Below are positions 1 through 64,000 of a stretch of DNA of 64,000 nucleotides, piece by piece. Made by a program: the position numbers and the translations under genes. Origin of the DNA: Demequina phytophila (GTDB lineage: Bacteria > Actinomycetota > Actinomycetes > Actinomycetales > Demequinaceae); NCBI RefSeq assembly GCF_000971135.1, contig NZ_BBLW01000002.1, forward strand, positions 434,001-498,000, written 5' to 3'. How positions within the stretch are numbered: position 1 is the stretch's first letter; each line of letters starts with the position of its first letter. The notes beneath the pieces are model-generated. The model was given only the letters and a program-made list of their open reading frames with translations, did no database searches and was not told the DNA's origin.

Positions 1-676
1 GCGCGTGCCGCGAGTACACGCTGGCGCCCTCGACACCCAGGAACACGAACACCATCACCAGCATGGTCGCGCGCACCTGCGCGAACAGCGCCACGTCCGA
101 CGGCCCCGCCATGTTCTCCGCGAACACCTGCGGGTCCACGTAGAACAGCGCGATCACGATGAACACGAGGATGGGCACCAGCTTCGCGAGCGTGACGATC
201 CGGTTGATCGCGGCCGCCTCGCGCACCCCTTGACGCACCAGCAGGTAGAAGCCCCACAGCCCTGCGCTCGAGAGCAGCACCGCCAGCACCGTGTCGCCCT
301 CGCCGAGCGCCGGGAACAGCCCTCCCAGCGTGGACATGATGAGCACCCAGAAGGACACGTTGCCCACGCACGTGGTCGCCCAGTAGCCGAACGCGGAGAA
401 GAACCCCAGGTACTCCCCGAAGCCGGCTTTCGCGTATGCGTAGATGCCGGCGTCGAGGTGAGGCTTGCGGTTCGACAGCGCCTGGAACATCAGCGCGAGC
501 GTGAGGGTGCCGATCCCCGCGATGGTCCACGCGATGAGCGCGCCCGACACGCCGGTCGCCTCCGCGAAGCGGCCCGGCAGGGTGAACACGCCGGCGCCCA
601 CCATGGTGCCCACCACCATCGTGGTCATGGTGAGCAGGGAGAGCTTGACGGGCGCGCGCTCGGCGGTCTCGCTCAT
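1..676 (-). CDS. Amino acid permease, APC superfamily (3' part missing)
   Basis: Reading the minus strand from the ATG at 676 gives an open frame that runs off the left edge, so only about the first 225 residues are present. The protein begins MSETAERAPVKLSLLTMTTM and shows hydrophobic segments from residue 12 onward. These include the glycine-rich first helix of APC transporters (VVGTMVGAGVF, about residues 21-31) and a second segment with DAGIYAYAKAGFGEYLGFFS. That pattern matches the basic amino acid/polyamine antiporter branch (arginine:ornithine or lysine type), which exchanges amino acids across the cytoplasmic membrane. The exact substrate cannot be told. The gene is alone in what is visible; the ZIP-like gene upstream reads in the same direction and is separated from it by a 15-bp inverted repeat. 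Confidence 0.8.
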   Translation of the reverse strand, partial: MSETAERAPVKLSLLTMTTMVVGTMVGAGVFTLPGRFAEATGVSGALIAWTIAGIGTLTLALMFQALSNRKPHLDAGIYAYAKAGFGEYLGFFSAFGYWATTCVGNVSFWVLIMSTLGGLFPALGEGDTVLAVLLSSAGLWGFYLLVRQGVREAAAINRIVTLAKLVPILVFIVIALFYVDPQVFAENMAGPSDVALFAQVRATMLVMVFVFLGVEGASVYSRHA

Positions 677-714
677 GCGCCCTCCTCCCGTCCCCTCGAA
701 ACCTAGCAAGTCCA

Positions 715-766
715 GGGACGATGCGCGGGGTGAGGGGTCGCGCGGACGTCGCCCGCGCATCGTCCC
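715..766. repeat. Inverted pair of the CGCATCGTCC element
   Basis: GGGACGATGCGCGGG at 715-729 and its exact reverse complement at 752-766 form a perfect 15-bp inverted repeat with a 22-bp spacer, starting 4 bp beyond the stop of the ZIP-like gene. It could act as a terminator for that gene, but no T-run follows. Both arms are copies of a 10-mer scattered through the native DNA of this window, so it may have another role. Confidence 0.6.
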
Positions 767-770
767 CCCG

Positions 771-1472
771 TCAGGATGCGGCGAGCGTGAGGCCGAAGCC
801 CACCACCGCCCAGATGCCCGCCGCGATCCGTCCCTTCTCGTACGCGAACGGGATCATCGACGTGGTGAGCATGGCGATGAGCGCGCCGGTGGTGAGCGCC
901 GCGAGACGCGCGCCGTTGACGGACCCCACGGCGTCGGCGACGCCGTAGCCGATCGCGGAGGCCGCGCCCGCCGCGACCACCACCGAACCCCACAGCAGCA
1001 GCTGCTTGCGGGCGGGCCAGCCGCTCGTCCGCATGTCCGCCGCGGGCGGCAGGGCCTGCGGGATGTTCGACACCCACACCGATACCGCGAGCGCGGGGCT
1101 CACCAGCCCGGCGACCATCTGGATGCCGAAGATGAGCGACTCGGGCAGCGCGTCCACGATGTTGCCCACCACGATCCCCATGGCTCCCGAGGACCCGAAG
1201 CGGCGCTCCACGAGCGTGTCCGCGATGACGTAGACGAACCCGCCGACCAGCAGCCAGATGCCGATCTCGCGGTTGCCGAGCGACGCCTGCGCCTCGGGGA
1301 CCAGCTGGAACGCAGCGGCGGCGATCAGGGCGCCGGCACCGAGCCCGGCGAGCTGGCCGACCGCGCGGTCGGCCAGGGTGAACCGGTAGACCACCAGACC
1401 GGCGAGCAGCAGGGACGACTGCGCCGCCACGCCCACCAGCAGAGCCTCGATCACGTTCTCACGGTAGGGCAT
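771..1472 (-). CDS. ZIP-family metal transporter-like membrane protein
   Basis: A protein of 233 residues beginning MPYRENVIEALLVGVAAQSS, with about seven hydrophobic segments. One segment contains GNIVDALPESLIFGI, which resembles the metal-binding helix of ZIP transporters (usually HN-x-PEG), followed by VSPALAVSVWVSNIPQALPP, also ZIP-like. ZIP proteins move zinc or related divalent metals into the cytoplasm. Here the canonical histidine of the metal helix is replaced (DALPES), so metal transport is an inference from the fold. The ATG at 1472 was preferred over a longer frame because the extra N-terminus is arginine-rich and not hydrophobic. It lies 31 bp downstream of the thioesterase gene in the same direction and may share its transcript. 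Confidence 0.65.
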   Translation of the reverse strand: MPYRENVIEALLVGVAAQSSLLLAGLVVYRFTLADRAVGQLAGLGAGALIAAAAFQLVPEAQASLGNREIGIWLLVGGFVYVIADTLVERRFGSSGAMGIVVGNIVDALPESLIFGIQMVAGLVSPALAVSVWVSNIPQALPPAADMRTSGWPARKQLLLWGSVVVAAGAASAIGYGVADAVGSVNGARLAALTTGALIAMLTTSMIPFAYEKGRIAAGIWAVVGFGLTLAAS

Positions 1473-1503
1473 CCGCGCTGGTGGGGCGCGGGATCGCGGA
1501 GGG

Positions 1504-1977
1504 TCACACCCGTGCGGGTGCGCCCCGCATGACCAGCGGCTCGTCGAGCAGGCCCGCGTACGCCGCACGCTCCGCGTCCGTGAGCGAGCGCGGGCGCTGA
1601 GTCTCGGGGTCCAGGTACACGAGCGTGGTGACCACGCGCGCGTACTCCTCGCCGGTGGTCGCGCGCAGCACGTGGTGGATCTCGCAGCTCGCCCGGCCCA
1701 GGCGTGCCGCCCAGATGTCCACCACGACGGGTGCGGGGGACCACGTGAGCTGGCGCACGTACTCGACCTCGTGGCGGGCCACCACCACGGGCGCGCGGCC
1801 TCCGCGCGTCACCACGCCGCCCGCGTCCGTGCCCGAACCCAGGGCCCCCCGGATGAGCGGGTGGAGCGCTCTGATCCGCACCTCCTCGAGCAGAGTGAGG
1901 TACGCGACGTTGTTCACGTGGCCGTTGGAGTCGATGTCCGCCCACCGCAGCTCCACCGGGACCGTCAGCCGGGGCAT
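1504..1977 (-). CDS. Acyl-CoA thioesterase, hotdog fold
   Basis: A protein of 157 residues with the typical 4-hydroxybenzoyl-CoA thioesterase/YbgC start: VPVELRWADIDSNGHVNNVA, with the Asp (D15) and the HVNN motif expected near the active site. A central helix (LEEVRIRAL) and strands REVEYV-type (RHEVEYVRQL) follow. Such enzymes hydrolyse acyl-CoA to free acid and CoA in the cytoplasm. It lies 22 bp downstream of an acyl-CoA ligase gene on the same strand, so ligase and thioesterase are probably co-transcribed and together set the acyl-CoA pool. The actual acyl substrate is unknown. Confidence 0.85.
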   Translation of the reverse strand: MPRLTVPVELRWADIDSNGHVNNVAYLTLLEEVRIRALHPLIRGALGSGTDAGGVVTRGGRAPVVVARHEVEYVRQLTWSPAPVVVDIWAARLGRASCEIHHVLRATTGEEYARVVTTLVYLDPETQRPRSLTDAERAAYAGLLDEPLVMRGAPARV

Positions 1978-1990
1978 CCGGGCGACCGCC

Positions 1991-1999
1991 GCATCGTCC
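1991..1999. repeat. Single copy of the CGCATCGTCC element between thioesterase and ligase genes
   Basis: The 10-mer CGCATCGTCC (1990-1999) fills most of the 22-bp gap between two co-oriented genes, just before the ligase stop codon. It belongs to the family of copies described in the findings. Confidence 0.6.
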
Positions 2000-3574
2000 C
2001 TAGACGGCGACGGACGCGCGGTCCGCCTCGCGCAGGGAGACCTTGTTGACCTTGCCGGCGGCGTTGCGCGGCAGCGCCTCCACCTGGACCAGCGCCTTGG
2101 GCTGCTTGAAGCGGGCGAGCCGGTCGCCCAGCCAGGCCTGCAGGTCAGCGATGTCGAGCGTCTCGCCCGGCCGCAGCACCACGGCGGCGACAGGCACCTC
2201 GCCCCAGCGGTCGTCGGCGCGGCCGTACACCGCGGCCTCGACGATCGCGGGGTGGGCGAACAGGGCGTTCTCGACCTCGGCGCAGTACACGTTCTCGCCG
2301 CCGGAGATGATCATGTCCTTGAGACGGTCGACCACCCACACGAAGCCGTCGGCGTCCTGACGGACCAGGTCGCCCGAGTGGAACCAGCCGCCCTCGAAGG
2401 CCTGCGCGGTCTCGGCGGGCTTGCGCCAGTAGCCCTTCATGAGGCTCGGGCCCTGGTACACGATCTCGCCCACGGCGCCCGGCTCGACGTCGCGGAGGTC
2501 GGCGTCGACGATCCGGTACTGGACCGTCGCGAGCGGCCTGCCCACGGACCCGAGGTGGTGGATCGCGTCCTCGCCGCGCAGCGCGCACGTGATGGGGGAC
2601 ATCTCGGTCTGACCGAACACGGCGACGTTGAGCGCGTCGGGGAACGTCTCCGCCATGGTGCGCAGCAGCGTGTCCGAGGCGGGTGCGGCGCCCCAGCTGA
2701 TGACGCGGAGCTTGAGGTCTCGCTCGCGGATGCCGGGGACCGCGCAGATGGCCTGCCACTGCTGCGGCACGTTGAACACGATGGTCGCACCCTCGCGCTC
2801 CCACGCGTCGATGATCTCCTCGGGGTTGAACGCGCCCAGCGGGTGAAGCACGGTCGGGATGCCGACGATGAAGTTCGCGCCGATGGATCCGAGGCCCGCG
2901 ATGTGGAACAGCGGGGCCGTGAGGAAGGAGACGTCGGACTCGTCGAAGATGTTGTTGACGCGCAGCACGGTGAGCGACTGCGCGGCCATGTTGAGGTGGT
3001 CGAGCATCGCGCCCTTGGGCTTGCCCGTGGTGCCGGACGTGTACATGATCAGGCACGTCGTGTCCTCGGCCACGTCGGGCGCGGTCCAGTCGCCGACCGG
3101 CTCCGCGAGGAGGTCGGCCATCGCCTCCTGGCCCTCGCCGGCCTCGCCGATGACGATCACCCTCGTGAGGCGGCTCGTGACCTGCTGCGCCGCCGCGACG
3201 AGCGGGGCGAGGGGTTGGTCGACCACCACGATGTCGCCGTCCGCGTCGTCGATGATGTAGGCGAGTTCGGCGGGGGAGAGCCGGATGTTCATGGGCACCG
3301 CGATCGCGCCGAGCCGGTTGATCGCGAACACCGTCTCGATCACCAGCGGGTGGTTGAGGGTGAGCATGAGCACCCGGTCGCCCGCGCGGACGCCTCGGCG
3401 CTGCAGCGCCGCGGCGATGATGTCCATGTGGGTCGCCACGTCGCTCCACGTGGTGACGGTGCCGCGGAACTTGAACGCGGTCGCGTCGGGACGCATCGCG
3501 GCGTGCGTGAGGACCTGGTTCATCCAGTGGTTGCGGCGGACTGCGGTGGGGATGGCGGACGTGGCCTCGCTCAT
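2000..3574 (-). CDS. AMP-dependent acyl-CoA ligase (long/medium-chain fatty acid type)
   Basis: A protein of 524 residues of the adenylate-forming superfamily. It shows the P-loop-like motif YTSGTTGKPKGAML, the A5-type motif FGQTEMSPITC, the A7 motif GWFHSGDLVRQDADGFVWVVDR and the C-terminal lysine motif PRNAAGKVNK. These enzymes activate a carboxylic acid with ATP to an acyl-adenylate, then load it on CoA. The start at 3574 (MSEATSAIPTAV) is favoured because AGAGG lies about nine bases upstream. The gene is divergent from the double TetR regulator. The 171-bp intergenic region contains a GTGAATCG-type operator also found at two other promoters here, which suggests control by that regulator. 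The substrate is likely a fatty or aromatic acid; the motifs do not decide which. Confidence 0.88.
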   Translation of the reverse strand: MSEATSAIPTAVRRNHWMNQVLTHAAMRPDATAFKFRGTVTTWSDVATHMDIIAAALQRRGVRAGDRVLMLTLNHPLVIETVFAINRLGAIAVPMNIRLSPAELAYIIDDADGDIVVVDQPLAPLVAAAQQVTSRLTRVIVIGEAGEGQEAMADLLAEPVGDWTAPDVAEDTTCLIMYTSGTTGKPKGAMLDHLNMAAQSLTVLRVNNIFDESDVSFLTAPLFHIAGLGSIGANFIVGIPTVLHPLGAFNPEEIIDAWEREGATIVFNVPQQWQAICAVPGIRERDLKLRVISWGAAPASDTLLRTMAETFPDALNVAVFGQTEMSPITCALRGEDAIHHLGSVGRPLATVQYRIVDADLRDVEPGAVGEIVYQGPSLMKGYWRKPAETAQAFEGGWFHSGDLVRQDADGFVWVVDRLKDMIISGGENVYCAEVENALFAHPAIVEAAVYGRADDRWGEVPVAAVVLRPGETLDIADLQAWLGDRLARFKQPKALVQVEALPRNAAGKVNKVSLREADRASVAV

Positions 3575-3675
3575 GACATGCACCTCTTTGTAGACGTCGA
3601 GCTGTCCGGGCCGCCGCGCCGTTGCCGCGACCCGCCTTGCGCTGCCGGCCATCGGTGGGGACCAGCTAGCAGCAT

Positions 3676-3691
3676 GTTACTCACGATTCAC
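3676..3691. promoter_or_regulatory. Putative TetR operator (GTGAATCG type) in the ligase/regulator promoter region
   Basis: Read on the minus strand the site is GTGAATCGTGAGTAAC, an imperfect inverted repeat. It matches the sites at 6492-6507 and 12891-12906 in the core TGAATCG. It lies between divergent promoters, where an autoregulating TetR-family repressor would bind. Confidence 0.5.
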
Positions 3692-3745
3692 ATTTCTGCG
3701 CTACCCGCTTCCTGCGCGCGTGTCGCGGGCGTTAGGGTGACCCAC

Positions 3746-4945
3746 GTGAGCGAGACCACCGCGACGGAGCAGGTGCGCAGGCGCCCGCGCGACCGCCGTC
3801 AGGCGATCGAGGCGGCCGCCGCGGTGCTGTTCGCGGAGCGCGGCTACCACCGCGTCGCCATGCAGGACGTGGCCGACCGGGTCGGGATCACCGCCGCCGC
3901 CCTGTATCGCCACTTCGAGAACAAGTACGACCTGTTCCGTGAGGTCGCGCTCGGGCTGGTCGCCGGGCTCGACGCCGCCACCGCTGACGTCCCCTCGATG
4001 ACGGATCCCTCGCCGGTCGCCGCCCGCGAGGCCCTCGACGCGCTGCTCGACGCGATCGCCGGCGCGAGCATCGGCATGCGGGCCACCGGCGGCATCTACC
4101 GCTGGGAGAGCCGGTACCTCCATCCCGACGACCGCCGCGCGGTGCGCGACGCCTTCGCGGCGCTGCGTGCGCGCATCGCCGAGCCGGCTCGGGTGCTGCG
4201 CCCCGAGCTGGACGGCGCCACGTCGGACCTCGCGGCGCTCGCCGCGCTCAGCGCGATCGCCTCGGTCACCACGCACCGCACGGCGATCCCCGTCGCGCCT
4301 TTGCGCACGCTGGTGGACGATGCCGCGGCCAGGGTCCTCGCGCGCGTCGCCCTGGGCGCGCCCGGGCCGGGCGAGGAGCCGGACGCGCCCGCGCTGCCCC
4401 GACGGCGCAAGGATCAGCTCACGCAGGCCGGGATCGCGCTGTTCGCCGAGCGTGGCTATCACGAGGTGCGCCTCGAGGACATCGCCTCCGCGGTGGGGCT
4501 CACCCCCTCGGGCGTGTACCGCCACTTCGGCGGCAAGGCCGACATCCTGCTGACGGCCTGCGCGCGCGCGTCCGCGGCGCTCGACGCGGCCGCCGAGGAG
4601 GCGCTCGGGTGCGACGAGCCGCGTCAGGCGCTCGGGATCCTCGAGGACGCGTACATCCGGTTCGCCGTCGAGGATCGCGACCTCATGGACGTCTACTTCG
4701 CGGACGTGGGCGCGCTCGAGGCGGAGGACCAGCGGCGCCTGCGGCGGGTTCAGCGTGCGCACGTCGACGACTGGGTCGAACTGCTCCTGCGCGTGCGCCC
4801 CGAGCTCGAGCCGCGCGAGGCGAGATGCCTGGTGCACGCAGGCTTCAACGTGGTCGCGGACCTCGCGGTGGCCCTGCGGCACAGCCCCACGCCGGTGGCA
4901 CGCGCATGGATCGCTCCCGTGCTCGAGGCGGTGCTGGGGGTCTAG
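3746..4945 (+). CDS. Double TetR-family transcriptional regulator (two HTH domains in one chain)
   Basis: A chain of 399 residues from the GTG at 3746, about twice the usual TetR length. The first TetR DNA-binding domain spans about residues 15-65 (LFAERGYHRVAMQDVADRVG ... ALYRHFENKYDL). The second spans about 220-270 (LFAERGYHEVRLEDIASAVG ... GVYRHFGGKADIL). Each is followed by a helical ligand-type region. The two halves are alike, which points to an internal duplication and fusion. TetR proteins usually dimerise, so a single chain could form a pseudo-dimer. It is divergent from the acyl-CoA ligase and convergent with an aldehyde dehydrogenase, so it likely responds to an acyl-CoA or related ligand. 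The longer upstream open frame is antisense to the ligase and was rejected. Confidence 0.85.
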   Translation: MSETTATEQVRRRPRDRRQAIEAAAAVLFAERGYHRVAMQDVADRVGITAAALYRHFENKYDLFREVALGLVAGLDAATADVPSMTDPSPVAAREALDALLDAIAGASIGMRATGGIYRWESRYLHPDDRRAVRDAFAALRARIAEPARVLRPELDGATSDLAALAALSAIASVTTHRTAIPVAPLRTLVDDAAARVLARVALGAPGPGEEPDAPALPRRRKDQLTQAGIALFAERGYHEVRLEDIASAVGLTPSGVYRHFGGKADILLTACARASAALDAAAEEALGCDEPRQALGILEDAYIRFAVEDRDLMDVYFADVGALEAEDQRRLRRVQRAHVDDWVELLLRVRPELEPREARCLVHAGFNVVADLAVALRHSPTPVARAWIAPVLEAVLGV

Positions 4946-4955
4946 CGGAGCACCC

Positions 4956-6458
4956 CTACTGCTTCGCGCCCTTCGCCCGTCCGTGCAGCATCGGGATCAT
5001 CCTCGTCGCCGTGTGCAGGTCCTTCTCGGTGCGGTCCATGGTGAGGAGGTTGAGCGCCGCCTTGCGGGTCTGACGCGCGACCGACTTCACCGCGGAGAAC
5101 TCGCGCAGGCCATCGGCGCCGTGGATGCGCCCGAACCCGGACTGCTTGACGCCGCCGAAGGGCAGCGCCGCGACGCCCGCGAATCCCAGGACCGAGTTGA
5201 TCGACACCGCTCCCACCCGCAGCGCGGCCGCCGCACGGTTCGCCGCCGCCTTGTCGCGCGTGAACACTGCGGCCGTGAGGCCGTAGGGCACCGCGTTCGC
5301 GCGGCGTACGGCCTCCTCGAGCGACGCAACCGGATTGATGACCACCAGCGGGCCGAACGTCTCCTCGCGCACCGCCACCGACTCCTCCGACACGCCGGTC
5401 ACCACCACCGGCGCGACCACTCGCCCGCGGATGCTGTCGAGACCGCCCAGCACCGCGGTGCCGCTCTCGAGCGCCGCGGCGACGTGGCGCTGCACCACCT
5501 CGACCTGCGACGGCAAGGTCATGGGTCCGTACTGGGCGTCCTCGCCGGAGGAGCGCAGCCGCTCGGCTCGCTCGACCACCTTCGCGACCAGCGCCTCGTG
5601 GATCTTCTCCACCGCGTACACACGCTCGACGCCCGCGCACGTCTGGCCGGCATTGCCCATCGCGCCGAACACGATGAAGTCCGCCGCGGCGTCCAGGTCC
5701 GCGTCCGCCGCGACCAGCAGCGCGTCGGAGCCGCCGCACTCGGCGACGATCGGGGTGAGGCTCTCCGCCGCCGCGGCCATGACCTTCTTCGCGGTCGCGG
5801 TCGAGCCCGTGAACGCGATCTTGTCCACTCCCGATGTCACCAGCGCGGCGCCCGTGGAGCGGTCGCCCGTCGCGGCCACGAGGACGTCGTGACCCACGGC
5901 CTCCGCCCAGCGATCCGCGATCCACACCGCGGGCCCCGGGGTGAGCTCCGACGGCTTGAACACCACGGCGTTGCCGGCGGCCAGCGCGTAGGAGATCGAG
6001 CCCATCGGCGTATAGAACGGGTAGTTCCACGGGCCGATCACTCCCACCACGCCATACGGCTCGTAGCCGACCGTCGCGTGCTGGTTGTAGTTGACCAGGC
6101 CCGCCTTGACCTTGCGTCGCTTGAGCACGTGCTTGGCGTTCTTCGCCGCCCAGTCGAGGTGGCCGAGCGTGAGCATGACCTCGAGCACCGCGTCGCCGTG
6201 CGGCTTGCCCGTCTCCGCGGCGATGACGTCCGCGAGCTCTCCGGCGCGCAGTGCGATCGCGGACTTCCAGCGCAGTAGATGCGCGCGGCGCTCCTCGAAG
6301 CCCTGTCCGGACCACCATGCGGCGCCGGCGCGGGCGCGGGCGACGATCGCACTCACCGCGGTCGCGCCCGCGACGGGGTAGGAGGCGACGATGCTGCCGT
6401 CGACCGGGTTGTGCGTGGTCACCTGGGTGGCGGGCTGGGTCTGGTCCATGAGCGTCAT
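4956..6458 (-). CDS. NAD(P)-dependent aldehyde dehydrogenase
   Basis: A protein of 500 residues of the aldehyde dehydrogenase superfamily. It shows the GPWNYPFYTPM substrate/cofactor segment, the cofactor-binding turn FTGSTATAKKVM, the general base in ECGGSDALLV, the catalytic cysteine in NAGQTCAGVERVY, and ETFGPLVVI near the C-terminus. It oxidises an aldehyde to the acid in the cytoplasm; succinate-semialdehyde and coniferyl-aldehyde enzymes share this layout. The ATG at 6458 has GGAG nine bases upstream; an ATG at 6449 is possible. Its promoter region holds a GTGAATCG operator and the palindrome before the divergent TetR gene. It may oxidise aldehydes made during alkane, alcohol or hydroxy-acid breakdown. 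Confidence 0.87.
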   Translation of the reverse strand: MTLMDQTQPATQVTTHNPVDGSIVASYPVAGATAVSAIVARARAGAAWWSGQGFEERRAHLLRWKSAIALRAGELADVIAAETGKPHGDAVLEVMLTLGHLDWAAKNAKHVLKRRKVKAGLVNYNQHATVGYEPYGVVGVIGPWNYPFYTPMGSISYALAAGNAVVFKPSELTPGPAVWIADRWAEAVGHDVLVAATGDRSTGAALVTSGVDKIAFTGSTATAKKVMAAAAESLTPIVAECGGSDALLVAADADLDAAADFIVFGAMGNAGQTCAGVERVYAVEKIHEALVAKVVERAERLRSSGEDAQYGPMTLPSQVEVVQRHVAAALESGTAVLGGLDSIRGRVVAPVVVTGVSEESVAVREETFGPLVVINPVASLEEAVRRANAVPYGLTAAVFTRDKAAANRAAAALRVGAVSINSVLGFAGVAALPFGGVKQSGFGRIHGADGLREFSAVKSVARQTRKAALNLLTMDRTEKDLHTATRMIPMLHGRAKGAKQ

Positions 6459-6491
6459 CGCCTGGTCTCCTACTCTCCATTGAGCAGCTAA

Positions 6492-6507
6492 GTGAATCGC
6501 AGTTCAC
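6492..6507. promoter_or_regulatory. Putative operator GTGAA-N6-TTCAC before the aldehyde dehydrogenase
   Basis: GTGAATCGCAGTTCAC is an inverted repeat with 5-bp arms, 34 bp upstream of the aldehyde dehydrogenase start. It shares its TGAATCG core with sites upstream of the ligase/double TetR pair and of the SDR-led operon. Confidence 0.5.
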
Positions 6508-6541
6508 ATGCTAGGACGGGGGGGTTGCGTTCCGCAAGGCA

Positions 6542-6563
6542 GTTTCTAATAGAATTTAGAAAC
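6542..6563. promoter_or_regulatory. Perfect palindromic operator touching the TetR start codon
   Basis: GTTTCTAA (6542-6549), a 6-bp spacer and TTAGAAAC (6556-6563) form a perfect inverted repeat ending one base before the ATG of the TetR gene at 6564. This is typical for autorepression by a TetR dimer. It is AT-rich in an otherwise GC-rich region. Confidence 0.65.
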
Positions 6564-8160
<1,597 letters not shown>

Positions 8161-10350
8161 CTACTCGTAGATCTCGCCCACGGCGGCACGCGCCACCAAA
8201 GAGGCGGGCGGACGGAACCGCTCGCCGTACCGGTCCGCGAGCTCGTGCGCGCGGGCCACGAAGCCCGGAAGGCCGCCGGGGAACTGGTTGACGTACTGCA
8301 GCACCCCGCCGGTCCACGCGGGGAAGCCGATCCCGAAGATCGACCCGATGTTGGCGTCCGCGACGGACGTCAGCACCCCGTGGTCGAGGCAGTCGATGGT
8401 GTCGAGCGCCTCCGCGAACAGCATCCGGTCCTGCAGGTCCTCGAGCGGCATCTCGACCGAGCCCGACGCGTACCTCTCGCGCAGGCCCGGCCAGATTGCC
8501 GTACGGCGCCCGTCCTCGTCGTAGTCGTAGAAGCCCTGGCCGGCCTTGCGCCCGGGACGCCCGGCCTCGTCGACCATCCAGTCCTCGACGGCCTCCGCGG
8601 GGTGCGCGACCCACGCGCGGCTCTCCGCCACCTGGGCGGTGCGCGTCTCCGTGCGGATCTTCTGAGTGAGGGCGAGCGACAGCTCGTCCACCAGCTGCAG
8701 CGGCCCGGCGGGGTAGCCCGCCTGCAGCGCCGCCTGCTCGACCGACGCGGGCTCGACGCCCTCGCCCACGGCCGCGACCGCCTCGTCGATGAAGCGCCCG
8801 ATCACGCGCGACGTGAAGAAGCCCCGCGCATCGTTCACCACGATCGGCGTCTTGCGGATCTGCAGCACGAAGTCGAACACCTTCGCGAGCACCTCGTCCG
8901 ACGTGCGGCGCCCGCGCACGATCTCCACGAGCGGCATCTTGTCGACGGGGGAGAAGAAGTGGATGCCGATGAAGTCGTCCTCCCGGTGCACGCCCTCCGC
9001 AAGCAGCGAGATCGGCAGCGTCGACGTGTTCGACCCGAGCACCGCGCCCGGCAGCACCACGTCCTGGATCTCCTGGAACACGGCCTGCTTGACAGGCACG
9101 GACTCGAACACGGCCTCGATCACGAAGTCGACGCCGCCGAAGTCGCGCGGGTCGCCCGTAGTGGTGATGCGGTCGAGCAGCTGGGCCGAGCGCTCGGGGG
9201 TGGTCTGGCCGCGGCTCAGCGCCTTCTCCTCGAGCCGGCGCCCGTAGTCCTTGCCGCGCTCGGCCGCCTCGACCGAGACGTCCTTGAGGACCACCTCGAT
9301 GCCGGCCTTCGCCGACACGTAGGCGATCGCGGCGCCCATCATGCCCGCGCCGATCACGCCGACGCGCTTCGCCTGGTAGGTCGGGTATCCGAGCGGCCGG
9401 CTTGCGCCCTTGTTGATGCTCTCGAGGTCGAAGAAGAACGCCTTGATCATGTTCTTCGCGACCTGGGTGTGGGTGAGGTGCACCAGGTAGCGGGTCTCGA
9501 TGGACGATGCGGTGGCGAAGTCCACGTAGGCGCCCTCGACCGCGGCGGCCATGGCGGCACGCGGGGCGGGCAGCGGGGCGCCCTTGAGCTGGCGGCGCAG
9601 CATCGCGGGCATGGCGGCGAGGACCGGTGCGAGGCCGGGGGAGGTGGGGGCGCCGCCGGGGATCCGGAAGCCCTTCTCGTCCCACGGCTTCACCGGCGCC
9701 GGGTTGGCCGCGATCCACGCCTTGGCGCGGTCGCGGATCTCCGCGGCGGGCGCGACGTCGTCGATCAGGCCCGCGGCGAGCGCGCCCTCGGCGGTGAACT
9801 TGGTCGCGGGCAGGATCACGTCCGCGAGCGCCTTCTGCAGGCCCAGCATCCGCACCACGCGGGTGACACCGCCGCCGCCGGGCAGCAGGCCCAGCGAGAC
9901 CTCGGGCAGCCCGAAGCGTGCGCCCTTCGCGTCCGACGCCGCGATGCGGTGGTGGGTCGCGAGCGCGACCTCGAGGCCGCCGCCGAGCGCGGTGCCGGTG
10001 AGCGCGGCGACCACGGGGCGCCCGAGCTGCTCGAGGCGGCGCAGCAGCGCTTTGACGTGGTCGATGTGCGCGGTCTCCTCCGCGGCACGCGACGGGTCCG
10101 CCGCGCGCAGCAGGTTGAGGTCGCCGCCGGCGAACCAGCTCTTCTTCGCGGACGCCAGGATCACGCCGGTGACCTGATCGCGCTCGGCCTCGAGCCGCTC
10201 CACGGTGACCTCGAGCGCGGACACGAAGTGCGCGTTCATGGTGTTGACCGCACTGTCCGGGTCGTCCATGGTGATGGTCACGACGCCGTCGGCGTCCTGC
10301 TCCCAGGCGTAGCCGCGTGCCAGCTCCGCCGTCTCCTCGATGACGCTCAT
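8161..10350 (-). CDS. FadB/FadJ-like enoyl-CoA hydratase/3-hydroxyacyl-CoA dehydrogenase
   Basis: A protein of 729 residues with a crotonase domain in the first third. Its oxyanion-hole segment is GTALGGGLEVALATHHRIA and its glutamate segment is GLPEVSLGLLPGGGG. A Rossmann dehydrogenase domain follows (VGVIGAGMMGAAIAYVS, then GIHFFSPVDKMPLVEIVRG with the catalytic histidine) and then the C-terminal 3-hydroxyacyl-CoA dehydrogenase domains. It hydrates trans-2-enoyl-CoA and oxidises the 3-hydroxy product with NAD+. The ATG at 10350 has AGGGG upstream; a TTG six bases earlier is less likely. It sits 12 bp after the thiolase gene, forming the usual two-subunit beta-oxidation complex pair. Confidence 0.93.
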   Translation of the reverse strand: MSVIEETAELARGYAWEQDADGVVTITMDDPDSAVNTMNAHFVSALEVTVERLEAERDQVTGVILASAKKSWFAGGDLNLLRAADPSRAAEETAHIDHVKALLRRLEQLGRPVVAALTGTALGGGLEVALATHHRIAASDAKGARFGLPEVSLGLLPGGGGVTRVVRMLGLQKALADVILPATKFTAEGALAAGLIDDVAPAAEIRDRAKAWIAANPAPVKPWDEKGFRIPGGAPTSPGLAPVLAAMPAMLRRQLKGAPLPAPRAAMAAAVEGAYVDFATASSIETRYLVHLTHTQVAKNMIKAFFFDLESINKGASRPLGYPTYQAKRVGVIGAGMMGAAIAYVSAKAGIEVVLKDVSVEAAERGKDYGRRLEEKALSRGQTTPERSAQLLDRITTTGDPRDFGGVDFVIEAVFESVPVKQAVFQEIQDVVLPGAVLGSNTSTLPISLLAEGVHREDDFIGIHFFSPVDKMPLVEIVRGRRTSDEVLAKVFDFVLQIRKTPIVVNDARGFFTSRVIGRFIDEAVAAVGEGVEPASVEQAALQAGYPAGPLQLVDELSLALTQKIRTETRTAQVAESRAWVAHPAEAVEDWMVDEAGRPGRKAGQGFYDYDEDGRRTAIWPGLRERYASGSVEMPLEDLQDRMLFAEALDTIDCLDHGVLTSVADANIGSIFGIGFPAWTGGVLQYVNQFPGGLPGFVARAHELADRYGERFRPPASLVARAAVGEIYE

Positions 10351-10362
10351 GCTCAACCCCTC

Positions 10363-11571
<1,209 letters not shown>

Positions 11572-11582
11572 GGGGTTCTCCT

Positions 11583-12779
11583 TCACAGTCCCAGGCCCCG
11601 ACCGACGATCTCCTTCATGATCTCGGTGGTGCCGCCGTAGATGGTGGTGATGCGGGCGTCCTCGAAGTCGCGCGCGATCCGGTACTCGCGGATGTAGCCG
11701 TAGCCGCCGTGGAGCTGGAGGCAGCGGCCCACCACGTCGACGTACTGCTCGGTGGCGAGGAACTTCGCCGCCGCGGCGTCCTCGGGGGACAGGCGGCCCT
11801 CGTTGTGGCGGGCCAGGCAGGCGTCGATGTACGCGCGGCTCGCTCGCACCGCCGTCACCATCTCCGCGAGCTCGAAGCGCGTGTTCTGGAACGAGCCGAT
11901 GGGCTTGCCGAACGCCGTGCGCTCCTTCACGTAGGTGAGCGTGCGCTCGAGCACGCCCTCGCTCGACGCGACCGCCGCGGCGGCGATGGAGATGCGCTCC
12001 TGCGGGAGGTTGTTCATGAGCCCCGCGAACCCCGAGCCCTCCGGTCCCAGCAGGTTCGCCGCGGGGACGCGCACGGCCTGGAAGTGCAGCTCGCTCGTGT
12101 CCTGCGCGTGCAGGCCGATCTTGTCGAGCTTGCGACCCCGCGAGAAGCCGCGGGAGTCGGTGGGGATGACCAGCAGGCTCAGCCCCCGGTGGGGGTCCGG
12201 GCCGGTGCGCACCGCGGTGACCACCAGGTCGCAGTTCTGGCCGTTGGAGATGAAGGTCTTGGAGCCGGTGACGAGGTAGTCGTCGCCGTCGCGCACGGCC
12301 GCGCAGCGGATCCCCGCGAGGTCGCTGCCCGTGCCCGGCTCCGACATCGCGACCGCGACGATGCTCTCGCCGGCCGCGATGCCCGGCAGCCAGCGCGCCC
12401 GCTGCTCGTCGTCGGTGAGGTCCGTGAAGTACGGGATGACGATGTCGTTCGACAGTGCGATGCCCGCCATGCCCGAGGACACGGGGTTACGGGCGAGCTC
12501 CTCGCCCATGATCGCGTTGAAGCGGAAGTCCTCGCTGCCGCCGCCTCCGTGCTCGTCGGGGATGGAGAAGCCCAGGATCCCGGCCTCGGCGGCCTTGGTG
12601 AAGAGCCAGCGGTCGACCCGGCCCTCCTGGTCCCAGCGGTCGGCGTGCGGCCGGGCGTGCTGCTCGACGAACGCCGCGACCATGCGGCGGAACTGCTCGT
12701 GCTCGTCCTCGTACAGGTCGCGTGGTCCCACGACTCCCGTGGTCGCGCTCAGTCCGGGGCGGCCGGCGATGGCGGTCAT
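11583..12779 (-). CDS. Acyl-CoA dehydrogenase (long-chain/LCAD-like)
   Basis: A protein of 398 residues with the full acyl-CoA dehydrogenase fold: [16 protein letters not shown] and [18 protein letters not shown] (FAD/substrate region), and [21 protein letters not shown] near the C-terminus. At the position of the MCAD glutamate it has YGGTTEIMK (Gly instead of Glu). The LCAD-type site [20 protein letters not shown] supplies the alternative glutamate, so it resembles the long-chain and isovaleryl branch. It introduces the trans-2 double bond and passes electrons to ETF; etfBA lie 4 kb away. It is the first gene of the minus-strand beta-oxidation operon, divergent from the SDR-led operon. Confidence 0.92.
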
Positions 12780-12890
12780 GCGCTCTCCGATCCTCGTTGA
12801 TCTCGACGTCAGATTTTTTATATCACATTAGAAAGTTGACTCGCCAGACCTTGTGTCGCGGCGTTTTGTTGCCATACTGGCGGCGTCGGT

Positions 12891-12906
12891 TTGAATCGCG
12901 ATTAAG
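12891..12906. promoter_or_regulatory. Putative operator TTGAATCGCGATTAAG between divergent catabolic operons
   Basis: The site includes the perfect 10-bp palindrome AATCGCGATT (12894-12903) within the 162-bp gap between the acyl-CoA dehydrogenase and SDR genes. Its TGAATCG core matches sites at 3676-3691 and 6492-6507. The gap also holds an AT-rich stretch (about 12810-12835), probably the promoter of the minus-strand operon. Confidence 0.5.
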
Positions 12907-12941
12907 CAGGCGCGCAACGGAGCGCGAGCGAGGGAGCAGCG

Positions 12942-13718
12942 ATGACGCGGGTGGACGATGCGCCGGGCAGGCTGGCAGGCAGGGTCGCCGTGGTGACGGG
13001 CGGGAGCCGGGGGATCGGGCTCGCGATCGCGCGGCGGCTGGCGGACGAGGGCGCCTCGCTGGTGCTCACCGCGCGCGGCGAGGAGGGCCTCGCGGAGGCC
13101 GCTGCAGTCCTTCCCCCGGATCGTGTGCGCACCGTCGCGGGGCGGGCGCAGGACCCCGACCATCAGGCGGAGTCCGTGGCGACGGCGGTGCGCGAGTTCG
13201 GGGGCCTGGACATCCTGGTCGCGAACGCGGGCATCAACCCGGTGTACGGGCCGCTGCTCGGGCTGGAGCACGACGCGGCGCGGAAGGTGCTCGACGTCAA
13301 CGTGCTGGGCACGCTCGGCTGGGTGCAGGCGGCATGCAGGGCGGGCCTGGGGGAGCGGCTCGGCGCGTCGGTGCTCGCGATGTCCTCCGTCACGGGCGCG
13401 GTCCCGTCGCCCGGGATCGGCTGGTACGGCGTGAGCAAGGCCGCGGTCTCGCACCTCACGGTCACGCTCGCCGCCGAGCTCGGCCCGCGCATCCGCGTCA
13501 ACGCCCTCGCGCCCGCCGTGGTGCGCACCCAGTTCGCGCGCGCCCTGTACGAGGGGCGGGAGGAGGAGGTCGCCGCGCGCTATCCCGCGGGCCGTTTGGG
13601 CGAGCCGAGCGACGTCGCGGCCGCCGCGGCCTTCCTGTGCTCCGACGACGCGGGCTGGCTCACCGGCCAGGTGCTCACCCTGGACGGCGGCCTTCGCGCG
13701 GCCGGGGGCGTCGCATGA
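12942..13718 (+). CDS. SDR-family oxidoreductase
   Basis: A protein of 258 residues of the classical short-chain dehydrogenase family. The cofactor motif is VVTGGSRGIGLAIARRLADE, followed by LVANAGINPVYG (NAG motif), the catalytic serine region LAMSSVTGAV, and YGVSKAAVSHL with the Tyr-x-x-x-Lys pair. An LDGGLR end is typical of FabG-like members. It probably oxidises a hydroxyacyl-CoA or a similar alcohol with NAD(P). It starts a tightly packed operon: its stop overlaps the start of the next acyl-CoA dehydrogenase by 4 bp. In the neighbouring context it parallels the SDR of 4-hydroxy-acid pathways, though the substrate is not shown. Confidence 0.88.
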   Translation: MTRVDDAPGRLAGRVAVVTGGSRGIGLAIARRLADEGASLVLTARGEEGLAEAAAVLPPDRVRTVAGRAQDPDHQAESVATAVREFGGLDILVANAGINPVYGPLLGLEHDAARKVLDVNVLGTLGWVQAACRAGLGERLGASVLAMSSVTGAVPSPGIGWYGVSKAAVSHLTVTLAAELGPRIRVNALAPAVVRTQFARALYEGREEEVAARYPAGRLGEPSDVAAAAAFLCSDDAGWLTGQVLTLDGGLRAAGGVA

Positions 13719-14923
13719 GCGGCGCGGACGTCGCCGACGTCGCGGCCCGCACCCGGAGGTTCGTGCGCGACGTGGTCATCCCGGCGGAGCCGCCCACCGG
13801 AACCCCGCTCGATGCGGAGGCTCGCGCCGCGCTCCAGCTGCACGCCCGCGAGGCCGGGGTGTTCGCCCCGCACGTGCCCGTCGAGCTCGGCGGGCTGGGC
13901 CTGCCGCTCACCGCCTGGTCGCCCGTGTTCCAGGAGGCGGGGTACTCGCCCATCGGGCCGGCGGCGCTCAACTGCATGGCGCCCGACGAGGGCAACATGC
14001 TCCTGCTCGAACGCCTCGCCACCCCAGCGCAGCGCGCGCGCTTCCTGGTGCCCCTCGCCGCGGGCGAGATCCGCTCGAGCTTCGCGATGACGGAGCCCCA
14101 CCCGGGCGCCGGATCCGACCCCGCCGCACTCGCGACCGTCGCCCACCGGAGAGGCGGCCGCTGGGTGATCGACGGCGAGAAGCGCTTCATCTCCGGAGCG
14201 GACGAGGCCGGTTTCGCGATCGTGATGGCGCGCACCCCCGACCTGGGCGAGCGCGCGGCGACCATGTTCCTGATCCCGATGGACGCGCCGGGCGTCGAGA
14301 TCGGCCACGCGATCCGCACCCTCGAGACCGCCATCACCGGCGGGCACCCGCACGTGCGCTACGAGGGCGTCGAGGTGGGGGAGGAGGCGGTGCTCGGGAC
14401 CCCCGGCGAGGCCTTCCGGCACGCGCAGCTGCGCCTGGGCCCGGCACGCCTCACCCATTGCATGCGGTGGCTGGGACTCGCGCGCCGCGCCCAGGACACG
14501 GCGCTCGACCGCGTGCGCTCCCGCGAGCTCTTCGGTCATCCCCTCGGGGAGCTGGGCCTCGCGCAGGCCCTGCTGGCGGACTCGGAGATCGACCTCGCGA
14601 GCAGCGCCGCCCTCGTCGACCGGGCTGCCGCGGCCCTGGTGGCCGACCCGCGCGAGGGGGCCACCGCATCGTCCCTCGCGAAGGTCCACGTGTCCGAGGC
14701 CGTGGGCCGCGTGATCGACCGCGCCGTGCAGCTGTGCGGGGGCGACGGCGTCACGCACGAGCTGCCGCTGCTCGGCTTCCTCAACGAGGTGCGACCGTTC
14801 CGGGTGTACGACGGCTCCAGCGAGACCCACCGCTGGGCCATCGCGCGGCGGGCGATCGCGCGCCGGCGCGCGGAGGTGGAGGGCGGCGAGTCCGCTCTCG
14901 ACCGCGCCGAGGGGGCGCGGTGA
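13715..14923 (+). CDS. Acyl-CoA dehydrogenase, ACAD10/11-like
   Basis: A protein of 402 residues starting at the ATG that overlaps the SDR stop (ATGA). FAD and substrate segments are AMTEPHPGAGSDPAAL and WVIDGEKRFISGADEAGFAI. The C-terminal site reads RVYDGSSETHRWAIARRAIA, with Asp where MCAD has the catalytic Glu. That is the signature of the ACAD10/ACAD11 branch. It is followed by an APH-type kinase gene, the same pairing that is fused in human ACAD10/11 and separate in Pseudomonas lvaA/lvaC. In those systems the kinase phosphorylates a 4-hydroxyacyl-CoA and the dehydrogenase-like enzyme removes the phosphate. A plain alpha,beta-dehydrogenase role cannot be excluded. Confidence 0.9.
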   Translation: MSGADVADVAARTRRFVRDVVIPAEPPTGTPLDAEARAALQLHAREAGVFAPHVPVELGGLGLPLTAWSPVFQEAGYSPIGPAALNCMAPDEGNMLLLERLATPAQRARFLVPLAAGEIRSSFAMTEPHPGAGSDPAALATVAHRRGGRWVIDGEKRFISGADEAGFAIVMARTPDLGERAATMFLIPMDAPGVEIGHAIRTLETAITGGHPHVRYEGVEVGEEAVLGTPGEAFRHAQLRLGPARLTHCMRWLGLARRAQDTALDRVRSRELFGHPLGELGLAQALLADSEIDLASSAALVDRAAAALVADPREGATASSLAKVHVSEAVGRVIDRAVQLCGGDGVTHELPLLGFLNEVRPFRVYDGSSETHRWAIARRAIARRRAEVEGGESALDRAEGAR

Positions 14924-15942
14924 TCCCGCTGCCCGAGGGGCCGCTGGGCCGGTACCTCGATGGGCTCGGCGTGCCGGCGGGAGTGATCACGTGGCGCCGG
15001 ATCGGGGACGGCCAGGCCAACCTCACCTACGAGGTCACCCGCGGCGGGGACCGGATGGTCCTGCGCCGTGGCCCGCGCCCGCCCTTCCCACCCTCGGCCC
15101 ACGACATGGTGCGCGAGGCGCGGTTCGTCGCCGCGATGGGGCGCGCGGGCGTGCCGGTGCCGCGGGTGAGGACGGTGTGCGAGAGCCCCGACGTGATCGG
15201 CGTGCCGTTCTACCTCATGGATCTCGTCGACGGGCACGTGGTCACGGACGTGCTCCCGCCCGGCTTCGACGCGCCGGGAGCCGGCGCCGCGACCGTCGAG
15301 GCCGCGGTCGACGCGCTGGCGGCGCTCCACTCCGTCCCGCTCGAGGGCGAGGTCGCCGCGCTCGGGCGACCCGACGGCTATCTCGAGCGCCAGGTGCGCA
15401 GATTCGCGCAGCTGTGGCCGCTCAACACCCGCCGCGACCTGCCGAAGGTCGCACGCGTGGGGGAGCGCCTCGCCGCGACGGTGCCCGTCACGTCGCGACG
15501 CGCCGTGGTCCACGGCGACTACCGGCTGGGCAACCTCATGTTCGCCGCCCCCGGCCGCGTCGCGGCGATCCTCGACTGGGAGATGGCGGCGCTGGGCGAC
15601 CCGCTCGCGGACCTCGGCTACCTGGTGGCCACCTACTCGCAGGACGGGTGGCCCGCGACCCCCATGGATCTCACGCCCGTGACGGCCGCTCCAGGCTTCC
15701 CCGCGCGCGCGGATCTGGTTGCCCGGTATGCCGTGCATACCCAGGCGGACCTCGCGGCACTAGCCTGGTACGAGGCGCTCGCGCTGTGGAAGTCTGCGAT
15801 CTTCTGCGAGGCCATGTACACGCGTTGGCTCGACGGGCAGCGACCCGGAGATGACTTCGCACCGACGCTCGTCACCGGTGTCCCCGCGCTCGCGGACGCC
15901 GCGGCCGAGGCGCTGGCACGGTTGGAGAAGGGAAGTACATGA
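14920..15942 (+). CDS. APH-type phosphotransferase paired with acyl-CoA dehydrogenase
   Basis: A protein of 340 residues from a GTG at 14920 whose first bases overlap the previous stop (GTGA). It has the kinase-like fold of aminoglycoside phosphotransferases: a nucleotide-binding N-lobe (GDGQANLTYEVTRGGDRMVL), the catalytic loop VVHGDYRLGNLMFA and the metal motif AILDWEMAALGDPLADLG. Together with the upstream acyl-CoA dehydrogenase it resembles the human ACAD10/11 two-domain enzymes and the LvaA kinase of levulinate catabolism, which phosphorylates 4-hydroxyacyl-CoA. An antibiotic-resistance role is unlikely in this context. Its stop overlaps the etfB start by 4 bp. Confidence 0.87.
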   Translation: MIPLPEGPLGRYLDGLGVPAGVITWRRIGDGQANLTYEVTRGGDRMVLRRGPRPPFPPSAHDMVREARFVAAMGRAGVPVPRVRTVCESPDVIGVPFYLMDLVDGHVVTDVLPPGFDAPGAGAATVEAAVDALAALHSVPLEGEVAALGRPDGYLERQVRRFAQLWPLNTRRDLPKVARVGERLAATVPVTSRRAVVHGDYRLGNLMFAAPGRVAAILDWEMAALGDPLADLGYLVATYSQDGWPATPMDLTPVTAAPGFPARADLVARYAVHTQADLAALAWYEALALWKSAIFCEAMYTRWLDGQRPGDDFAPTLVTGVPALADAAAEALARLEKGST

Positions 15943-16715
15943 GGATCCTGGTGCTGATGAAGGTGGTCCCGGACACGTACCGGGACCGCTCGTTGTCTCT
16001 GGAGACCGGCCTGGTGACGCGCGTGCCGGACGACGCGGTGCTCGACGAGATCGACGAGCGCGCCCTCGAGGTCGCGCTGGCGTACGCCGACGGCAACCCG
16101 GACACCGAGGTGGTCGCGCTCACCATGGCGCCCACCTCCGCGATCTCCAGCATCCGCAAGGCGCTCGCGATCGGCGCGACGGACGCGGTGCACGTGGTGG
16201 ACGAGGCCCTGGTGGGCGCGGACACCATGCTCACCGCCGAGGTCCTCGCCGCCGCCGCCCGTCACGCGGGCTTCGACCTCATCATCGCCGGCAACGCCTC
16301 CACCGACGGCTGGAGCGGCGCCGTCCCGGCCGCCATGGCCGAGCTGCTCGGCCTCCCCGCCGCGACCTTCCTGTCCTCGGTGGAGATCACCGCGGACGGA
16401 GTCTCGGGCGTGCGCGCCTCCGATGGCGCGGAGGTGAGCATCACCGCGCCGCTGCCCGCGCTCGTGTCCATCACCGAGCAGCTGCCCAGCGCGCGCCTGC
16501 CCAACTTCAAGGGCATCATCGCGGCGAAGAAGAAGGAGATCGGCACCCTGTCCCTCGCGGACCTCGGTATCGACGCCGACGACCCGGAGAAGGCGCGGTC
16601 CATCATGATCGCCGCCAAGGAGCGCCCGGCCCGCGAGGCCGGCGTCAAGATCGTGGACACGGGAGACGCCGGCGAGCAGCTCGCCGCGTTCCTCCTCGAG
16701 AACAAGCTGGTGTGA
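15939..16715 (+). CDS. etfB: Electron transfer flavoprotein, beta subunit
   Basis: A protein of 258 residues, start [20 protein letters not shown], with the ETF-beta signature region [20 protein letters not shown] and [19 protein letters not shown] ending in the [15 protein letters not shown] segment. ETF beta binds AMP and, with the alpha subunit, carries electrons from acyl-CoA dehydrogenases to the respiratory chain. It overlaps the kinase gene by 4 bp and lies 4 bp before etfA. Its place in the catabolic operon shows that the operon encodes its own electron acceptor for the dehydrogenases. Confidence 0.95.
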
Positions 16716-16719
16716 GGGG

Positions 16720-17694
16720 ATGACCATGACCGACAACGCTCCGATCCTGGTGCTCCTCGACCGCGACGCCGACGGCGCGCTCGCGGGATCCTCCGCCGCG
16801 CTCCTGGGCGCCGCCTCGACCGTGGGCACGCCCGTCGCGCTGATCGTGGGCGACGGCGCCGCCGAGCTGGCCGCGACCGCCGGGGAGCTCGGCGCCGCGC
16901 GCGTCCTGCTCGCCCCGGCCGGCGAGACCGGCGTGGCCGCCGTCGACGCGCTTGCCGCGGCCGCCGCCCTGGTGCGCCCCGCCGCCGTGCTCGCCTCGCA
17001 CTCCATCGAGGGCCGCGAGGTGGCCGCGCGCTACGCCGCCCGTTCCCGGAGCGCCCTCGCGGTCGACGCGGTGGACGTCTCGCGCGACGCGGAGGGCGTG
17101 GTCGCGCACCACAGCGCGTTCGGCGGCACGTTCCTGGTCGACTCGGCGCCCACGTTCGGGGCGCCGGTCGTCACGGTTCGCCTCGCCGCGATCGACGCCC
17201 GCGCCGCCGCCGTGGCCGCACCAGTGGTCGACGAGCTCGAGGTCGAGCCGTCGGGGCTGCCCGGCATCACGGTGACCGCCGTCGAGCCCATCGTCGAGAC
17301 CTCCTCCCGCCCCGACCTGCGCAGCGCCAAGACCGTCGTGTCCGGCGGCCGCGGCCTCGAGTCGGCGGAGAAGTTCGTGCTGGTCGAGCAGCTGGCGGAT
17401 CTGCTGGGGGCCGCCGTCGGCGCCTCCCGCGTCGCCGTCGACGAGGGCTTCATCCCCACCTCCCACCAGGTGGGCCAGACCGGCGTGACCGTGTCGCCCG
17501 ACCTGTACATCGCGCTCGGCATCTCCGGCGCGATCCAGCACCGTTCCGGCATGCAGACCTCCAAGACCATCGTGGTGGTCAACACCGACGGCGACGCCCC
17601 GATCTTCGAGATCGCGGACTTCGGCGTGGTGGGCGACGTGTTCGACGTGGTCCCGCAGCTGATCGCCGCGATCGAGGCGAGGCGCGGCGCGTGA
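16720..17694 (+). CDS. etfA: Electron transfer flavoprotein, alpha subunit
   Basis: A protein of 324 residues. The N-terminal half is an adenine nucleotide alpha-hydrolase-like domain. The C-terminal FAD domain contains [35 protein letters not shown] and [20 protein letters not shown], the ETF-alpha signature. It holds the FAD of the ETF heterodimer. An ATG at 16720 and another at 16726 are both possible; the first leaves 4 bp after etfB. Its stop overlaps the start of the cytochrome-b-like gene (GTGA), so the three genes are translationally coupled. Confidence 0.95.
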
Positions 17695-19121
17695 CCACCT
17701 ACCAGCGGCGGGGCCTCCCGCGGGTGCCCGGCGGGGAGCCGTGGCCGCCCGAGCGCGAGGTGCCCTTCGCGGCGGACGATGCGCGGGCCGGGTCTCCCGA
17801 CGCGGTCGCCCCCGTCGCGGCGAGCCCTGCCCTGGCGAGCGCCGCCGTGTCGAGCACGGTCCCGCTGCGCCGGGGCCTGCCGCGCGTCGAGGGCGGCGAG
17901 CCCTGGCCCGCGGAGGGCTTCGCGCCCGCGTGGGCCATCGCGGAGCCGTCCGAGGCCGAGCCCTCCGCCGAGGCGGCCGCGGCGCCCGTCGAGGTCACGT
18001 CCGCCGCGTCCGAGCCCGGCACCGTCCCGCTGCGCCGCGGGCTGCCGCGCGTCGAGGGCGGCGAGCCCTGGCCCGCGGCCGGCTTCGCGCCGGCCTGGGC
18101 CGTGATCGCCGAGCCCGAGCCCGAGCCCGAGGTCGCCGCCGAGGTGCTCCCGGAACCCGCGTCCGTCGCCGCTCCCGAGTCGAGCGGGCCGGAGAGGCCG
18201 GCCGCCGCATCGTCCCCCGTGCCCACCCCGACGCCCCGGCGCCTGGGCCGCGGAGGCCGCGCCGCCATCGGGATCGCCGCGCTGGTCGCGGTGCTCGGCG
18301 TGGTGGTGCTGCTCGCGCGGTGGCTCATGGGGCTCGACGCGGTCGAGTCGTTCGTCGCGGACTATCCGGGCACGTACGAGCTGCCCGCTGACGCGCCTGT
18401 CGGCATCCCCGCGTGGCTGTCGTGGCAGCACTTCTTCAACGTGTTCTTCATCGTGCTGATCGCCCGCACGGGCCTGCTCGTGCGGATGCAGGCGCGCCCC
18501 GAGGCGTACTGGACCCCGCGGTCGGGGCCGGGCGAGCGCATGAGCCTCATGGCGTGGACCCACCAGGCCCTCGACATCTTCTGGGTCGTGAACGGCGCCG
18601 TGTACATCGTGCTGCTGTTCGTCACGGGGCAGTGGATCCGGATCGTGCCCACGGACTGGGCGGTCATCCCGAACGCGATCAGCGTGGTGCTGCAGTACGC
18701 GTCGCTCGACTGGCCGGCCGAGAACAGCTGGGTGTACTACAACTCGCTCCAGCAGCTGGGCTACTTCGTCACGGTGTTCATCGCCTCGCCGCTCGCGATC
18801 GCGACCGGCGTGCGCATGAGCGCGGCCTGGCGGGGCAGCGAACGGCTTGACCGGCTCTACCCGAAGAGCGTCGCCCGCGCGCTGCACTTCCCGGTGATGC
18901 TGTACTTCGTGGCGTTCGTGATCCTCCACGTCGGGCTGGTGCTCGCGACCGGCGCGCGGCGCAACCTCAATCACATGTACGCCGGCACCGACGAGGTCAG
19001 CTGGGTGGGCCTGGGCGTGTTCGCGCTGTCGCTCGTGGTGATCGTCGCGGCGGCGATGGCGCTGCGGCCGCTGTTCATCGCGCCGGTCGCGCAGCGCTTC
19101 GGCACGGTGAGCAGCCGGTAG
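17691..19121 (+). CDS. Cytochrome b561-like membrane protein with N-terminal RRGLPRV-x-GGEPWP repeats
   Basis: A protein of 476 residues from the GTG at 17691. The first 185 residues are soluble, Ala/Pro/Glu-rich, and hold three copies of RRGLPRV(P/E)GGEPWP at about 6-19, 60-73 and 115-128. From about 190 there are six hydrophobic segments with histidines at 247 (WQHFFNVF), 291 (WTHQALDIF), 399 (ALHFPV) and 413 (ILHVGL), a pattern of b-type di-haem cytochromes such as the formate dehydrogenase/Ni-Fe hydrogenase b subunits. It overlaps etfA by 4 bp. The best guess is a membrane electron acceptor that passes ETF electrons to quinone, with the repeats perhaps binding a partner. No ETF:quinone oxidoreductase (FAD/4Fe-4S) is encoded nearby. 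Confidence 0.8.
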
Positions 19122-19152
19122 CTCGCCCGGTCGCGAGCACACTCGCGGTCTC

Positions 19153-19210
19153 TGTATACAAAACTCGCCCAACGGTGCTAGGTTCGCATCGTTGGGCGAG
19201 TTTGTGTATG
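19153..19210. promoter_or_regulatory. Large inverted repeat and TGTATACA site before the GntR-prp operon
   Basis: AAACTCGCCCAACG (19161-19174) and its exact reverse complement CGTTGGGCGAGTTT (19190-19203) flank a 15-bp spacer. TGTATACA (19153-19160) lies beside the left arm and TTTGTGTATG beside the right. TGTATACA-like sites are typical GntR/FCD operators, so this is probably the autoregulatory region. The stem followed by TTT could instead terminate the upstream operon. Confidence 0.55.
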
Positions 19211-19230
19211 CACTACCGCGAGGAGGCGGC

Positions 19231-19893
19231 GTGAGGACCAGCGAGCGCGTGTACGGGTTGCTCCGCGAGGAGATCCTCGACGGCACGCTCGCCCCGGGCG
19301 CCTCGCTCGCGGAGATCGAGCAGTCCGAACGGCTCGGCGTGTCCCGCACGCCGCTGCGCGAGGCCCTCTCGCGCCTGCAGGGCGATGGCCTGGTCGCCGC
19401 GCGCGGCGGACGCGGCCTGGTGGTCGCGGGGCTGTCCCTCGAGGACGTCCGCGAGCTGTTCGAGCTGCGCGAGGCGCTCGAGGTGAAGGCGGCGTCTCTC
19501 GCCGCCGCCCGCCGCGATCCCGGGGTGTTCGAGGGCCTGCGCGAGGAGGTGCGCGCCGCGGGGGAGCGGCTCGGGCCGGCCACCGATCTCGAGGACTTCT
19601 ACGCGCTCACCGGCCGCATGGACGCGGCCATCTCCGAGGCCGCCGCGAACCCCTACCTCGAGGCCGCGCTGCGCAGCGTCCGCGCCCACGTCGCGCGCCT
19701 GCGCCGCGTCTCCCGCGACGACGCGTCGCGCCTGCGCGAGGCCACGCAGGAGCATCTGCTGATCCTCGACGCGATCGTCGACGGCTCGCCCACCATGGCC
19801 GCCCATGCGACCGAGCTCCACCTCCACCGCAGCCTCGCGAGCATCGTCCGCTCGCTGGGCGCCCACCCCGTCCCCGAGGAGTCCCGTCAGTGA
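19231..19893 (+). CDS. GntR-family regulator (FCD type) of the propionate operon
   Basis: A protein of 220 residues from a GTG at 19231, preceded by AGGAGG. An N-terminal winged HTH has the GntR signature ([20 protein letters not shown], then [20 protein letters not shown]). An all-helical C-terminal FCD domain follows ([20 protein letters not shown] ... [11 protein letters not shown]) and would bind an organic acid. Its stop overlaps the GTG of prpD, so it is translated together with the methylcitrate-cycle genes. It likely senses a propionate-pathway intermediate, probably acting on the inverted repeat upstream. Many actinobacteria use a different regulator type (PrpR) for this pathway. Confidence 0.85.
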
Positions 19894-21422
19894 AGACCGT
19901 CTCCGTCCGCGCCCACACCTCCGCCGAGGCGCTGCCCCGCGAGCAGCAGCTCGCGTGGAGGATCGCCACCGTCGCCGCCGAGCGAGTCGACGTCACCCCC
20001 GCCGTCGAGGACATGGTGATCAACCGGATCATCGACAACGCCGCGGTCGCGGCCGCCTCGTATGCCCGCCCCGCCCCCGCGGCCGCCCGCGCGCAGGCCC
20101 TCGCCCACCGCGCATCGTCCGGCGGCGCCGGCGCGACGGTGTTCGGGGAGCCCGGCGCCACCCGCGCGAGCGCCGAGTGGGCCGCCTGGGCCAACGGCGT
20201 CGCGGTGCGCGAGCTCGACTTCCATGACACGTTCCTCGCGGAGGAGTACTCGCACCCCGGCGACAACATCCCGCCGCTGGTCGCCGTCGCCCAGCACGCG
20301 GCGGCGCGCGGCCTCACGGGCGCGGACCTGCTGCGCGGGATCGTGACCGGTTACGAGATCCAGATCGACCTGGTCAAGGGCATCAGCCTCCACCGCCACA
20401 AGATCGACCACGTCGCGCACCTGGGCCCGTCGGCGGCGGCCGGCATCGGGACGATGCTCGGGCTGGCTCCCGAGGTCATCTTCCAGGCCGTCGGGCAGGC
20501 CCTGCACACCACCACCGCGACGCGGCAGTCGCGCAAGGGCGAGATCTCCTCGTGGAAGGCGTACGCGCCCGCGCTGGCGGGCAAGCTCGCCGTCGAGGCG
20601 GTCGACCGCGCGATGCGCGGCCAGACCTCGCCGACCCCCATCTACGAGGGCGAGGACGGCGTGATCGCGTGGCTGCTGGGCGGCTTCGACGCCTCCTACG
20701 AGGTGGCGCTGCCTCAGCCGGGCGAGCCGCGCCGGGCGATCCTGGACTCGTACACCAAGCAGCACTCGGCGGAGTACCAGTCGCAGGCGTGGATCGACCT
20801 CGCGCGGCGGCTGCACCGCACGCACCCGGAGGTGGGCGACCCGTCGCGGGTCGAGAGGATCGTGCTCGCGACGTCGCACCACACGCACTACGTCATCGGG
20901 TCCGGCTCGGGGGACCCGGAGAAGTACTCGCCGACCGCCTCGCGGGAGACGCTCGACCACTCGCTGCCGTACATCTTCACGGTCGCGCTGCAGGACGGCG
21001 CGTTCGACCACGAGCGCTCGTACGACCCGGTCCGCGCCGCCCGCGAGGACACCGTCGCCCTGTGGCGGCGCATCGTCACCACGGAGGACCCGGAGTGGAC
21101 GCGCCGCTACCACTCGAACGATCCCGCGGAGAAGGCCTTCGGCGGGTCCATCGAGGTGACGTTCACGGACGGGAGGGTGTACCGCGACTCGATCGCGGTC
21201 GCGGATGCCCACCCTCTGGGCGCCGCCCCGTTCGCGCGCGCCGACTACGTCGCGAAGTTCCGCGGCCTGGCGTCCGGGGTGGTCCCCGACGCTGAGCAGG
21301 AACGCTTCCTCGACGTCGCCCAGCGGCTGCCGTCGCTCACCTCCGAGGAGCTGGGCGACCTCACGTTCACGGTGTCCGACGAGGTGCGAGCGTTCGCGCC
21401 TCACCCTGCCGGGCTGCTCTAG
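19890..21422 (+). CDS. prpD: 2-methylcitrate dehydratase (MmgE/PrpD family)
   Basis: A protein of 510 residues of the MmgE/PrpD family. It has an N-terminal helical domain with [15 protein letters not shown], then [20 protein letters not shown] (a typical active-site stretch with the D-x-x-D/H pattern), [20 protein letters not shown], and a lid domain ending with [17 protein letters not shown]. The enzyme dehydrates 2-methylcitrate to 2-methyl-cis-aconitate. It overlaps the regulator stop by 4 bp and is followed by prpB 8 bp later, and the gene order PrpD-PrpB-PrpC makes the assignment firm. No aconitase-like gene was seen nearby. Confidence 0.93.
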
Positions 21423-21430
21423 GAGGCCGC

Positions 21431-22333
21431 GTGCTCTATTCGACCGTCCCCGCCGCCGCGAAGCGCGCGGCCTTCCGCGAGCGGCTCGCGTCCGGGGAGC
21501 TGCTGCGGCTGCCCGGCGCGTTCAACCCGCTCTCCGCCCGCCTCATCCAAGAGCGTGGCTTCGAGGGCGTCTACGTGTCCGGCGCGGTGCTGTCCGCGGA
21601 CCTGGGTCTGCCGGACATCGGGCTCACCACGCTGACCGAGGTGGCCGGGCGCACGCGCCAGATCGCGCGGGTCACGGACCTGCCGGTGCTGGTGGACGCG
21701 GACACGGGCTTCGGGGAGCCGATGAACGTCGCGCGCACCGTCCAGGAGCTCGAGGATGCGGGCGTCGCGGGCCTTCACATCGAGGACCAGGTCAACCCCA
21801 AGCGCTGCGGCCACCTCGACGGCAAGGAGGTGGTGGGGCTCGACCTCGCAGTGCGCCGCATCCGCGCCGCCGCGGACGGGCGCCGCGACCCGAACCTGCT
21901 CATCATGGCCCGCACGGACGTACGCGGGGTGTCCGGTCTGGCGGACGTGGTGGACCGGGCGCGCGCGTTGGTCGATGCCGGCGCGGACGCGATCTTCCCC
22001 GAGGCGATGGCGACGCTCGCCGAGTTCGAGGCGGTCCGCGCCGCCGTCGACGTGCCGATCCTCGCCAACATGACCGAGTTCGGGAAGTCCGAGCTCTTCA
22101 CCGTGGACGCGCTGCGCGACGTGGGCGTCAATGTGGTGATCTGGCCGGTGTCGCTGCTGCGGCTCGCGATGGGTGCGGCGCTGCGGGGGCTCGAGACGCT
22201 CGAGGCGGACGGTGCGCTCACCTCCCGGCTCGGCGAGATGCAGCACCGCGCCGACCTCTACGACCTGCTCGACTACCAGGCGTACTCGCGCTTCGACGAG
22301 GACGTCTTCACCTTCACCGTCACGCGGGACTGA
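21431..22333 (+). CDS. prpB: Methylisocitrate lyase
   Basis: A protein of 300 residues of the isocitrate lyase/PEP mutase family, starting at a GTG. It shows the metal-binding DADTGFGEPMNVARTV segment, the PrpB loop with HIEDQVNPKRCGHLDGKEVV (catalytic cysteine in KRCGH), and FPEAMATLAEFEAV. It cleaves 2-methylisocitrate to pyruvate and succinate. It is the second structural gene of the operon between prpD and prpC. Confidence 0.94.
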   Translation: MLYSTVPAAAKRAAFRERLASGELLRLPGAFNPLSARLIQERGFEGVYVSGAVLSADLGLPDIGLTTLTEVAGRTRQIARVTDLPVLVDADTGFGEPMNVARTVQELEDAGVAGLHIEDQVNPKRCGHLDGKEVVGLDLAVRRIRAAADGRRDPNLLIMARTDVRGVSGLADVVDRARALVDAGADAIFPEAMATLAEFEAVRAAVDVPILANMTEFGKSELFTVDALRDVGVNVVIWPVSLLRLAMGAALRGLETLEADGALTSRLGEMQHRADLYDLLDYQAYSRFDEDVFTFTVTRD

Positions 22334-22372
22334 CCCGGCCGTTCCCACCGCGACCATCACAAAGGAGTGATC

Positions 22373-23548
22373 ATGAGCGAGACCCCCGAGATCAGGAAGG
22401 GCCTGGTCGGCGTGGTCGCCGACCGCACGGCCGTGTCGAAGGTCAACGTCGAGACCAACTCGCTGCTGTACCGCGGCTACCCCGTGCAGGAGCTCGCGGC
22501 GATGCGCGACTTCGAGGACGTGGTCTACCTGCTGTGGAACGGCGACCTGCCGTCACCCGAGGAGCGGGAGCGCGTGCGGGCGCTCGAGCACGCGCACCGG
22601 GACCTGGGGGACCGGCTCATGGGGGTGATCCAGCGGCTGCCCGACTCGACCCACCCGATGGACGTGGTGCGCACGGCGGTCAGCGTGATCGGCGGCGAGG
22701 ACCCGACCGCGTGGAGCCACGACCCGGACGAGATCCGCGAGAAGGCGCTGCGGCTCATCGCCAAGGTGCCCGCCGTGGTCGCGTACATCCAGCGCCACCG
22801 CCGGGGGCTCGACATCATCCCGCCCCGTGAGGACCTGGGCTACTCGGCGAACTTCCTCTGGATGACCTTCGGCGAGGAGGCTCCCGAGGTGGTGCGCAAG
22901 GCGTTCGACGTGTCGATGACGCTGTACTTGGAGCACTCGTTCAACGCCTCGACGTTCACCGCGCGCGTGGTGACGTCGACGCTGTCCGACTACTACTCCG
23001 CCGTGGTCGCGGCCATCGGCGCGCTCAAGGGACCCTTGCACGGCGGCGCCAACGAGGCCGTGATGCGGACCTTCGACGAGATCGGATCCGCGGCGGCCGT
23101 GCCGGGCTGGCTCGACCAGGCGCTGGGGGAGAAGCGCAAGGTCATGGGCTTCGGCCACCGCGTCTACAAGCGCGGCGACTCACGCGTGCCCACCATGAAG
23201 GCGGCGCTCGACACGCTCGTCGCCCACTACGACCGCCCCGACATCGCCGCGCTCTACGACGCGCTCGAGGAGGGCTTCGTGTCGCGCAAGGGCATCTACC
23301 CCAACCTCGACTACCCGTCCGGCCCGGCGTACCACCTCATGGGCTTCGACACGGAGCTGTTCACACCCATCTTCGTGATGTCCCGCATCGCCGGATGGAC
23401 CGCGCACATCCAGGAGCAGCTCGCGGACAACGCGCTCATCCGGCCGCTGTCGGTCTACGACGGGGTGGGGGAGCGTCACATCGCCGGGTACGTGGCGGAC
23501 GATGCGGCGGTCGCCGCCGCGACCCGTCAGGAGGAGATGGCGGGCTGA
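22373..23548 (+). CDS. prpC: 2-Methylcitrate synthase/citrate synthase
   Basis: A protein of 391 residues, type II citrate synthase family. It contains the histidines of the active site in GPLHGGANEAVMR and MGFGHRVYKRGDSRVP, and an aspartate in the region PIFVMSRIAGWTAHIQEQL. The start at 22373 is supported by AAAGGAG six bases upstream. It condenses propionyl-CoA with oxaloacetate to methylcitrate. It closes the prp operon and links propionyl-CoA from beta-oxidation to pyruvate and succinate. Prp-type and ordinary citrate synthase are hard to separate by sequence, so the operon is the main argument. Confidence 0.92.
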   Translation: MSETPEIRKGLVGVVADRTAVSKVNVETNSLLYRGYPVQELAAMRDFEDVVYLLWNGDLPSPEERERVRALEHAHRDLGDRLMGVIQRLPDSTHPMDVVRTAVSVIGGEDPTAWSHDPDEIREKALRLIAKVPAVVAYIQRHRRGLDIIPPREDLGYSANFLWMTFGEEAPEVVRKAFDVSMTLYLEHSFNASTFTARVVTSTLSDYYSAVVAAIGALKGPLHGGANEAVMRTFDEIGSAAAVPGWLDQALGEKRKVMGFGHRVYKRGDSRVPTMKAALDTLVAHYDRPDIAALYDALEEGFVSRKGIYPNLDYPSGPAYHLMGFDTELFTPIFVMSRIAGWTAHIQEQLADNALIRPLSVYDGVGERHIAGYVADDAAVAAATRQEEMAG

Positions 23549-23561
23549 GGCACCGCGACGC

Positions 23562-24443
23562 TCAGGCCTCGATGAGCTCGAGGTCGTCGAGCAGGCTCGG
23601 GTGCGTCGGCTCCCAGCCGAGCTCCGTGCGTGTGCGCGCGCTGGACGCCGGTTGGTCCGCTGCGAACACCGGGCCCAGCGGGCCGAACGCCTCGACCGGA
23701 CGTTGTTCGACGGGCAAGCCGAGGCGGCGCCCGATCACCTCGACGATGTCGCGCACCGTGTCGCCCTCGTCCGCCACGGCATGCCACACACGGCCGCCGG
23801 GCGACCGCTCGAGCGCGAGGCGGAACAGCACAGCGGCGTCCGCGGCATGCACCGCGGGCCAGCGCTGCTCGCCGTGGCCCGGGTAGCCCGCGACCCCGGT
23901 GCGGCGTGCCATCTGCGTGAGGAGGCCTGCGAAGCCGCCCGAGCCGTCCGCGTGCACCGTGCGGGGCAGGCGCACGGCGGAGCTGCGCACTCCCTGCGAC
24001 TCGAGCCCGAGCGCGCGCCCGATGGAGAGGCCGCGCCCGCCCACGGGTCCGACGGTGGGGACGGGGTCCTCCTCGGTCGACGCGCGGCCCGGCACGCCGG
24101 GCGTGCCGGCGACCGTGACCAGCGGCTTCCCGCTCCCGACAAGCGCGGAGCCCAAGACCTCGAGCGCCGCCGCCTCCTCGGCGACGTTGGCGGCGAGCGC
24201 CTCGGGCGAGCTGAAGTCGTTGCCGAATGCGAGGTGGATGACCCCGTCGGCGTCGGCTGCCGCGGCGCGCAGCACGTCGAGGTCGGCGAGCGACCCGCGC
24301 ACCACCTCCGCGCCCGCGGCGGTCGCGGCCGCCGCCGAGGCGTCGGAGCGGGCGAGGGTGGTGACCACGTGGCCCGCCGCGAGGAGCTCGGCGACGACCG
24401 CCGTGCCGATGAGCCCGGTGCCTCCGGTGATGAAGACGCGCAT
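23562..24443 (-). CDS. NAD-dependent epimerase/SDR-like protein
   Basis: A protein of 293 residues of the extended SDR/NmrA-like type: MRVFITGGTGLIGTAVVAEL at the N-terminus (NAD(P)-binding Gly motif), then DADGVIHLAFGNDFSS, and no clear Tyr-x-x-x-Lys pair in the usual place, so the catalytic role is open. The sequence AGTPGVPGRASTEEDPVP is similar to family members called NAD-dependent epimerase/dehydratase. It is divergent from a TetR gene with a palindromic operator between them, so that regulator probably controls it. Its 3' end faces prpC across 13 bp. Confidence 0.8.
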   Translation of the reverse strand: MRVFITGGTGLIGTAVVAELLAAGHVVTTLARSDASAAAATAAGAEVVRGSLADLDVLRAAAADADGVIHLAFGNDFSSPEALAANVAEEAAALEVLGSALVGSGKPLVTVAGTPGVPGRASTEEDPVPTVGPVGGRGLSIGRALGLESQGVRSSAVRLPRTVHADGSGGFAGLLTQMARRTGVAGYPGHGEQRWPAVHAADAAVLFRLALERSPGGRVWHAVADEGDTVRDIVEVIGRRLGLPVEQRPVEAFGPLGPVFAADQPASSARTRTELGWEPTHPSLLDDLELIEA

Positions 24444-24462
24444 GGGTGGACCTCCACGAAGT

Positions 24463-24515
24463 GATGCGACAGTTGTTCCATCACGGTAGCACCATGATGC
24501 GACACATGTCGCATC
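24463..24515. promoter_or_regulatory. Operator of the divergent TetR/SDR pair
   Basis: GATGCGACA (24496-24504), 2 bp, then TGTCGCATC (24507-24515) is a perfect 9-bp inverted repeat. A further half-site GATGCGACA lies at 24463-24471. Both lie in the gap between the epimerase-like and TetR starts, as expected for a TetR autorepressor controlling both genes. Confidence 0.7.
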
Positions 24516-24530
24516 GACTAGGATGCCAGC

Positions 24531-25112
24531 ATGGCCCGATGGAAGCCCGACGCCCGCCAGCGCCTCGTCGTAGAGGCGCTCACGCTGTTCGCGGAGCAGG
24601 GCTATGACGCGACCACGGTGGCCCAGATCGCGGAACGCGCCGGTCTCACCCGGAGCACCTTCCACCGCCATTTCGCCGACAAGCGCGACATCCTCACCGC
24701 CGGTCAGGAGGCGCTGAGCCGCCTGCTCGCGGAGGGCATCGCCGCGGCCCCTGCCGATGCGACGCCCCTCGACGCGGTCGGCGCGGGCCTGGACCGCGCA
24801 TCGTCCTCGCTGACGGAGTTCAACCGCGAGCTCAGCCCCCTGATGGAGGCTGCCATCGATGCGAACGAGGAGCTCCGCGACCGCAGCGCCATGAAGGCGG
24901 TCGGGATGGCCGCCGCGATGAACGATGCATTGGTCGCCAGGGCGGTTCCCGAACCACAGGCTCGGCTCGCCGCGGAGATGGGCGTGCTCGCCTTCGGCAG
25001 GGGGTTCCAGCGGTGGGTGGGTCCTGTCGAGGGGGAGGGGCCGGGCGAGCTGCGCGACCGCACCGCCGAGGCCTTCGCCGAGCTGCGCGCTGCGGCCTCC
25101 GGGTTGACCTAG
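24531..25112 (+). CDS. TetR-family transcriptional regulator
   Basis: A protein of 193 residues. The HTH domain is at about residues 8-55: RLVVEALTLFAEQGYDATTV ... LTRSTFHRHFADKRDILTAG. The helical C-terminal domain is variable. It is divergent from the epimerase-like gene with the GATGCGACA palindrome between. Its last 4 bp overlap the 3' end of the convergent TetR gene at 25109. Confidence 0.87.
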   Translation: MARWKPDARQRLVVEALTLFAEQGYDATTVAQIAERAGLTRSTFHRHFADKRDILTAGQEALSRLLAEGIAAAPADATPLDAVGAGLDRASSSLTEFNRELSPLMEAAIDANEELRDRSAMKAVGMAAAMNDALVARAVPEPQARLAAEMGVLAFGRGFQRWVGPVEGEGPGELRDRTAEAFAELRAAASGLT

Positions 25113-25669
25113 GGCACCAGGTCCGCGGCGATCGACTGCGCGGCCGCCTCGCGCTCGGCGGCGGTGCCTCCCAGATCGCTCCCGGGCTTGTTCGCGATCA
25201 GCACGGTCATGATCGCCATGCGGATGCGCAGGCGGTCCTCGATCGAGGCCTCGTCTGGCATCGCCGACTCCCACAGCCGCACCTTGATGTCGTGGATGAG
25301 GCTGGTGGAGGCGAGGTTCTGGAGGGCGACCTCGTTCTGCTGGACGCAACGCATCACGTCGCCGGGGACGCCGTGCGTGATGTCTCCGAGGCGGCGGATC
25401 ATCTCGAGCCGGCGCTCGCGCGTCGAGGGCTCGGCGCGCATCCACTCGACCAGCGCGTCGATCGCGGAGGACGCCTCCGCGAGCAGCGACTCGAGGATCT
25501 CCTCCTTCGACTTGAAGTGGTAGTACAGCGCGGCCTTGGTGACGCCCAGGTCCTCGGCGATCTCTCGCAGCGAGGTCTGGTCGTAGCCGTTGGCGGTGAA
25601 GCGGTCGAGTGCGACGTCCTGGATGCGCTCGCGCGTGTCCCCTCGGCGGCGGGTGGCGGTCTCCGACAT
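25109..25669 (-). CDS. TetR-family regulator of the MFS efflux gene
   Basis: A protein of 186 residues starting MSETATRRRGDTRERIQDVA, with the HTH segment TSLREIAEDLGVTKAALYYHF. The ATG at 25669 has AGAGGA upstream. It is divergent from a DHA2 MFS transporter gene, with a TTGACGGCCGGTCAG near-palindrome in the intergenic region, the usual local-repressor arrangement. The ligand is presumably a pump substrate. Confidence 0.87.
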   Translation of the reverse strand: MSETATRRRGDTRERIQDVALDRFTANGYDQTSLREIAEDLGVTKAALYYHFKSKEEILESLLAEASSAIDALVEWMRAEPSTRERRLEMIRRLGDITHGVPGDVMRCVQQNEVALQNLASTSLIHDIKVRLWESAMPDEASIEDRLRIRMAIMTVLIANKPGSDLGGTAAEREAAAQSIAADLVP

Positions 25670-25713
25670 CGCTTCCTCTCTGGCGCGTCTGTCGCGAATC
25701 TCGGGAATCAACT

Positions 25714-25726
25714 TGACGGCCGGTCA
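25714..25726. promoter_or_regulatory. TetR operator-like site TGACGGCCGGTCA
   Basis: TGAC and GTCA arms frame GGCCG, giving a near-palindrome 45 bp upstream of the TetR start and between it and the MFS gene. It probably also overlaps a -35 element (TTGACG). A single CGCATCGTCC copy follows at 25785-25794 in the same gap. Confidence 0.5.
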
Positions 25727-25891
25727 GTTCCAGCATAGCGTCTCCCTTGTAACTTACCGGGCGGCTAGGAAGTTCCCCAGCCCCCGCATCGTCCCCCTCG
25801 CTCATCCAAGCCGCGGGGGAGGACCCCCTCCTGGCGAAGCCGCCCTCCCCGGACCTGCCGCGCCCCCGGCGCGCGCTCACGAAAGGCACCC

Positions 25892-27397
25892 ATGGACACC
25901 ACACCCGATCCCCGCCGCTGGTGGGGCCTGGCCGCGATCGGCCTGGCACAGCTGATGGTCGTGCTCGACATGACCATCGTCAACATCGCGATGCCCACCG
26001 CGCAGGCCGACCTCGGGATCTCCGACGCCGACCGCCAGTGGATCATCACCGCCTACACGCTCGCCTTCGGCGGCCTCCTGCTGCTGGGTGGGCGCCTCGG
26101 CGACGTCGTGGGCCGCAAGCGCATGCTCATCATCGGCCTGGTCGGCTTCGCGGCCGCCTCCGCGCTAGGCGGCGTCTCGCAGAACTTCGAGATGCTCATC
26201 TCCGCCCGCGCCCTCCAGGGCGTGTTCGCGGCGGCCCTCGCCCCGGCGGCGCTGTCGATGCTCAACGTCACCTTCACGGAGGCGCGGGAGCGGGCCCGCG
26301 CGCTCGGCATCTACGGCGCGATCGCCGGCGGAGGCGCGGCGATCGGGCTGATCCTCGGCGGCGCGCTCACCCAGTACCTCGACTGGCGCTGGACCATGAT
26401 GGTCAACGTGCCCATCGCGGTGGTCGCCGTGATCGGCGCCTCGATGTTCCTGCACGACCGAGGCATCCGCGCCGCGCACGCCCGGCTCGACATCCCCGGC
26501 GCGATCCTCGCGACCGCGGGTCTGCTGGCGATCGTCTACGGCCTCAGCGAGGCCGAGCAGGACGGCTGGACCTCGACCCTCGTGCTGTCGATGCTCGCGA
26601 TCGGTGTCGCGCTGCTCGCCGTGTTCGTCCTCGTGGAGCGTCGGACCCCGCACGCCCTGCTCCCGCTGCACCTGCTGCGCGAGCGCAACCGCGTGGGTGC
26701 GCTCGCCGCGGTGGGTCTGAGCCAGGTCGGCATGTTCGGCGTGTTCCTGTTCCTCACGTACTACCTGCAGGGGATCCAGGGCTACTCGCCCATGAAGACC
26801 GGCATCGCATTCCTGCCCATGGTGGCCGGCATGATGACCGGCTCCGTGGTGATCTCCGCACGGCTGCTGCCGCGGGTGGGCCCCCGCCGCCTCATGGTGC
26901 CCGGCCTGACCCTCGCGGCGCTGGCGCTGGCGTTCCTCACCCAGATGCAGGTGGACTCCGGCTACTGGCTGCACGTGCTGCCCGGCCTGCTGTTCCTAGG
27001 CCTCGGCATGGGCATGACCTTCATGCCGTCGATGGCGACCGCGACCGGCGGCGTGCGTGGCACGGACGCCGGCGTGGTCTCCGCGACGCTCAACACCACC
27101 CAGCAGGTGGGCGGCTCGATCGGCATCGCGCTGCTCAACACCGTCGCCGCGACCGCCACCACCAACTGGATCACCTCGAACGGGGCGGACACTCCTGCGG
27201 CCATGGCGGAGGCCACGGTGCACGGGTTCTCGACCGCGATGTGGGTCTCCGTGGGTGCCGTGGTCCTCGCCGCGATCACCGCCGCGATCCTGGTGAACGC
27301 CCGCCCGGGCGTGGGCGGTGCGCACGGTGCGCCCGTCGAGCCCGCCGTGACTGCGGCGACCGACGACCAGGGCGAGACGGTGGACGCGCGCGCCTGA
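25892..27397 (+). CDS. MFS drug efflux transporter, DHA2 (EmrB/QacA) family
   Basis: A protein of 501 residues with about 14 hydrophobic segments. Helix 1 contains LMVVLDMTIVNIAMPTAQAD (motif D1 of DHA2 pumps), loop 2-3 carries GGRLGDVVGRKRMLIIGLVG (motif A), and helix 5 has GGGAAIGLILGGALT (motif C). It is a proton-coupled exporter of drugs or toxic metabolites. It is divergent from a TetR gene with an operator between them. It is convergent with the helicase gene, separated by a strong hairpin. Confidence 0.9.
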   Translation: MDTTPDPRRWWGLAAIGLAQLMVVLDMTIVNIAMPTAQADLGISDADRQWIITAYTLAFGGLLLLGGRLGDVVGRKRMLIIGLVGFAAASALGGVSQNFEMLISARALQGVFAAALAPAALSMLNVTFTEARERARALGIYGAIAGGGAAIGLILGGALTQYLDWRWTMMVNVPIAVVAVIGASMFLHDRGIRAAHARLDIPGAILATAGLLAIVYGLSEAEQDGWTSTLVLSMLAIGVALLAVFVLVERRTPHALLPLHLLRERNRVGALAAVGLSQVGMFGVFLFLTYYLQGIQGYSPMKTGIAFLPMVAGMMTGSVVISARLLPRVGPRRLMVPGLTLAALALAFLTQMQVDSGYWLHVLPGLLFLGLGMGMTFMPSMATATGGVRGTDAGVVSATLNTTQQVGGSIGIALLNTVAATATTNWITSNGADTPAAMAEATVHGFSTAMWVSVGAVVLAAITAAILVNARPGVGGAHGAPVEPAVTAATDDQGETVDARA

Positions 27398-27420
27398 CGC
27401 ATCGTCCGCCGATCGGGCGG

Positions 27421-29514
27421 TCAACCCCGACGCAGAGTGCCCGTTCCGGCTTCGGAGCGGGCACTTTGCGTCGGGATAGACGGGGACTCGCCCGCCACCT
27501 CCGCGACGGCGCGTGGATCCACCTCCCGCACCACGACTCCAGGATCCTCGAGCAGCTCCTCGACGAAGGGCGACTCGCGGCCCGCCACCGTGAACACGGT
27601 GACCGACCGGCGGGCACGCGTGAGCGCCACATAGAAGAGGCGCCGCTCCTCGGCGTGCTCGAACGGATCCGCACCCGGCATCGCGAGCGCCAGCAACGGA
27701 TCCTCCTGGATGCTGCCGGGGAACCCGTAGCGGCCGGTGGTGACGTTCGGGAGGATGACGTGGTCCGCCTCGAGGCCCTTCGAGCGGTGCACGGTGCGGA
27801 AATTCACGGTCAGGCCCGACGGACGCCGTGAGGGCAGGAGCTTCTCGTCGAAGCTGTATCGGCCCAGGACATCCACGGTCGCGTCGCCGTCATCCGCGAG
27901 CCCCGCGAGGTGCGCCGCGATCGCGGCCGTGAGGTCGCCCTTGCGTGGCACCCGCACCACGGTGACGGGCGTGCCGGAGGCTCCCCGCGCGGCCCGCACC
28001 GTCTTCGCGATCTGCGCGTGATTGCGCGACACGAACCGGCCCGCCGCGTCGGCGATCTCCTGAGGCGACCTGAAGGTCGTCTCCAGGCGCCGGGTGAGGG
28101 CGGGTCCGAAGACGGCGTCGAAGTCCGTCATCACGCTCAGGTCGGCGCCGGCGAAGCGGTTGATGGCCTGCCAGTCGTCGCCGACGGCGAGCAGGTACGT
28201 GCCGCGCGGACGCAGCAGCGCGCGGACCAGGCGGGCGCGGGCGCGGCTGGTGTCCTGGAACTCGTCGACCATGACGAGGTCCCACCGCGCGAGGCCTGGA
28301 TCGCGCTCCAGGTGCTCGGCGGCCATGGTCAGCATGTCGTCGAAGTCGACGGCGCGTGCCGCGCGCAGGTCCTCCTGCCACAGGTCGTGGACCTGCCAGT
28401 ACAGGTCGAGGAACGCGCGCGTCCGGGCCACGTCGAGCCCAGGCGTGAGCGACGCCCGCCGCGCGACCTCCTCTCGCGTGAGCCCGTTGGCCTTCACGTG
28501 CGACATGAAGCTCCGCACCAGCGGCGCGAGCTCCTTGCGGGCGACGCCCTCGATCTCCGCCCCGCCGGCCCGCGCGATCAGCTCGCGGACCTTGTCGACG
28601 TCCCGACCGCCCTCGACGAACGGCGCGATGCGCGGCTTGCGCCCAGCCGCCTCGCCGATCACCGACAGTCCGAACGAGTGGAACGTCGCCGCCTCCACGC
28701 CCTCGTGCGGCAGCCCCAACGCTCCCAACCGCGCCTCGAGCCGCTCGCGCAGCTCGGCCGCGGCGTCCGCGTTGAAGGCGAGCATGAGCACGCGGTCGGG
28801 GTCCACGAACCCCCGGCGGATCGCGTACGCCGCGCGCGCCACCATGACCGACGTCTTGCCCGAGCCGGCCGCCGCGACCACGCGCACCCGATTGTCGAGC
28901 GTCACCACCGCCCGCGCCTGCTCCTTGGTCAGGGGCGACTTCTCGACCGTCGCGAAGAACTGCTTGCCGGCCGCCAGCTCCCGCCGCGCGATCTCCGCGT
29001 TCGCAGCGGCCACGTGCCCGCGATGGTCCTCGCCCAGGAACGCGAGCGCGCGGGCCTCGGACTCGGACAGGGTGGCAGGCAGCGCGTCGCGTTCCGCAAT
29101 GGTGAGGGTCGCGAGCAGGGCGTCGCGCCGGGGGAGCCCGGCGAGGACGGCGCTGACGTCGTCGTACGCGATCCATCGCTGCGTGCGCACGCGGGTCTCG
29201 AGGAGCCGTGCGAACACCGGCTCCCGCGCGGCCGCGAGGGCGAGCGCGTCGCGCACCTTCGCACGGGCGACGATGCGCGCGAGAGTCGTGCGGATCGCCT
29301 CACCGTCGCGCCGGTTCAGCCCGGGCAGCCGCCTCCGAGCCCCGTGAGCGGGGCCGTCGATCACCAGACAGCGCCGGAACCACCACCAGCCCACGCGTAG
29401 CCGCGCGGTGTCCGTCCCGGCGAACGTGTCGACCCGCTCGCCGTCGCGCAGCGTCAGCCGTCCCGCCTCGAGCGTGAGGGTCCACCCGGGGCGACCGGTC
29501 CACGTCTGAGGCAC
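27421..29514 (-). CDS. UvrD-superfamily DNA helicase, helicase IV (HelD)-like
   Basis: A protein of 697 residues from a GTG at 29514. The first 190 residues look like the HelD N-terminal region (short charged stretch with Trp-rich WWWFRRCLVIDG). The UvrD core follows: FFATVEKSPLTKEQARAVV, Walker A AAAGSGKTSVMVARA at 214-221, MVDEFQDTSRARARLVRALL (DEFQD motif), VGDDWQAINRFAG, TTFRSPQEIADAA, TVNFRTVHRSKGLEADHVIL and FYVALTRARRSVTV. That is the order of E. coli helicase IV, a 3'-5' ATP-dependent DNA helicase acting in repair. It is flanked by MFS (convergent) and a serine hydrolase gene (divergent). Its C-terminal tail runs into the terminator hairpin. Confidence 0.88.
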   Translation of the reverse strand: MPQTWTGRPGWTLTLEAGRLTLRDGERVDTFAGTDTARLRVGWWWFRRCLVIDGPAHGARRRLPGLNRRDGEAIRTTLARIVARAKVRDALALAAAREPVFARLLETRVRTQRWIAYDDVSAVLAGLPRRDALLATLTIAERDALPATLSESEARALAFLGEDHRGHVAAANAEIARRELAAGKQFFATVEKSPLTKEQARAVVTLDNRVRVVAAAGSGKTSVMVARAAYAIRRGFVDPDRVLMLAFNADAAAELRERLEARLGALGLPHEGVEAATFHSFGLSVIGEAAGRKPRIAPFVEGGRDVDKVRELIARAGGAEIEGVARKELAPLVRSFMSHVKANGLTREEVARRASLTPGLDVARTRAFLDLYWQVHDLWQEDLRAARAVDFDDMLTMAAEHLERDPGLARWDLVMVDEFQDTSRARARLVRALLRPRGTYLLAVGDDWQAINRFAGADLSVMTDFDAVFGPALTRRLETTFRSPQEIADAAGRFVSRNHAQIAKTVRAARGASGTPVTVVRVPRKGDLTAAIAAHLAGLADDGDATVDVLGRYSFDEKLLPSRRPSGLTVNFRTVHRSKGLEADHVILPNVTTGRYGFPGSIQEDPLLALAMPGADPFEHAEERRLFYVALTRARRSVTVFTVAGRESPFVEELLEDPGVVVREVDPRAVAEVAGESPSIPTQSARSEAGTGTLRRG
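27425..27474. terminator. Long inverted repeat between convergent MFS and helicase genes
   Basis: CCCGACGCAGAGTGCCCG (27426-27443) pairs with CGGGCACTTTGCGTCGGG (27457-27474) with few mismatches. It probably terminates transcription from both sides. The helicase frame stays open through it and stops at 27421-27423, so the last 17 or so codons of that gene lie inside the hairpin. Confidence 0.75.
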
Positions 29515-29698
29515 CGGACAATCCTGCCGCAGCCCGCCGACAGCCGGTGACCACCGCATCGTCCCTCCGCGATGGTCGGGGGAGCCTCCACGGGTGCCGT
29601 ACCCTGGTCCGGCTCGACCGGCGCCAGCCGCGTCGCCCGTCCCCACGGCGTGGTGGGACCGCGAGGTCTGCGCGCCGCCCGAACGTGAAGCAGGTCCC

Positions 29699-31027
29699 AT
29701 GCCCCGCGCCCGCACCATCGTCCTCGCCGCCGCGGCCACCGTCGCCGTCGGCGTCACCGCCGCCTACTGGTACGAGCGGCCCATGCTCCTCACCGGCACG
29801 GGCTACGCCGCGCACAACGCGTGCGCCGTCGCCGAGGTCGCCGGCCGGGACGATGCGGCGGCCGACCTCCCCGCGAACCCCCTGGTGCCCGTCCTGCGCA
29901 CCTCGGTCGCGGACGGCGAGGCGTCCACCACCATCCTCGGGGTGCTCGCGAAGCAGCGGGCTTGGGCGACACCCGGGTACGGCTGCACCCTCGCGCACGA
30001 GCGGCCCGAGGGCCTCCCCGCGCCGACGGCCGTGGACGCGAACCTCTACACCGACCTCCCGCTCACCCCGGGAGACGATGCGGCGGTCACGGAGGCGCTG
30101 GCGTACGGCTTCGGCGACGACCTGGGTGAGGAGGAGCGCGACGCGCTCGGCACCCGCGGCGTGGTGGTGCTGAAGGACGGCGAGCTGGTGGCCGAGCGCT
30201 ACGCCGACGGCTTCGGGCCCGAGACGCCGCAGCTCGGGTGGTCGATGACCAAGAGCGTGACCAACCTGCTGGTGGGGCGCCTGGTGCAGGAGGGGGAGGT
30301 GTCGCTCGACGACGACCACCTGGTGGAGACGTGGACCGACGGCCGCGCCGACATCACGGTGCGTCAGCTCATGCAGATGACGTCGGGCCTCGCATGGGAC
30401 GAGACGTACGATCTCGGCACGCCCATCACCCAGATGCTCTACGGCGAGGGCGACATGGGCGCGTACGTCGCGTCGCAGGAGCTCGCGCACCAGCCCGGGT
30501 CCTACCTGCAGTACTCGAGCGGGTCGACCACGCTGCTGTGCGACGTGGTGACGGAGGGTCGCGGGGGAGCGGACGCGCCGCGCGCGCAGGTGTTCGCGCC
30601 GCTGGGCCTGTCGAGCGCCGTCATGGAGGTGGATGCGGCCGGGACACCCGTGTGCTCGTCGTACATGTGGGCGACGCCGCGCGACTGGGCGACCGTCGGG
30701 CAGTTCGTGCTCCAGGACGGCGTGTGGGACGGCGAGCGGCTGCTGCCCGAGGGCTGGGTCGCGGAGTCGACCGTGCCCGTCGACACCGACGTCGAACCCG
30801 GTTCCGACGGCTACGCCTCCGGCTGGTGGGCGAACACCCGGCCCGACCGTTCGGTGGTGGACCCGGAGCTGCCCGCGGACGCGTACTCCGCGTCGGGCCA
30901 CGACGGCCAGAAGGTGATCGTGGTGCCGTCCGAGGGGCTGGTGATCGCCCGCCTGGGCTTCACTCCCGAGGCCGACGACAACCGCGTGCTGACGATGGCG
31001 GAGCAGGTGATCGACGCGCTCGGGTGA
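29699..31027 (+). CDS. Serine hydrolase of the beta-lactamase/DD-peptidase family (PF00144 type), membrane-anchored
   Basis: A protein of 442 residues with one N-terminal hydrophobic segment (TIVLAAAATVAVGVTAAY), so exported and anchored or secreted. The catalytic Ser-x-x-Lys is S182-M-T-K185 in LGWSMTKSVTNL. The second motif is YSSGST (Tyr/Ser-like), and a C-terminal HDGQK appears in place of the KTG box. The fold is class C beta-lactamase/esterase. Possible roles are peptidoglycan or ester hydrolysis; true beta-lactamase activity is not implied. A longer upstream frame was rejected as it covers the helicase promoter region. It carries a CGCATCGTCC copy near residue 50. Confidence 0.85.
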   Translation: MPRARTIVLAAAATVAVGVTAAYWYERPMLLTGTGYAAHNACAVAEVAGRDDAAADLPANPLVPVLRTSVADGEASTTILGVLAKQRAWATPGYGCTLAHERPEGLPAPTAVDANLYTDLPLTPGDDAAVTEALAYGFGDDLGEEERDALGTRGVVVLKDGELVAERYADGFGPETPQLGWSMTKSVTNLLVGRLVQEGEVSLDDDHLVETWTDGRADITVRQLMQMTSGLAWDETYDLGTPITQMLYGEGDMGAYVASQELAHQPGSYLQYSSGSTTLLCDVVTEGRGGADAPRAQVFAPLGLSSAVMEVDAAGTPVCSSYMWATPRDWATVGQFVLQDGVWDGERLLPEGWVAESTVPVDTDVEPGSDGYASGWWANTRPDRSVVDPELPADAYSASGHDGQKVIVVPSEGLVIARLGFTPEADDNRVLTMAEQVIDALG

Positions 31028-31085
31028 GGTGAGTCGCACCCGATAGGCTCGCACGAGGATCAGTGGCATTGGAGGAGCGCGAGCA

Positions 31086-31637
31086 GTGCACGAGATCAGA
31101 TATCGGTCGGGATGCTTGCGCCGTGAGCTGCGTTCCGGGTCGCCCCAGTTGATGGTGATCGGTACCCTCCTGGTGCTGGTGGGCGGGGCGGCGGTCGCAT
31201 TCCGCGATTTGCTTTCGAGTGCATCCTCCCGGATGGCCGCGCCAACGTCGGCGGTGATCGTCGGCGTTCCGCTCTTGGTAGCCGGGGTCCTCGTGCTCAT
31301 GGTGATGACGGTCAGGCTCCTCCAGGCGGCACGACGCGTCCCTGTGCTTCGCGTCGTCGCCGGCGCAGTGGATGTCTCCGTTGCGGGCGCGACGTCTCCG
31401 TGGCCGTGGAGTTCGATTTCCGCAGCGCGCGGCGATGAAGTCCCGCTGTGGGTCGAGCGCCGGGGCGAGAACTCTCCCATGCGCGTGATCCACATCGGTC
31501 CGGTGGTGCGCCGCCGGGGCGAACTTCGCGTGGTCGTACCTAGCGAAGAGGTGCACCCCCTCGTCCATGACCTCCGCGTCGCGCTGGATACTGCTGGCAT
31601 CACCCTGACCTACGAGGCGGCAACGTCGCAGCCATAG
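31086..31637 (+). CDS. Small two-helix membrane protein of unknown function
   Basis: A protein of 183 residues from a GTG at 31086 with GGAGGAG about nine bases upstream. Two hydrophobic segments are LMVIGTLLVLVGGAAVAF (about 23-40) and PTSAVIVGVPLLVAGVLVLM (about 53-72), followed by a cytoplasmic or extracytoplasmic soluble half with PMRVIHIGPVVRRRGELRVV. No known family was recognised. It is the last native gene before the element and probably lay just downstream of glnA's terminator before insertion. Base use is less GC-rich than its left neighbours. Confidence 0.7.
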   Translation: MHEIRYRSGCLRRELRSGSPQLMVIGTLLVLVGGAAVAFRDLLSSASSRMAAPTSAVIVGVPLLVAGVLVLMVMTVRLLQAARRVPVLRVVAGAVDVSVAGATSPWPWSSISAARGDEVPLWVERRGENSPMRVIHIGPVVRRRGELRVVVPSEEVHPLVHDLRVALDTAGITLTYEAATSQP

Positions 31638-31780
31638 TGCCGACGCCACGTAGGTCCCGCCTACACGCGCGGGTCTGCGGGAGATTCGCGTCGTGGTGGG
31701 GCATCTCAGGTGTGAGGCGCGCCCGCACACGGTGACGCCGGGCGCCGCCCCGAGCCCGCGCATCGTCCCTGGCAAAGCGG

Positions 31781-31815
31781 AAGGCCCGCCTCCCCTCGAC
31801 GGGGAGACGGGCCTT
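31781..31815. terminator. Displaced ancestral glnA terminator
   Basis: AAGGCCCGCCTCCCC (31781-31795), 5-bp loop, GGGGAGACGGGCCTT (31801-31815): 15-bp stem with one G-T mismatch. On the minus strand it directly follows the copied glnA end at the left element junction, so it was most likely the original terminator of glnA, now 24.6 kb away from it. Confidence 0.75.
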
Positions 31816-31826
31816 CGCGATGAGCG

Positions 31827-31860
31827 CTACGGCCTAGCAGTCGTAGTAGAGCTCGAACTC
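31827..31860. other. Left attachment site (att) of the integrated element
   Basis: This 34-bp sequence matches 56433-56466 with one mismatch (C at 31834 versus T at 56440); 26 bases from 31835 are identical. Read on the minus strand it encodes the glnA end EFELYYDC followed by TAG. It is the remnant of the original glnA 3' end and defines the left limit of the element. Confidence 0.9.
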
Positions 31861-32077
31861 CACGGACCTGACCTGTACCTGGCCTTGCTTGATGTACCTG
31901 GGATGTTGATTGGTGGGCATCGATGGTGAGCCACGCGTAGAGGTGATTCAAACATGTCCACTTTCATGTCCACCTCCCGAGGTCCGCGAAGGCGAAGGCA
32001 CAGGGCGCGTTGCGGGTCATGCAAGGTCGACCGGGTGCGGAGTCGAGTCGTGCGCGCGGGTGACGTGGTGGCTGCGA
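31861..32077. other. Left end of the element, non-coding, with short repeats
   Basis: This stretch, together with the att site and native DNA to its left, forms a 440-bp gene-free region. TGTACCTGG occurs at about 31874 and 31893. ACATGTCCA (31952-31960) followed by CATGTCCAC (31965-31973) mirrors the pair ACATGTCC/ACATGTCC at 56382-56401 at the other end. These may be arm-type integrase or excisionase binding sites. No gene was seen. Confidence 0.5.
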
Positions 32078-34303
32078 CTACGCTCGCGGCTTGCGAGCGT
32101 TCTGCGCTCTCATGTCGAGTCCCAGTTGCTCTCCTGCAAGGGCGATGTCGTTGGTCGCCCAACGTGCCGCGTAGTGTCGCAGCGCTGTCTTCGCCTGCGA
32201 AGGCGTCAGGCCCGACTCGTAGCGGCGGCGCACCTCCGCGTAGCGTTCGATCGCCTCGAACGCGTCGTAGCGCCACTCGGCCTCCGCGGCGGCGCGCGCG
32301 TGAGCGCTCAGCCAATCTCGGCCGACGTGCCCTGCGATACGCATCGCATCTTCGAGCAAGCCGGATGGGGTGGTGGGAAGTTCGCGACTCGACACCTTCG
32401 CAGATGCGCGCTGGGGGAAGGCGGCGGTGAGCGCGTCGCGAGTTGCCAGGTAACGCAGCTCCCTTTCCGCGCCTCCTGAGGTTGAGCGCTTCGCGCGATG
32501 CGCTTCATCCCAGTAGTCGTCGCGGATCTTGAGCAGATCCACCGCTGCGGCGGTGAGGTCTGCGAGTCCGCGCGGAAGTGTGACGCCGCGCTCTGCCTGG
32601 CGGACGGCGAAGTCTTCGACGTACTTGGGCAGGTCAGACAGCGGTGGGTGCGCGTACGGACCATTGACTGTGAACCACGGCGTCGCGACGTACTGCTGGA
32701 AGTAGCAGATGGTCGCTCGCGTCAGCAACGGGAACTGCGTGTCGTTGGACTCTGCGCCCGTGCGGGTTGTGGTCGGCCACAGTTGGTCGATCCGTGCCCT
32801 GAGCCAGTCTGGGAGCGCCGCAGCGCGCCACTTTCTCTCGGTCCAGAAGCCGCTTCGCATGAAGTGGAGGTGAGTCAGCAGCGATCCCGTGTCCCCTTGG
32901 TCGATGGGTCGGTCGCACAGCGCGGCCAGCCTCTCGCCGGCCCACGCGCCATATGCCTCAAGGGCCGCGAAGTGCTCTTCAAGAGAGGTGTGCGGCGTCG
33001 CGGGCACCGCGAAAGTTGGCGGCGGCGCAGGCGGGACGGCGTGAGCGTGGGCCGTTGCGGCGGCGTTGCCACCGACGTAGCGATGGAGCTCAGTGGAGCC
33101 GGTCTCGAACAGCAGGGCTGCCAGCGTTTCGGAGGTCTTTGGAACGAGCTTGACGAGGGGTACGGTGCCGTCTTTGCGGGCGTTCTTGCTGTATCGATCG
33201 AAAAACGGTTGTGCGGCGAGAGCCAGCGCTCGCTGTCCAAGGTTGTCGGCTGTGTGTGCCCAGGAACGTACCCAGTCGGCTCGTAGCCGTACGAACTCAG
33301 CGTCGGGTAGGTCGGGGTCTACGAGAGTGCGGATCGGTTCCCGGTCAATCCCGAGGAAGTCGGCCGCGGTGACCGCCTCCGCGAGCGCACGTGCAGCGCC
33401 GGTGGGCGTGGCTGGTCCCATGCCTGCGCGGACCCGAAGGGGTTGGGTGAGGGCGCGCATGGCGGGCGCAACTACTTCGGTGAGTACCAGGTCGGCAGGC
33501 TTGCCTGCGAAGGCTCTCTCGCCCGTATCGCGCAGGCCTTCGTGTATCTGGCTTGCGCTCAACGACGTCCAAGCGTGCGCGGTCCACGCGCCGAGCGCCT
33601 CGAAGTCGTCGCTTTGGCTGGGGAGCTTGTCCACAGGCATCGAGGCCTGGGCGAGATACCAAGCGAACTCCGCGTGACGCTTGACGATCTGAGGAAGGCG
33701 CAGCGGATCTCGCGCGATCCTTCTGGGTGCGCTCTTCGACCACTCGACACGGCCACCGAGGTGTCTGTTCGCGATAGCGACTGCGGGCTTGAGCGCGTCG
33801 ATGTAGCGGCACGTCGGGTGCGAGCGCGTATAGCCCTCGCCATCGAGTTCGAAGAAGGGCTCGCCGGTCAACGCGCACCCCATGAAGGCGCGGGCAACTT
33901 CGGTGAGTGGTTGGTGTGCCGACCACCACTCCAACCGCGCGGGTGCGGGTTCTTCGGTGCCACGCCAGTCCACCTTCGTCGAAGCTGCCCGTAGCAACAC
34001 ATCGAGGTCGCCACCGATCGGCTGCTCGGGACTCGGCCGAAAGGCGAGAAGTTCCGGCACGGGCAAGTTGCGGGCGAGTTCAAGGTGTCCGTCGCGCGCC
34101 GCAATGGTCCAACGCGCAGCGTTCAGAGTGCGCGTGTCGATGTCTGCCTGAAGCTCGGCCGTCCAGCGTCTGTCGAACGAGTCCAGCACCTCCCACCCGT
34201 CAGCGCCGAGCGCCTGAGCCAGGGCTTGGAGTGCGTCGTCCTGCGCGTCGTCGTCGATGTCCATCGCGCGCTTGTAGCGGCGGTAGGCCTCGTCCGCGTC
34301 CAT
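32078..34303 (-). CDS. Large protein of unknown function (741 residues)
   Basis: Begins MDADEAYRRYKRAMDIDDDA at the ATG at 34303. It is soluble and mostly helical by composition, with no signal peptide, clear membrane helix or motif that I recognise. Notable stretches are ARAFMGCALTGEPFFELDGE, WSAHQPLTEVARA, a proline-rich linker VPPAPPPTFAVPATPHTSLE near residue 470, and a C-terminal helical region with RRYESGLTPSQAKTALRHYA. It is the leftmost gene of the element, next to the att site. It is divergent from the YbjQ-like gene, with 164 bp between starts. Being alone next to a boundary, it is a likely cargo gene, possibly defence-related; this is a guess from position only. Confidence 0.7.
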   Translation of the reverse strand: MDADEAYRRYKRAMDIDDDAQDDALQALAQALGADGWEVLDSFDRRWTAELQADIDTRTLNAARWTIAARDGHLELARNLPVPELLAFRPSPEQPIGGDLDVLLRAASTKVDWRGTEEPAPARLEWWSAHQPLTEVARAFMGCALTGEPFFELDGEGYTRSHPTCRYIDALKPAVAIANRHLGGRVEWSKSAPRRIARDPLRLPQIVKRHAEFAWYLAQASMPVDKLPSQSDDFEALGAWTAHAWTSLSASQIHEGLRDTGERAFAGKPADLVLTEVVAPAMRALTQPLRVRAGMGPATPTGAARALAEAVTAADFLGIDREPIRTLVDPDLPDAEFVRLRADWVRSWAHTADNLGQRALALAAQPFFDRYSKNARKDGTVPLVKLVPKTSETLAALLFETGSTELHRYVGGNAAATAHAHAVPPAPPPTFAVPATPHTSLEEHFAALEAYGAWAGERLAALCDRPIDQGDTGSLLTHLHFMRSGFWTERKWRAAALPDWLRARIDQLWPTTTRTGAESNDTQFPLLTRATICYFQQYVATPWFTVNGPYAHPPLSDLPKYVEDFAVRQAERGVTLPRGLADLTAAAVDLLKIRDDYWDEAHRAKRSTSGGAERELRYLATRDALTAAFPQRASAKVSSRELPTTPSGLLEDAMRIAGHVGRDWLSAHARAAAEAEWRYDAFEAIERYAEVRRRYESGLTPSQAKTALRHYAARWATNDIALAGEQLGLDMRAQNARKPRA

Positions 34304-34467
34304 AGATGGGGACTGTAGTGCGTCGCGCTTTTCGCCACGCGACGCTCGCCGAAGCGCGCGCAGGCCCAGGGAGCGCGCTCGACATCGCGAACACGTCGTG
34401 CGACGAGTTCTTCCAGAACTCGACACGGCGCGCCTTGGTCTCGCCGTGCAGCAGCCCGGCCATCCTG

Positions 34468-35064
34468 GTGGATGTGATCATCACCACCACCGCCAACGTC
34501 GAAGGTTCCGTGATCGTCGAGTACATGCGACCGATCGCCGTCCACATCGTCGAAGGCACGGACTTCGTCAGCGACGCCATCGCGGGCTTCTCCGATGCGT
34601 TCGGCGGGCGGTCGAAGACGTACGAGGCCGCGCTGGCGCGCATGCATGCAACTGCGACAGCCGAGGTTGAGGCCCGAGCCACCGCGGTCGGCGCGACTGG
34701 CGTGGTGGGCCTGCGGTACGACCTCGACTCCGTGTCGGGCAAGGGCATGCAGATCTTCGTCCTGAACGTCACCGGAACTCCGGTCGTCCTGCGGACCCCT
34801 GACGAGGTGGCTGCGGCGTCCGCTGACGCCAAGCGGCGGGAGCAAGCGCGTGTGGATGCCGAGAAGGAGCGTCGCGAGCGCATCGCCGCGACCGGTGACT
34901 CGCTTGCGGACTTCCTTTCCGATCCGGCACTCGCCGCGGAGGCGCGGGAAGTGCTGCGCCTGTACGGGCGGAGCGTGCTCGTGGGCTTCCTTGCACGGCG
35001 GCGTGACGAGCTTGGCCTACCGCCGCTGGAGCTCGACGTCGACAGCCTGCCGGCCACGATCTGA
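34468..35064 (+). CDS. YbjQ/DUF74-family protein with C-terminal helical extension
   Basis: A protein of 198 residues from the GTG at 34468 (a GTG at 34474 is also possible; no strong ribosome site is seen). Residues 1-110 match the YbjQ family: VIITTTANVEGSVIVEYMRP ... GGRSKTYEAALARMHATATA ... AVGATGVVGLRYDLDSVSG. Family members form ring-shaped oligomers and their function is poorly known. The C-terminal 90 residues are charged helix (KRREQARVDAEKERRERIAA) and a small terminal domain. It is divergent from the 741-residue protein, so the two may share a regulatory region. Confidence 0.75.
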   Translation: MDVIITTTANVEGSVIVEYMRPIAVHIVEGTDFVSDAIAGFSDAFGGRSKTYEAALARMHATATAEVEARATAVGATGVVGLRYDLDSVSGKGMQIFVLNVTGTPVVLRTPDEVAAASADAKRREQARVDAEKERRERIAATGDSLADFLSDPALAAEAREVLRLYGRSVLVGFLARRRDELGLPPLELDVDSLPATI

Positions 35065-35209
35065 CCGCTGTCCCTCGGCTTTGGTGCTTGGATCAAGGCC
35101 GTCTCGCCTGCCTGGCGCATGGCCGACGTCGGACAGCGCGCGCGCAGGGTCATCGTGTGAGGTCGAGCGAGAACGGCGCACTTGGCCCCGACGCACGAAA
35201 AGCCTGCCT

Positions 35210-35240
35210 GGCCCGGTCTCGCCGAGGGCGAGACCGGGCC
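35210..35240. terminator. Terminator hairpin after the second integrase gene
   Basis: GGCCCGGTCTCGCC (35210-35223), loop of 3, GGCGAGACCGGGCC (35227-35240): a perfect 14-bp stem. It lies 9 bp beyond the stop of the minus-strand integrase gene and is followed on that strand by AGGC...TTTTCG. Confidence 0.8.
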
Positions 35241-35248
35241 GTGAGCGA

Positions 35249-36133
35249 TCAAGCAGCGCCGTCGAGCGCGTGAGCGTAGGTGTCGAGCGTCGTGCTGGCT
35301 CTTGCGTGGCCGAGCCGTCGTTGCACCGTGAGGATGTCACAGCCGTCTGCGATCAGCCGGGATGCGTACCAGTGACGCAGGTCGTGCACGCGTAGCCCGT
35401 CTGCGAGATCGCACCCGGTTCGCTGGTGGGTCCAGACGCGGTTGATGCTGCCCGGATGGAGGGGATGATCGTCCAAGGTGCCTGCAACGAAACCAGGGCC
35501 TTTTCGTGACACGGGTGCGAGCACCGCAGCCAGCTCAGGTGCGATCGGGATGGTGCGGTAGGAGTCGTACTTGGGGGCGACAACCTGCGACCCGCCGCCG
35601 GGAGTGAGTTGGATCTGGCGGCGTACCGCGAGCCGTCCGGCGTCGAGGTCTACGTCGTCCCAGGTGAGGGCGCGGGCTTCTCCCAACCTGAGTCCGGCGT
35701 AGGCGCACAGCGCGAACAGGCGGTCGTACGGCGGCGGGCTGCTACGCACGAGGCGGTCGACCTGGGTAGCCGTGGGCATGGCCGTGGTGGTGGCTCGGGT
35801 AGTCGCCCGAGGCAGGCGCACCCCGACGGCGGGGTTGGCGGGGATGAGGCCGTCGCGCACGGCCGAGTAGAGCACAGCACGGACGTTGGAGACGCGGGTG
35901 CGGATGGTGGCGGGGGCGAGGCCCTCGTCGTGCATGGTCCGCACCCAGGTCTCGATGTCGGCGTGCGTGATCGCCGTCAGCGCAGTGTGCCGGTGGGGGA
36001 AGGTGCGGGCGGTGAGGTCGATCGCGCGGGTGGACTGCGGAGTCCAGATCTGGCGGGCGGCGTAGACGCTGTAGTAGTCGGCGAAGGTGATGCCGCGGCG
36101 TCGCGGGGCTCGGGGGTGTCGTGGCGTACGCAT
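35249..36133 (-). CDS. Tyrosine recombinase (second integrase)
   Basis: A protein of 294 residues from the ATG at 36133 with AGGA about seven bases upstream. The catalytic set is complete: Arg149 (CAYAGLRLGEARAL), Lys188 (APKYDSYRTI), His250 and Arg253 (VHDLRHWYASRL), His276 (RRLGHARAST) and Tyr286 (LDTYAHAL). The N-terminal SAM-like domain is also present. It closes a four-gene operon with DUF4192 and DUF932 genes. It is distinct from the integrase at the right end, and may belong to an older plasmid or element merged into this one. No att-like repeat was seen beside it. Confidence 0.9.
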   Translation of the reverse strand: MRTPRHPRAPRRRGITFADYYSVYAARQIWTPQSTRAIDLTARTFPHRHTALTAITHADIETWVRTMHDEGLAPATIRTRVSNVRAVLYSAVRDGLIPANPAVGVRLPRATTRATTTAMPTATQVDRLVRSSPPPYDRLFALCAYAGLRLGEARALTWDDVDLDAGRLAVRRQIQLTPGGGSQVVAPKYDSYRTIPIAPELAAVLAPVSRKGPGFVAGTLDDHPLHPGSINRVWTHQRTGCDLADGLRVHDLRHWYASRLIADGCDILTVQRRLGHARASTTLDTYAHALDGAA

Positions 36134-36154
36134 GGTGAGTCCTGTCGTGTTGGT

Positions 36155-36189
36155 GGCGTCGGCCAAGCGGAAGGTGCCTGGCCGACGCC
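36155..36189. terminator. Hairpin between DUF4192 and integrase genes
   Basis: GGCGTCGGCCA (36155-36165) pairs perfectly with TGGCCGACGCC (36179-36189). It is one of four intergenic hairpins within the same minus-strand operon. No T-run follows, so termination is partial or absent. Confidence 0.5.
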
Positions 36190-36197
36190 GGTGGGGT

Positions 36198-37100
36198 TCA
36201 GCGGATGCGGGTGGCCCAGCCGGGCTGGATGGCGTGGTCGAACGTGTAGCCGAGCAGGTGGGCGAGCCGGTAGCCGTCGTCGGACTCGAGGGCGAAGTCG
36301 AGGTGGCGGATCGCCCTGGAGGTCTCGCCTCGCCACCAGCTGATGAGGGTCAGCAGCGTCCGCGCCGGGGCGTGCGTCTCCACGGGCAGGGCGGCGACGA
36401 TCTGGCTCAGCAGCGCCTCGTGGGCGTCGACCCGGGTGCCGGGCCGCTCGCCCGTGACGGGGTCGATGATCAGCCCCAACGCGCGCCCCGCCTGTTCCTC
36501 GGTGGGGCCGCCGGTCTCTGCGGGCTTGAGCGTCAGTCCGGTCAGGTGGACGATGACGGCGTCACGCAGGTGCACGTTCGTCAGGCAGGCTGCGGCTGCG
36601 CCGATCATGCCGGCGGGGAGGTAGCGACCCGTGCGAGCGCGCTCCAACGCACGCAGGTAGTCCGCCAGATCCGGGGTAGCGCTTTCGAAGGCTCGCTGTG
36701 CGCGTGCCTGGAAGGCGGCATGCGCGGGCGTGATGACGGCGAGATCGCTCTGACGGATGCCGGAGGGTGTCTCGTCGATGAGCACCGTGGTGGTGCGGCC
36801 GATGTGCGTGGCCAGTAGGGCGTCGGTGAGGGCGTGGTCGACCTCGGTGAGTTCGCTGGCGTCGCGCTCGGTCCAGTACGACACCGTCACGTCGTAGGCG
36901 TCGGCGTCGGCGAACGCAGCGGCGGCGCGAACGAGCACCTCGTGGTGGGGTTCGGCGAGGAGGGGTTCGAGGTCGATGCGGGCGATCGGCCCGGCTCGGT
37001 GGGTGGGGGTGATGACGAGGCTGTCCTCGGGGCAGTAGCCGAGTGAGCAGATCGTGCTCTCGCGCAGCGTCGTGCTGGCGGTGTGCTGGGTGGTGGACAT
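36198..37100 (-). CDS. DUF4192-family protein
   Basis: A protein of 300 residues with the typical DUF4192 N-terminus (LGYCPEDSLVITPTHRAGPI), ATHIGRTTTVLIDETP, and a C-terminal QPGWATRIR. The family is common on actinobacterial plasmids and integrative elements; its function is unknown. It lies between DUF932 and integrase genes, separated from each by a hairpin. Confidence 0.8.
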   Translation of the reverse strand: MSTTQHTASTTLRESTICSLGYCPEDSLVITPTHRAGPIARIDLEPLLAEPHHEVLVRAAAAFADADAYDVTVSYWTERDASELTEVDHALTDALLATHIGRTTTVLIDETPSGIRQSDLAVITPAHAAFQARAQRAFESATPDLADYLRALERARTGRYLPAGMIGAAAACLTNVHLRDAVIVHLTGLTLKPAETGGPTEEQAGRALGLIIDPVTGERPGTRVDAHEALLSQIVAALPVETHAPARTLLTLISWWRGETSRAIRHLDFALESDDGYRLAHLLGYTFDHAIQPGWATRIR

Positions 37101-37129
37101 GAGGGTGTTCCTTTCTGGGCATGCGAGAA

Positions 37130-37167
37130 GCCCCGCCGCGCCTTCCGTGGAGAAGGAGCGACGGGGC
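37130..37167. terminator. Hairpin between DUF932 and DUF4192 genes
   Basis: GCCCCGCCGC (37130-37139) pairs with GCGACGGGGC (37158-37167) with one mismatch. On the minus strand the stem is followed by TTCTCGCATGCCC and then the ribosome site AAAGGA of the DUF4192 gene, the same layout as the other gaps of this operon. Confidence 0.5.
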
Positions 37168-37182
37168 CGGATCTGGGAGCTG

Positions 37183-38253
37183 TCAGGCGGTGGCGAGCAC
37201 TCGGGTGAGCGTCGCGTAGGCGGCGTGGTCGACGGTGTCGAAGTCGCCGGTGACGGTGCGCAGCTGGTTGCGCTCGGCGCGGGATGCGCCGCGGACGGGT
37301 CGAGCGTGGTGCTCGTAGGTGTTGACGGCCTGGAGGACGCCGTGGGCGGTGCCGCGCCACGGGGTCACCCGCAGGTCGGTCGCCCACAGCTGGGCGAGGG
37401 TGTCGCGCTTGGTGGTCGCCAGCGTGAGCGCCCTGCCAGCAAGCGGCGTGCCCTTGCTGTCGATGCGCGGCACCCAGGCGTCCAGGAAGCGCCCGTAGGC
37501 GGCTTCGGAGACGGGGGTGGCGCACAGGTGCGCCACCTGCTCTTGGAACGCGTCAGCGGTGCTGTAGACGAGCGCCAGCGCATCGCGGGCGGTCGCGAGC
37601 TTCAGCCCCGAGTGGCGGGAGTGGCGCACCCGGAAGGTGGGGCTGTCCTCACCGAGGGCGACGGCCCGCGTGTTGTCGCAGACCGTGTCGGTCACCGTTC
37701 GCTTGTAGGTCGTCGCGAGCGATCCGTCGAACGTCGTCGTCGCCAGCAGGTTGGGGAGGAACTTGACTCCTTCGGGCGTCGTGATCGAGTCCGGGACCGA
37801 CACCTCGACCCACGCGACCGCGCCGTCCCTGAGAAGCCCTGCCGAGCTGATCGACAGGTCGTCATCAAGGATGCTCGCGACGGTCTCGAGCAGCCACCGT
37901 CGGTAGGGGTGGGGCTCGTACGCGTCGGTGAAGATCCCCATGACGTGGCCGTCGGTGCGGTCGGAGCGGACGATGGCCTGCAGGCCATCAACGGTGACCC
38001 AGCGGACGGGATGTCCGTCAGCGTCCAGATGCGTCATGGTCGCGATGTCGGCTGGCCGTTCCAGCGCGATCGGACGGGACTGGGCATCCCAGTCGAACAG
38101 CCGGCGCGCGACGTCGGCGACGGGGATCGCACCCGGGTAGTGGTTCGACTCGGCCCCTTGGAGATCAGCCCGGTAGTGCCAGGCCGTCCCCCGCGCGTCG
38201 GTGTGACCGATCAAGGTCTGGGTGTTGAGGGTGGCGAGCGTTTCCTTGCTCAT
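37183..38253 (-). CDS. DUF932-family (plasmid/phage-like) protein
   Basis: A protein of 356 residues, DUF932-type: an N-terminal LNTQTLIGHTDARGTAWHYR, a central HVMGIFTDAYEPHPYRRWLL, and VRHSRHSGLKLATARDALAL. DUF932 proteins occur on plasmids, phages and integrative elements; their role is not established. It is the second gene of the operon. It has a good ribosome site (AAGTGAAGGAGCACGATC before the ATG). Confidence 0.82.
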   Translation of the reverse strand: MSKETLATLNTQTLIGHTDARGTAWHYRADLQGAESNHYPGAIPVADVARRLFDWDAQSRPIALERPADIATMTHLDADGHPVRWVTVDGLQAIVRSDRTDGHVMGIFTDAYEPHPYRRWLLETVASILDDDLSISSAGLLRDGAVAWVEVSVPDSITTPEGVKFLPNLLATTTFDGSLATTYKRTVTDTVCDNTRAVALGEDSPTFRVRHSRHSGLKLATARDALALVYSTADAFQEQVAHLCATPVSEAAYGRFLDAWVPRIDSKGTPLAGRALTLATTKRDTLAQLWATDLRVTPWRGTAHGVLQAVNTYEHHARPVRGASRAERNQLRTVTGDFDTVDHAAYATLTRVLATA

Positions 38254-38283
38254 GATCGTGCTCCTTCACTTGGGCATGAGAAA

Positions 38284-38311
38284 GCCCCCGTGCCTGGGCG
38301 GCGACGGGGGC
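38284..38311. terminator. Hairpin between the 99-residue protein and DUF932 genes
   Basis: GCCCCCGT (38284-38291) and ACGGGGGC (38304-38311). On the minus strand the stem is followed by TTTCTCATGCCC, then the ribosome site AAGGAG of the DUF932 gene. It resembles an intrinsic terminator. Confidence 0.55.
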
Positions 38312-38331
38312 GAGGTTTACGGGGTTGGGGA

Positions 38332-38631
38332 TCAGAAGGTGGGGCCGAGCTCGGGGCCCTCATCGAGCGTCGAGGCGGCGAGCTCCACCAGGCGTGCGAG
38401 AGCCGTGATGAGCCACAGCACGGCTGCACGGGGACCGCGCAGCAGCGCGGCGATGAGACCCTCGAGGACCTCACGGATGACATGTGCGCGGAACTGCGGG
38501 CTCGTCTTCCATTGCTCACGCGTGGCGCGAACCATGACGCGAGCGTCGTGGCCCAGCCGTCTGAGCTCGGTGCGGGCGGTCGCGAGCCACCGGGCGGCGA
38601 TCGTGAACAGCTCGTCCTGAGAGATCGACAT
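38332..38631 (-). CDS. Small helical protein, first gene of the hairpin-separated operon
   Basis: A protein of 99 residues from the ATG at 38631, with GGAGG seven bases upstream. Sequence MSISQDELFTIAARWLATAR, with a second half that is amphipathic to hydrophobic (GPRAAVLWLITALARLVELA). No family was recognised. An in-frame extension upstream (MHAVPLARRLTPHFKPGPLM) has its own GGAGGTG ribosome-like site but reads through a strong terminator, so it is more likely a leader reading frame. Confidence 0.6.
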   Translation of the reverse strand: MSISQDELFTIAARWLATARTELRRLGHDARVMVRATREQWKTSPQFRAHVIREVLEGLIAALLRGPRAAVLWLITALARLVELAASTLDEGPELGPTF

Positions 38632-38650
38632 GAACATCCTCCAGACATGC

Positions 38651-38679
38651 AAAAAACCCGGCCGCATCAGCGGACCGGG
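38651..38679 (-). terminator. Intrinsic terminator in the leader of the operon (attenuator-like)
   Basis: On the minus strand CCCGG-A-CCGC pairs with GCGG-CCGGG (loop of 4, one A bulge) and is followed by six T residues. It lies only 20 bp before the first gene's start, within a leader reading frame, the expected layout for transcription attenuation. Confidence 0.7.
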
Positions 38680-38943
38680 CTTGAAATGGGGAGTCAACCG
38701 CCTCGCGAGAGGGACGGCGTGCATCGGGCACACCTCCGGTCAACACCTCCATTTTACCACCTGGTAAGAGAAGTGATACTCCAATGAGTCGAATATGCCT
38801 CTTAGATGAGTCGACAAGTTGTATCTCCAATGGCACATCAATGAGTCAACAACGGCTTCGACGCTCGCCGAGGGTGAGCGGAGCGAACGATCGTCGAGAC
38901 TGACCACGGCGTCGGTGTCAGCCCTCGTCGAGAAGATGCCGCT
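38680..38943. promoter_or_regulatory. AT-rich promoter region with palindrome and ATGAGTC repeats
   Basis: A palindrome TTACCACCTGGTAA lies at 38754-38767, and the heptamer ATGAGTC occurs at 38784, 38806 and 38841. A minus-strand promoter could use TTGACT (about 38850) with GATACA downstream. GC content is low compared with everything around. The region lies between the minus-strand operon and a small plus-strand gene. These may be operators or iteron-like sites. Confidence 0.5.
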
Positions 38944-39195
38944 GTGACGGCAGAGCAACTCGTCTACTACGCGGCGGCTCGAGCGGGAGCGACAGCGGTC
39001 ATCGAGCGCGAGAGTGGGTCCATCGTGGCGTGGATCGTCCGCGACGGGGACATGGTCCGAGCCCAGCGCGGTACCTGGAGATCTGAACCGGTCGAGACCG
39101 TGCCGCAGGCGATCCGTGCGGTGGCGAACCGACCGCGACCAAGAGACTCCAGCTCAGCGACATCGGGTGAGCCGAGGGGCGTGCATGGGTTGTGA
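38944..39195 (+). CDS. Small hypothetical protein
   Basis: A possible 83-residue protein from a GTG: MTAEQLVYYAAARAGATAVI ... VAWIVRDGDMVRAQRGTWRS. Codon use is plausible but there is no clear ribosome site and no recognised family. It may be real since it fills the gap beside the AT-rich regulatory region. Confidence 0.4.
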   Translation: MTAEQLVYYAAARAGATAVIERESGSIVAWIVRDGDMVRAQRGTWRSEPVETVPQAIRAVANRPRPRDSSSATSGEPRGVHGL

Positions 39196-39249
39196 TGCGG
39201 CATGCGGCACGTACACGTCTACGTGACCGCGGCCTCGACCCGCCGGAGA

Positions 39250-39843
39250 TCAGTAGTCGGTCGCGCCGCCAGCGCCGATCCAGTTCGCCGCCTTGCCGGT
39301 GACGCGAAAGGCTCCTTCCTTCCACTTGAAGAACACCTGGGCGACGCCCTCCTTTGCGTTGGGCACGGGCCAGTCGACGCGCATGCCTCTCTCGTGCGAG
39401 TCCGTCCACTCGTGGGTGATGCGACCGCTGGTGTCGGCGATGCCCCGCACCCGGGTGAGAGTCATGCCCCGGGTGATGGTGCGGAACTCGGTCTTGGTCA
39501 TCTTGTTCGCGGGCTGCCACGGGGACGTCGCCCATTCGGCGTACTTGTCGGCAGCTCGCCAGACGCCGTTGGCCTTGCTGAAGTTGAGCACAACAACGCC
39601 GTTCTTCGTCGTCGTCGCGTGCCACATGCGTTGCTGGTAGGTCTTCCCATCCTCGAGGGTGACGAGTTGGCTCGTTCCCTTGGCGTCGAACTTCTTCTGC
39701 ACGGAGGCGAGTGAGTCACCCAGGTGGACCGCTGCGTACTCGGCGCGGTCGACTTTGTAGGTGTTGTCCGCTTGCGCGGAGGTCGCGCCGCCGAGCGCGA
39801 TCACGATCGCAGCGACAGCGGCGGCGAGTGTTGTCCTGTTCAT
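39250..39843 (-). CDS. Secreted protein with two BLIP/SmpA-like repeats
   Basis: A protein of 197 residues with an N-terminal signal peptide MNRTTLAAAVAAIVIALGGA and a probable cleavage after TSAQA. The mature part has two similar halves: HLGDSLASVQKKFDAKGTSQ ... and ITRGMTLTRVRGIADTSGRI ... Both follow the 'G-x-(S/M)-L-x-x-V' pattern of SmpA/BLIP-like domains. Proteins of this fold bind partners, for example beta-lactamase inhibitor protein. Here the partner is unknown. It is in the element's cargo region, opposite in direction to the neighbouring small gene. Confidence 0.65.
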   Translation of the reverse strand: MNRTTLAAAVAAIVIALGGATSAQADNTYKVDRAEYAAVHLGDSLASVQKKFDAKGTSQLVTLEDGKTYQQRMWHATTTKNGVVVLNFSKANGVWRAADKYAEWATSPWQPANKMTKTEFRTITRGMTLTRVRGIADTSGRITHEWTDSHERGMRVDWPVPNAKEGVAQVFFKWKEGAFRVTGKAANWIGAGGATDY

Positions 39844-40125
39844 GATTGTTCGCAGCCCCCCTGGGCGGTTGATGTGATCGAGGTGCCCGCCGGGGACGCG
39901 GGAGAGCCCGCTTGCGTGCGTCGGTGCGTGCGGCACCGGCGACGAGCGGGTTTTCAGCGTCACGCGCCGCCGAGCACGGCGCGTGCTGCTACTTCGGAAC
40001 GTACGCGCACGGTTTCGCTTCTGCAACGGCAGAGCTTCGGAGCGAGCGAGCTGGTGGCAGCGAGGTGCGCACGGACGCCACCCCGCCACGCGGCGAGGAG
40101 TCGGGCGCGATCCGGTGGAAGTCGC
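39844..40125. other. Gap with hairpins between secreted protein and lipoprotein genes
   Basis: CACGCGCCG (39961-39969) and CGGCGCGTG (39977-39985) form a 9-bp stem that may terminate the upstream lipoprotein gene. A second pair AGCCCGCT/AGCGGGTTTT lies at about 39907-39956. No gene was seen. Confidence 0.45.
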
Positions 40126-40674
40126 TCAGACGCCGCGCGCCTCGCCGCCGAGCTCGTCGGCGATCTGCGGGGCGATCTCGGCCGAGTTCGCGATGCCGTC
40201 GCTGGAGTTCAGCGAAAGCGCGTTGTTGCCCCAGGCCACGTGGATGCCGCCGAACTGGTCGCTGAGGTCCTGCCACTCGGCGAGAGTGTCGGCGTCAGGG
40301 AAGACAAGGATGCCGGCGTCGTAGCCGTTGATCGTGATGTCGAAGTTCGCCTTGGCTCCCGACAGGCCCACCTCGGTGCGCACGGGCTCGCTGTGCTTGA
40401 TGCCGAGCTCATCGAGAGCCGTCACGACATCCTGCACCGCTGCCTGGATCTCCGACACCGGTGCCTCGGTCGTCTCAGACTCCGCAGGACTCGGGCTCTC
40501 CACCGGCTCGGAGGTCTCCGAAGTCGCGGACTCGACCGGCGCGGCTGTCGCGGCTGTCGCGGTGTCGCTGGCCGCGGGCGACGCTTCGTCGCCCCCGTCG
40601 CTGCTGCAGCCGGCGAGCACTCCGACGCTCACGAGTGCGACGACGGTGCCAGCGGCGATGGTGCGGATGTTCAT
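40126..40674 (-). CDS. Putative lipoprotein
   Basis: A protein of 182 residues with an N-terminal lipoprotein signal: MNIRTIAAGTVVALVSVGVL followed by AGC (lipobox LAGC). A Ser/Thr/Glu/Pro-rich linker (about 30-75) follows, then a small domain with KANFDITINGYDAGILVFPD. It is anchored on the outer face of the cytoplasmic membrane. Function unknown. It reads in the same direction as the BLIP-like gene downstream. Confidence 0.7.
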   Translation of the reverse strand: MNIRTIAAGTVVALVSVGVLAGCSSDGGDEASPAASDTATAATAAPVESATSETSEPVESPSPAESETTEAPVSEIQAAVQDVVTALDELGIKHSEPVRTEVGLSGAKANFDITINGYDAGILVFPDADTLAEWQDLSDQFGGIHVAWGNNALSLNSSDGIANSAEIAPQIADELGGEARGV

Positions 40675-40952
40675 GCGATGTCCCCTCAGCGGTGTTCCCC
40701 CTTCGCGCACGCTACCGGCTCCCGCAGGCGCGGCGCTGTGGCCTTGGTCTCACCTGGCACGGCAGCGGGTCGGATGCGCGGTCGGGGTGCGACGACTTGG
40801 GAGGTAATTTGTGGCTGCCCTTGAACACGTGCGTGCGGATGCGCAGTGCATCGAATGGGCGGCCGGTGTACCGACACGCCCGCGCGATCTGCGGGTCTCC
40901 TGGCGCATCCCTGGGCATCGTGGGAGTAGAGCGTTTCGAAGGGGGCGGTCGA

Positions 40953-41402
40953 ATGGACTCGCAGGTGCCAGGGCCGAGACGTAGCACCGGGCGCGACTGG
41001 GTGAGCATCGTCATCTCGATCGCAGCACTCTGCGTCGCTCTTGGTGTTGGAGCCGCACAAGTGTTCACGGCCTGGGCCATCCCTTCCATCATGACGGGTT
41101 CGACGAACGGCGTGGCGATGAGCGGCACTTGTCTTGAGTGGGCGCGCTTCGTTGAGGACGAGCAGGCCTCCGACCGCTGGGGTGACCTTAGTGATGCGGA
41201 GATCGACGCGCGCATCGACCGCCTCGGCGAGGTGGCCTACTCGCGCATCAGCGTCATGACAAATGAGTCGCTCAGCTTCGACGAGGAGCCGCTCGTTGAC
41301 GCTCCTCTCATGTCGATCGGTGTAGTTTGCGGCAGCGCCGGCGAGTACCGAAAGGCGCGGAGCTCTCGGGAGCCATTGGTTTTGCCTCTGCCGGACCGGT
41401 AG
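40953..41402 (+). CDS. Small single-helix membrane protein
   Basis: A protein of 149 residues starting MDSQVPGPRRSTGRDWVSIV with a hydrophobic segment (VISIAALCVALGVGAAQVFT, about 19-38) and a negatively charged soluble part (DEQASDRWGDLSDAEIDARI). No family was recognised. It has no strong ribosome site beyond GGGGGCGG. Confidence 0.5.
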   Translation: MDSQVPGPRRSTGRDWVSIVISIAALCVALGVGAAQVFTAWAIPSIMTGSTNGVAMSGTCLEWARFVEDEQASDRWGDLSDAEIDARIDRLGEVAYSRISVMTNESLSFDEEPLVDAPLMSIGVVCGSAGEYRKARSSREPLVLPLPDR

Positions 41403-41566
41403 TCCGCACGCTGCACCACATCGCCCGCCGTGTCGGCGTTGTGCCTCTCGCCAGGGTTCCAGCGGACGCCGGGTCATGCCCCGTGCCTGCCCGCCACCCT
41501 CGAGGCACTGTCAGTGGGTGCCCGTACCGTCGGGCCTCCATTCCTGAACAGATCTGGAGGCGTCTC

Positions 41567-41812
41567 ATGTCCACCGTCCGTTACCCGGTCCTCGTGTCCG
41601 TTCCGGTGAACCTCTGCTTCGAGCGCGACAGCGACCTCGGCGACATCGTGGCGAAGCTCAAGGAGCAGGACCTGCGTGACTGGCTCGCCGGCACGGCCGA
41701 GTCGCTCTTGCGCGAGATCGTCAAGGCCGATGGCAACGGTGGCCTGATGTGGATCGAGCCCCAGGCGCACGTCACGGTGCCGCGGTCTCCGGGCGAAGGC
41801 GGGCTGTGCTGA
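41567..41812 (+). CDS. Small hypothetical protein
   Basis: A protein of 81 residues from an ATG at 41567 with TGGAGG six bases upstream. The sequence is MSTVRYPVLVSVPVNLCFER and later EIVKADGNGGLMWIEPQAHV. No family was recognised. The good ribosome site supports it. It lies 95 bp before the PLD-family gene. Confidence 0.6.
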   Translation: MSTVRYPVLVSVPVNLCFERDSDLGDIVAKLKEQDLRDWLAGTAESLLREIVKADGNGGLMWIEPQAHVTVPRSPGEGGLC

Positions 41813-41907
41813 CCGCGCAACCCCGCCCAGCGGGAGTCGCCGGTAGTTCACTACTGTCGAGGGTGACCGGGTAGCACACGAACGGCCACGTAGGAGAGGT
41901 GAACGCG

Positions 41908-43182
41908 ATGCCGCGCATGCCGGCGGACAGCTTCCTCGCCTCGAGTGTCGCTTCCCTATGGGGCGCGCGCGTGCGCAGTGCCAAGCAGTCGATCGCGGTC
42001 TACACGCCGTACTTCGACCACTTCCTCGTGAGACTGCTTCAAGAGGCCGCGATCCCGCCAAGTCAGATCACCGTGGTGACCGACCTGAGCCCCCGCTCTG
42101 GCAACCGCGAGTACGGGCCGCAGTTGCGTGCCGCGCTCGACCTGGCGCGGTGGGGTGTGGACCTGCGATCACTCGACCGGCTCCATGCCAAGGTCCTCGT
42201 CGTCGATCGCAGCCGTGTCACCGTGGGATCGCAGAACTTCACGTCGTACGCACGACGCAGCCGCGAGACCACCGTTGTGCCGCGTGCGAACCTCGCGGGT
42301 TCGGACTTCCTCGCCACTCTCAAGGAGTGGGAGCACGTCTCGGTCCGCATCGAACCTGGCTTCCTCGAGAAACTGATCGGCGACCTCGCTCCGATCATCG
42401 AGAAGGCGGAAGGGATCGCCGACGAGCTCGATGCCGCGTTCGACCGCCTTCGCGACGGCGAGCAGGTTGTGCGGGAGGCGCGTGAGCGTGCGGCCTCGAC
42501 GCAGCCGCGAGGCGCGCAGCTCCGAGTGGCACACGAGGTGGTGCCTGCGCGGGTCGAATGGCTGGAGTACGCGGGTTACAGCACGCTCATGGCGGACCGT
42601 CGGTCGCGCCTGGACGAGTGGACTCTCAGCGACACGGGAGCGACGGTCACCCTCGACAAGCTTCGGATGTACCCGCTGATCAGCCGGCCCTCCGGGCGAC
42701 TCGCGTACGCGCGCGTGGCAAAGACACGGATCACCTACCTACGGTTCGGCCTTGACCGAAGCGCTGATCCCGTAGAGATCGGCGGCGTCAACTACAAGGC
42801 GGACATCACGCTGCGTGACGGAAACATGTACAGGGATCGGGCGAACGTCTACATCGCGTTGGTACCTGAACCAGACCTCGAGGACTGGTCCGGCTCGGTG
42901 AGCATCCTGTTCGACGGCACCTCTGCGGAGCCCGTCGGGGTGAACGAGTACGGCGCGAAGTCCGCCGCAGGTGATCACGCGGAGCGCCTCCGTGGAGCGC
43001 TCGAAACCAGTGCCACCGTGGACCGCCTCATGGATCTCGTCCTCGAGGAGTTCACCTACGCGGAGCTGGGCGTCGACGAGCACAACGCCGAGGAGGTCTT
43101 CGGTTCGGGCAAGGTGGAGCTCACGCTCATCATGTACCGCGAGCATCCGATCCTGATTGCAACCCCGGCATCGGCGGAGTGA
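41908..43182 (+). CDS. Phospholipase D-family protein with single HKD motif
   Basis: A protein of 424 residues. The ATG at 41908 has GGAGAGG eight bases upstream. The N-terminal half carries one clear HKD motif: His93-x-Lys95 (LHAKVLVVD, Asp100) and a downstream SQNF (Ser108, Asn110). The C-terminal half (about 180-424) is an unrecognised beta-rich domain (SRLDEWTLSDTGATVTLDKL). PLD-family enzymes with one HKD motif usually act as dimers and many are nucleases. In this cargo region it may be a defence nuclease. Confidence 0.78.
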   Translation: MPRMPADSFLASSVASLWGARVRSAKQSIAVYTPYFDHFLVRLLQEAAIPPSQITVVTDLSPRSGNREYGPQLRAALDLARWGVDLRSLDRLHAKVLVVDRSRVTVGSQNFTSYARRSRETTVVPRANLAGSDFLATLKEWEHVSVRIEPGFLEKLIGDLAPIIEKAEGIADELDAAFDRLRDGEQVVREARERAASTQPRGAQLRVAHEVVPARVEWLEYAGYSTLMADRRSRLDEWTLSDTGATVTLDKLRMYPLISRPSGRLAYARVAKTRITYLRFGLDRSADPVEIGGVNYKADITLRDGNMYRDRANVYIALVPEPDLEDWSGSVSILFDGTSAEPVGVNEYGAKSAAGDHAERLRGALETSATVDRLMDLVLEEFTYAELGVDEHNAEEVFGSGKVELTLIMYREHPILIATPASAE

Positions 43183-43218
43183 ACACCGCAGACGTGTAAC
43201 GAAAAGCCTGCAAACTCG

Positions 43219-44433
43219 TCATGGCGGTGGGGCCGCTGACCCGCTTGCGAGGCTCACGAGTTCCTCGTGCGCGTCGCCAGGGCGACGGTAGAGCGCCGCA
43301 CCTTTCGGGACCTTGGCGCCAGCGCGATGCAGGTAACTGATGGTCTTCTTCTCTCCCACGACGATGTCGCAGTAGGCCGCGGCGTACGACAGGTACACCA
43401 TGTCGTTGAGATCGTTGGCCTCCCACTTGTCGTCGGCGTTCGACACTCGCAGATGCACAAGTTCCCGAAGCCGTGAGAGCCCAGGTGCAGCCGCGATCGT
43501 CGCTTCAGCGCCTTCGTTGTACCAGTGGTCGAACTGTTCTGGTGTCTGGCCTGCTTCGATAGCCGCCGCCGGAAGGTCGTCGCCGAGGTCGGACAGGAAC
43601 CGCACCTTGGTGAGCTCGCGCAGATGCCTTCGCGCAATGGGCGTCCTTCGCACGTGTTGGGCGAGCGCCGACAATGACTGGGCCCACGCCTGAGCAAACT
43701 CCGTACCCGGGGGCTGCGCTTTGACGTCCGTCAGCACCGCGACCTGAGCTGTCGCCCACGCGAGCCGGCCGATGAGGCCCGCCAGTTCTGGAGGGAAGCC
43801 GAATGGCGCTTGCGGCATCTTGACGCGGTCGAGCGAGATGCTGGGGTCGAGTCCCACGACGTCAGTTCGTTCGAGGGGCTCACCGCCGAACATCGCTCGG
43901 AGTTCACCCCGACGCAAGGCCTCTGCATCCCGCAGTTGCCACCCGCTTGAGTACGTCAGCATGGTCGACGCGAGGTCGACCCGGCTCCGTCCACCACGGC
44001 GGGCGGTCTCGGTGAGGTGGGCGGCCGACAGCGGTGTCACGGCAGCTCCCGTGCCGACTGCGGTCGCGAGGGCGTCGAAGAAGCGTGCCGACTGTGCGTC
44101 GATGCTCGTGGGGTCGTTGCGCCATCGTGCGAAGCCGACCCAATGGTTCTGGTCGAGGTATACCACTACGAGCGGCGTCGGCGTGAGTGTCGTCCCAACG
44201 TTGACGGAGATCACGGAGCCCGCGGCAGTGATGTCCATCCGCGACTCGTGTACGAGGAAGGCCGCTCGGGTGATGTGACCGTAGGACCTGAGCGGCACGC
44301 CTGGGTAGTTGACCGATCGTCCATCGGTCGTCTCGATCGTGAGGCCGCCTGACTCGAAGTTCACAGCCATGCGTGCGATCCCGTGGAGAGGGTGTGACGA
44401 CGGCAACTGAGGGCCATGGGCGGGCGTAACCAT
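43219..44433 (-). CDS. PIN-like domain protein downstream of hsdR
   Basis: A protein of 404 residues beginning 11 bp after the hsdR stop; an ATG at 44370 is an alternative start. PIN-like acidic residues: Asp94 in VVVYLDQNHWVGFARWRND, Glu142 in HLTETARRGG, Asp341/Asp344 in WEANDLNDMVYLSYAAAYCD, and Asp356. The N-terminal 85 residues are beta-rich (VPLRSYGHITRAAFLVHESR). PIN domains are Mg-dependent RNases, often toxins. Its place as last gene in a type I restriction-modification operon suggests an accessory effector. The similarity is at the level of motifs only and should be treated as tentative. Confidence 0.65.
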   Translation of the reverse strand: MVTPAHGPQLPSSHPLHGIARMAVNFESGGLTIETTDGRSVNYPGVPLRSYGHITRAAFLVHESRMDITAAGSVISVNVGTTLTPTPLVVVYLDQNHWVGFARWRNDPTSIDAQSARFFDALATAVGTGAAVTPLSAAHLTETARRGGRSRVDLASTMLTYSSGWQLRDAEALRRGELRAMFGGEPLERTDVVGLDPSISLDRVKMPQAPFGFPPELAGLIGRLAWATAQVAVLTDVKAQPPGTEFAQAWAQSLSALAQHVRRTPIARRHLRELTKVRFLSDLGDDLPAAAIEAGQTPEQFDHWYNEGAEATIAAAPGLSRLRELVHLRVSNADDKWEANDLNDMVYLSYAAAYCDIVVGEKKTISYLHRAGAKVPKGAALYRRPGDAHEELVSLASGSAAPPP

Positions 44434-44444
44434 GGTCGTGAGGC

Positions 44445-47400
44445 CTACGAGTCCCGAGGGTCGCTGGCGAGTCCAAGGAACCGTTCGAAGAACGCCTCGA
44501 GCCGCCCGAGCACTCGTTGTTTCTTGTCGCCGTGGTCACCGCCGGGGGAGAAGCGCGACACGGGCGGCAGGATGCGGGTGATCGCGGTGCCGGTCTTGGC
44601 GATCGCTCCGTCGCGGAAAGCAGCGGCGATGAAGTCGGCGGTCTCGTCAGGGCGGAGGCCTTCGTCGCCGATGATCGCTTCGAGCTCAGCCTGCCGCCGG
44701 GCCGCGATGAAGGCCCGCCATTCGGCGTCGAGTTCGCCGTCGGTGGTGACGGAGTCGACGAAGTCTTCGATGAGGTCCTTCTTGTTGCGAAGCGAGGGGG
44801 AGGAGTCGATGGCGCGGGAGATCTCGGCGCGGATCTCCTTGTCCTCGCCATCGCCGTGGGTGTCGCGGAAGCGCCCCACGAGCATGAGGATGTAGTCGAC
44901 GTTGATCTCGACCTGCTTGATCAACTCGATCTCGAAGACGACGTCGTCGAGGATCGACTCCTTGTCGGCGTCGCGCTCCTTGCGGAACTCAGCGTGCAGG
45001 TCCAGGTACAGGCTCTTGTAGTCCTGCTGCTGGCGTGGGGAGAGGATCTCGTGGCCGGAGAAGTCGTCGAACGACGTGAGGATGTTCTGCAACCTCAGGA
45101 TCACGCCGAATAGCTCGATGAACGTCTTCTGGGCGGTCTCACTGATGATCGCCGTGCCGAGCGGGAACTGGTCGAGGAGTTCGGTGACCTTCTCGGCGTA
45201 GTTGGCGTAGTACTCGCGGTAGGGCTTGAGCAGCACGATGCCGCCGGCGTCCTTGTTGCCGAACAGCGAGATCGCGTCGTTGGTGGCGTCCTCAAGGTCG
45301 CGGAAAGACACGATGTTGCCGTACGTCTTGACGGAGTTGAGGATGCGGTTGGTGCGCGAGTAGGCCTGGATGAGGCCGTGGGAGCGGAGGTTCTTGTCCA
45401 CGAACAGGGTGTTCATGGTGGTGGCGTCGAAGCCGGTGAGGAACATGTTGACCACGATGACCAGGTCGATCTCGCGGCTCTTCATCCGCAGCGACAGGTC
45501 CTTGTAGTAGCTCTCGAACTGCTTGCCCGAGGTGTCGAACGACATGCCGAACATGTCGTTGTAGTCCTGGATCGCGTCCTCGAGGAAGTCGCGTGAGCTC
45601 TTGTCCAGGCCGTCGGTGTCGAAGCCTTCCTCGGACAGCGCGCCGTCCTCGACGGCCTCGTTCGCGCCGTAGGAGAAGATCAGCCCGACCTTGAGCCTTC
45701 GGTCTGACGGCAGGCCGTACTGGGCGGTGGTGAAGGCGTTGTAGTAGATCTTCGCGGCCTCGATCGACGCGGTCGCGAACAGCGCGTTGAAGCCCCGCAC
45801 GCGCTTCTCGCCGAGCGTGTAGGCGCGGTCGCGCTTGGTCTTCTGATCGAAGTGCTCCAGCGTGTACTCGACGACCTTGGACACTCGCTCCTTGGACAGC
45901 AGCGCCTTTTCGGTGTCGATGGCGGTGACCTGCTTGTCGGTGACGTTGCCTACGCGGACTGTGTTGACGTAGTCGATGCGGAACGGCAGCACGTTCTTGT
46001 CGGTGATCGCGTCGACGATCGTGTACGTGTGCAGCTTCGCCCCGAACGCCTGCTCGGTGGTCTTGAGCTGAACGTTGCCGCCCGACGACGAGTTCTCGGC
46101 AAAGATCGGGGTGCCGGTGAAGCCGAACAGGTTGTAGCGCTTGAACGCCTTCGTGATCGCGGTGTGCATGTCACCGAACTGGGAGCGGTGGCACTCGTCG
46201 AAGATCAGCACCACGTGGCCGGAGTAGATTGCGTGGCCCTTGTTAGCGGCGATGAAAGTCGACAGCTTCTGGATCGTGGTGATGATGATCTTCGCGCCCG
46301 GGTCTTCGAGCTGCTTCTTCAGCACCGCGGTGGACTGGTTGGAGTTCGCCGCACCCTTCTCGAAGCGGTCGTACTCGCGCATCGTCTGGTAGTCGAGATC
46401 CTTGCGGTCCACCACGAACAGCACCTTTTCGACCGACGCCATCCGGGAGGCCAGCTGGGCGGTCTTGAAGGAGGTGAGGGTCTTGCCGGAGCCGGTGGTG
46501 TGCCACACGTAGCCGCCCGCTTCGACCGTGCCGAGCTGGCGATGGTTGGTGGCGATGTCGATCTTGTTCAAGATCCGCTCGGTCGCGACGATCTGGTACG
46601 GCCGCATCACCAGCAGCAGCCGGTCCGCGGTCAGCACGCAGTACTTCGTCAGGACGTTGAGCAGCGTGTGCTTGGCGAAGAACGTCTTCGTGAACGCCGT
46701 GAGGTCCTGGATGGGTCGGTTGGTCGCATCGGCCCACCAGGAGGTGAACTCGAACGAGTTCGACGTCTTCCGCGTGCCCTTGGAACCCGAGGCTTCGGAC
46801 AGGTGCTGGCGGCGGGTCGTGTTCGAGTAGTACTTCGTCAGCGTGCCGTTGGAGATCACGAACAGCTGCACGTACTCGAACAGGCCCGAGCCGGTCCAAA
46901 ACGAGTCGCGCTGGTAGCGGTCGATCTGGTTGAACGCCTCACGGATGTCCACACCGCGCCGCTTGAGCTCGACATGCACCACCGGCAGCCCGTTAACGAG
47001 GATCGTGACGTCGTAGCGGTTGGCGTGCTTCGCGCCGCCCTCGCCTGCGCCGACCTCGTACTGGTTGATCACCTGCAGCCGGTTGTTGTGCACGTGCTGC
47101 TTGTCGATCAGCCGGACGTTCTTGCTCGAGCCATCGTCGCGCTTGAGGACCTGGACGTGGTTCTCCTGCAGGCGCACTGTCTTGTCGACGATGCCTTCGT
47201 TCGCAGCGGAGATGCTCGTTGTGAAGAACCGCTGCCACTCCGCATCCGTGAAGACGACGTCGTTGAGCGCCTCGAGCTGGGTGCGGACGTTCGCCACCAG
47301 ATCGGCCTCGGTGGTGATGTGGAGGCGTTCGTACGCCTGTGACTGCAGTAGGCGGAGCAGTTCGTTCTCGAGCTCCGACTCCGACTGGTACGACGATGCC

Positions 47401-47489
47401 GTCGCCGGGTCCGGCGTGTACTCGGCCACCACCGTTGACTCGCTCGACACCGCGATCGTGTCGAAGTGACGCGCGGGTGCCTCGCTCAT
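44445..47489 (-). CDS. hsdR: Type I restriction enzyme R subunit
   Basis: A protein of 1014 residues. The nuclease motif lies in the N-terminal 200 residues: Asp160 (RYDVTILVNG), then Glu174-x-Lys176 (VVHVELKRRGVDIRE). SF2 translocase motifs follow: VWHTTGSGKTLTSFK (Walker A, 331-337), IFDECHRSQFGDMH (DECH, 431-434), GFTGTPIF and FLTGFDATTMNTLFVDK. It cuts unmodified DNA after ATP-driven translocation with HsdM and HsdS. It overlaps hsdS by 4 bp and is followed by the PIN-like gene. Confidence 0.96.
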   Translation of the reverse strand: MSEAPARHFDTIAVSSESTVVAEYTPDPATASSYQSESELENELLRLLQSQAYERLHITTEADLVANVRTQLEALNDVVFTDAEWQRFFTTSISAANEGIVDKTVRLQENHVQVLKRDDGSSKNVRLIDKQHVHNNRLQVINQYEVGAGEGGAKHANRYDVTILVNGLPVVHVELKRRGVDIREAFNQIDRYQRDSFWTGSGLFEYVQLFVISNGTLTKYYSNTTRRQHLSEASGSKGTRKTSNSFEFTSWWADATNRPIQDLTAFTKTFFAKHTLLNVLTKYCVLTADRLLLVMRPYQIVATERILNKIDIATNHRQLGTVEAGGYVWHTTGSGKTLTSFKTAQLASRMASVEKVLFVVDRKDLDYQTMREYDRFEKGAANSNQSTAVLKKQLEDPGAKIIITTIQKLSTFIAANKGHAIYSGHVVLIFDECHRSQFGDMHTAITKAFKRYNLFGFTGTPIFAENSSSGGNVQLKTTEQAFGAKLHTYTIVDAITDKNVLPFRIDYVNTVRVGNVTDKQVTAIDTEKALLSKERVSKVVEYTLEHFDQKTKRDRAYTLGEKRVRGFNALFATASIEAAKIYYNAFTTAQYGLPSDRRLKVGLIFSYGANEAVEDGALSEEGFDTDGLDKSSRDFLEDAIQDYNDMFGMSFDTSGKQFESYYKDLSLRMKSREIDLVIVVNMFLTGFDATTMNTLFVDKNLRSHGLIQAYSRTNRILNSVKTYGNIVSFRDLEDATNDAISLFGNKDAGGIVLLKPYREYYANYAEKVTELLDQFPLGTAIISETAQKTFIELFGVILRLQNILTSFDDFSGHEILSPRQQQDYKSLYLDLHAEFRKERDADKESILDDVVFEIELIKQVEINVDYILMLVGRFRDTHGDGEDKEIRAEISRAIDSSPSLRNKKDLIEDFVDSVTTDGELDAEWRAFIAARRQAELEAIIGDEGLRPDETADFIAAAFRDGAIAKTGTAITRILPPVSRFSPGGDHGDKKQRVLGRLEAFFERFLGLASDPRDS

Positions 47490-48742
47490 TGCCCGAGCTC
47501 CTTGAACGTCAACAGCCGATCCCGGTAGTGCTCGTACTGTGTGCGGCGCTGGGCGCGTTCGGTCGCAACGGCTTCATGCAGCCCAATCTGCTTGGCGTCG
47601 AAGTCTTCGAGCTTCGATGCAAGCTCCAATTGCCGAGCCAAAGACGGTAGTTGAAACGCGAACGAGCCGATCTGCGCGCCACTGATGTGCGGCACCGTGT
47701 TGCCGGTCGCCACGGCCAGTACATGCCGCGTGAAGGCTGGGGAAGAGATGAGCGCGCCGAGAAACTGCTGAGAGAGAGTCGCCGTGCGCGGGCGGAGCCG
47801 AGCGACGCGCTGGACCAGCAGAGCCGGACCGACTTGGTCCGTGATCCGCGCCCACTTCAGGCCCGCAGGGACCCACGGGCGGTCCATTGCGAGTACCACG
47901 TCGCCTGGCAGGAGCTCGTACCGTTCCAGCCCGTCGTTCGGCGCGCGATGCCATCGCTTGAACGGTCGTTCGTTCAGCTTGCCTTGCCCGATGTTGTCGC
48001 CGCGAAGCAGTGCCACGTCGGCGGTGTCGTTGGAAAACTCGTTGCTCTTGAAGGCGAAGCCTGAGATGACTTCGGCGACGTCGGCGAGCCGGACCACTTG
48101 GCCCGCCTCGCGCGTGGGCCGGAGGATCGCATCTCGGTAGTAGTCGTGCTGTTGTCGGCGCGCGTCCACCTCCGACTGCAACTCCACCTCCAGGTCCGCC
48201 TCCAGTTCCGTGAAGGTGTCGAGGATGCGCACGATCTCCCGCTGCACCTCGAGCGGCGGGACCGGGACCTTGTACGACCTGATCATGGCGAGGTTGAGTC
48301 CCCCTCGCGTCCCGTCGCCAGACGACAGATCACGGAGACGCGAGTACTGAGTGCGAAGGAAGTGAAAGAGAAAGTCGCCGTCGAGAGCCTCGTCCGGGAC
48401 GATCGCCGCGAGCGACTGATTGGTGCAGCACTCAAGTCTTGTACGGGCCACCGTGCCACGTGTCTTGCCCTGTCCCGCAAGCGCCATGACGACCGCCCCA
48501 GGCGGGATCATCTTGGTACTGCAGGAGTCGTAGCCAGACTGCGATATCAGCGTGTCCGCCTGGTAGATCGTTTCCTTATTGACCTCGCCGGAGCTCAACC
48601 AGGGGATCGTGCCATCGACCCAGTATGCGGTCACAGACTTGGACGGAGTCGCACCCGACGACACGGCGGCGACCTCGCCGATGGACGCGAATCGCACGCC
48701 GCTTGGGCACTGCTTCGCGATCAGGTCGTCGATACGGCTCAC
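47486..48742 (-). CDS. hsdS: Type I restriction-modification specificity subunit
   Basis: A protein of 418 residues with two target-recognition domains, about 1-165 ([20 protein letters not shown] ... [20 protein letters not shown]) and 215-370 ([20 protein letters not shown] ... [20 protein letters not shown]). Each is followed by a conserved helix region ([20 protein letters not shown] and its C-terminal equivalent [17 protein letters not shown]). It sets the DNA sequence that is methylated or cut; the sequence cannot be predicted from the protein alone. It overlaps hsdM and hsdR by 4 bp. Confidence 0.95.
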
Positions 48743-50307
48743 TGTGCGCCTTCGAGGTCGGCGACGATGGCGTCGATGGCGGTGCGGAGCTCGGCCTGGC
48801 GGGCGACGATGCGGGCGATCTCGGCGTTGAGCTCGGCGATGTCGACGACCTCGCGGGTGTCCTCGGCCTCGACGTAGGAGGAGACGGCGATGTTGTAGTC
48901 GTTGGCGGCGATCGCATCGTTCGCGACGACCTTGGAGAAGTGGTCGACGTCCTCGCGCGCGGTGAACGCGTCAAGAATGGCCGCGCGGTGTGCCTCGTCG
49001 AGCTTGTTCTTGTTGCCCGAGCGGACGAACTGCGCGGACGCGTCGATGAAGAGGACGGCGTTGTCGGTCTTGGACTTCTTGAGCACGATGATGCAGGTCG
49101 CGATGCCGGTGCCGAAGAACAGGTCCGGGGGAAGCTGGATGACGGCGTCGACGTAGTTGTTGTCAACGAGGTACTGGCGGATCTTCTTCTCCGCGCCCCC
49201 GCGATACAAAACCCCAGGAAACTCGACGATCGCGGCTGTGCCGTCGACGGCGAGCCACGACAGCATGTGCATCGTGAAGGCGAGGTCGGCCTTGGACTTC
49301 GGTGCCAGGACGCCGGCGGGGGAGTAGCGCGGATCGTTGATCAGCAGGGGGTTCGCATCCCCGTCCCACTTGATGGAGTAGGGCGGGTTGGACACGATCG
49401 CCTCGAACGGTTCGTCGTCCCAGTGAGCCGGGTCGATGAGGGTGTCGCCATGAGCCAAGTTGAACTTCTCGTAGTTCACGTCGTGCAGGAACATGTTGAT
49501 CCGCGCGAGGTTGTAGGTGGTCAGGTTGATCTCCTGACCGTAGAAGCCCTGGCGGACGTTGTCCTTGCCCAGCACCTTCGCGAACTTCAGCAGCAGCGAG
49601 CCCGACCCGCAGGCGGGGTCGTAGACCTTGTTCACGCTCGTCTTGCCGACCACCGTGATGCGGGCCAGCAACTCGGAGACCTCCTGCGGCGTGTAGTACT
49701 CGCCGCCGGACTTACCCGCGTTGGCGGCGTACATCTGCATCAAGTACTCGTACGCGTCGCCGAAGAGGTCGATCGCGTTGTCCTGGAAGTCACCCAACGG
49801 CAGGTCGCCGATCGCGTCCAACAGCTTGGCGAGCTTCTCGTTGCGCTTCGACACGGTCGGGCCGAGCTTCGAGCTGTTCACGTCGAGATCGTCAAAGAGG
49901 CCCTTGAGGTCGTCCTCGCTGTCGGTGCCTGTCGCGGAGCCTTCGATGTGGGCGAACACCCGCTCGAGCGTCTCGTTGAGGTTCTCATCGCCCGCGGCAT
50001 GCTTGCGGACGTTGACGAACAGCTCCGAGGGCAGGATGTAGAAGCCCTTCTCGGCGACGGTCTCGGCGCGACCGAACTCGGCATGCTCGTCGGGAAGTTC
50101 CGCGTAGTCGAAGTCGGGGCTGCCGGCGTCGTGTTCGCCCTTGTTGATATAGGCGGTGAGGTTCTCCGACACGTACCGGAAGAACAGCATGCCGAGCACG
50201 TACGTCTTGAAGTCCCATCCGTCCACTGACCCGCGCAGGTCGTTGGCGATGCGCCAGATGGTCTTGTGCAGCTCAGCGCGTTGCGCCTGGCTCGTCGTCG
50301 GGGTCAC
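48739..50307 (-). CDS. hsdM: Type I restriction-modification methyltransferase subunit
   Basis: A protein of 522 residues from the GTG at 50307, with AGGAG upstream (the longer frame was rejected as it lacks homology). It carries the N-terminal HsdM helical domain ([20 protein letters not shown]), [18 protein letters not shown], motif [16 protein letters not shown] (about 230-244), and the N6-adenine motif IV NPPY (307-310). It methylates adenine within the site defined by HsdS. It is the first gene of the minus-strand operon hsdM-hsdS-hsdR-PIN, divergent from the HNH-like gene. Confidence 0.96.
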
Positions 50308-50465
50308 CGTCGTCTCCTGCTCATGCGAAGCCGGACACGTTCGTCCGGGGGTCTGCGACCACCGTAGTCGCGCCCGGTAACACACGGGCGACGCCACGCG
50401 CCAACCGGCGATGAACGTTCGTTTGCTCTGGTAATGGGCACACCGTTGCCGTACTCTCGGTCGCC

Positions 50466-51350
50466 ATGGGCGATCGGTTTCCTGGCGAACCCTGCGTGTT
50501 GTGCGCAGGCGTAAACCATGGCGTCGGCGAGCACGTGTGGCCTGCGTGGTTCCTTGGGGAGTTCACTCAGGAGGGGCCGTTCACTCCGCACAAGAACGAT
50601 GTGCCGCTGGTACGACGGGACGGTTCGGCCGCGACGGCGCCGTCGCTGCAGGGACTCCACGTCCCGATGTGCGAAGCGTGCAACAACGCACTCAGCAAGT
50701 TCATCGAGTTGCCTGCGAAGGCGGTCGTCAGGCGTCTGTTGTCGGTGACCGGCAACTCGCCATTGCCCGACCTCTCGCCAGCGGAGATCGCCGGAGTCGT
50801 CCCCTGGCTCCTGAAGGTCGGACTCCTGATGCGCCATCCGCTCGCTCAACACGATGAGCCTGTCATGCGTCCTCACCAGGACAGCGGCGCGCTCGCGCCG
50901 TTCTACCCGGGTTGGACGTCCTGGATGAACCAGGGCATCGCGCCACCAGCCGACTTCTCGGTGTTCGTGTCGCGAAGGTCCCTCGTCCGTGAGGCCGACT
51001 TCGATGGTGCGCGGCAAGGCATCGTGGTGCCACATGTCATCGTTGACGGCGTAGACCTCCGTTTCATGACCGCGGGGTTCGGGTTCCGAGGACTCGACGT
51101 GACGATCGTCTGGCACCCCGGGTGGGCCATTGAGCACCCACTCGTCACGGCTGGGCGTGCGGCGCGCCTTTGGCCATCGGTTATGGGGCCGCAGCTCTCA
51201 CAGCTTCCTGTCGTGCACCCTGGCGAGTTCCGGTTCATCGATGCAGGCGGACCTATGTGCGCGAGCTCTGCACAGTTCAAGGCCATGACGGTTTTGCCGT
51301 TGAGCGTAGACCGCGACCCCGTCGCGGCGTTCTTCGGGATGGGAACCTGA
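50466..51350 (+). CDS. HNH-like zinc-binding protein of unknown function
   Basis: A protein of 294 residues with an N-terminal treble-clef pattern: C10-x-x-C13 ([10 protein letters not shown]), then Glu22-His23 ([13 protein letters not shown]), then C69-x-x-C72-N ([20 protein letters not shown]). This order is typical for degenerate HNH endonuclease-like domains. The rest (100-294) is unrecognised. It is divergent from hsdM with 158 bp between starts. As an HNH-type protein in a defence region, it may be a nuclease; this is inferred from the motif. Confidence 0.65.
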
Positions 51351-51868
51351 CGCCCAACAAGTCGCGCGCACCCGGCGCGGCCGATGGGCTGTGCCGGCCC
51401 GCCGTGATGGTTCGGCGCCCGCGCAATCGGGGACATCCCGGGGACATGACGACAGAAACGGCTGTGATCCAGCGCGATGTCGCTTCGTCGTCGCATCGTT
51501 CGAAGTCCCAGGTAAACGATCAGTACTGAGGCTTGCTGTGAGCGCTCGTCGTCAGGCCGAAACGCGCCCGACTCCAACAAGGGGTCGCAGGTTCACGGCC
51601 ATCGGAAGTCGCCGCGGGAACTGAGAACCCACTTGGAAGAAGGATGCCCGGAGAGCTCCGCCGAGACGACCCCCACGTGCGCGGGGAGACCTCTGGTTTG
51701 GCAGCTGCGAGGCGCTCGAACCGGGGAACCGGTCAACTCACGTTCGGCGGGACCGTGTGCGGCCGCCGCCGGGGCATGGCGGGGAACCCCAGACCGGGTT
51801 CGTTGGTTGCCGCGCGACGCGAACGGGGAACCCGAAGGTACCGAGTCGGAGGGTCGAGCGCCGCGCAC
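51351..51868. other. Gene-free gap; holds a solitary type I-E CRISPR-repeat-like sequence
   Basis: No convincing gene was seen here (open frames run antisense or lack ribosome sites). At 51663-51691 a 29-bp sequence with CCCC-ACGTGCG-CGGGG symmetry looks like a type I-E CRISPR repeat on the minus strand, but no second copy follows at repeat spacing and no cas gene is in the window. The octamer GGGGAACC occurs at 51723, 51781 and 51825. Confidence 0.35.
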
Positions 51869-53278
51869 CTACTCGTACTCGTGGTCGTAGGTCATCTCGC
51901 GAAGGCGGATGCCGCGTACGCCCTTCGCCTTCCTACCGTCCAGCCCCTGGCCCTGCGCTTCTGCGATGACGCCAGCAGCCATGAGTGACGCGATGGACTC
52001 GGTACTCCGCCACCGGGACATGAACGTGCGCACGTTCATTCTCTGGTGGCCCTGGGGTTCGAGCCACTTGTTGAAGCGCTCAGCGAGTCGCGCGCTCGCT
52101 ACGAAGTTGCCCTCGTCGAGCTCGATCTCTTCTTCGAAGAACTGGCCGATCAGGTCAGCGTCGTCGCGCCACGAAGCGGTTGCGAGGCGGACCTCTTCGG
52201 GCACCTCACGAAAGGCCTCGGGGTCGTTGTAGTAGCGAACCGCGCCCTCTATGAGCCAGGCGAGAACCGCGGGGTCTCGGATCTGGAGCGCCGTCTTGAG
52301 TGTGTCGTCGCGCGGGCGCTCGTTGGTACCCGCTGTCGGGACGGAAACGTAGCGGAAGGGGAAGGGGATCATCACGAGACGACGCCACGTACCGGCGTCG
52401 GTCTCCGCGATCTGGGGCATGTAGTTGGTCGTGACGATGAGCGCATGGGTGGCGTCGAACTGGACGGAGTCGCGCCGGATCAGTCGCGCGCTGATCCGGG
52501 ACGTGCCAACCGTGGCCTTGAGCCGCTGCACGTTGAGGTAGCGGCCTTCCGGAAGCTCCTCCAAGATCCCGAGCCGCAGGCCCCGCAGTTCCATGAGTTC
52601 GGTGGGATGGTCGCCGGGGCTTGCGAGTAGCACGCGATGGGGAAGGGCCTTCGCGTAGTCGCCGAGCGCCGTCTGCAGTCCGGTGACAAAGAGCGACTTG
52701 CCGTTCTCGCCGCCTCCTTGCAGGAAAAGGATGCGGTCGTCCGGTGGCGTTTCACCGGTGATCGCCTGCCCCAGCCGAAGTTGCATCCACTGCAGAGTCT
52801 GCTCGGTCATCGCAGCAGTGGCGGCCGCCCATGCGGGCGACGTCGCGCCCGGCTCGAATGGAGCCGAGGCGCACAGCAGGAACCGGTCCGACGGTTGATG
52901 CTGCCGAAGCTCCCCGGTGCGCAGGTCTACGACTCCGTTGGGGCAGTTGAGATCGGCTGGGTTCTGATCGAAGTCTCCGAGTTCGACGGTGAGCGCGCCC
53001 GCGAGCGGGCGCATCACGCTCTCCGCTTTCCTCGTCTGTCGGAGCAGTTTCACGCTTCTTGGCGAAGGCCGTGGTAGCGCGTCGTCCTGCGCAAGTTCGG
53101 CGGCGATCTCTTCGAGGCGGCGCATGACGACATGCAGCATCTGTCGGTCGTTGATGGGCTTCCACACCCCGCGTTTGCCGTGGCGTAGCCAACCCAACGC
53201 GCCTGTGTACGCGTAGTGGTCGCGCATCTCCGACGCGACGCGCCTGACGAGTTCAGCGTCGTCGGTGGGGTCAGTCAC
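51869..53278 (-). CDS. SF3/P4-type DNA helicase of plasmid/phage replication
   Basis: A protein of 469 residues from a GTG at 53278. It contains a D5-type N-terminal domain (CPNGVVDLRTGELRQHQPSD) and the SF3 helicase core with Walker A GGGENGKS (188-195), Walker B-like LGILEELPEGRYLN, and ATHALIVTTNYMPQIAETD (motif C). C-terminal parts include GQFFEEEIELDEGNFVASAR. It unwinds the origin during replication of the excised element. It overlaps the prim-pol gene by 8 bp, and together they form a primase-helicase unit. Confidence 0.9.
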   Translation of the reverse strand: MTDPTDDAELVRRVASEMRDHYAYTGALGWLRHGKRGVWKPINDRQMLHVVMRRLEEIAAELAQDDALPRPSPRSVKLLRQTRKAESVMRPLAGALTVELGDFDQNPADLNCPNGVVDLRTGELRQHQPSDRFLLCASAPFEPGATSPAWAAATAAMTEQTLQWMQLRLGQAITGETPPDDRILFLQGGGENGKSLFVTGLQTALGDYAKALPHRVLLASPGDHPTELMELRGLRLGILEELPEGRYLNVQRLKATVGTSRISARLIRRDSVQFDATHALIVTTNYMPQIAETDAGTWRRLVMIPFPFRYVSVPTAGTNERPRDDTLKTALQIRDPAVLAWLIEGAVRYYNDPEAFREVPEEVRLATASWRDDADLIGQFFEEEIELDEGNFVASARLAERFNKWLEPQGHQRMNVRTFMSRWRSTESIASLMAAGVIAEAQGQGLDGRKAKGVRGIRLREMTYDHEYE

Positions 53279-54128
53279 GTGTGCCTCCAAACTTGCGGAT
53301 GGCACCCTCGATGCCGTCTCGCCACTGAGTTCTTGGGTCGCCCGAACGGTGTTCGGATGAGTGCCATCGCTCGCTGATGACGCTGAGCGCCTCGGGGACC
53401 CCGCCGTGACCCTCGGCAGCCAGCTGAACCAGGTGGGCCTGTGCCCTTAGCATCCAGTCGTGGCCCGAGAACGCGGTCGCCGGCACGGCAGACACGTACC
53501 GGACAACCTCGGGCGACGGGGTTGACCCCGCGTGCTGTGCCAACCAGTCGCCGATGCCGGCGCCATAAGCTGCGCTGACGCCGGTTGGCGCCGGGCCGTG
53601 CAGCGCGGCCGTGAGGCGTGCCTGGACTTCGGCAACAGGTGGCAGTTCGTACATGGCGACGACGTAGCCCCCGCGGCCCTTTCGGTCGACGCCCGGGTAG
53701 AGGGCGTTTCTGCTGGAGACGCTCCCACGAAACCAGCAGTGCACGCCCCGCCCGGACAGAGATCTGCGCTGGGGGGCAGAGGCGGGAAGGTGGACCCCTG
53801 CGTCGACAAGGGACGCGTAGCCGTTCGGCTTCCCCGGGTGACGATCGATGTCGATGCAGACGCGTTCCACGGGCCCCGGTGCGATAGCGACGACTGCATC
53901 GGGGTAGTCGAGCGCCCACCAGGCCGTAATAGTCTCGATGTCGGTGCTGGCCCGCTCTTCCCATTGGGTGAAGCCTCGGTAGGGACGCTTGGCGCTATCG
54001 CCCGCGCTCAGAGGCTGCACCGGGAACACGGGCCATCCGCCGCGGGCGTGCCGAAGCGCGTACTCGAGCGCGGATCGCGGCGGCGCGAGCTGCTGTTCGC
54101 CGCCCGGCTGCGGCACAGTGGTGCTCAC
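53271..54128 (-). CDS. Bifunctional DNA primase/polymerase (prim-pol domain)
   Basis: A protein of 285 residues from a GTG at 54128 whose first bases overlap the stop of a small upstream frame. The prim-pol domain covers about 20-180: ALEYALRHARGGWPVFPVQP, catalytic Asp93 and Asp95 in VCIDIDRHPGKPNG, and SGRGVHCWFRG with the histidine. It synthesises RNA/DNA primers for element replication. It overlaps the SF3 helicase gene. Confidence 0.88.
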   Translation of the reverse strand: MSTTVPQPGGEQQLAPPRSALEYALRHARGGWPVFPVQPLSAGDSAKRPYRGFTQWEERASTDIETITAWWALDYPDAVVAIAPGPVERVCIDIDRHPGKPNGYASLVDAGVHLPASAPQRRSLSGRGVHCWFRGSVSSRNALYPGVDRKGRGGYVVAMYELPPVAEVQARLTAALHGPAPTGVSAAYGAGIGDWLAQHAGSTPSPEVVRYVSAVPATAFSGHDWMLRAQAHLVQLAAEGHGGVPEALSVISERWHSSEHRSGDPRTQWRDGIEGAIRKFGGTRD

Positions 54129-54274
54129 CCCACACCACCCAGTGCTGACCCTGCTGAGCGCGTGCGGAAGGCGCGCGGGTGGTTGCGCGGATCGGGGTTG
54201 CCCTGATCGAGATGGTGCCGGGTCGCGCGCCGCGAGGTGTTCTGGGCGCGCGACAACGCGGTCTGACAGTGCAT
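54125..54274 (-). CDS. Small protein (49 residues) coupled to the prim-pol gene
   Basis: An ATG at 54274 has AGGAG eight bases upstream, and its stop TGA overlaps the prim-pol GTG (54126-54128), the usual mark of translational coupling. The product begins MHCQTALSRAQNTSRRATRH and is basic and histidine/arginine-rich. It may be a DNA-binding or replication accessory protein, or mainly serve to couple translation. No family was recognised. Confidence 0.6.
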   Translation of the reverse strand: MHCQTALSRAQNTSRRATRHHLDQGNPDPRNHPRAFRTRSAGSALGGVG

Positions 54275-54333
54275 GAGGGGATCTCCTCTTGGTGCGAAGG
54301 CCCGGGCGCCTGGCGCTCGGGGTGCGGGGGCGC

Positions 54334-54570
54334 TCAGCGACCGCTGTGGTCGCGCTCGCCCTCGAGCCAACTGCGAACGTCAGCAAGGTCGTACGCCACG
54401 CGTCGACCGATCGTGAACGACCGCGGTCCGCCAGTTCCCTGGCTACGCCACGAGCGCAGTGTGTTCGTGGGGATGCCGGTCTGCGCGGCCAGCTCCTCCA
54501 GCCACAGGTAGGTGCGCACCTCGTCAATGACGGGGGACCTCGTGGACCGGGACGACTGCTCTGCCTTCAT
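54334..54570 (-). CDS. Excisionase-like helix-turn-helix protein
   Basis: A protein of 78 residues from the ATG at 54570 with GGAGG upstream. A MerR/excisionase-type HTH spans YLWLEELAAQTGIPTNTLRS and WRSQGTGGPRSFTIGRRVAY followed by DLADVRSWLEGE. Such small DNA-binding proteins assist excision (Xis-like) or regulate replication genes. It is divergent from the XRE regulator gene, as first gene of the replication operon. Confidence 0.85.
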   Translation of the reverse strand: MKAEQSSRSTRSPVIDEVRTYLWLEELAAQTGIPTNTLRSWRSQGTGGPRSFTIGRRVAYDLADVRSWLEGERDHSGR

Positions 54571-54653
54571 GTGAACCTCCAGCGCTTGATGCGCATCGCT
54601 CATGACAGCGCATCCTCTGCATGCATCACCATAGCGCCCTCCGCCACGATACT

Positions 54654-54696
54654 CAACAGGACTCATCTGTTGCGATGAGCAGCATGCATGTACGAT
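54654..54696 (+). promoter_or_regulatory. Operator and promoter of the XRE-integrase operon
   Basis: CAACAG (54654-54659), 7 bp, CTGTTG (54667-54672) is a perfect inverted repeat. TTGCGA (54670-54675) and TACGAT (54691-54696) fit -35/-10 elements with a 15-bp spacer. The -10 is only 7 bp before the ATG at 54704, so the message probably has no leader. The XRE protein may bind the inverted repeat. Confidence 0.55.
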
Positions 54697-54703
54697 CCCA
54701 ACT

Positions 54704-55222
54704 ATGAACAAGATCGAACAGGATCGACGCCGGTCCCGGCGTGTGGCTCTTGGCAGGGCGGTGGCGGAGCTTCGTCAGGCTCAGGGGATGACTCAACGGA
54801 CGTTGGCGGAAGCGATGTCTGCCGTCATCGGTGAAGAGTTCGCGCAGTCAAAGATCAGCCGGATCGAGTCGGGTGTGCGTCCAGTCGAAGTCGCGGAGCT
54901 GCCGACACTCGCGCAAGCCCTCGGCGTGGATGCCGCCGTGCTGTGGCAGGCGGCGACAGGACGTGGTCTGGAAGATGAGGCCTACTTGGCGGCGCTTGAA
55001 CTTTCGGCGGTGGTGGAGCGCGATCGCGAAGAGTTGTCGACGACCTTGGCGCGCATGGAGGAGAACACGAAGCGCCTCGGTTCTTACCTCGACTATTGCC
55101 TGGTGTTGGTCGATAAGTCGGATGACGCTTCCTCAAAGCGGTTCGAACTTCCCGCCGCCGTGCACGAGGCGTTCGCCCGTGCGCAAGCCACTGTCGCGCA
55201 TGTGAAGAGCGGTGAACCGTGA
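54704..55222 (+). CDS. XRE-family regulator of the element
   Basis: A protein of 172 residues starting MNKIEQDRRRSRRVALGRAV; no clear ribosome site is seen, so a leaderless start is likely. The HTH_XRE domain spans about residues 15-75: ELRQAQGMTQRTLAEAMSAV ... QSKISRIESGVRPVEVAELP. A C-terminal coiled-coil-like region (ELSTTLARMEENTKRLGSYL) may mediate dimers. Its stop overlaps the GTG of the integrase gene, so regulator and integrase are coupled. It is probably the control switch of the element. Confidence 0.88.
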   Translation: MNKIEQDRRRSRRVALGRAVAELRQAQGMTQRTLAEAMSAVIGEEFAQSKISRIESGVRPVEVAELPTLAQALGVDAAVLWQAATGRGLEDEAYLAALELSAVVERDREELSTTLARMEENTKRLGSYLDYCLVLVDKSDDASSKRFELPAAVHEAFARAQATVAHVKSGEP

Positions 55223-56364
55223 GCACGCATCCCGGCATCACCGACCTGGGCGACGGCAAGTATCGGGTGCGTGTCTACGACCCACGTACGCGCGGGTACC
55301 TCCAGCGGCGCGTGACGGGCGTTCGCGAAGCCCGCCGTGTGCAAGCGGTTCTCAAGGCGGAAGTTCAGCGCAGTGACGTCCTGGTCCGGAGTGGTCGGGC
55401 GCCGACGGTCAAGGACTTTGCAGAGGCCTGGCGGGTCGAGCTCCGCCACGCCCCGCTGACTGCCGTCAACGTGGAAGCGACCTTGCGCACGCACATCTAC
55501 CCGGCGCTCGGTCGGACGCGCGTTACCGATGTCACGCACAACCACGCGCTGAGGTTCGTCAGGGTGCTCTCCGAGTCGGACCTCGCGGTGGCAACACAGG
55601 CGAAGGTGGACACCCAAGCGCGCCACCTCTTCGATGCGGTCGTCGCTGAGGGGTGGCGGGAGGCATCACCGTTCGCGAGGGTGCCTCGCATCAGAGCGCC
55701 CCGGTCTGCCCTGCGTCGCCAGGGCGAGTACATCCCGTCGCCAACCGAAGCCATGTCGCTCATCGGCGCTGCACGCGCGGTCGGGCGCGATGACGTCGCC
55801 CTGTTCATGCTTCTCGCGCTCGGCGCGGGGCTCCGCGGCTCCGAGGTGGTCGGCCTCGACGCAGACGCGTTGGCGGGAGGCACGGTGGTGGTGCGCCAGC
55901 AGCTGCTACGTGCAGACGGGCGGTTCTACCTGTCCGCACCCAAGACAAGCGCGGGGGAGCGCACGGTGCCACTCGCCCCGATCGTTCTCGACGCTGTGAT
56001 GGCGTATCGGGCGACGCACGCGCCGCTCGCCGCCGCCTTGCCGGTCATGGACCGCGGACGGGAGCGGGAGGTTCGAGAGACCTCGCTTGTCTTGAGCGGA
56101 CCCCACGGCGGGCCCTGGCAGGAGACCGTCGCTGCACGCCAAGTGGCGGCCTTCGCGGGACGTGCGGACTTCCCCGGTCGCGTCACTGCGCACACGTTCC
56201 GCAAGACCTTCACGACCATCCTCGGCGACGCCGGCGTCCCACTGCGGGTGATCGACGCCGTGACCGGACACGAGTCGTCTGGACTTACCCTCGGCACCTA
56301 CACGGCCGTCACGCCCGCTGGCCTCGAACGCGCGCGTGACGCAGTACAAGACGCCCTGGCATGA
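55219..56364 (+). CDS. Tyrosine integrase of the element
   Basis: A protein of 381 residues from the GTG at 55219. It has an arm-binding N-terminus (GDGKYRVRVYDPRTRGYLQR), a core-binding SAM-like domain (about 65-150) and the catalytic domain with Arg206 (ALGAGLRGSEVVGL), Lys242 (SAPKTSAGERTV), His325/Arg328 (AHTFRKTFTTIL), His351 (TGHESSGLTLG) and Tyr361 (GTYTAV). It lies just inside the right att copy, so it most likely catalyses integration into the glnA 3' end. A terminator hairpin follows. Confidence 0.95.
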   Translation: MSTHPGITDLGDGKYRVRVYDPRTRGYLQRRVTGVREARRVQAVLKAEVQRSDVLVRSGRAPTVKDFAEAWRVELRHAPLTAVNVEATLRTHIYPALGRTRVTDVTHNHALRFVRVLSESDLAVATQAKVDTQARHLFDAVVAEGWREASPFARVPRIRAPRSALRRQGEYIPSPTEAMSLIGAARAVGRDDVALFMLLALGAGLRGSEVVGLDADALAGGTVVVRQQLLRADGRFYLSAPKTSAGERTVPLAPIVLDAVMAYRATHAPLAAALPVMDRGREREVRETSLVLSGPHGGPWQETVAARQVAAFAGRADFPGRVTAHTFRKTFTTILGDAGVPLRVIDAVTGHESSGLTLGTYTAVTPAGLERARDAVQDALA

Positions 56365-56368
56365 GAAG

Positions 56369-56411
56369 AGCCCCCGACCAGACATGTCCAAAACATGTCC
56401 GGTCGGGGGCT
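56369..56411. terminator. Bidirectional terminator after the integrase gene and glnA
   Basis: AGCCCCCGACC (56369-56379) pairs with GGTCGGGGGCT (56401-56411), with ACATGTCC repeats in the loop (56382-56401). It serves the integrase on the plus strand and replaces glnA's lost terminator on the minus strand. The loop repeats resemble those at 31952-31973 and may be integrase arm sites. Confidence 0.8.
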
Positions 56412-56432
56412 TGATCGCTGATTTATCAGCGA

Positions 56433-56466
56433 CTACGGCTTAGCAGTCGTAGTAGAGCTCGAACTC
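56433..56466. other. Right attachment site (att) at the glnA 3' end
   Basis: A 34-bp copy of the sequence at 31827-31860, differing at 56440 (T instead of C). It covers the last codons (EFELYYDC) and stop of the intact glnA; the base change makes the stop TAA instead of the TAG preserved at the left end. Because the repeat includes the gene's own end, insertion leaves glnA complete. Confidence 0.9.
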
Positions 56467-57873
56467 GTGCGGGTGCGGACGGAAGCGCAGCGGGTCGATC
56501 TCCTGCGTGCGCTTGAGGTCGATCCACATCTCGATGAGGTCCTCGGTGAACACGCCACCCTCGGTGAGGAAGCCGTGGTCCGCCTCGAGGGCGTCGAGCA
56601 CCGCGGGGAGCGAGGCCGGCACCTGGGCGATCTGGGCGTGCTCCTCGGGGGGCAGCTCGTAGAGGTCCTTGTCGACCGGAGCCGGGGGCTCGATGCGGTT
56701 CTTGATGCCGTCGATGCCGGCCATCAGGAGCGCCGCGAACGCGAGGTACGGGTTCGACGACGGGTCCGGCGCGCGGAACTCGATGCGCTTGGCCTTCGGG
56801 TTCGAGCCGGTGATCGGGATGCGGACCGCGGCGGAGCGGTTACGCGCCGAGTACACCAGGTTGACCGGGGCCTCGTAGCCCGGCACGAGGCGGTGGTACG
56901 AGTTGACGGTCGGGTTCGTGAACGCGAGCAGCGACGGCGCGTGCTTGAGGATGCCGCCGATGTACCAGCGGGCCATGTCCGAGAGGCCGCCGTAGCCGGA
57001 CTCGTCGTAGAAGAGCGGCTCGCCGTTCTTCCAGATCGACTGGTGGACGTGCATGCCCGAGCCGTTGTCGCCGAAGAGCGGCTTCGGCATGAAGGTCACG
57101 GTCTTGCCCGCGCGCCACGCGACGTTCTTGACGACGTACTTGAACTTCTGGATGTCGTCGCCCGCGTGCAGCAGCGTGTTGAAGCGGTAGTTGATCTCCT
57201 GCTGGCCGGCGGTGCCCACCTCGTGGTGCGCGCGCTCGAGCTCGAGGCCGACCTCGCCGAGGACCTTGCACATCTCGTCGCGGAGGTCCGCGAACTGGTC
57301 GCCGGGGGAGACGGGGAAGTAGCCGCCCTTGTAGCGCGTCTTGTAGCCGCGGTTCGGGGTGCCGTCCTCCTCGTACTCGACGCCGGTGTTCCACCAGGCC
57401 TCGGACGAGTCGATGTGGTAGTAGCCCTCGTGCTGGTTCGTGTCGAAGCGAACCGAGTCGAAGATGAAGAACTCCGCCTCGGGGGCGAAGAAGGCGGTGT
57501 CACCGATGCCGGTGGACTTCAGGTACTCGACGGCCTTCGCCGCGATGTTGCGGGGGTCGCGCGAGTAGGGCTCGTTCGTGAACGGGTCCACGATCGAGAA
57601 GTTGATGACGAGCGTCTTCGCCTTGCGGAACGGGTCGACGAACGCGGTGGCGACATCCGGCAGCAGCTTCATGTCGGACTCGTTGATCGCCTGGAAGCCG
57701 CGGATCGACGAACCGTCGAACATCGCGCCCTCGGTGAACACGTCCTCGGTGAACTGCGACGCGGGGATGTTGAAGTGCTGCATCTGACCCGGAAGGTCGC
57801 AGAAGCGGATGTCGACGAACTCGACGCCCTCGTTCTTCACATACTCGATCGCCTCGTTGGCGTCTTTGAACAT
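56440..57873 (-). CDS. glnA: Glutamine synthetase type I
   Basis: A protein of 477 residues, GSI-beta type: [37 protein letters not shown] (metal-binding Glu pair), [17 protein letters not shown], and the tail HEFELYYDC. The adenylylation tyrosine is present in [10 protein letters not shown], so activity is probably controlled by GlnE. It makes glutamine from glutamate, ammonia and ATP. A GlnR-type box lies upstream. The 3' end is the integration target of the mobile element and is reconstituted exactly, so the enzyme should be functional. Confidence 0.97.
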
Positions 57874-57957
57874 CCGGTACTCCTTGAAGAGGTTGGACAG
57901 GCCTTCGGTGGCACCTCACACCCTAGGGGCGGTCCGTTGCCTACGGATACACGGAAT

Positions 57958-57973
57958 GTTTCCAGAGTGTTAC
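57958..57973 (-). promoter_or_regulatory. GlnR-type box upstream of glnA
   Basis: On the minus strand the sequence is GTAACACTCTGGAAAC, i.e. GTAAC-N6-GAAAC, a match to the actinobacterial GlnR consensus (gTnAC-N6-GaAAC). A weaker second half (GTATC..GCAAC) follows toward the gene. It lies about 85 bp before the start. Nitrogen control by an OmpR-type GlnR regulator is expected. Confidence 0.7.
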
Positions 57974-58031
57974 ATGTGGCACCTTTCGGGCCGTGGTATC
58001 GCCCGGGCGCCGCGCGCGAGGGGGCCGCCGG

Positions 58032-58069
58032 GGGACGATGCGCGGGCTGGGGGCCGCGCGCATCGTCCC
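58032..58069. repeat. Inverted pair of the CGCATCGTCC element between divergent genes
   Basis: GGGACGATGCGCG (58032-58044) and CGCGCATCGTCCC (58057-58069) form a perfect 13-bp inverted repeat. It lies between divergent genes (glnA and the RDD gene), so it is not a simple terminator. It belongs to the 10-mer family described in the findings. Confidence 0.65.
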
Positions 58070-58098
58070 GCGTGGTGCCGGTTGACTAGGCTTTCGGG

Positions 58099-58527
58099 GT
58101 GACCGCGCAGACCGCCCCCTCCGCCCTCGTCCCACGCCGGCTGGCCGGCATCGCGATCGACTGGGTGCTGTGCCTGCTCATCTCGTCGGCGTTCTTCCCC
58201 GACCCGAGCTACCCGGCGGACACCGTGACCGGGCTCGAGCGGGCGTTCCTCGCCGGCTCGCCGTTCGCGACGCTCGCCGTGTGGGCGGTGCAGCACCTGC
58301 TGCTGGTCGCGACGCTCGGCACCACCATCGGGCACCGGCTGCTGGGCCTGCGCGTGGTGCGCGAGGAGGGCGCGCTGCCGGTGGGCTTCACCAAGGCCGC
58401 GATCCGCACGGCGCTGCTCGCGCTGGTGATCCCCGCGGTGGTGTGGGGCCCCGACGGGCGGGGGCTCCACGACCGCCTTGCGCACACGCGAGTGGTGCGC
58501 GTCGGGGGAACGGAGGGCGTCGCGTGA
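58099..58527 (+). CDS. RDD-family membrane protein
   Basis: A protein of 142 residues from a GTG at 58099. The RDD signature is in VPRRLAGIAIDWVLCLLISS (Arg and Asp), followed by TIGHRLLGLRVVREEGALPV and a last Asp in GRGLHDRLAHTRVVRV. Three hydrophobic segments. The family is membrane-bound; function is poorly defined. It overlaps the HAD gene by 4 bp. It is often found beside glnA in actinobacteria. Confidence 0.88.
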   Translation: MTAQTAPSALVPRRLAGIAIDWVLCLLISSAFFPDPSYPADTVTGLERAFLAGSPFATLAVWAVQHLLLVATLGTTIGHRLLGLRVVREEGALPVGFTKAAIRTALLALVIPAVVWGPDGRGLHDRLAHTRVVRVGGTEGVA

Positions 58528-59168
58528 CCGTCATCGAGGCCGCAGGCGTCCTGCTCGACATGGACGGCACGCTGATCGACTCCACCGCCACGGTGGACGT
58601 GGTGTGGGGCGACTTCGCGCGCCAGGCCGGCTTCGACGTCGACGAGGTGCTCGCGCACGTCCACGGGGTCCCCGCCCGCGCGACGCTGCGCCGCTTCCTG
58701 GGCGAGGAGGCGGACATCGAGCCGTGGTTCCGCCAGATCGAGGAGTGGGAGAACGAGCGCTTCGACGCCGACGTCGAGATCCCCGGCGCCGTCGCGGCGG
58801 TGCACGCGATCCCTTCCGGGCGGTGGGCCGTGGTGACCTCGGCGCTGCGCGAGGCCGCGCTGCGCCGGCTCGCGCGGCTCGGATTCCCGGCCGTGGAGGT
58901 GCTGGTGGCCGCGGAGGACGTCGAGCGCGGCAAGCCCGACCCGGAGCCGTACCGCCGAGGCGCCGAGGCGCTGGGCGTCGCGGTCGAGGACTGTGTGGTG
59001 TTCGAGGACTCCGACGCGGGCGTGCGTGCCGGGCTCGCGGCCGGCGCGACCGTGGTGGTCGTGGGTGGACTGGCGACGCCCACGACCGAGGGGCTCGCCC
59101 GGGTCGCGGACATGCACGGCGTGAGCGTCGCGGCAGGGGAGCGCGGCGTGAGGATCACGCTGAGCTGA
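58524..59168 (+). CDS. HAD-superfamily hydrolase (sugar-phosphatase type)
   Basis: A protein of 214 residues from a GTG overlapping the RDD stop. HAD motif I GVLLDMDGTLIDST (Asp12, Asp14), motif II WAVVTSALREAAL, motif III Lys in VERGKPDPEPYRRG, and motif IV VVFEDSDAGVRAGLAAGATV. A helical cap sits between motifs I and II. It hydrolyses small phosphate esters such as sugar phosphates. The substrate is not determinable. It is followed by a bidirectional terminator. Confidence 0.88.
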   Translation: MTVIEAAGVLLDMDGTLIDSTATVDVVWGDFARQAGFDVDEVLAHVHGVPARATLRRFLGEEADIEPWFRQIEEWENERFDADVEIPGAVAAVHAIPSGRWAVVTSALREAALRRLARLGFPAVEVLVAAEDVERGKPDPEPYRRGAEALGVAVEDCVVFEDSDAGVRAGLAAGATVVVVGGLATPTTEGLARVADMHGVSVAAGERGVRITLS

Positions 59169-59209
59169 CGGGCGTCGCTCAGCTCCCCATGGGAGGCGCG
59201 GAAAGCGAA

Positions 59210-59249
59210 GAACCGTCCGTGGCTACCCCAGAGGGAGCACGGACGGTTC
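59210..59249. terminator. Bidirectional terminator between HAD and DUF4191 genes
   Basis: GAACCGTCCGTG (59210-59221) and CACGGACGGTTC (59238-59249): a perfect 12-bp stem between convergent genes. Confidence 0.85.
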
Positions 59250-59261
59250 CTCGACAACGGC

Positions 59262-59972
59262 TCAGCGGCCGCGCATGCCCTTGCGGTCGGGACGCGCGCG
59301 CACCGGGTCGATGCCCTTGGGCATCGGGGGCTTCGCGCCGCCGATCGCCTTGAGGCGCGCCTCGACCGTGGGACGGTCGTTGCGGCCCAGGGCCTTCTTG
59401 GTCTTGCGGATCGCCTTGGTGAGGCCGTCGAGCGACACCTCGCCCTCGCCGCGGCCCACGTAGATCACGGTGACGGGGACGCCGGGGACGAGCTTCTCGA
59501 TGCGCTTCTTGGACGTCTCCGCGGGCTTGCGGATGATCGCGCCGCCCTCGGCGAGCAGGACGATGCCGCCCTTGCCGACGCCCTGGAACACCACGCCCTT
59601 GCCGCGCGTGTCCATGTTCACCGGGTTGTCCTCGAACTTCCAGCCGGTGCGGATGGTCTGTGCGACCGCGAGCGACGATCCGGTCTGGCCCTCCATGCGC
59701 AGGAACGCGGTGCGCTCGAAGCGGCGCGTGAGGAAGTACATGGCGCCGAGCGCGCCCGTCAGCACGCCGAAGATCGACGCGTAGACGATCGCGGCGGTGT
59801 TGCCGATCAGCACGCCGACGAGCACCGCGATCGCGATCACGCCGACGAAGATGCCGATGATGCCGGGCAGCAACGCCTTGTCGTGAGGGGCGGTGACCCG
59901 GTACGCCTGGGCGACCAGGTGGTACCAGCGCTGCTTCTTGGGCTTGCTCTCGGTGCTCTTGTCCTTAGCCAT
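59262..59972 (-). CDS. DUF4191-family membrane protein
   Basis: A protein of 236 residues beginning MAKDKSTESKPKKQRWYHLV, with two hydrophobic segments (LLPGIIGIFVGVIAIAVLVG; TAAIVYASIFGVLTGALGAM) and a soluble C-terminal domain (GWKFEDNPVNMDTRGKGVVF, VFQGVGKGGIVLLAEGGA) with a basic tail. This is the DUF4191 layout, conserved next to lipA in actinobacteria. Its function is unknown. Confidence 0.88.
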   Translation of the reverse strand: MAKDKSTESKPKKQRWYHLVAQAYRVTAPHDKALLPGIIGIFVGVIAIAVLVGVLIGNTAAIVYASIFGVLTGALGAMYFLTRRFERTAFLRMEGQTGSSLAVAQTIRTGWKFEDNPVNMDTRGKGVVFQGVGKGGIVLLAEGGAIIRKPAETSKKRIEKLVPGVPVTVIYVGRGEGEVSLDGLTKAIRKTKKALGRNDRPTVEARLKAIGGAKPPMPKGIDPVRARPDRKGMRGR

Positions 59973-60066
59973 GATGCGCACAGTCTAGTCGCAGGCCCGG
60001 ACCCCTCCGGGACCCCCGCGGCCGGCGCATCGTCCCCCCGCGGTGCCCCGCGGAAGGACGGCCGTG

Positions 60067-61083
60067 TCAGCCGAGCTCGGGGCGCGCCTTGAGCAGCGCC
60101 GAGGCCTCCTGGCGCGACTCGGTGGCCTCGCCCAGGTGGGCGAGCGCCTCCGGGATCTCGCGGCCCTTGCTCTTCATCGCCTGGCCCCACAGGCGGCCGG
60201 CGCGGTACGACGAGCGCACCAGCGGACCCGACATGACGCCCAGGAAGCCGATCTCCTCCGCGATGTCGGAGAGCTCGACGAACTCGGCGGGCTTGACCCA
60301 GCGGTCCACGGGGTGGTGGCGCGGCGAGGGGCGCAGGTACTGGGTGATGGTGATGAGGTCGCAGCCGGCGGCGTGGAGGTCGCGGAGCGCCTCGACCGCC
60401 TCATCGAACGTCTCGCCCATGCCCAGGATGAGGTTGGACTTGGTGACCAGGCCGTCCTCCTGCGCCGCGGTGAGCACGGACAGCGAGCGGTCGTAGCGGA
60501 AGCCCGGGCGGATGCGCTTGAACACGCGCGGCACCGTCTCGAGGTTGTGGGCGAGGACCTCGGGGCGCGAGGAGAACACCTCGGCGAGCTGGGCGGGGTC
60601 CGCGTTGAAGTCGGGGATGAGAAGCTCGACGCCGGTGCCCGGGTTGAGCGAGTGGATCTGGCGGACCGTCTCCGCGTAGAGCCACGCGCCGCCGTCCTCG
60701 AGGTCGTCGCGTGCGACGCCCGTGATGGTCGAGTACTTGAGGCCCATCTGGCGCACGGACTCGGCGACGCGGCGGGGCTCGTCGGCGTCGAAGGCGGCGG
60801 GCTTGCCGGTGTCGATCTGACAGAAGTCGCAGCGACGCGTGCACTGGTCGCCGCCGATGAGGAACGTGGCCTCGCGGTCCTCCCAGCACTCGAAGATGTT
60901 GGGGCAGCCGGCCTCCTCGCACACCGTGTGCAGGCCGCCGCTCTTCACCAGGCCCTTGAGGTCCTTGTACTCGGGGCCCATGGTCGCCTTGGTGCGGATC
61001 CACTCGGGCTTGCGCTCGATCGGGACGGCCGAGTTGCGGGCCTCGACGCGCAACATCTTGCGGCCCTCGGGTGCGATGGTCAC
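60067..61083 (-). CDS. lipA: Lipoyl synthase
   Basis: A protein of 338 residues from a GTG at 61083 with AAGGAG upstream. The auxiliary cluster is C55-x4-C60-x5-C66 ([12 protein letters not shown]), and the radical SAM cluster C81-x3-C85-x2-C88 (CTRRCDFC). A conserved end segment contains RSSYRAGRL with the serine ligand. It inserts two sulfur atoms into protein-bound octanoyl groups to make lipoamide. Its start overlaps the lipB stop (GTGTGA), so translation is coupled. Confidence 0.97.
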
Positions 61084-61772
61084 ACGGGCTCCTTCGTGGG
61101 GAGGGGGGAGTCTGCGCCGGTGGGCGCCTGGGCCCACCTTACGTCGGCGAGGGCGGCTTCCAGGAATCGCACGGTCGGGTCGACCGCCTCGGCGAGGGGC
61201 ACGTCGCGTCCCAGCTCGGCGGCGAGGGACGTGACGTCCGCGTCGGAGATGCCGCACGGGACGATGCGCTGGTACCAGTTCAGGTCGGGCGTGCAGTTGA
61301 GCGCGATGCCGTGCATGGTGACGCCCTTGGCCACGCGCACGCCGATCGCGCAGATCTTCCGCTCACGCCGCGTGTCCGTCGCGGGCAGCCACACGCCCGA
61401 GCGGCCCTCCACCCGGATCGTGTCGAGCCCGAAGGTCGCGCACACGTCCATGACGGCCTGCTCGAGCTGCCGGACGTACCGCACCACGTCGACGGGCTCC
61501 GCGAGCCGGACGATCGGGTAGGCCACCAGCTGGCCCGGGCCGTGCCACGTGATGCGCCCGCCGCGGTCGACGTCGATCACCGGGGAACCATCGACGGGAC
61601 GGTCCCAGGTCGCGGTGCGCTTGCCCGCGGTGTAGACGGGCTCGTGCTCGACCAGGAGGAGGGTGTCCTCGGCCTCGCCGGCGACCACGGCGGCGTGAAC
61701 CTCCCGCTGGAGGTCCCACGCCTCCTGGTAGGGCACCAGGCGGGTGCCGAGGTCGAGGGGGACGATGCGCAT
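61080..61772 (-). CDS. lipB: Octanoyltransferase
   Basis: A protein of 230 residues starting [20 protein letters not shown]. The LipB signature is [20 protein letters not shown]. The catalytic Lys139 ([11 protein letters not shown]) and Cys173 ([10 protein letters not shown]) are present. It transfers octanoyl from ACP to lipoyl domains, providing the LipA substrate. It begins at the ATG at 61772, divergent from the MMPL gene, and forms an operon with lipA. Confidence 0.96.
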
Positions 61773-61836
61773 CACAGGATGGTAACTCTTGACCCGGTCG
61801 GGAATAGGCGTGCCTGGTTCCGGCATCATTCTCCAC

Positions 61837-64000
61837 ATGAAGCTTCGATCCTGGGCACGTCCCCTGCTCATCATCCTGGTGATCTTCGGTTGGCTCGCCG
61901 TCGGCGGCGCCGGCGGACAGACGTTCGGCAAGCTCTCGGAGGTGCAGGAGAACGACTCCGCCGCCTTCCTGCCGTCGAACGCCGAGTCGACCGAGGCCGC
62001 CGACCTGCACGCCGAGTTCGCCCCCACCGACTCCGTCCCGGCGCTCCTCGCCGTCGACGGCGGCGCGGCGGACGTCGCGACCGTCCAGGCCTTCGTCGAC
62101 TCGGTTCTGACGGAGGCGCTCGAGGGCGACCCCGAGGGCCGCACCGTCGGCGACATCACCCTCACCGGCCCGCAGGGCCAGGGCCCCACCGCCATCCCGT
62201 CCGAGGATGGCGAGGCGATCCTCGTGTCCTTCGCGGTGGACGCCGAGGTGTTCGACGAGATGGCGGGCGAGGAGTCCGTGGGCCAGCTCTACGTCGACAC
62301 GCTCCGCACCGCCTGGGAGCAGGCCGACACCGGTCTGACGGGCTATGTCACCGGACCCGCGGGCCTGGTCGCGGACCTCGTCGAGGCGTTCGGCGGCATC
62401 GACGGCATCCTGCTCCTGGTCGCGCTGGGCGTGGTGCTGCTCATCCTGCTGATCGTCTACCGCAGCCCCGTGCTGCCGTTCCTGGTGCTCGCGACCTCCA
62501 TGCTCGCGCTCACCGGCGCGATCATCGCCGTGTACGCCCTCGCGAGCGCGGACGTCATCACGCTCAACGGCCAGAGCCAGGGCATCATGTTCATCCTCGT
62601 GGTCGGTGCGACCACCGACTACTCGCTGCTCCTGGTCGCCCGCTACCGCGAGGAGCTGCTGCGGATCCAGTCGCCCTACGCGGCTCTTGGTCACGCGTGG
62701 AAGCGCTCGCTCGAGCCCATCGCCGCCTCGGCCGGCACCGTGATCCTGGGCCTCCTGGTGCTTCTGCTGAGCGACCTCAAGTCCAACGCGGCGCTCGGCC
62801 CGGCCGGCGCGATCGGCATCGCGGCGTCCTTTCTCGCGGCGCTCACCCTCCTGCCCGCCCTGCTCCTCATCGGCGGCAAGCACGCCCGCGGCGTGTTCTG
62901 GCCGGCGATGCCGCGCTACCGCGGCGACGACGCCCACGAAGCGGAGGAGACCATCGAGGCCGTCGAGGCGCGCGCCGGCGTGTGGGGCCGCGTGTCGCGG
63001 TTCGTCGACTCGCGTCCGCGCGCGGTGTGGGCCGCGGCGGCGCTCGGACTCGTGATCCTCGCGGCGTTCGTGCCGACCTTCAAGTCCGGAGGCCTGGGCG
63101 AGCGCGACATCTTCACCGCCGAGACCGAGTCCGTCACGGGCTTCGAGTTCCTCGAGCAGCACTTCGAGGCCGGCGCGACGTCGCCGATCCGCATCATCAC
63201 CGCGGAGGGCTCGGCACAGGACGTGCTCGCGGCCGTCGAGGGTGTCGACGGCGTCACGCAGGCGTACCTGCTCACGCCCGCGGTGGCCGCCGGTGCCCCG
63301 GCGGGGGCGGTGCCCGAGGACCCGATCGTGGTCGACGGCCTCGTCGAGATCGACGCCATCACGCAGGTCTCGGCGTCCTCGGCCGAGGCCCTCGACATCG
63401 TCGCGGACGTCCGCGACGAGGCGCACGCGGTCGACTCCGAGGCACTGGTGGGTGGTCAGGCCGCCGAGTCGCTGGACACCCGCCTCACCAGCGAGCGAGA
63501 CCTGAAGATCATCCTGCCGACCATCCTCGCGGTGATCCTGGTAGTCCTCATGCTGCTGCTGCGCTCGATCCTGGCGCCGGTGCTCATCATCGTGGCGAAC
63601 GTTCTGAGCTTCGCGGCGACCATGGGTCTCGCGGCGATCGTGTTCAACCACGTGCTCGACTTCCCCGGAACGGACCCGTCCGTGCCGCTGCTCGGGTTCG
63701 TGTTCCTCGTCGCGCTCGGTGTCGACTACTCGATCTTCCTCATGTCGCGCGCGCGGGAGGAGTCACTGCAGCACGGCGCCCGCGAAGGCATCAGGAGGGC
63801 GCTGGCGGTGACCGGCGGCGTGATCACGTCCGCGGGCATCGTGCTCGCCGCGACGTTCGCGGCGCTGGGCGTCATCCCGCTGATCTTCCTCGCGCAGATC
63901 GCGTTCCTCGTCGCGGCGGGCGTGCTCATCGACACGTTCGTGGTCCGGTCCCTGCTGGTCCCGGGCCTCATCGCGGACATCGGCCGCCGTGCATGGTGGC
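61837..64000 (+). CDS. MMPL/RND-family transporter (3' part missing)
   Basis: From the ATG at 61837 the frame is open to the right edge, about 721 residues. The start is [20 protein letters not shown] (first membrane helix), a first extracytoplasmic domain follows (about 30-180), then a block of helices with [20 protein letters not shown] (proton-relay Asp and family motif) and, after a second loop, [19 protein letters not shown] (the same motif repeated). That is the MMPL two-fold layout used for lipid or drug export. It is divergent from lipB; TTGACC at about 61788 may be a -35 element. Substrate not determinable. Confidence 0.9.

Follow-up and report, generated by a model that had tools for sequence, protein, structure and literature searches.

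Why should one 10-mer recur throughout a stretch of actinobacterial DNA, inside and between genes, and be missing from an island within it? The window examined here, which is the whole 64-kb stretch of Demequina phytophila DNA, contains 22 exact matches to CGCATCGTCC on its two strands. Dinucleotide shuffles of the window (n = 100) give a mean of 0.78 copies and a maximum of 3, and an order-3 Markov model fitted to it predicts 0.66. An earlier interpretation of this DNA from its letters alone, hereafter the sequence-only reading, had listed 21 positions and judged that well under one copy should be expected. All 21 are present and the computed expectations agree with that judgment, although a 22nd copy at 9502-9511 (minus strand) had been missed (Table 1). 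The reported occurrence of copies both within and between genes holds as well, and the two inverted pairs that it described are real.

The enrichment extends to the whole genome (2.98 Mb), which carries 553 forward and 548 reverse copies of CGCATCGTCC, or 1101 altogether. The control, the same word read backwards, occurs 5 + 2 = 7 times. Copies of the 9-mer number about 1538 (1739 matches to GCATCGKCC minus 201 to GCATCGGCC). In 432 kb, the excess over an order-4 Markov model is 11-fold for the 9-mer and 20-fold for the 10-mer, so the proposal that genome counts exceed a Markov background survives this comparison. One-base variants of CGCATCGTCC at positions 2-7 of ten lie near background in the same 432 kb, and those that are raised carry changes at either end or the T-to-G change. 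The word differs from its own reverse complement and thus is not palindromic. Counts per 100 kb, taken over 1.2 Mb of partial chromosomes of two species with unplaced origins, show no clear strand bias. CGCATCGTCC therefore resembles the uptake sequences of the DUS/USS class both in being a word of about ten bases whose copies per genome run into the hundreds or thousands, well beyond chance, and in occupying both strands without orientation bias along the chromosome.

Table 1. Exact copies of the word and the word-free island in the 64-kb window
Feature	Position	Strand	Remarks
CGCATCGTCC copy	716..725	-	Left arm, inverted pair 716/756
CGCATCGTCC copy	756..765	+	Right arm, inverted pair 716/756
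CGCATCGTCC copy	1990..1999	+	Between predicted genes
CGCATCGTCC copy	9502..9511	-	Within predicted gene
CGCATCGTCC copy	11032..11041	+	Within predicted gene
CGCATCGTCC copy	12953..12962	-	Close to start of short-chain dehydrogenase-type gene
CGCATCGTCC copy	14665..14674	+	Within predicted gene
CGCATCGTCC copy	17774..17783	-	Within predicted gene
CGCATCGTCC copy	18206..18215	+	In the predicted gene of 17774, oriented the other way
CGCATCGTCC copy	20111..20120	+	Within predicted gene
CGCATCGTCC copy	23497..23506	-	Within predicted gene
CGCATCGTCC copy	24797..24806	+	Within predicted gene
CGCATCGTCC copy	25785..25794	+	Between predicted genes
CGCATCGTCC copy	27398..27407	+	Between predicted genes
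CGCATCGTCC copy	29555..29564	+	Between predicted genes
CGCATCGTCC copy	29848..29857	-	Within predicted gene
CGCATCGTCC copy	31759..31768	+	Between predicted genes; final copy ahead of island
Word-free island	31830..56470		Putative limits, as in the sequence-only reading
CGCATCGTCC copy	58033..58042	-	Left arm, inverted pair 58033/58059
CGCATCGTCC copy	58059..58068	+	Right arm, inverted pair 58033/58059
CGCATCGTCC copy	60026..60035	+	Between predicted genes
CGCATCGTCC copy	61259..61268	-	Within predicted gene
CGCATCGTCC copy	61760..61769	-	Near start of predicted gene holding 61259

The genus Demequina probably has an independently evolved DNA uptake sequence, with this word as its core. The word's pattern is that of the DNA uptake sequences of Neisseria and Haemophilus, here in an actinobacterium, and by analogy its function, including binding, uptake and drive, would be like theirs. 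Of the three classes that the sequence-only reading had put forward, uptake sites are favored because of dialects that follow a ComEC tree, pairs predicted to form hairpins, selection at the level of the DNA, and the presence of pilus and ComEA/ComEC/DprA genes. The other two fare poorly: a HIP1-like word because CGCATCGTCC is non-palindromic, and a nucleoid or strand-biased replication site because no clear strand bias is seen in 1.2 Mb.

Selection on the DNA itself is apparent from codon usage. In 400 kb, coding copies in the two orientations number 75 and 87, where shuffling of synonymous codons leaves 13.3 and 7.9, and the frame GCA-TCG-TCC occurs 49 times in predicted genes against 0.6 expected from such shuffles. 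Thus, the word overrides codon choice within genes, and these shuffles reveal selection or drive on the DNA sequence beyond codon usage, as in the DUS/USS class. The density between genes is 3.2 times the coding density (400 kb). Some copies form inverted pairs, for which three folds predict strong hairpins. The predicted energies are -39.2 kcal/mol (z -3.8) for the pair 716/756 and -37.1 kcal/mol (z -6.0) for 58033/58059, and such pairs with predicted hairpin capacity are another property of the class. Opposite-orientation pairs less than 100 bp apart exceed random expectation 1.95-fold in the genome of the window species and 4.2-fold in D. silvatica.

The spelling of the word varies among 44 Demequina genomes. 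The T form GCATCGTCC leads in 15 of them (711-1564 copies of the 10-mer each), the G form GCATCGGCC leads in 17 (659-2018 copies each), and a third spelling, GCGTCGGGC, leads in one genome, G037, where the upstream CC is unchanged. The remaining 11 fall under the cut-offs for a leading spelling. On a ComEC tree of 31 of these genomes, the T form occupies one clade (9/9) plus one separate pair, and the G form occupies another (10/10) plus three other rows. Five spelling changes suffice on this tree, compared with 14.3 when labels are shuffled. The spellings therefore follow the ComEC tree, and the word has dialects that keep the inner core and follow phylogeny, as in the DUS/USS class, judged from a single gene tree that covers 31 of the 44 species. 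Words in two other genera were also considered. In Kineococcus xinjiangensis (4.6 Mb), AACGTCCCC occurs 154 times, with clustering among the copies listed, and was set aside as that species' own repeat. In Cryobacterium, CGGATGCC is enriched 4- to 7-fold in six of eight loci and by factors of 1.4 and 2.4 in the remaining pair, and an independent stretch gives 9 versus 2.3. Because the related CGGCATCC is enriched up to 4-fold in loci from other genera, the Cryobacterium word is only a weak lead.

Exact matching agrees with the sequence-only reading that its presumed mobile element holds no copies, and the lower density it described there relative to the rest of the window stands. The genes of this island include a type I restriction-modification system (HsdR/S/M, 44445-50397), a Prim-Pol and a D5-type protein (51869-54527), DUF932 and DUF4192, and its GC content is about 0.66 compared with about 0.72 outside. 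The motif-free gap in the window (31769-58032) also holds a glutamine synthetase gene (56440-57873) that may be native. At the genome rate, zero copies in 24.6 kb has a probability of 1.1e-4. The island's own composition predicts 0.28 copies, so the word lacks enrichment there and is not actively avoided. A lower GC content is by itself associated with fewer copies, which makes the evidence from the island weak. It nevertheless matches the non-enrichment of mobile or foreign-looking DNA typical of the DUS/USS class, as one island with 0 copies, and the data are compatible with the suggestion that the element arrived recently.

The genome of the window species encodes a type IV pilus (T4P) operon with PilB-, PilT-, PilC- and PilM-type proteins and a prepilin peptidase, as well as ComEA-ComEC genes. 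Among the 44 genomes, PF00482 is present in all (with a strong PilC-type match in 43), ComEC in 43 and DprA in all. Uptake machinery comprising T4P, ComEA/ComEC and DprA is thus in place, as in hosts of DUS/USS-class signals. Motif-poor species have it to the same extent, and motif-rich and motif-poor genomes therefore cannot be told apart by these genes. None of the pilins compared against dialect tracks it. A lone type IV pilin was considered as a ComP-like receptor and rejected as the sole determinant because its homologues fail to track dialect: close homologues were not found in the high-copy genomes G006, G014 and G042, and one with 62% identity occurs in the low-copy G043. The minor-pilin/PilMNO module was likewise rejected as the dialect determinant. 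It varies within a dialect, with both types among T-clade species; D. salsinemoris (G020) shares the module type of the window species and its T-dialect sister G028 does not. We know of no uptake or transformation experiments in Demequina, and a literature text search for the genus together with natural competence found no paper.

If the word is an uptake signal, a putative type IV pilus receptor would bind double-stranded DNA carrying a signal of about 20 bp (CG.CC...GCATCGKCC plus weaker neighbours), and DNA of the same species would be preferred for import via ComEA/ComEC. Imported DNA would then be recombined by DprA/RecA. Biased import followed by recombination would let every new copy spread by molecular drive, such that copies would build up by substitution on both strands, in and between genes. 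A change in the receptor would change the spelling, and DNA arriving by other routes would lack copies.

One feature of the word goes beyond what the standard uptake model predicts. In the window species and D. silvatica, copies that share an orientation avoid one another over distances of up to about 1.2 kb, and opposite ones are independent. This rule was seen first in one stretch (C11) and then tested and confirmed in a fresh one (C10) and in D. silvatica. Elsewhere, opposite orientation accounts for 16/30 neighbours at 1 kb or less in G020, 20/37 in G031, 61/105 in twelve G species pooled, 8/13 in six other Demequina loci and 6/6 in G022. Thus, outside the window species and D. silvatica the rule is either not seen or represented by too few copies, and is not clearly present in the species sampled. 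When only sites with the upstream CC are counted, the corresponding fractions are 38/50 (window species), 33/37 (D. silvatica), 8/10 (G031) and 12/19 (G species). Within the window, the rule is broken by the copies at 61259 and 61760, which share an orientation at a distance of 501 bp.

Under simple models of directional import, one kind of opposite pair should outnumber the other. At 100-1250 bp, 90 +- and 104 -+ pairs are observed (window species 9-mer plus D. silvatica 10-mer), which is about balanced, and these models were set aside. A tentative reading, which we consider possible but doubtful, is that this independently evolved uptake sequence of a monoderm has polarity, each copy serving one strand or import orientation over about 1.2 kb, so that same-orientation copies would exclude each other and opposite ones would be free. 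If so, the strand or polarity of import could be read from a genome alone, and the rule, should it prove wider, would place a new quantitative constraint on the workings of such signals.

Chi sites are asymmetric and abundant, and those known are shorter than the 9-base core plus flanks described here. A Chi-like recombination signal would account simply for the orientation rule: an enzyme of the RecBCD/AddAB type reads one strand, each strand needs copies at intervals, and a nearby second copy on the same strand is redundant. The word also shares asymmetry, abundance in native DNA and absence from the island with what such a signal would show. We nonetheless regard this explanation as unlikely. 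RecC (PF04257) is found in 0/44 genomes, in a search whose control matched only E. coli among 14; the strand bias of Chi is not clearly seen per 100 kb of the partial chromosomes; dialects and low counts occur inside one genus; and hairpin pairs and an intergenic excess are not expected.

Alternatively, the word could be bound inside the cell by a protein that organises the chromosome or acts in replication and requires sites on each strand, which would suit the genome-wide spread, the absence from the island and the orientation rule. This appears quite unlikely given that the word is non-palindromic and lacks clear strand bias, that its spacing shows no other departure from random (KS p 0.38, 400 kb), and that several congeners carry few copies.

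Far less probable is a word tied to DNA methylation or mismatch repair in the manner of HIP1 of cyanobacteria, a palindrome, GCGATCGC, tied to methyltransferases (PMC4390886). Both are abundant, lineage-specific signature words iterated in native DNA, in and between genes, but the Demequina word is not a palindromic octamer, and so does not match the HIP1 class, and its spelling shifts between relatives.

Copies differ between species mainly through substitutions. An alignment of the pilus region from six species has 30 motif columns, of which 19 contain no gaps and vary by substitution alone, one of them switching the T to the G spelling. A short mobile repeat (REP/BIME-like) copied around the genome might explain the occasional close inverted pairs and the 11 of 30 columns gapped in at least one row, but is exceedingly improbable, being largely contradicted by those substitution-only columns and by the location of 162 of 213 copies within predicted genes (400 kb), with flanks that have no common sequence beyond about 10 bp from the word.

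To our knowledge, the only two families with described self-recognition tags for DNA uptake are both Gram-negative. If the uptake reading is true, Demequina would provide a third, unrelated case, in Actinomycetota, and sequence-tagged uptake would evolve repeatedly, also without an outer membrane. This species-rich genus would be suited to tracing receptor-motif coevolution, and genetics would be opened in environmental type strains. It would also point to competence based on type IV pili in Gram-positives; a 2019 review places T4P-mediated competence only in Gram-negatives (PMC6370729).

Comparison with known systems defines what is shared and what is particular to Demequina. As with the uptake sequences (DUS) of Neisseriaceae, whose receptor is the minor pilin ComP, the Demequina word is an abundant 10-mer with dialects that follow a gene tree and with inverted pairs. 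It differs in being unrelated in sequence and in occurring in another phylum with monoderm cells, with a putative uptake role read from genomes, and the avoidance between same-orientation copies in two Demequina genomes is a feature of Demequina. Compared with the USS of Pasteurellaceae, the core is again unrelated and the host is Gram-positive; the Demequina flank is C/G-rich and mostly upstream, in contrast to the AT-rich, downstream flank of USS. For the Neisseriaceae 10-mer, published work gives 943-5918 copies in the genomes listed, with dialects and one genome with two of them (PMC3630211), and describes DUS inverted repeats that act as terminators and dialects that follow phylogeny (PMC12616744).

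Across the window (positions 434001-498000 of contig C11) there are 22 copies of the word CGCATCGTCC, and dinucleotide shuffles predict 0.78. All 21 sites listed in the sequence-only reading were recovered, and its total falls one short, the additional copy lying at 9502 on the reverse strand. In the complete genome of this species (2.98 Mb in 12 contigs) we counted 553 and 548 copies on the two strands, and seven copies of the same word read backwards. The proposed comparison with a Markov background upheld the excess: in 432 kb of this genome, an order-4 model predicts 8.7 copies of the 10-mer and 20.6 of the 9-mer GCATCGTCC, and 173 and 233 were observed. Genome-wide, the 9-mer total is about 1538, or one per 1.9 kb (1739 matches to GCATCGKCC minus 201 copies of a second spelling, GCATCGGCC). 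The word signal is real and strong.

The unit extends beyond the core. In 432 kb, 10-mer variants with one change in positions 2-7 remain close to background frequency, and those changed at either end, or from T to G at position 8, are elevated. Among 415 copies in 800 kb, with the first core base numbered 0, flanking bases are weakly fixed upstream (C at -8, 60%; G at -7, 68%; C at -5, 75%; C at -4, 78%; C at -1, 70%) and downstream (C at +9 and +11, 60% each). Thus, the unit spans about 20 bp and comprises a 9-bp core and an upstream block.

Copies had been described as lying both inside and between genes, and this holds on a larger scale. Of 213 copies in 400 kb, with genes called by a simple purpose-written program, 162 are genic, 50 are intergenic and one spans a border, giving densities of 4.4 and 14.3 per 10 kb in and between genes. 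When synonymous codons were shuffled within genes (20 rounds), 13.3 and 7.9 genic copies were predicted for the two orientations, compared with 75 and 87 observed; the frame GCA-TCG-TCC was seen 49 times and expected 0.6 times. Selection acts on the DNA and not on the protein.

An alignment of a 20-kb pilus region from six species holds 30 columns in which any row carries the T or the G spelling of the 9-mer, chance copies included. Nineteen show no gap in any of the six rows, with substitutions as the sole differences, and in the other 11 at least one row has a gap within or next to the stretch shown, some of these at locus ends. At one aligned site, three species carry the T spelling and two the G spelling. 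The substitution-only columns speak against a mobile repeat and suggest that copies arise by substitution.

The reported absence of the word from the low-GC island was confirmed (see table). The island contains no 10-mers where nine are expected at the genome rate (P 1.1e-4), and its own composition predicts 0.28. Motif density climbs with GC content (5-kb bins, Spearman 0.36). Demequina silvatica NBRC 109395, whose PilC is the closest to that of our genome (94% identity, among the best 80 of 292 relatives), has a similar stretch of low GC, about 23.7 kb long, that carries just two copies, located mid-stretch and 19 bp apart.

Motif-free features of the window
Feature	Coordinates	Strand	Remarks
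Stretch without any copy of the word	31769-58032
Island: HsdR/S/M, Prim-Pol, D5-type protein, DUF932, DUF4192	31.83-56.47 kb		GC ~0.66
HsdR, HsdS, HsdM (type I restriction-modification, adjacent)	44445-50397	-	Within the motif-free island

Among the 44 Demequina genomes searched, the 10-mer occurs 711-1564 times in 15 and 10-235 times in the other 29, with 1-11 copies of the reversed control. k-mer counts in 20-43 kb samples from 23 of the low genomes revealed the G spelling, GCATCGGCC, which reaches 659-2018 copies genome-wide in 17 of the 29 (its controls range from 34 in genome G036 to 142 in G024). Cut-offs of 350 T 10-mers and 650 G 9-mers leave 12 genomes below both (G004, G012, G013, G022, G026, G032, G033, G034, G036, G037, G039 and G043), and these are not uniformly empty of signal. 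G022 employs the T core, with 18 copies in 40 kb and 235 10-mers genome-wide, and G032, G013 and G012 carry 584, 472 and 409 G 9-mers, 6 to 11 times their controls. The top word of G037, CCACAGCGTCGGGC (18 sites in 80 kb), equals GCGTCGGGC plus CC at equal upstream spacing; in small samples, this CC is clear in the G-form genomes G025 and G031, weaker in G029, G005 and G016, and not seen in G002. In 42-83 kb, a related strong word was not found in G004, G012 or G043, TCGGCATC-type words of uncertain relation to the motif were in excess in G026, and GCGTCGGC was threefold enriched in G034.

On rounded genome sizes, GCATCGKCC reaches at most about 240 per Mb in 274 other genomes of the order, compared with 382-822 in 21 of 23 Demequina genomes (exceptions, G034 and G004). 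In the family's other two genera (three genomes), the 10-mer is found 4-29 times. The highest values outside Demequina fall in one family (f20; genera g24, g54, g78 and others), peaking at about 240 per Mb in genome G278, with ratios to the reversed control of about 2 to 10 across that family.

Other words were encountered in actinobacteria. The palindrome ATCGCGATC is enriched in a Cellulomonas biazotea locus (L188; 12 versus 0.4 in 20 kb) and likewise in loci L183, L211 and L213, and CGCGATCGCG in G004 (24 versus 4.5); both resemble HIP1. AACGTCCCC has 154 copies in Kineococcus xinjiangensis (locus L218, genome G320), some of which, in the listed part, form inverted pairs or clusters spaced about 30-80 bp apart; it is a separate repeat of that genome. 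In Cryobacterium (loci L222, L225, L231, L232, L235, L244, L245, L247 and L286), CGGATGCC is 4- to 7-fold enriched in six of eight pilus loci in varied contexts, a weak lead to another signal there.

With one gene tree as proxy for the species tree, dialect tracks descent. A tree built on ComEC from 31 of the 44 species (30 fetched loci and our own genome) contains one clade that is 9/9 T and another that is 10/10 G. G020 and G028 form a further T pair, apart from that clade and among low-copy species, where the chief fork is weakly supported. The tree requires five label changes, compared with a mean of 14.3 for shuffled labels.

A type IV pilus operon in our genome encodes a prepilin peptidase together with proteins of the PilB, PilT, PilC and PilM types, and it adjoins putative shikimate-pathway genes; PilN and PilO, which lack Pfam hits, were assigned from position and length alone. 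ComEA and ComEC are adjacent, and DprA is present. Across the genus, PF00482 and DprA were each found in 44/44 genomes, and a strong PilC-type match and ComEC each in 43/44; G036 (85% complete) has weaker PilC-type matches only, and ComEC was not found in it. Because these genes are equally common in motif-poor species, they permit an uptake reading and do not prove it. A lone pilin gene outside the operon resembled a candidate ComP and was rejected as the sole determinant of dialect, since its homologues are distributed independently of it. In D. salsinemoris (G020, T), the module of minor pilins and PilMNO is more like its counterpart in the window species than like those of the low-copy relatives G004 and G026. 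This module does not track dialect either: G028 (T, sister of G020) lacks the window type and the T clade has both. Compared with L102, L202 and L278, the G020 locus (L176) resembles the window species in PilD-PilM-PilN-PilO and the minor-pilin part, with no such standout likeness in PilB/PilT/PilC, which suggests horizontal exchange of the module.

Neighboring copies less than 1 kb apart tend to point in opposite directions: 63/80 in 400 kb of contig C11 (38/73 at 2 kb or more), 55/76 in fresh data from contig C10 (p 1.2e-4; 43/80) and, more strongly, 65/73 in D. silvatica (33/74). The window alone gives 6/9. At 100-1250 bp, same-orientation pairs fall to 0.54, 0.49 and 0.25 of random in C11, C10 and D. 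silvatica, and opposite pairs stand at 1.12, 1.06 and 1.04. The two opposite kinds are near balance (90 versus 104). Among same-orientation pairs in C10 and C11, ++ outnumbers -- (45 to 19), for which we offer no explanation. No such rule emerged in G020 (16/30), G031 (20/37) or twelve pooled G species (61/105), so it is either a lineage property or requires larger data. We conjecture that it stems from strand-wise redundancy as for Chi-like sites, the simplest account, or, on the uptake side, from signals of like orientation interfering with one another on a single imported fragment. It is not solely a terminator effect, since it persists within single genes (42/57 opposite).

Opposite pairs within 100 bp are enriched 1.95-fold over random in our genome and 4.2-fold in D. 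silvatica, and three of them fold into predicted hairpins with energies between -37 and -42 kcal/mol and z scores between -3.8 and -10.5.

The reading of this word as a DNA uptake sequence agrees with the criteria tested at the sequence level. Judged by titles in the open-access literature, no uptake-type motif was found reported for Actinomycetota, and as far as our searches go the signal is unreported; the parts of the Haemophilus and Neisseria literature consulted held no description of the orientation rule, and no title from a search directed at that rule bore on it. In Haemophilus influenzae, inverted pairs of this kind serve as terminators (PMC7811141). Demequina genome G018, with 927 T 10-mers and 664 G 9-mers, possibly represents a dialect in transition, and its state resembles the two-dialect genome of Neisseriaceae described in another report (PMC3630211).
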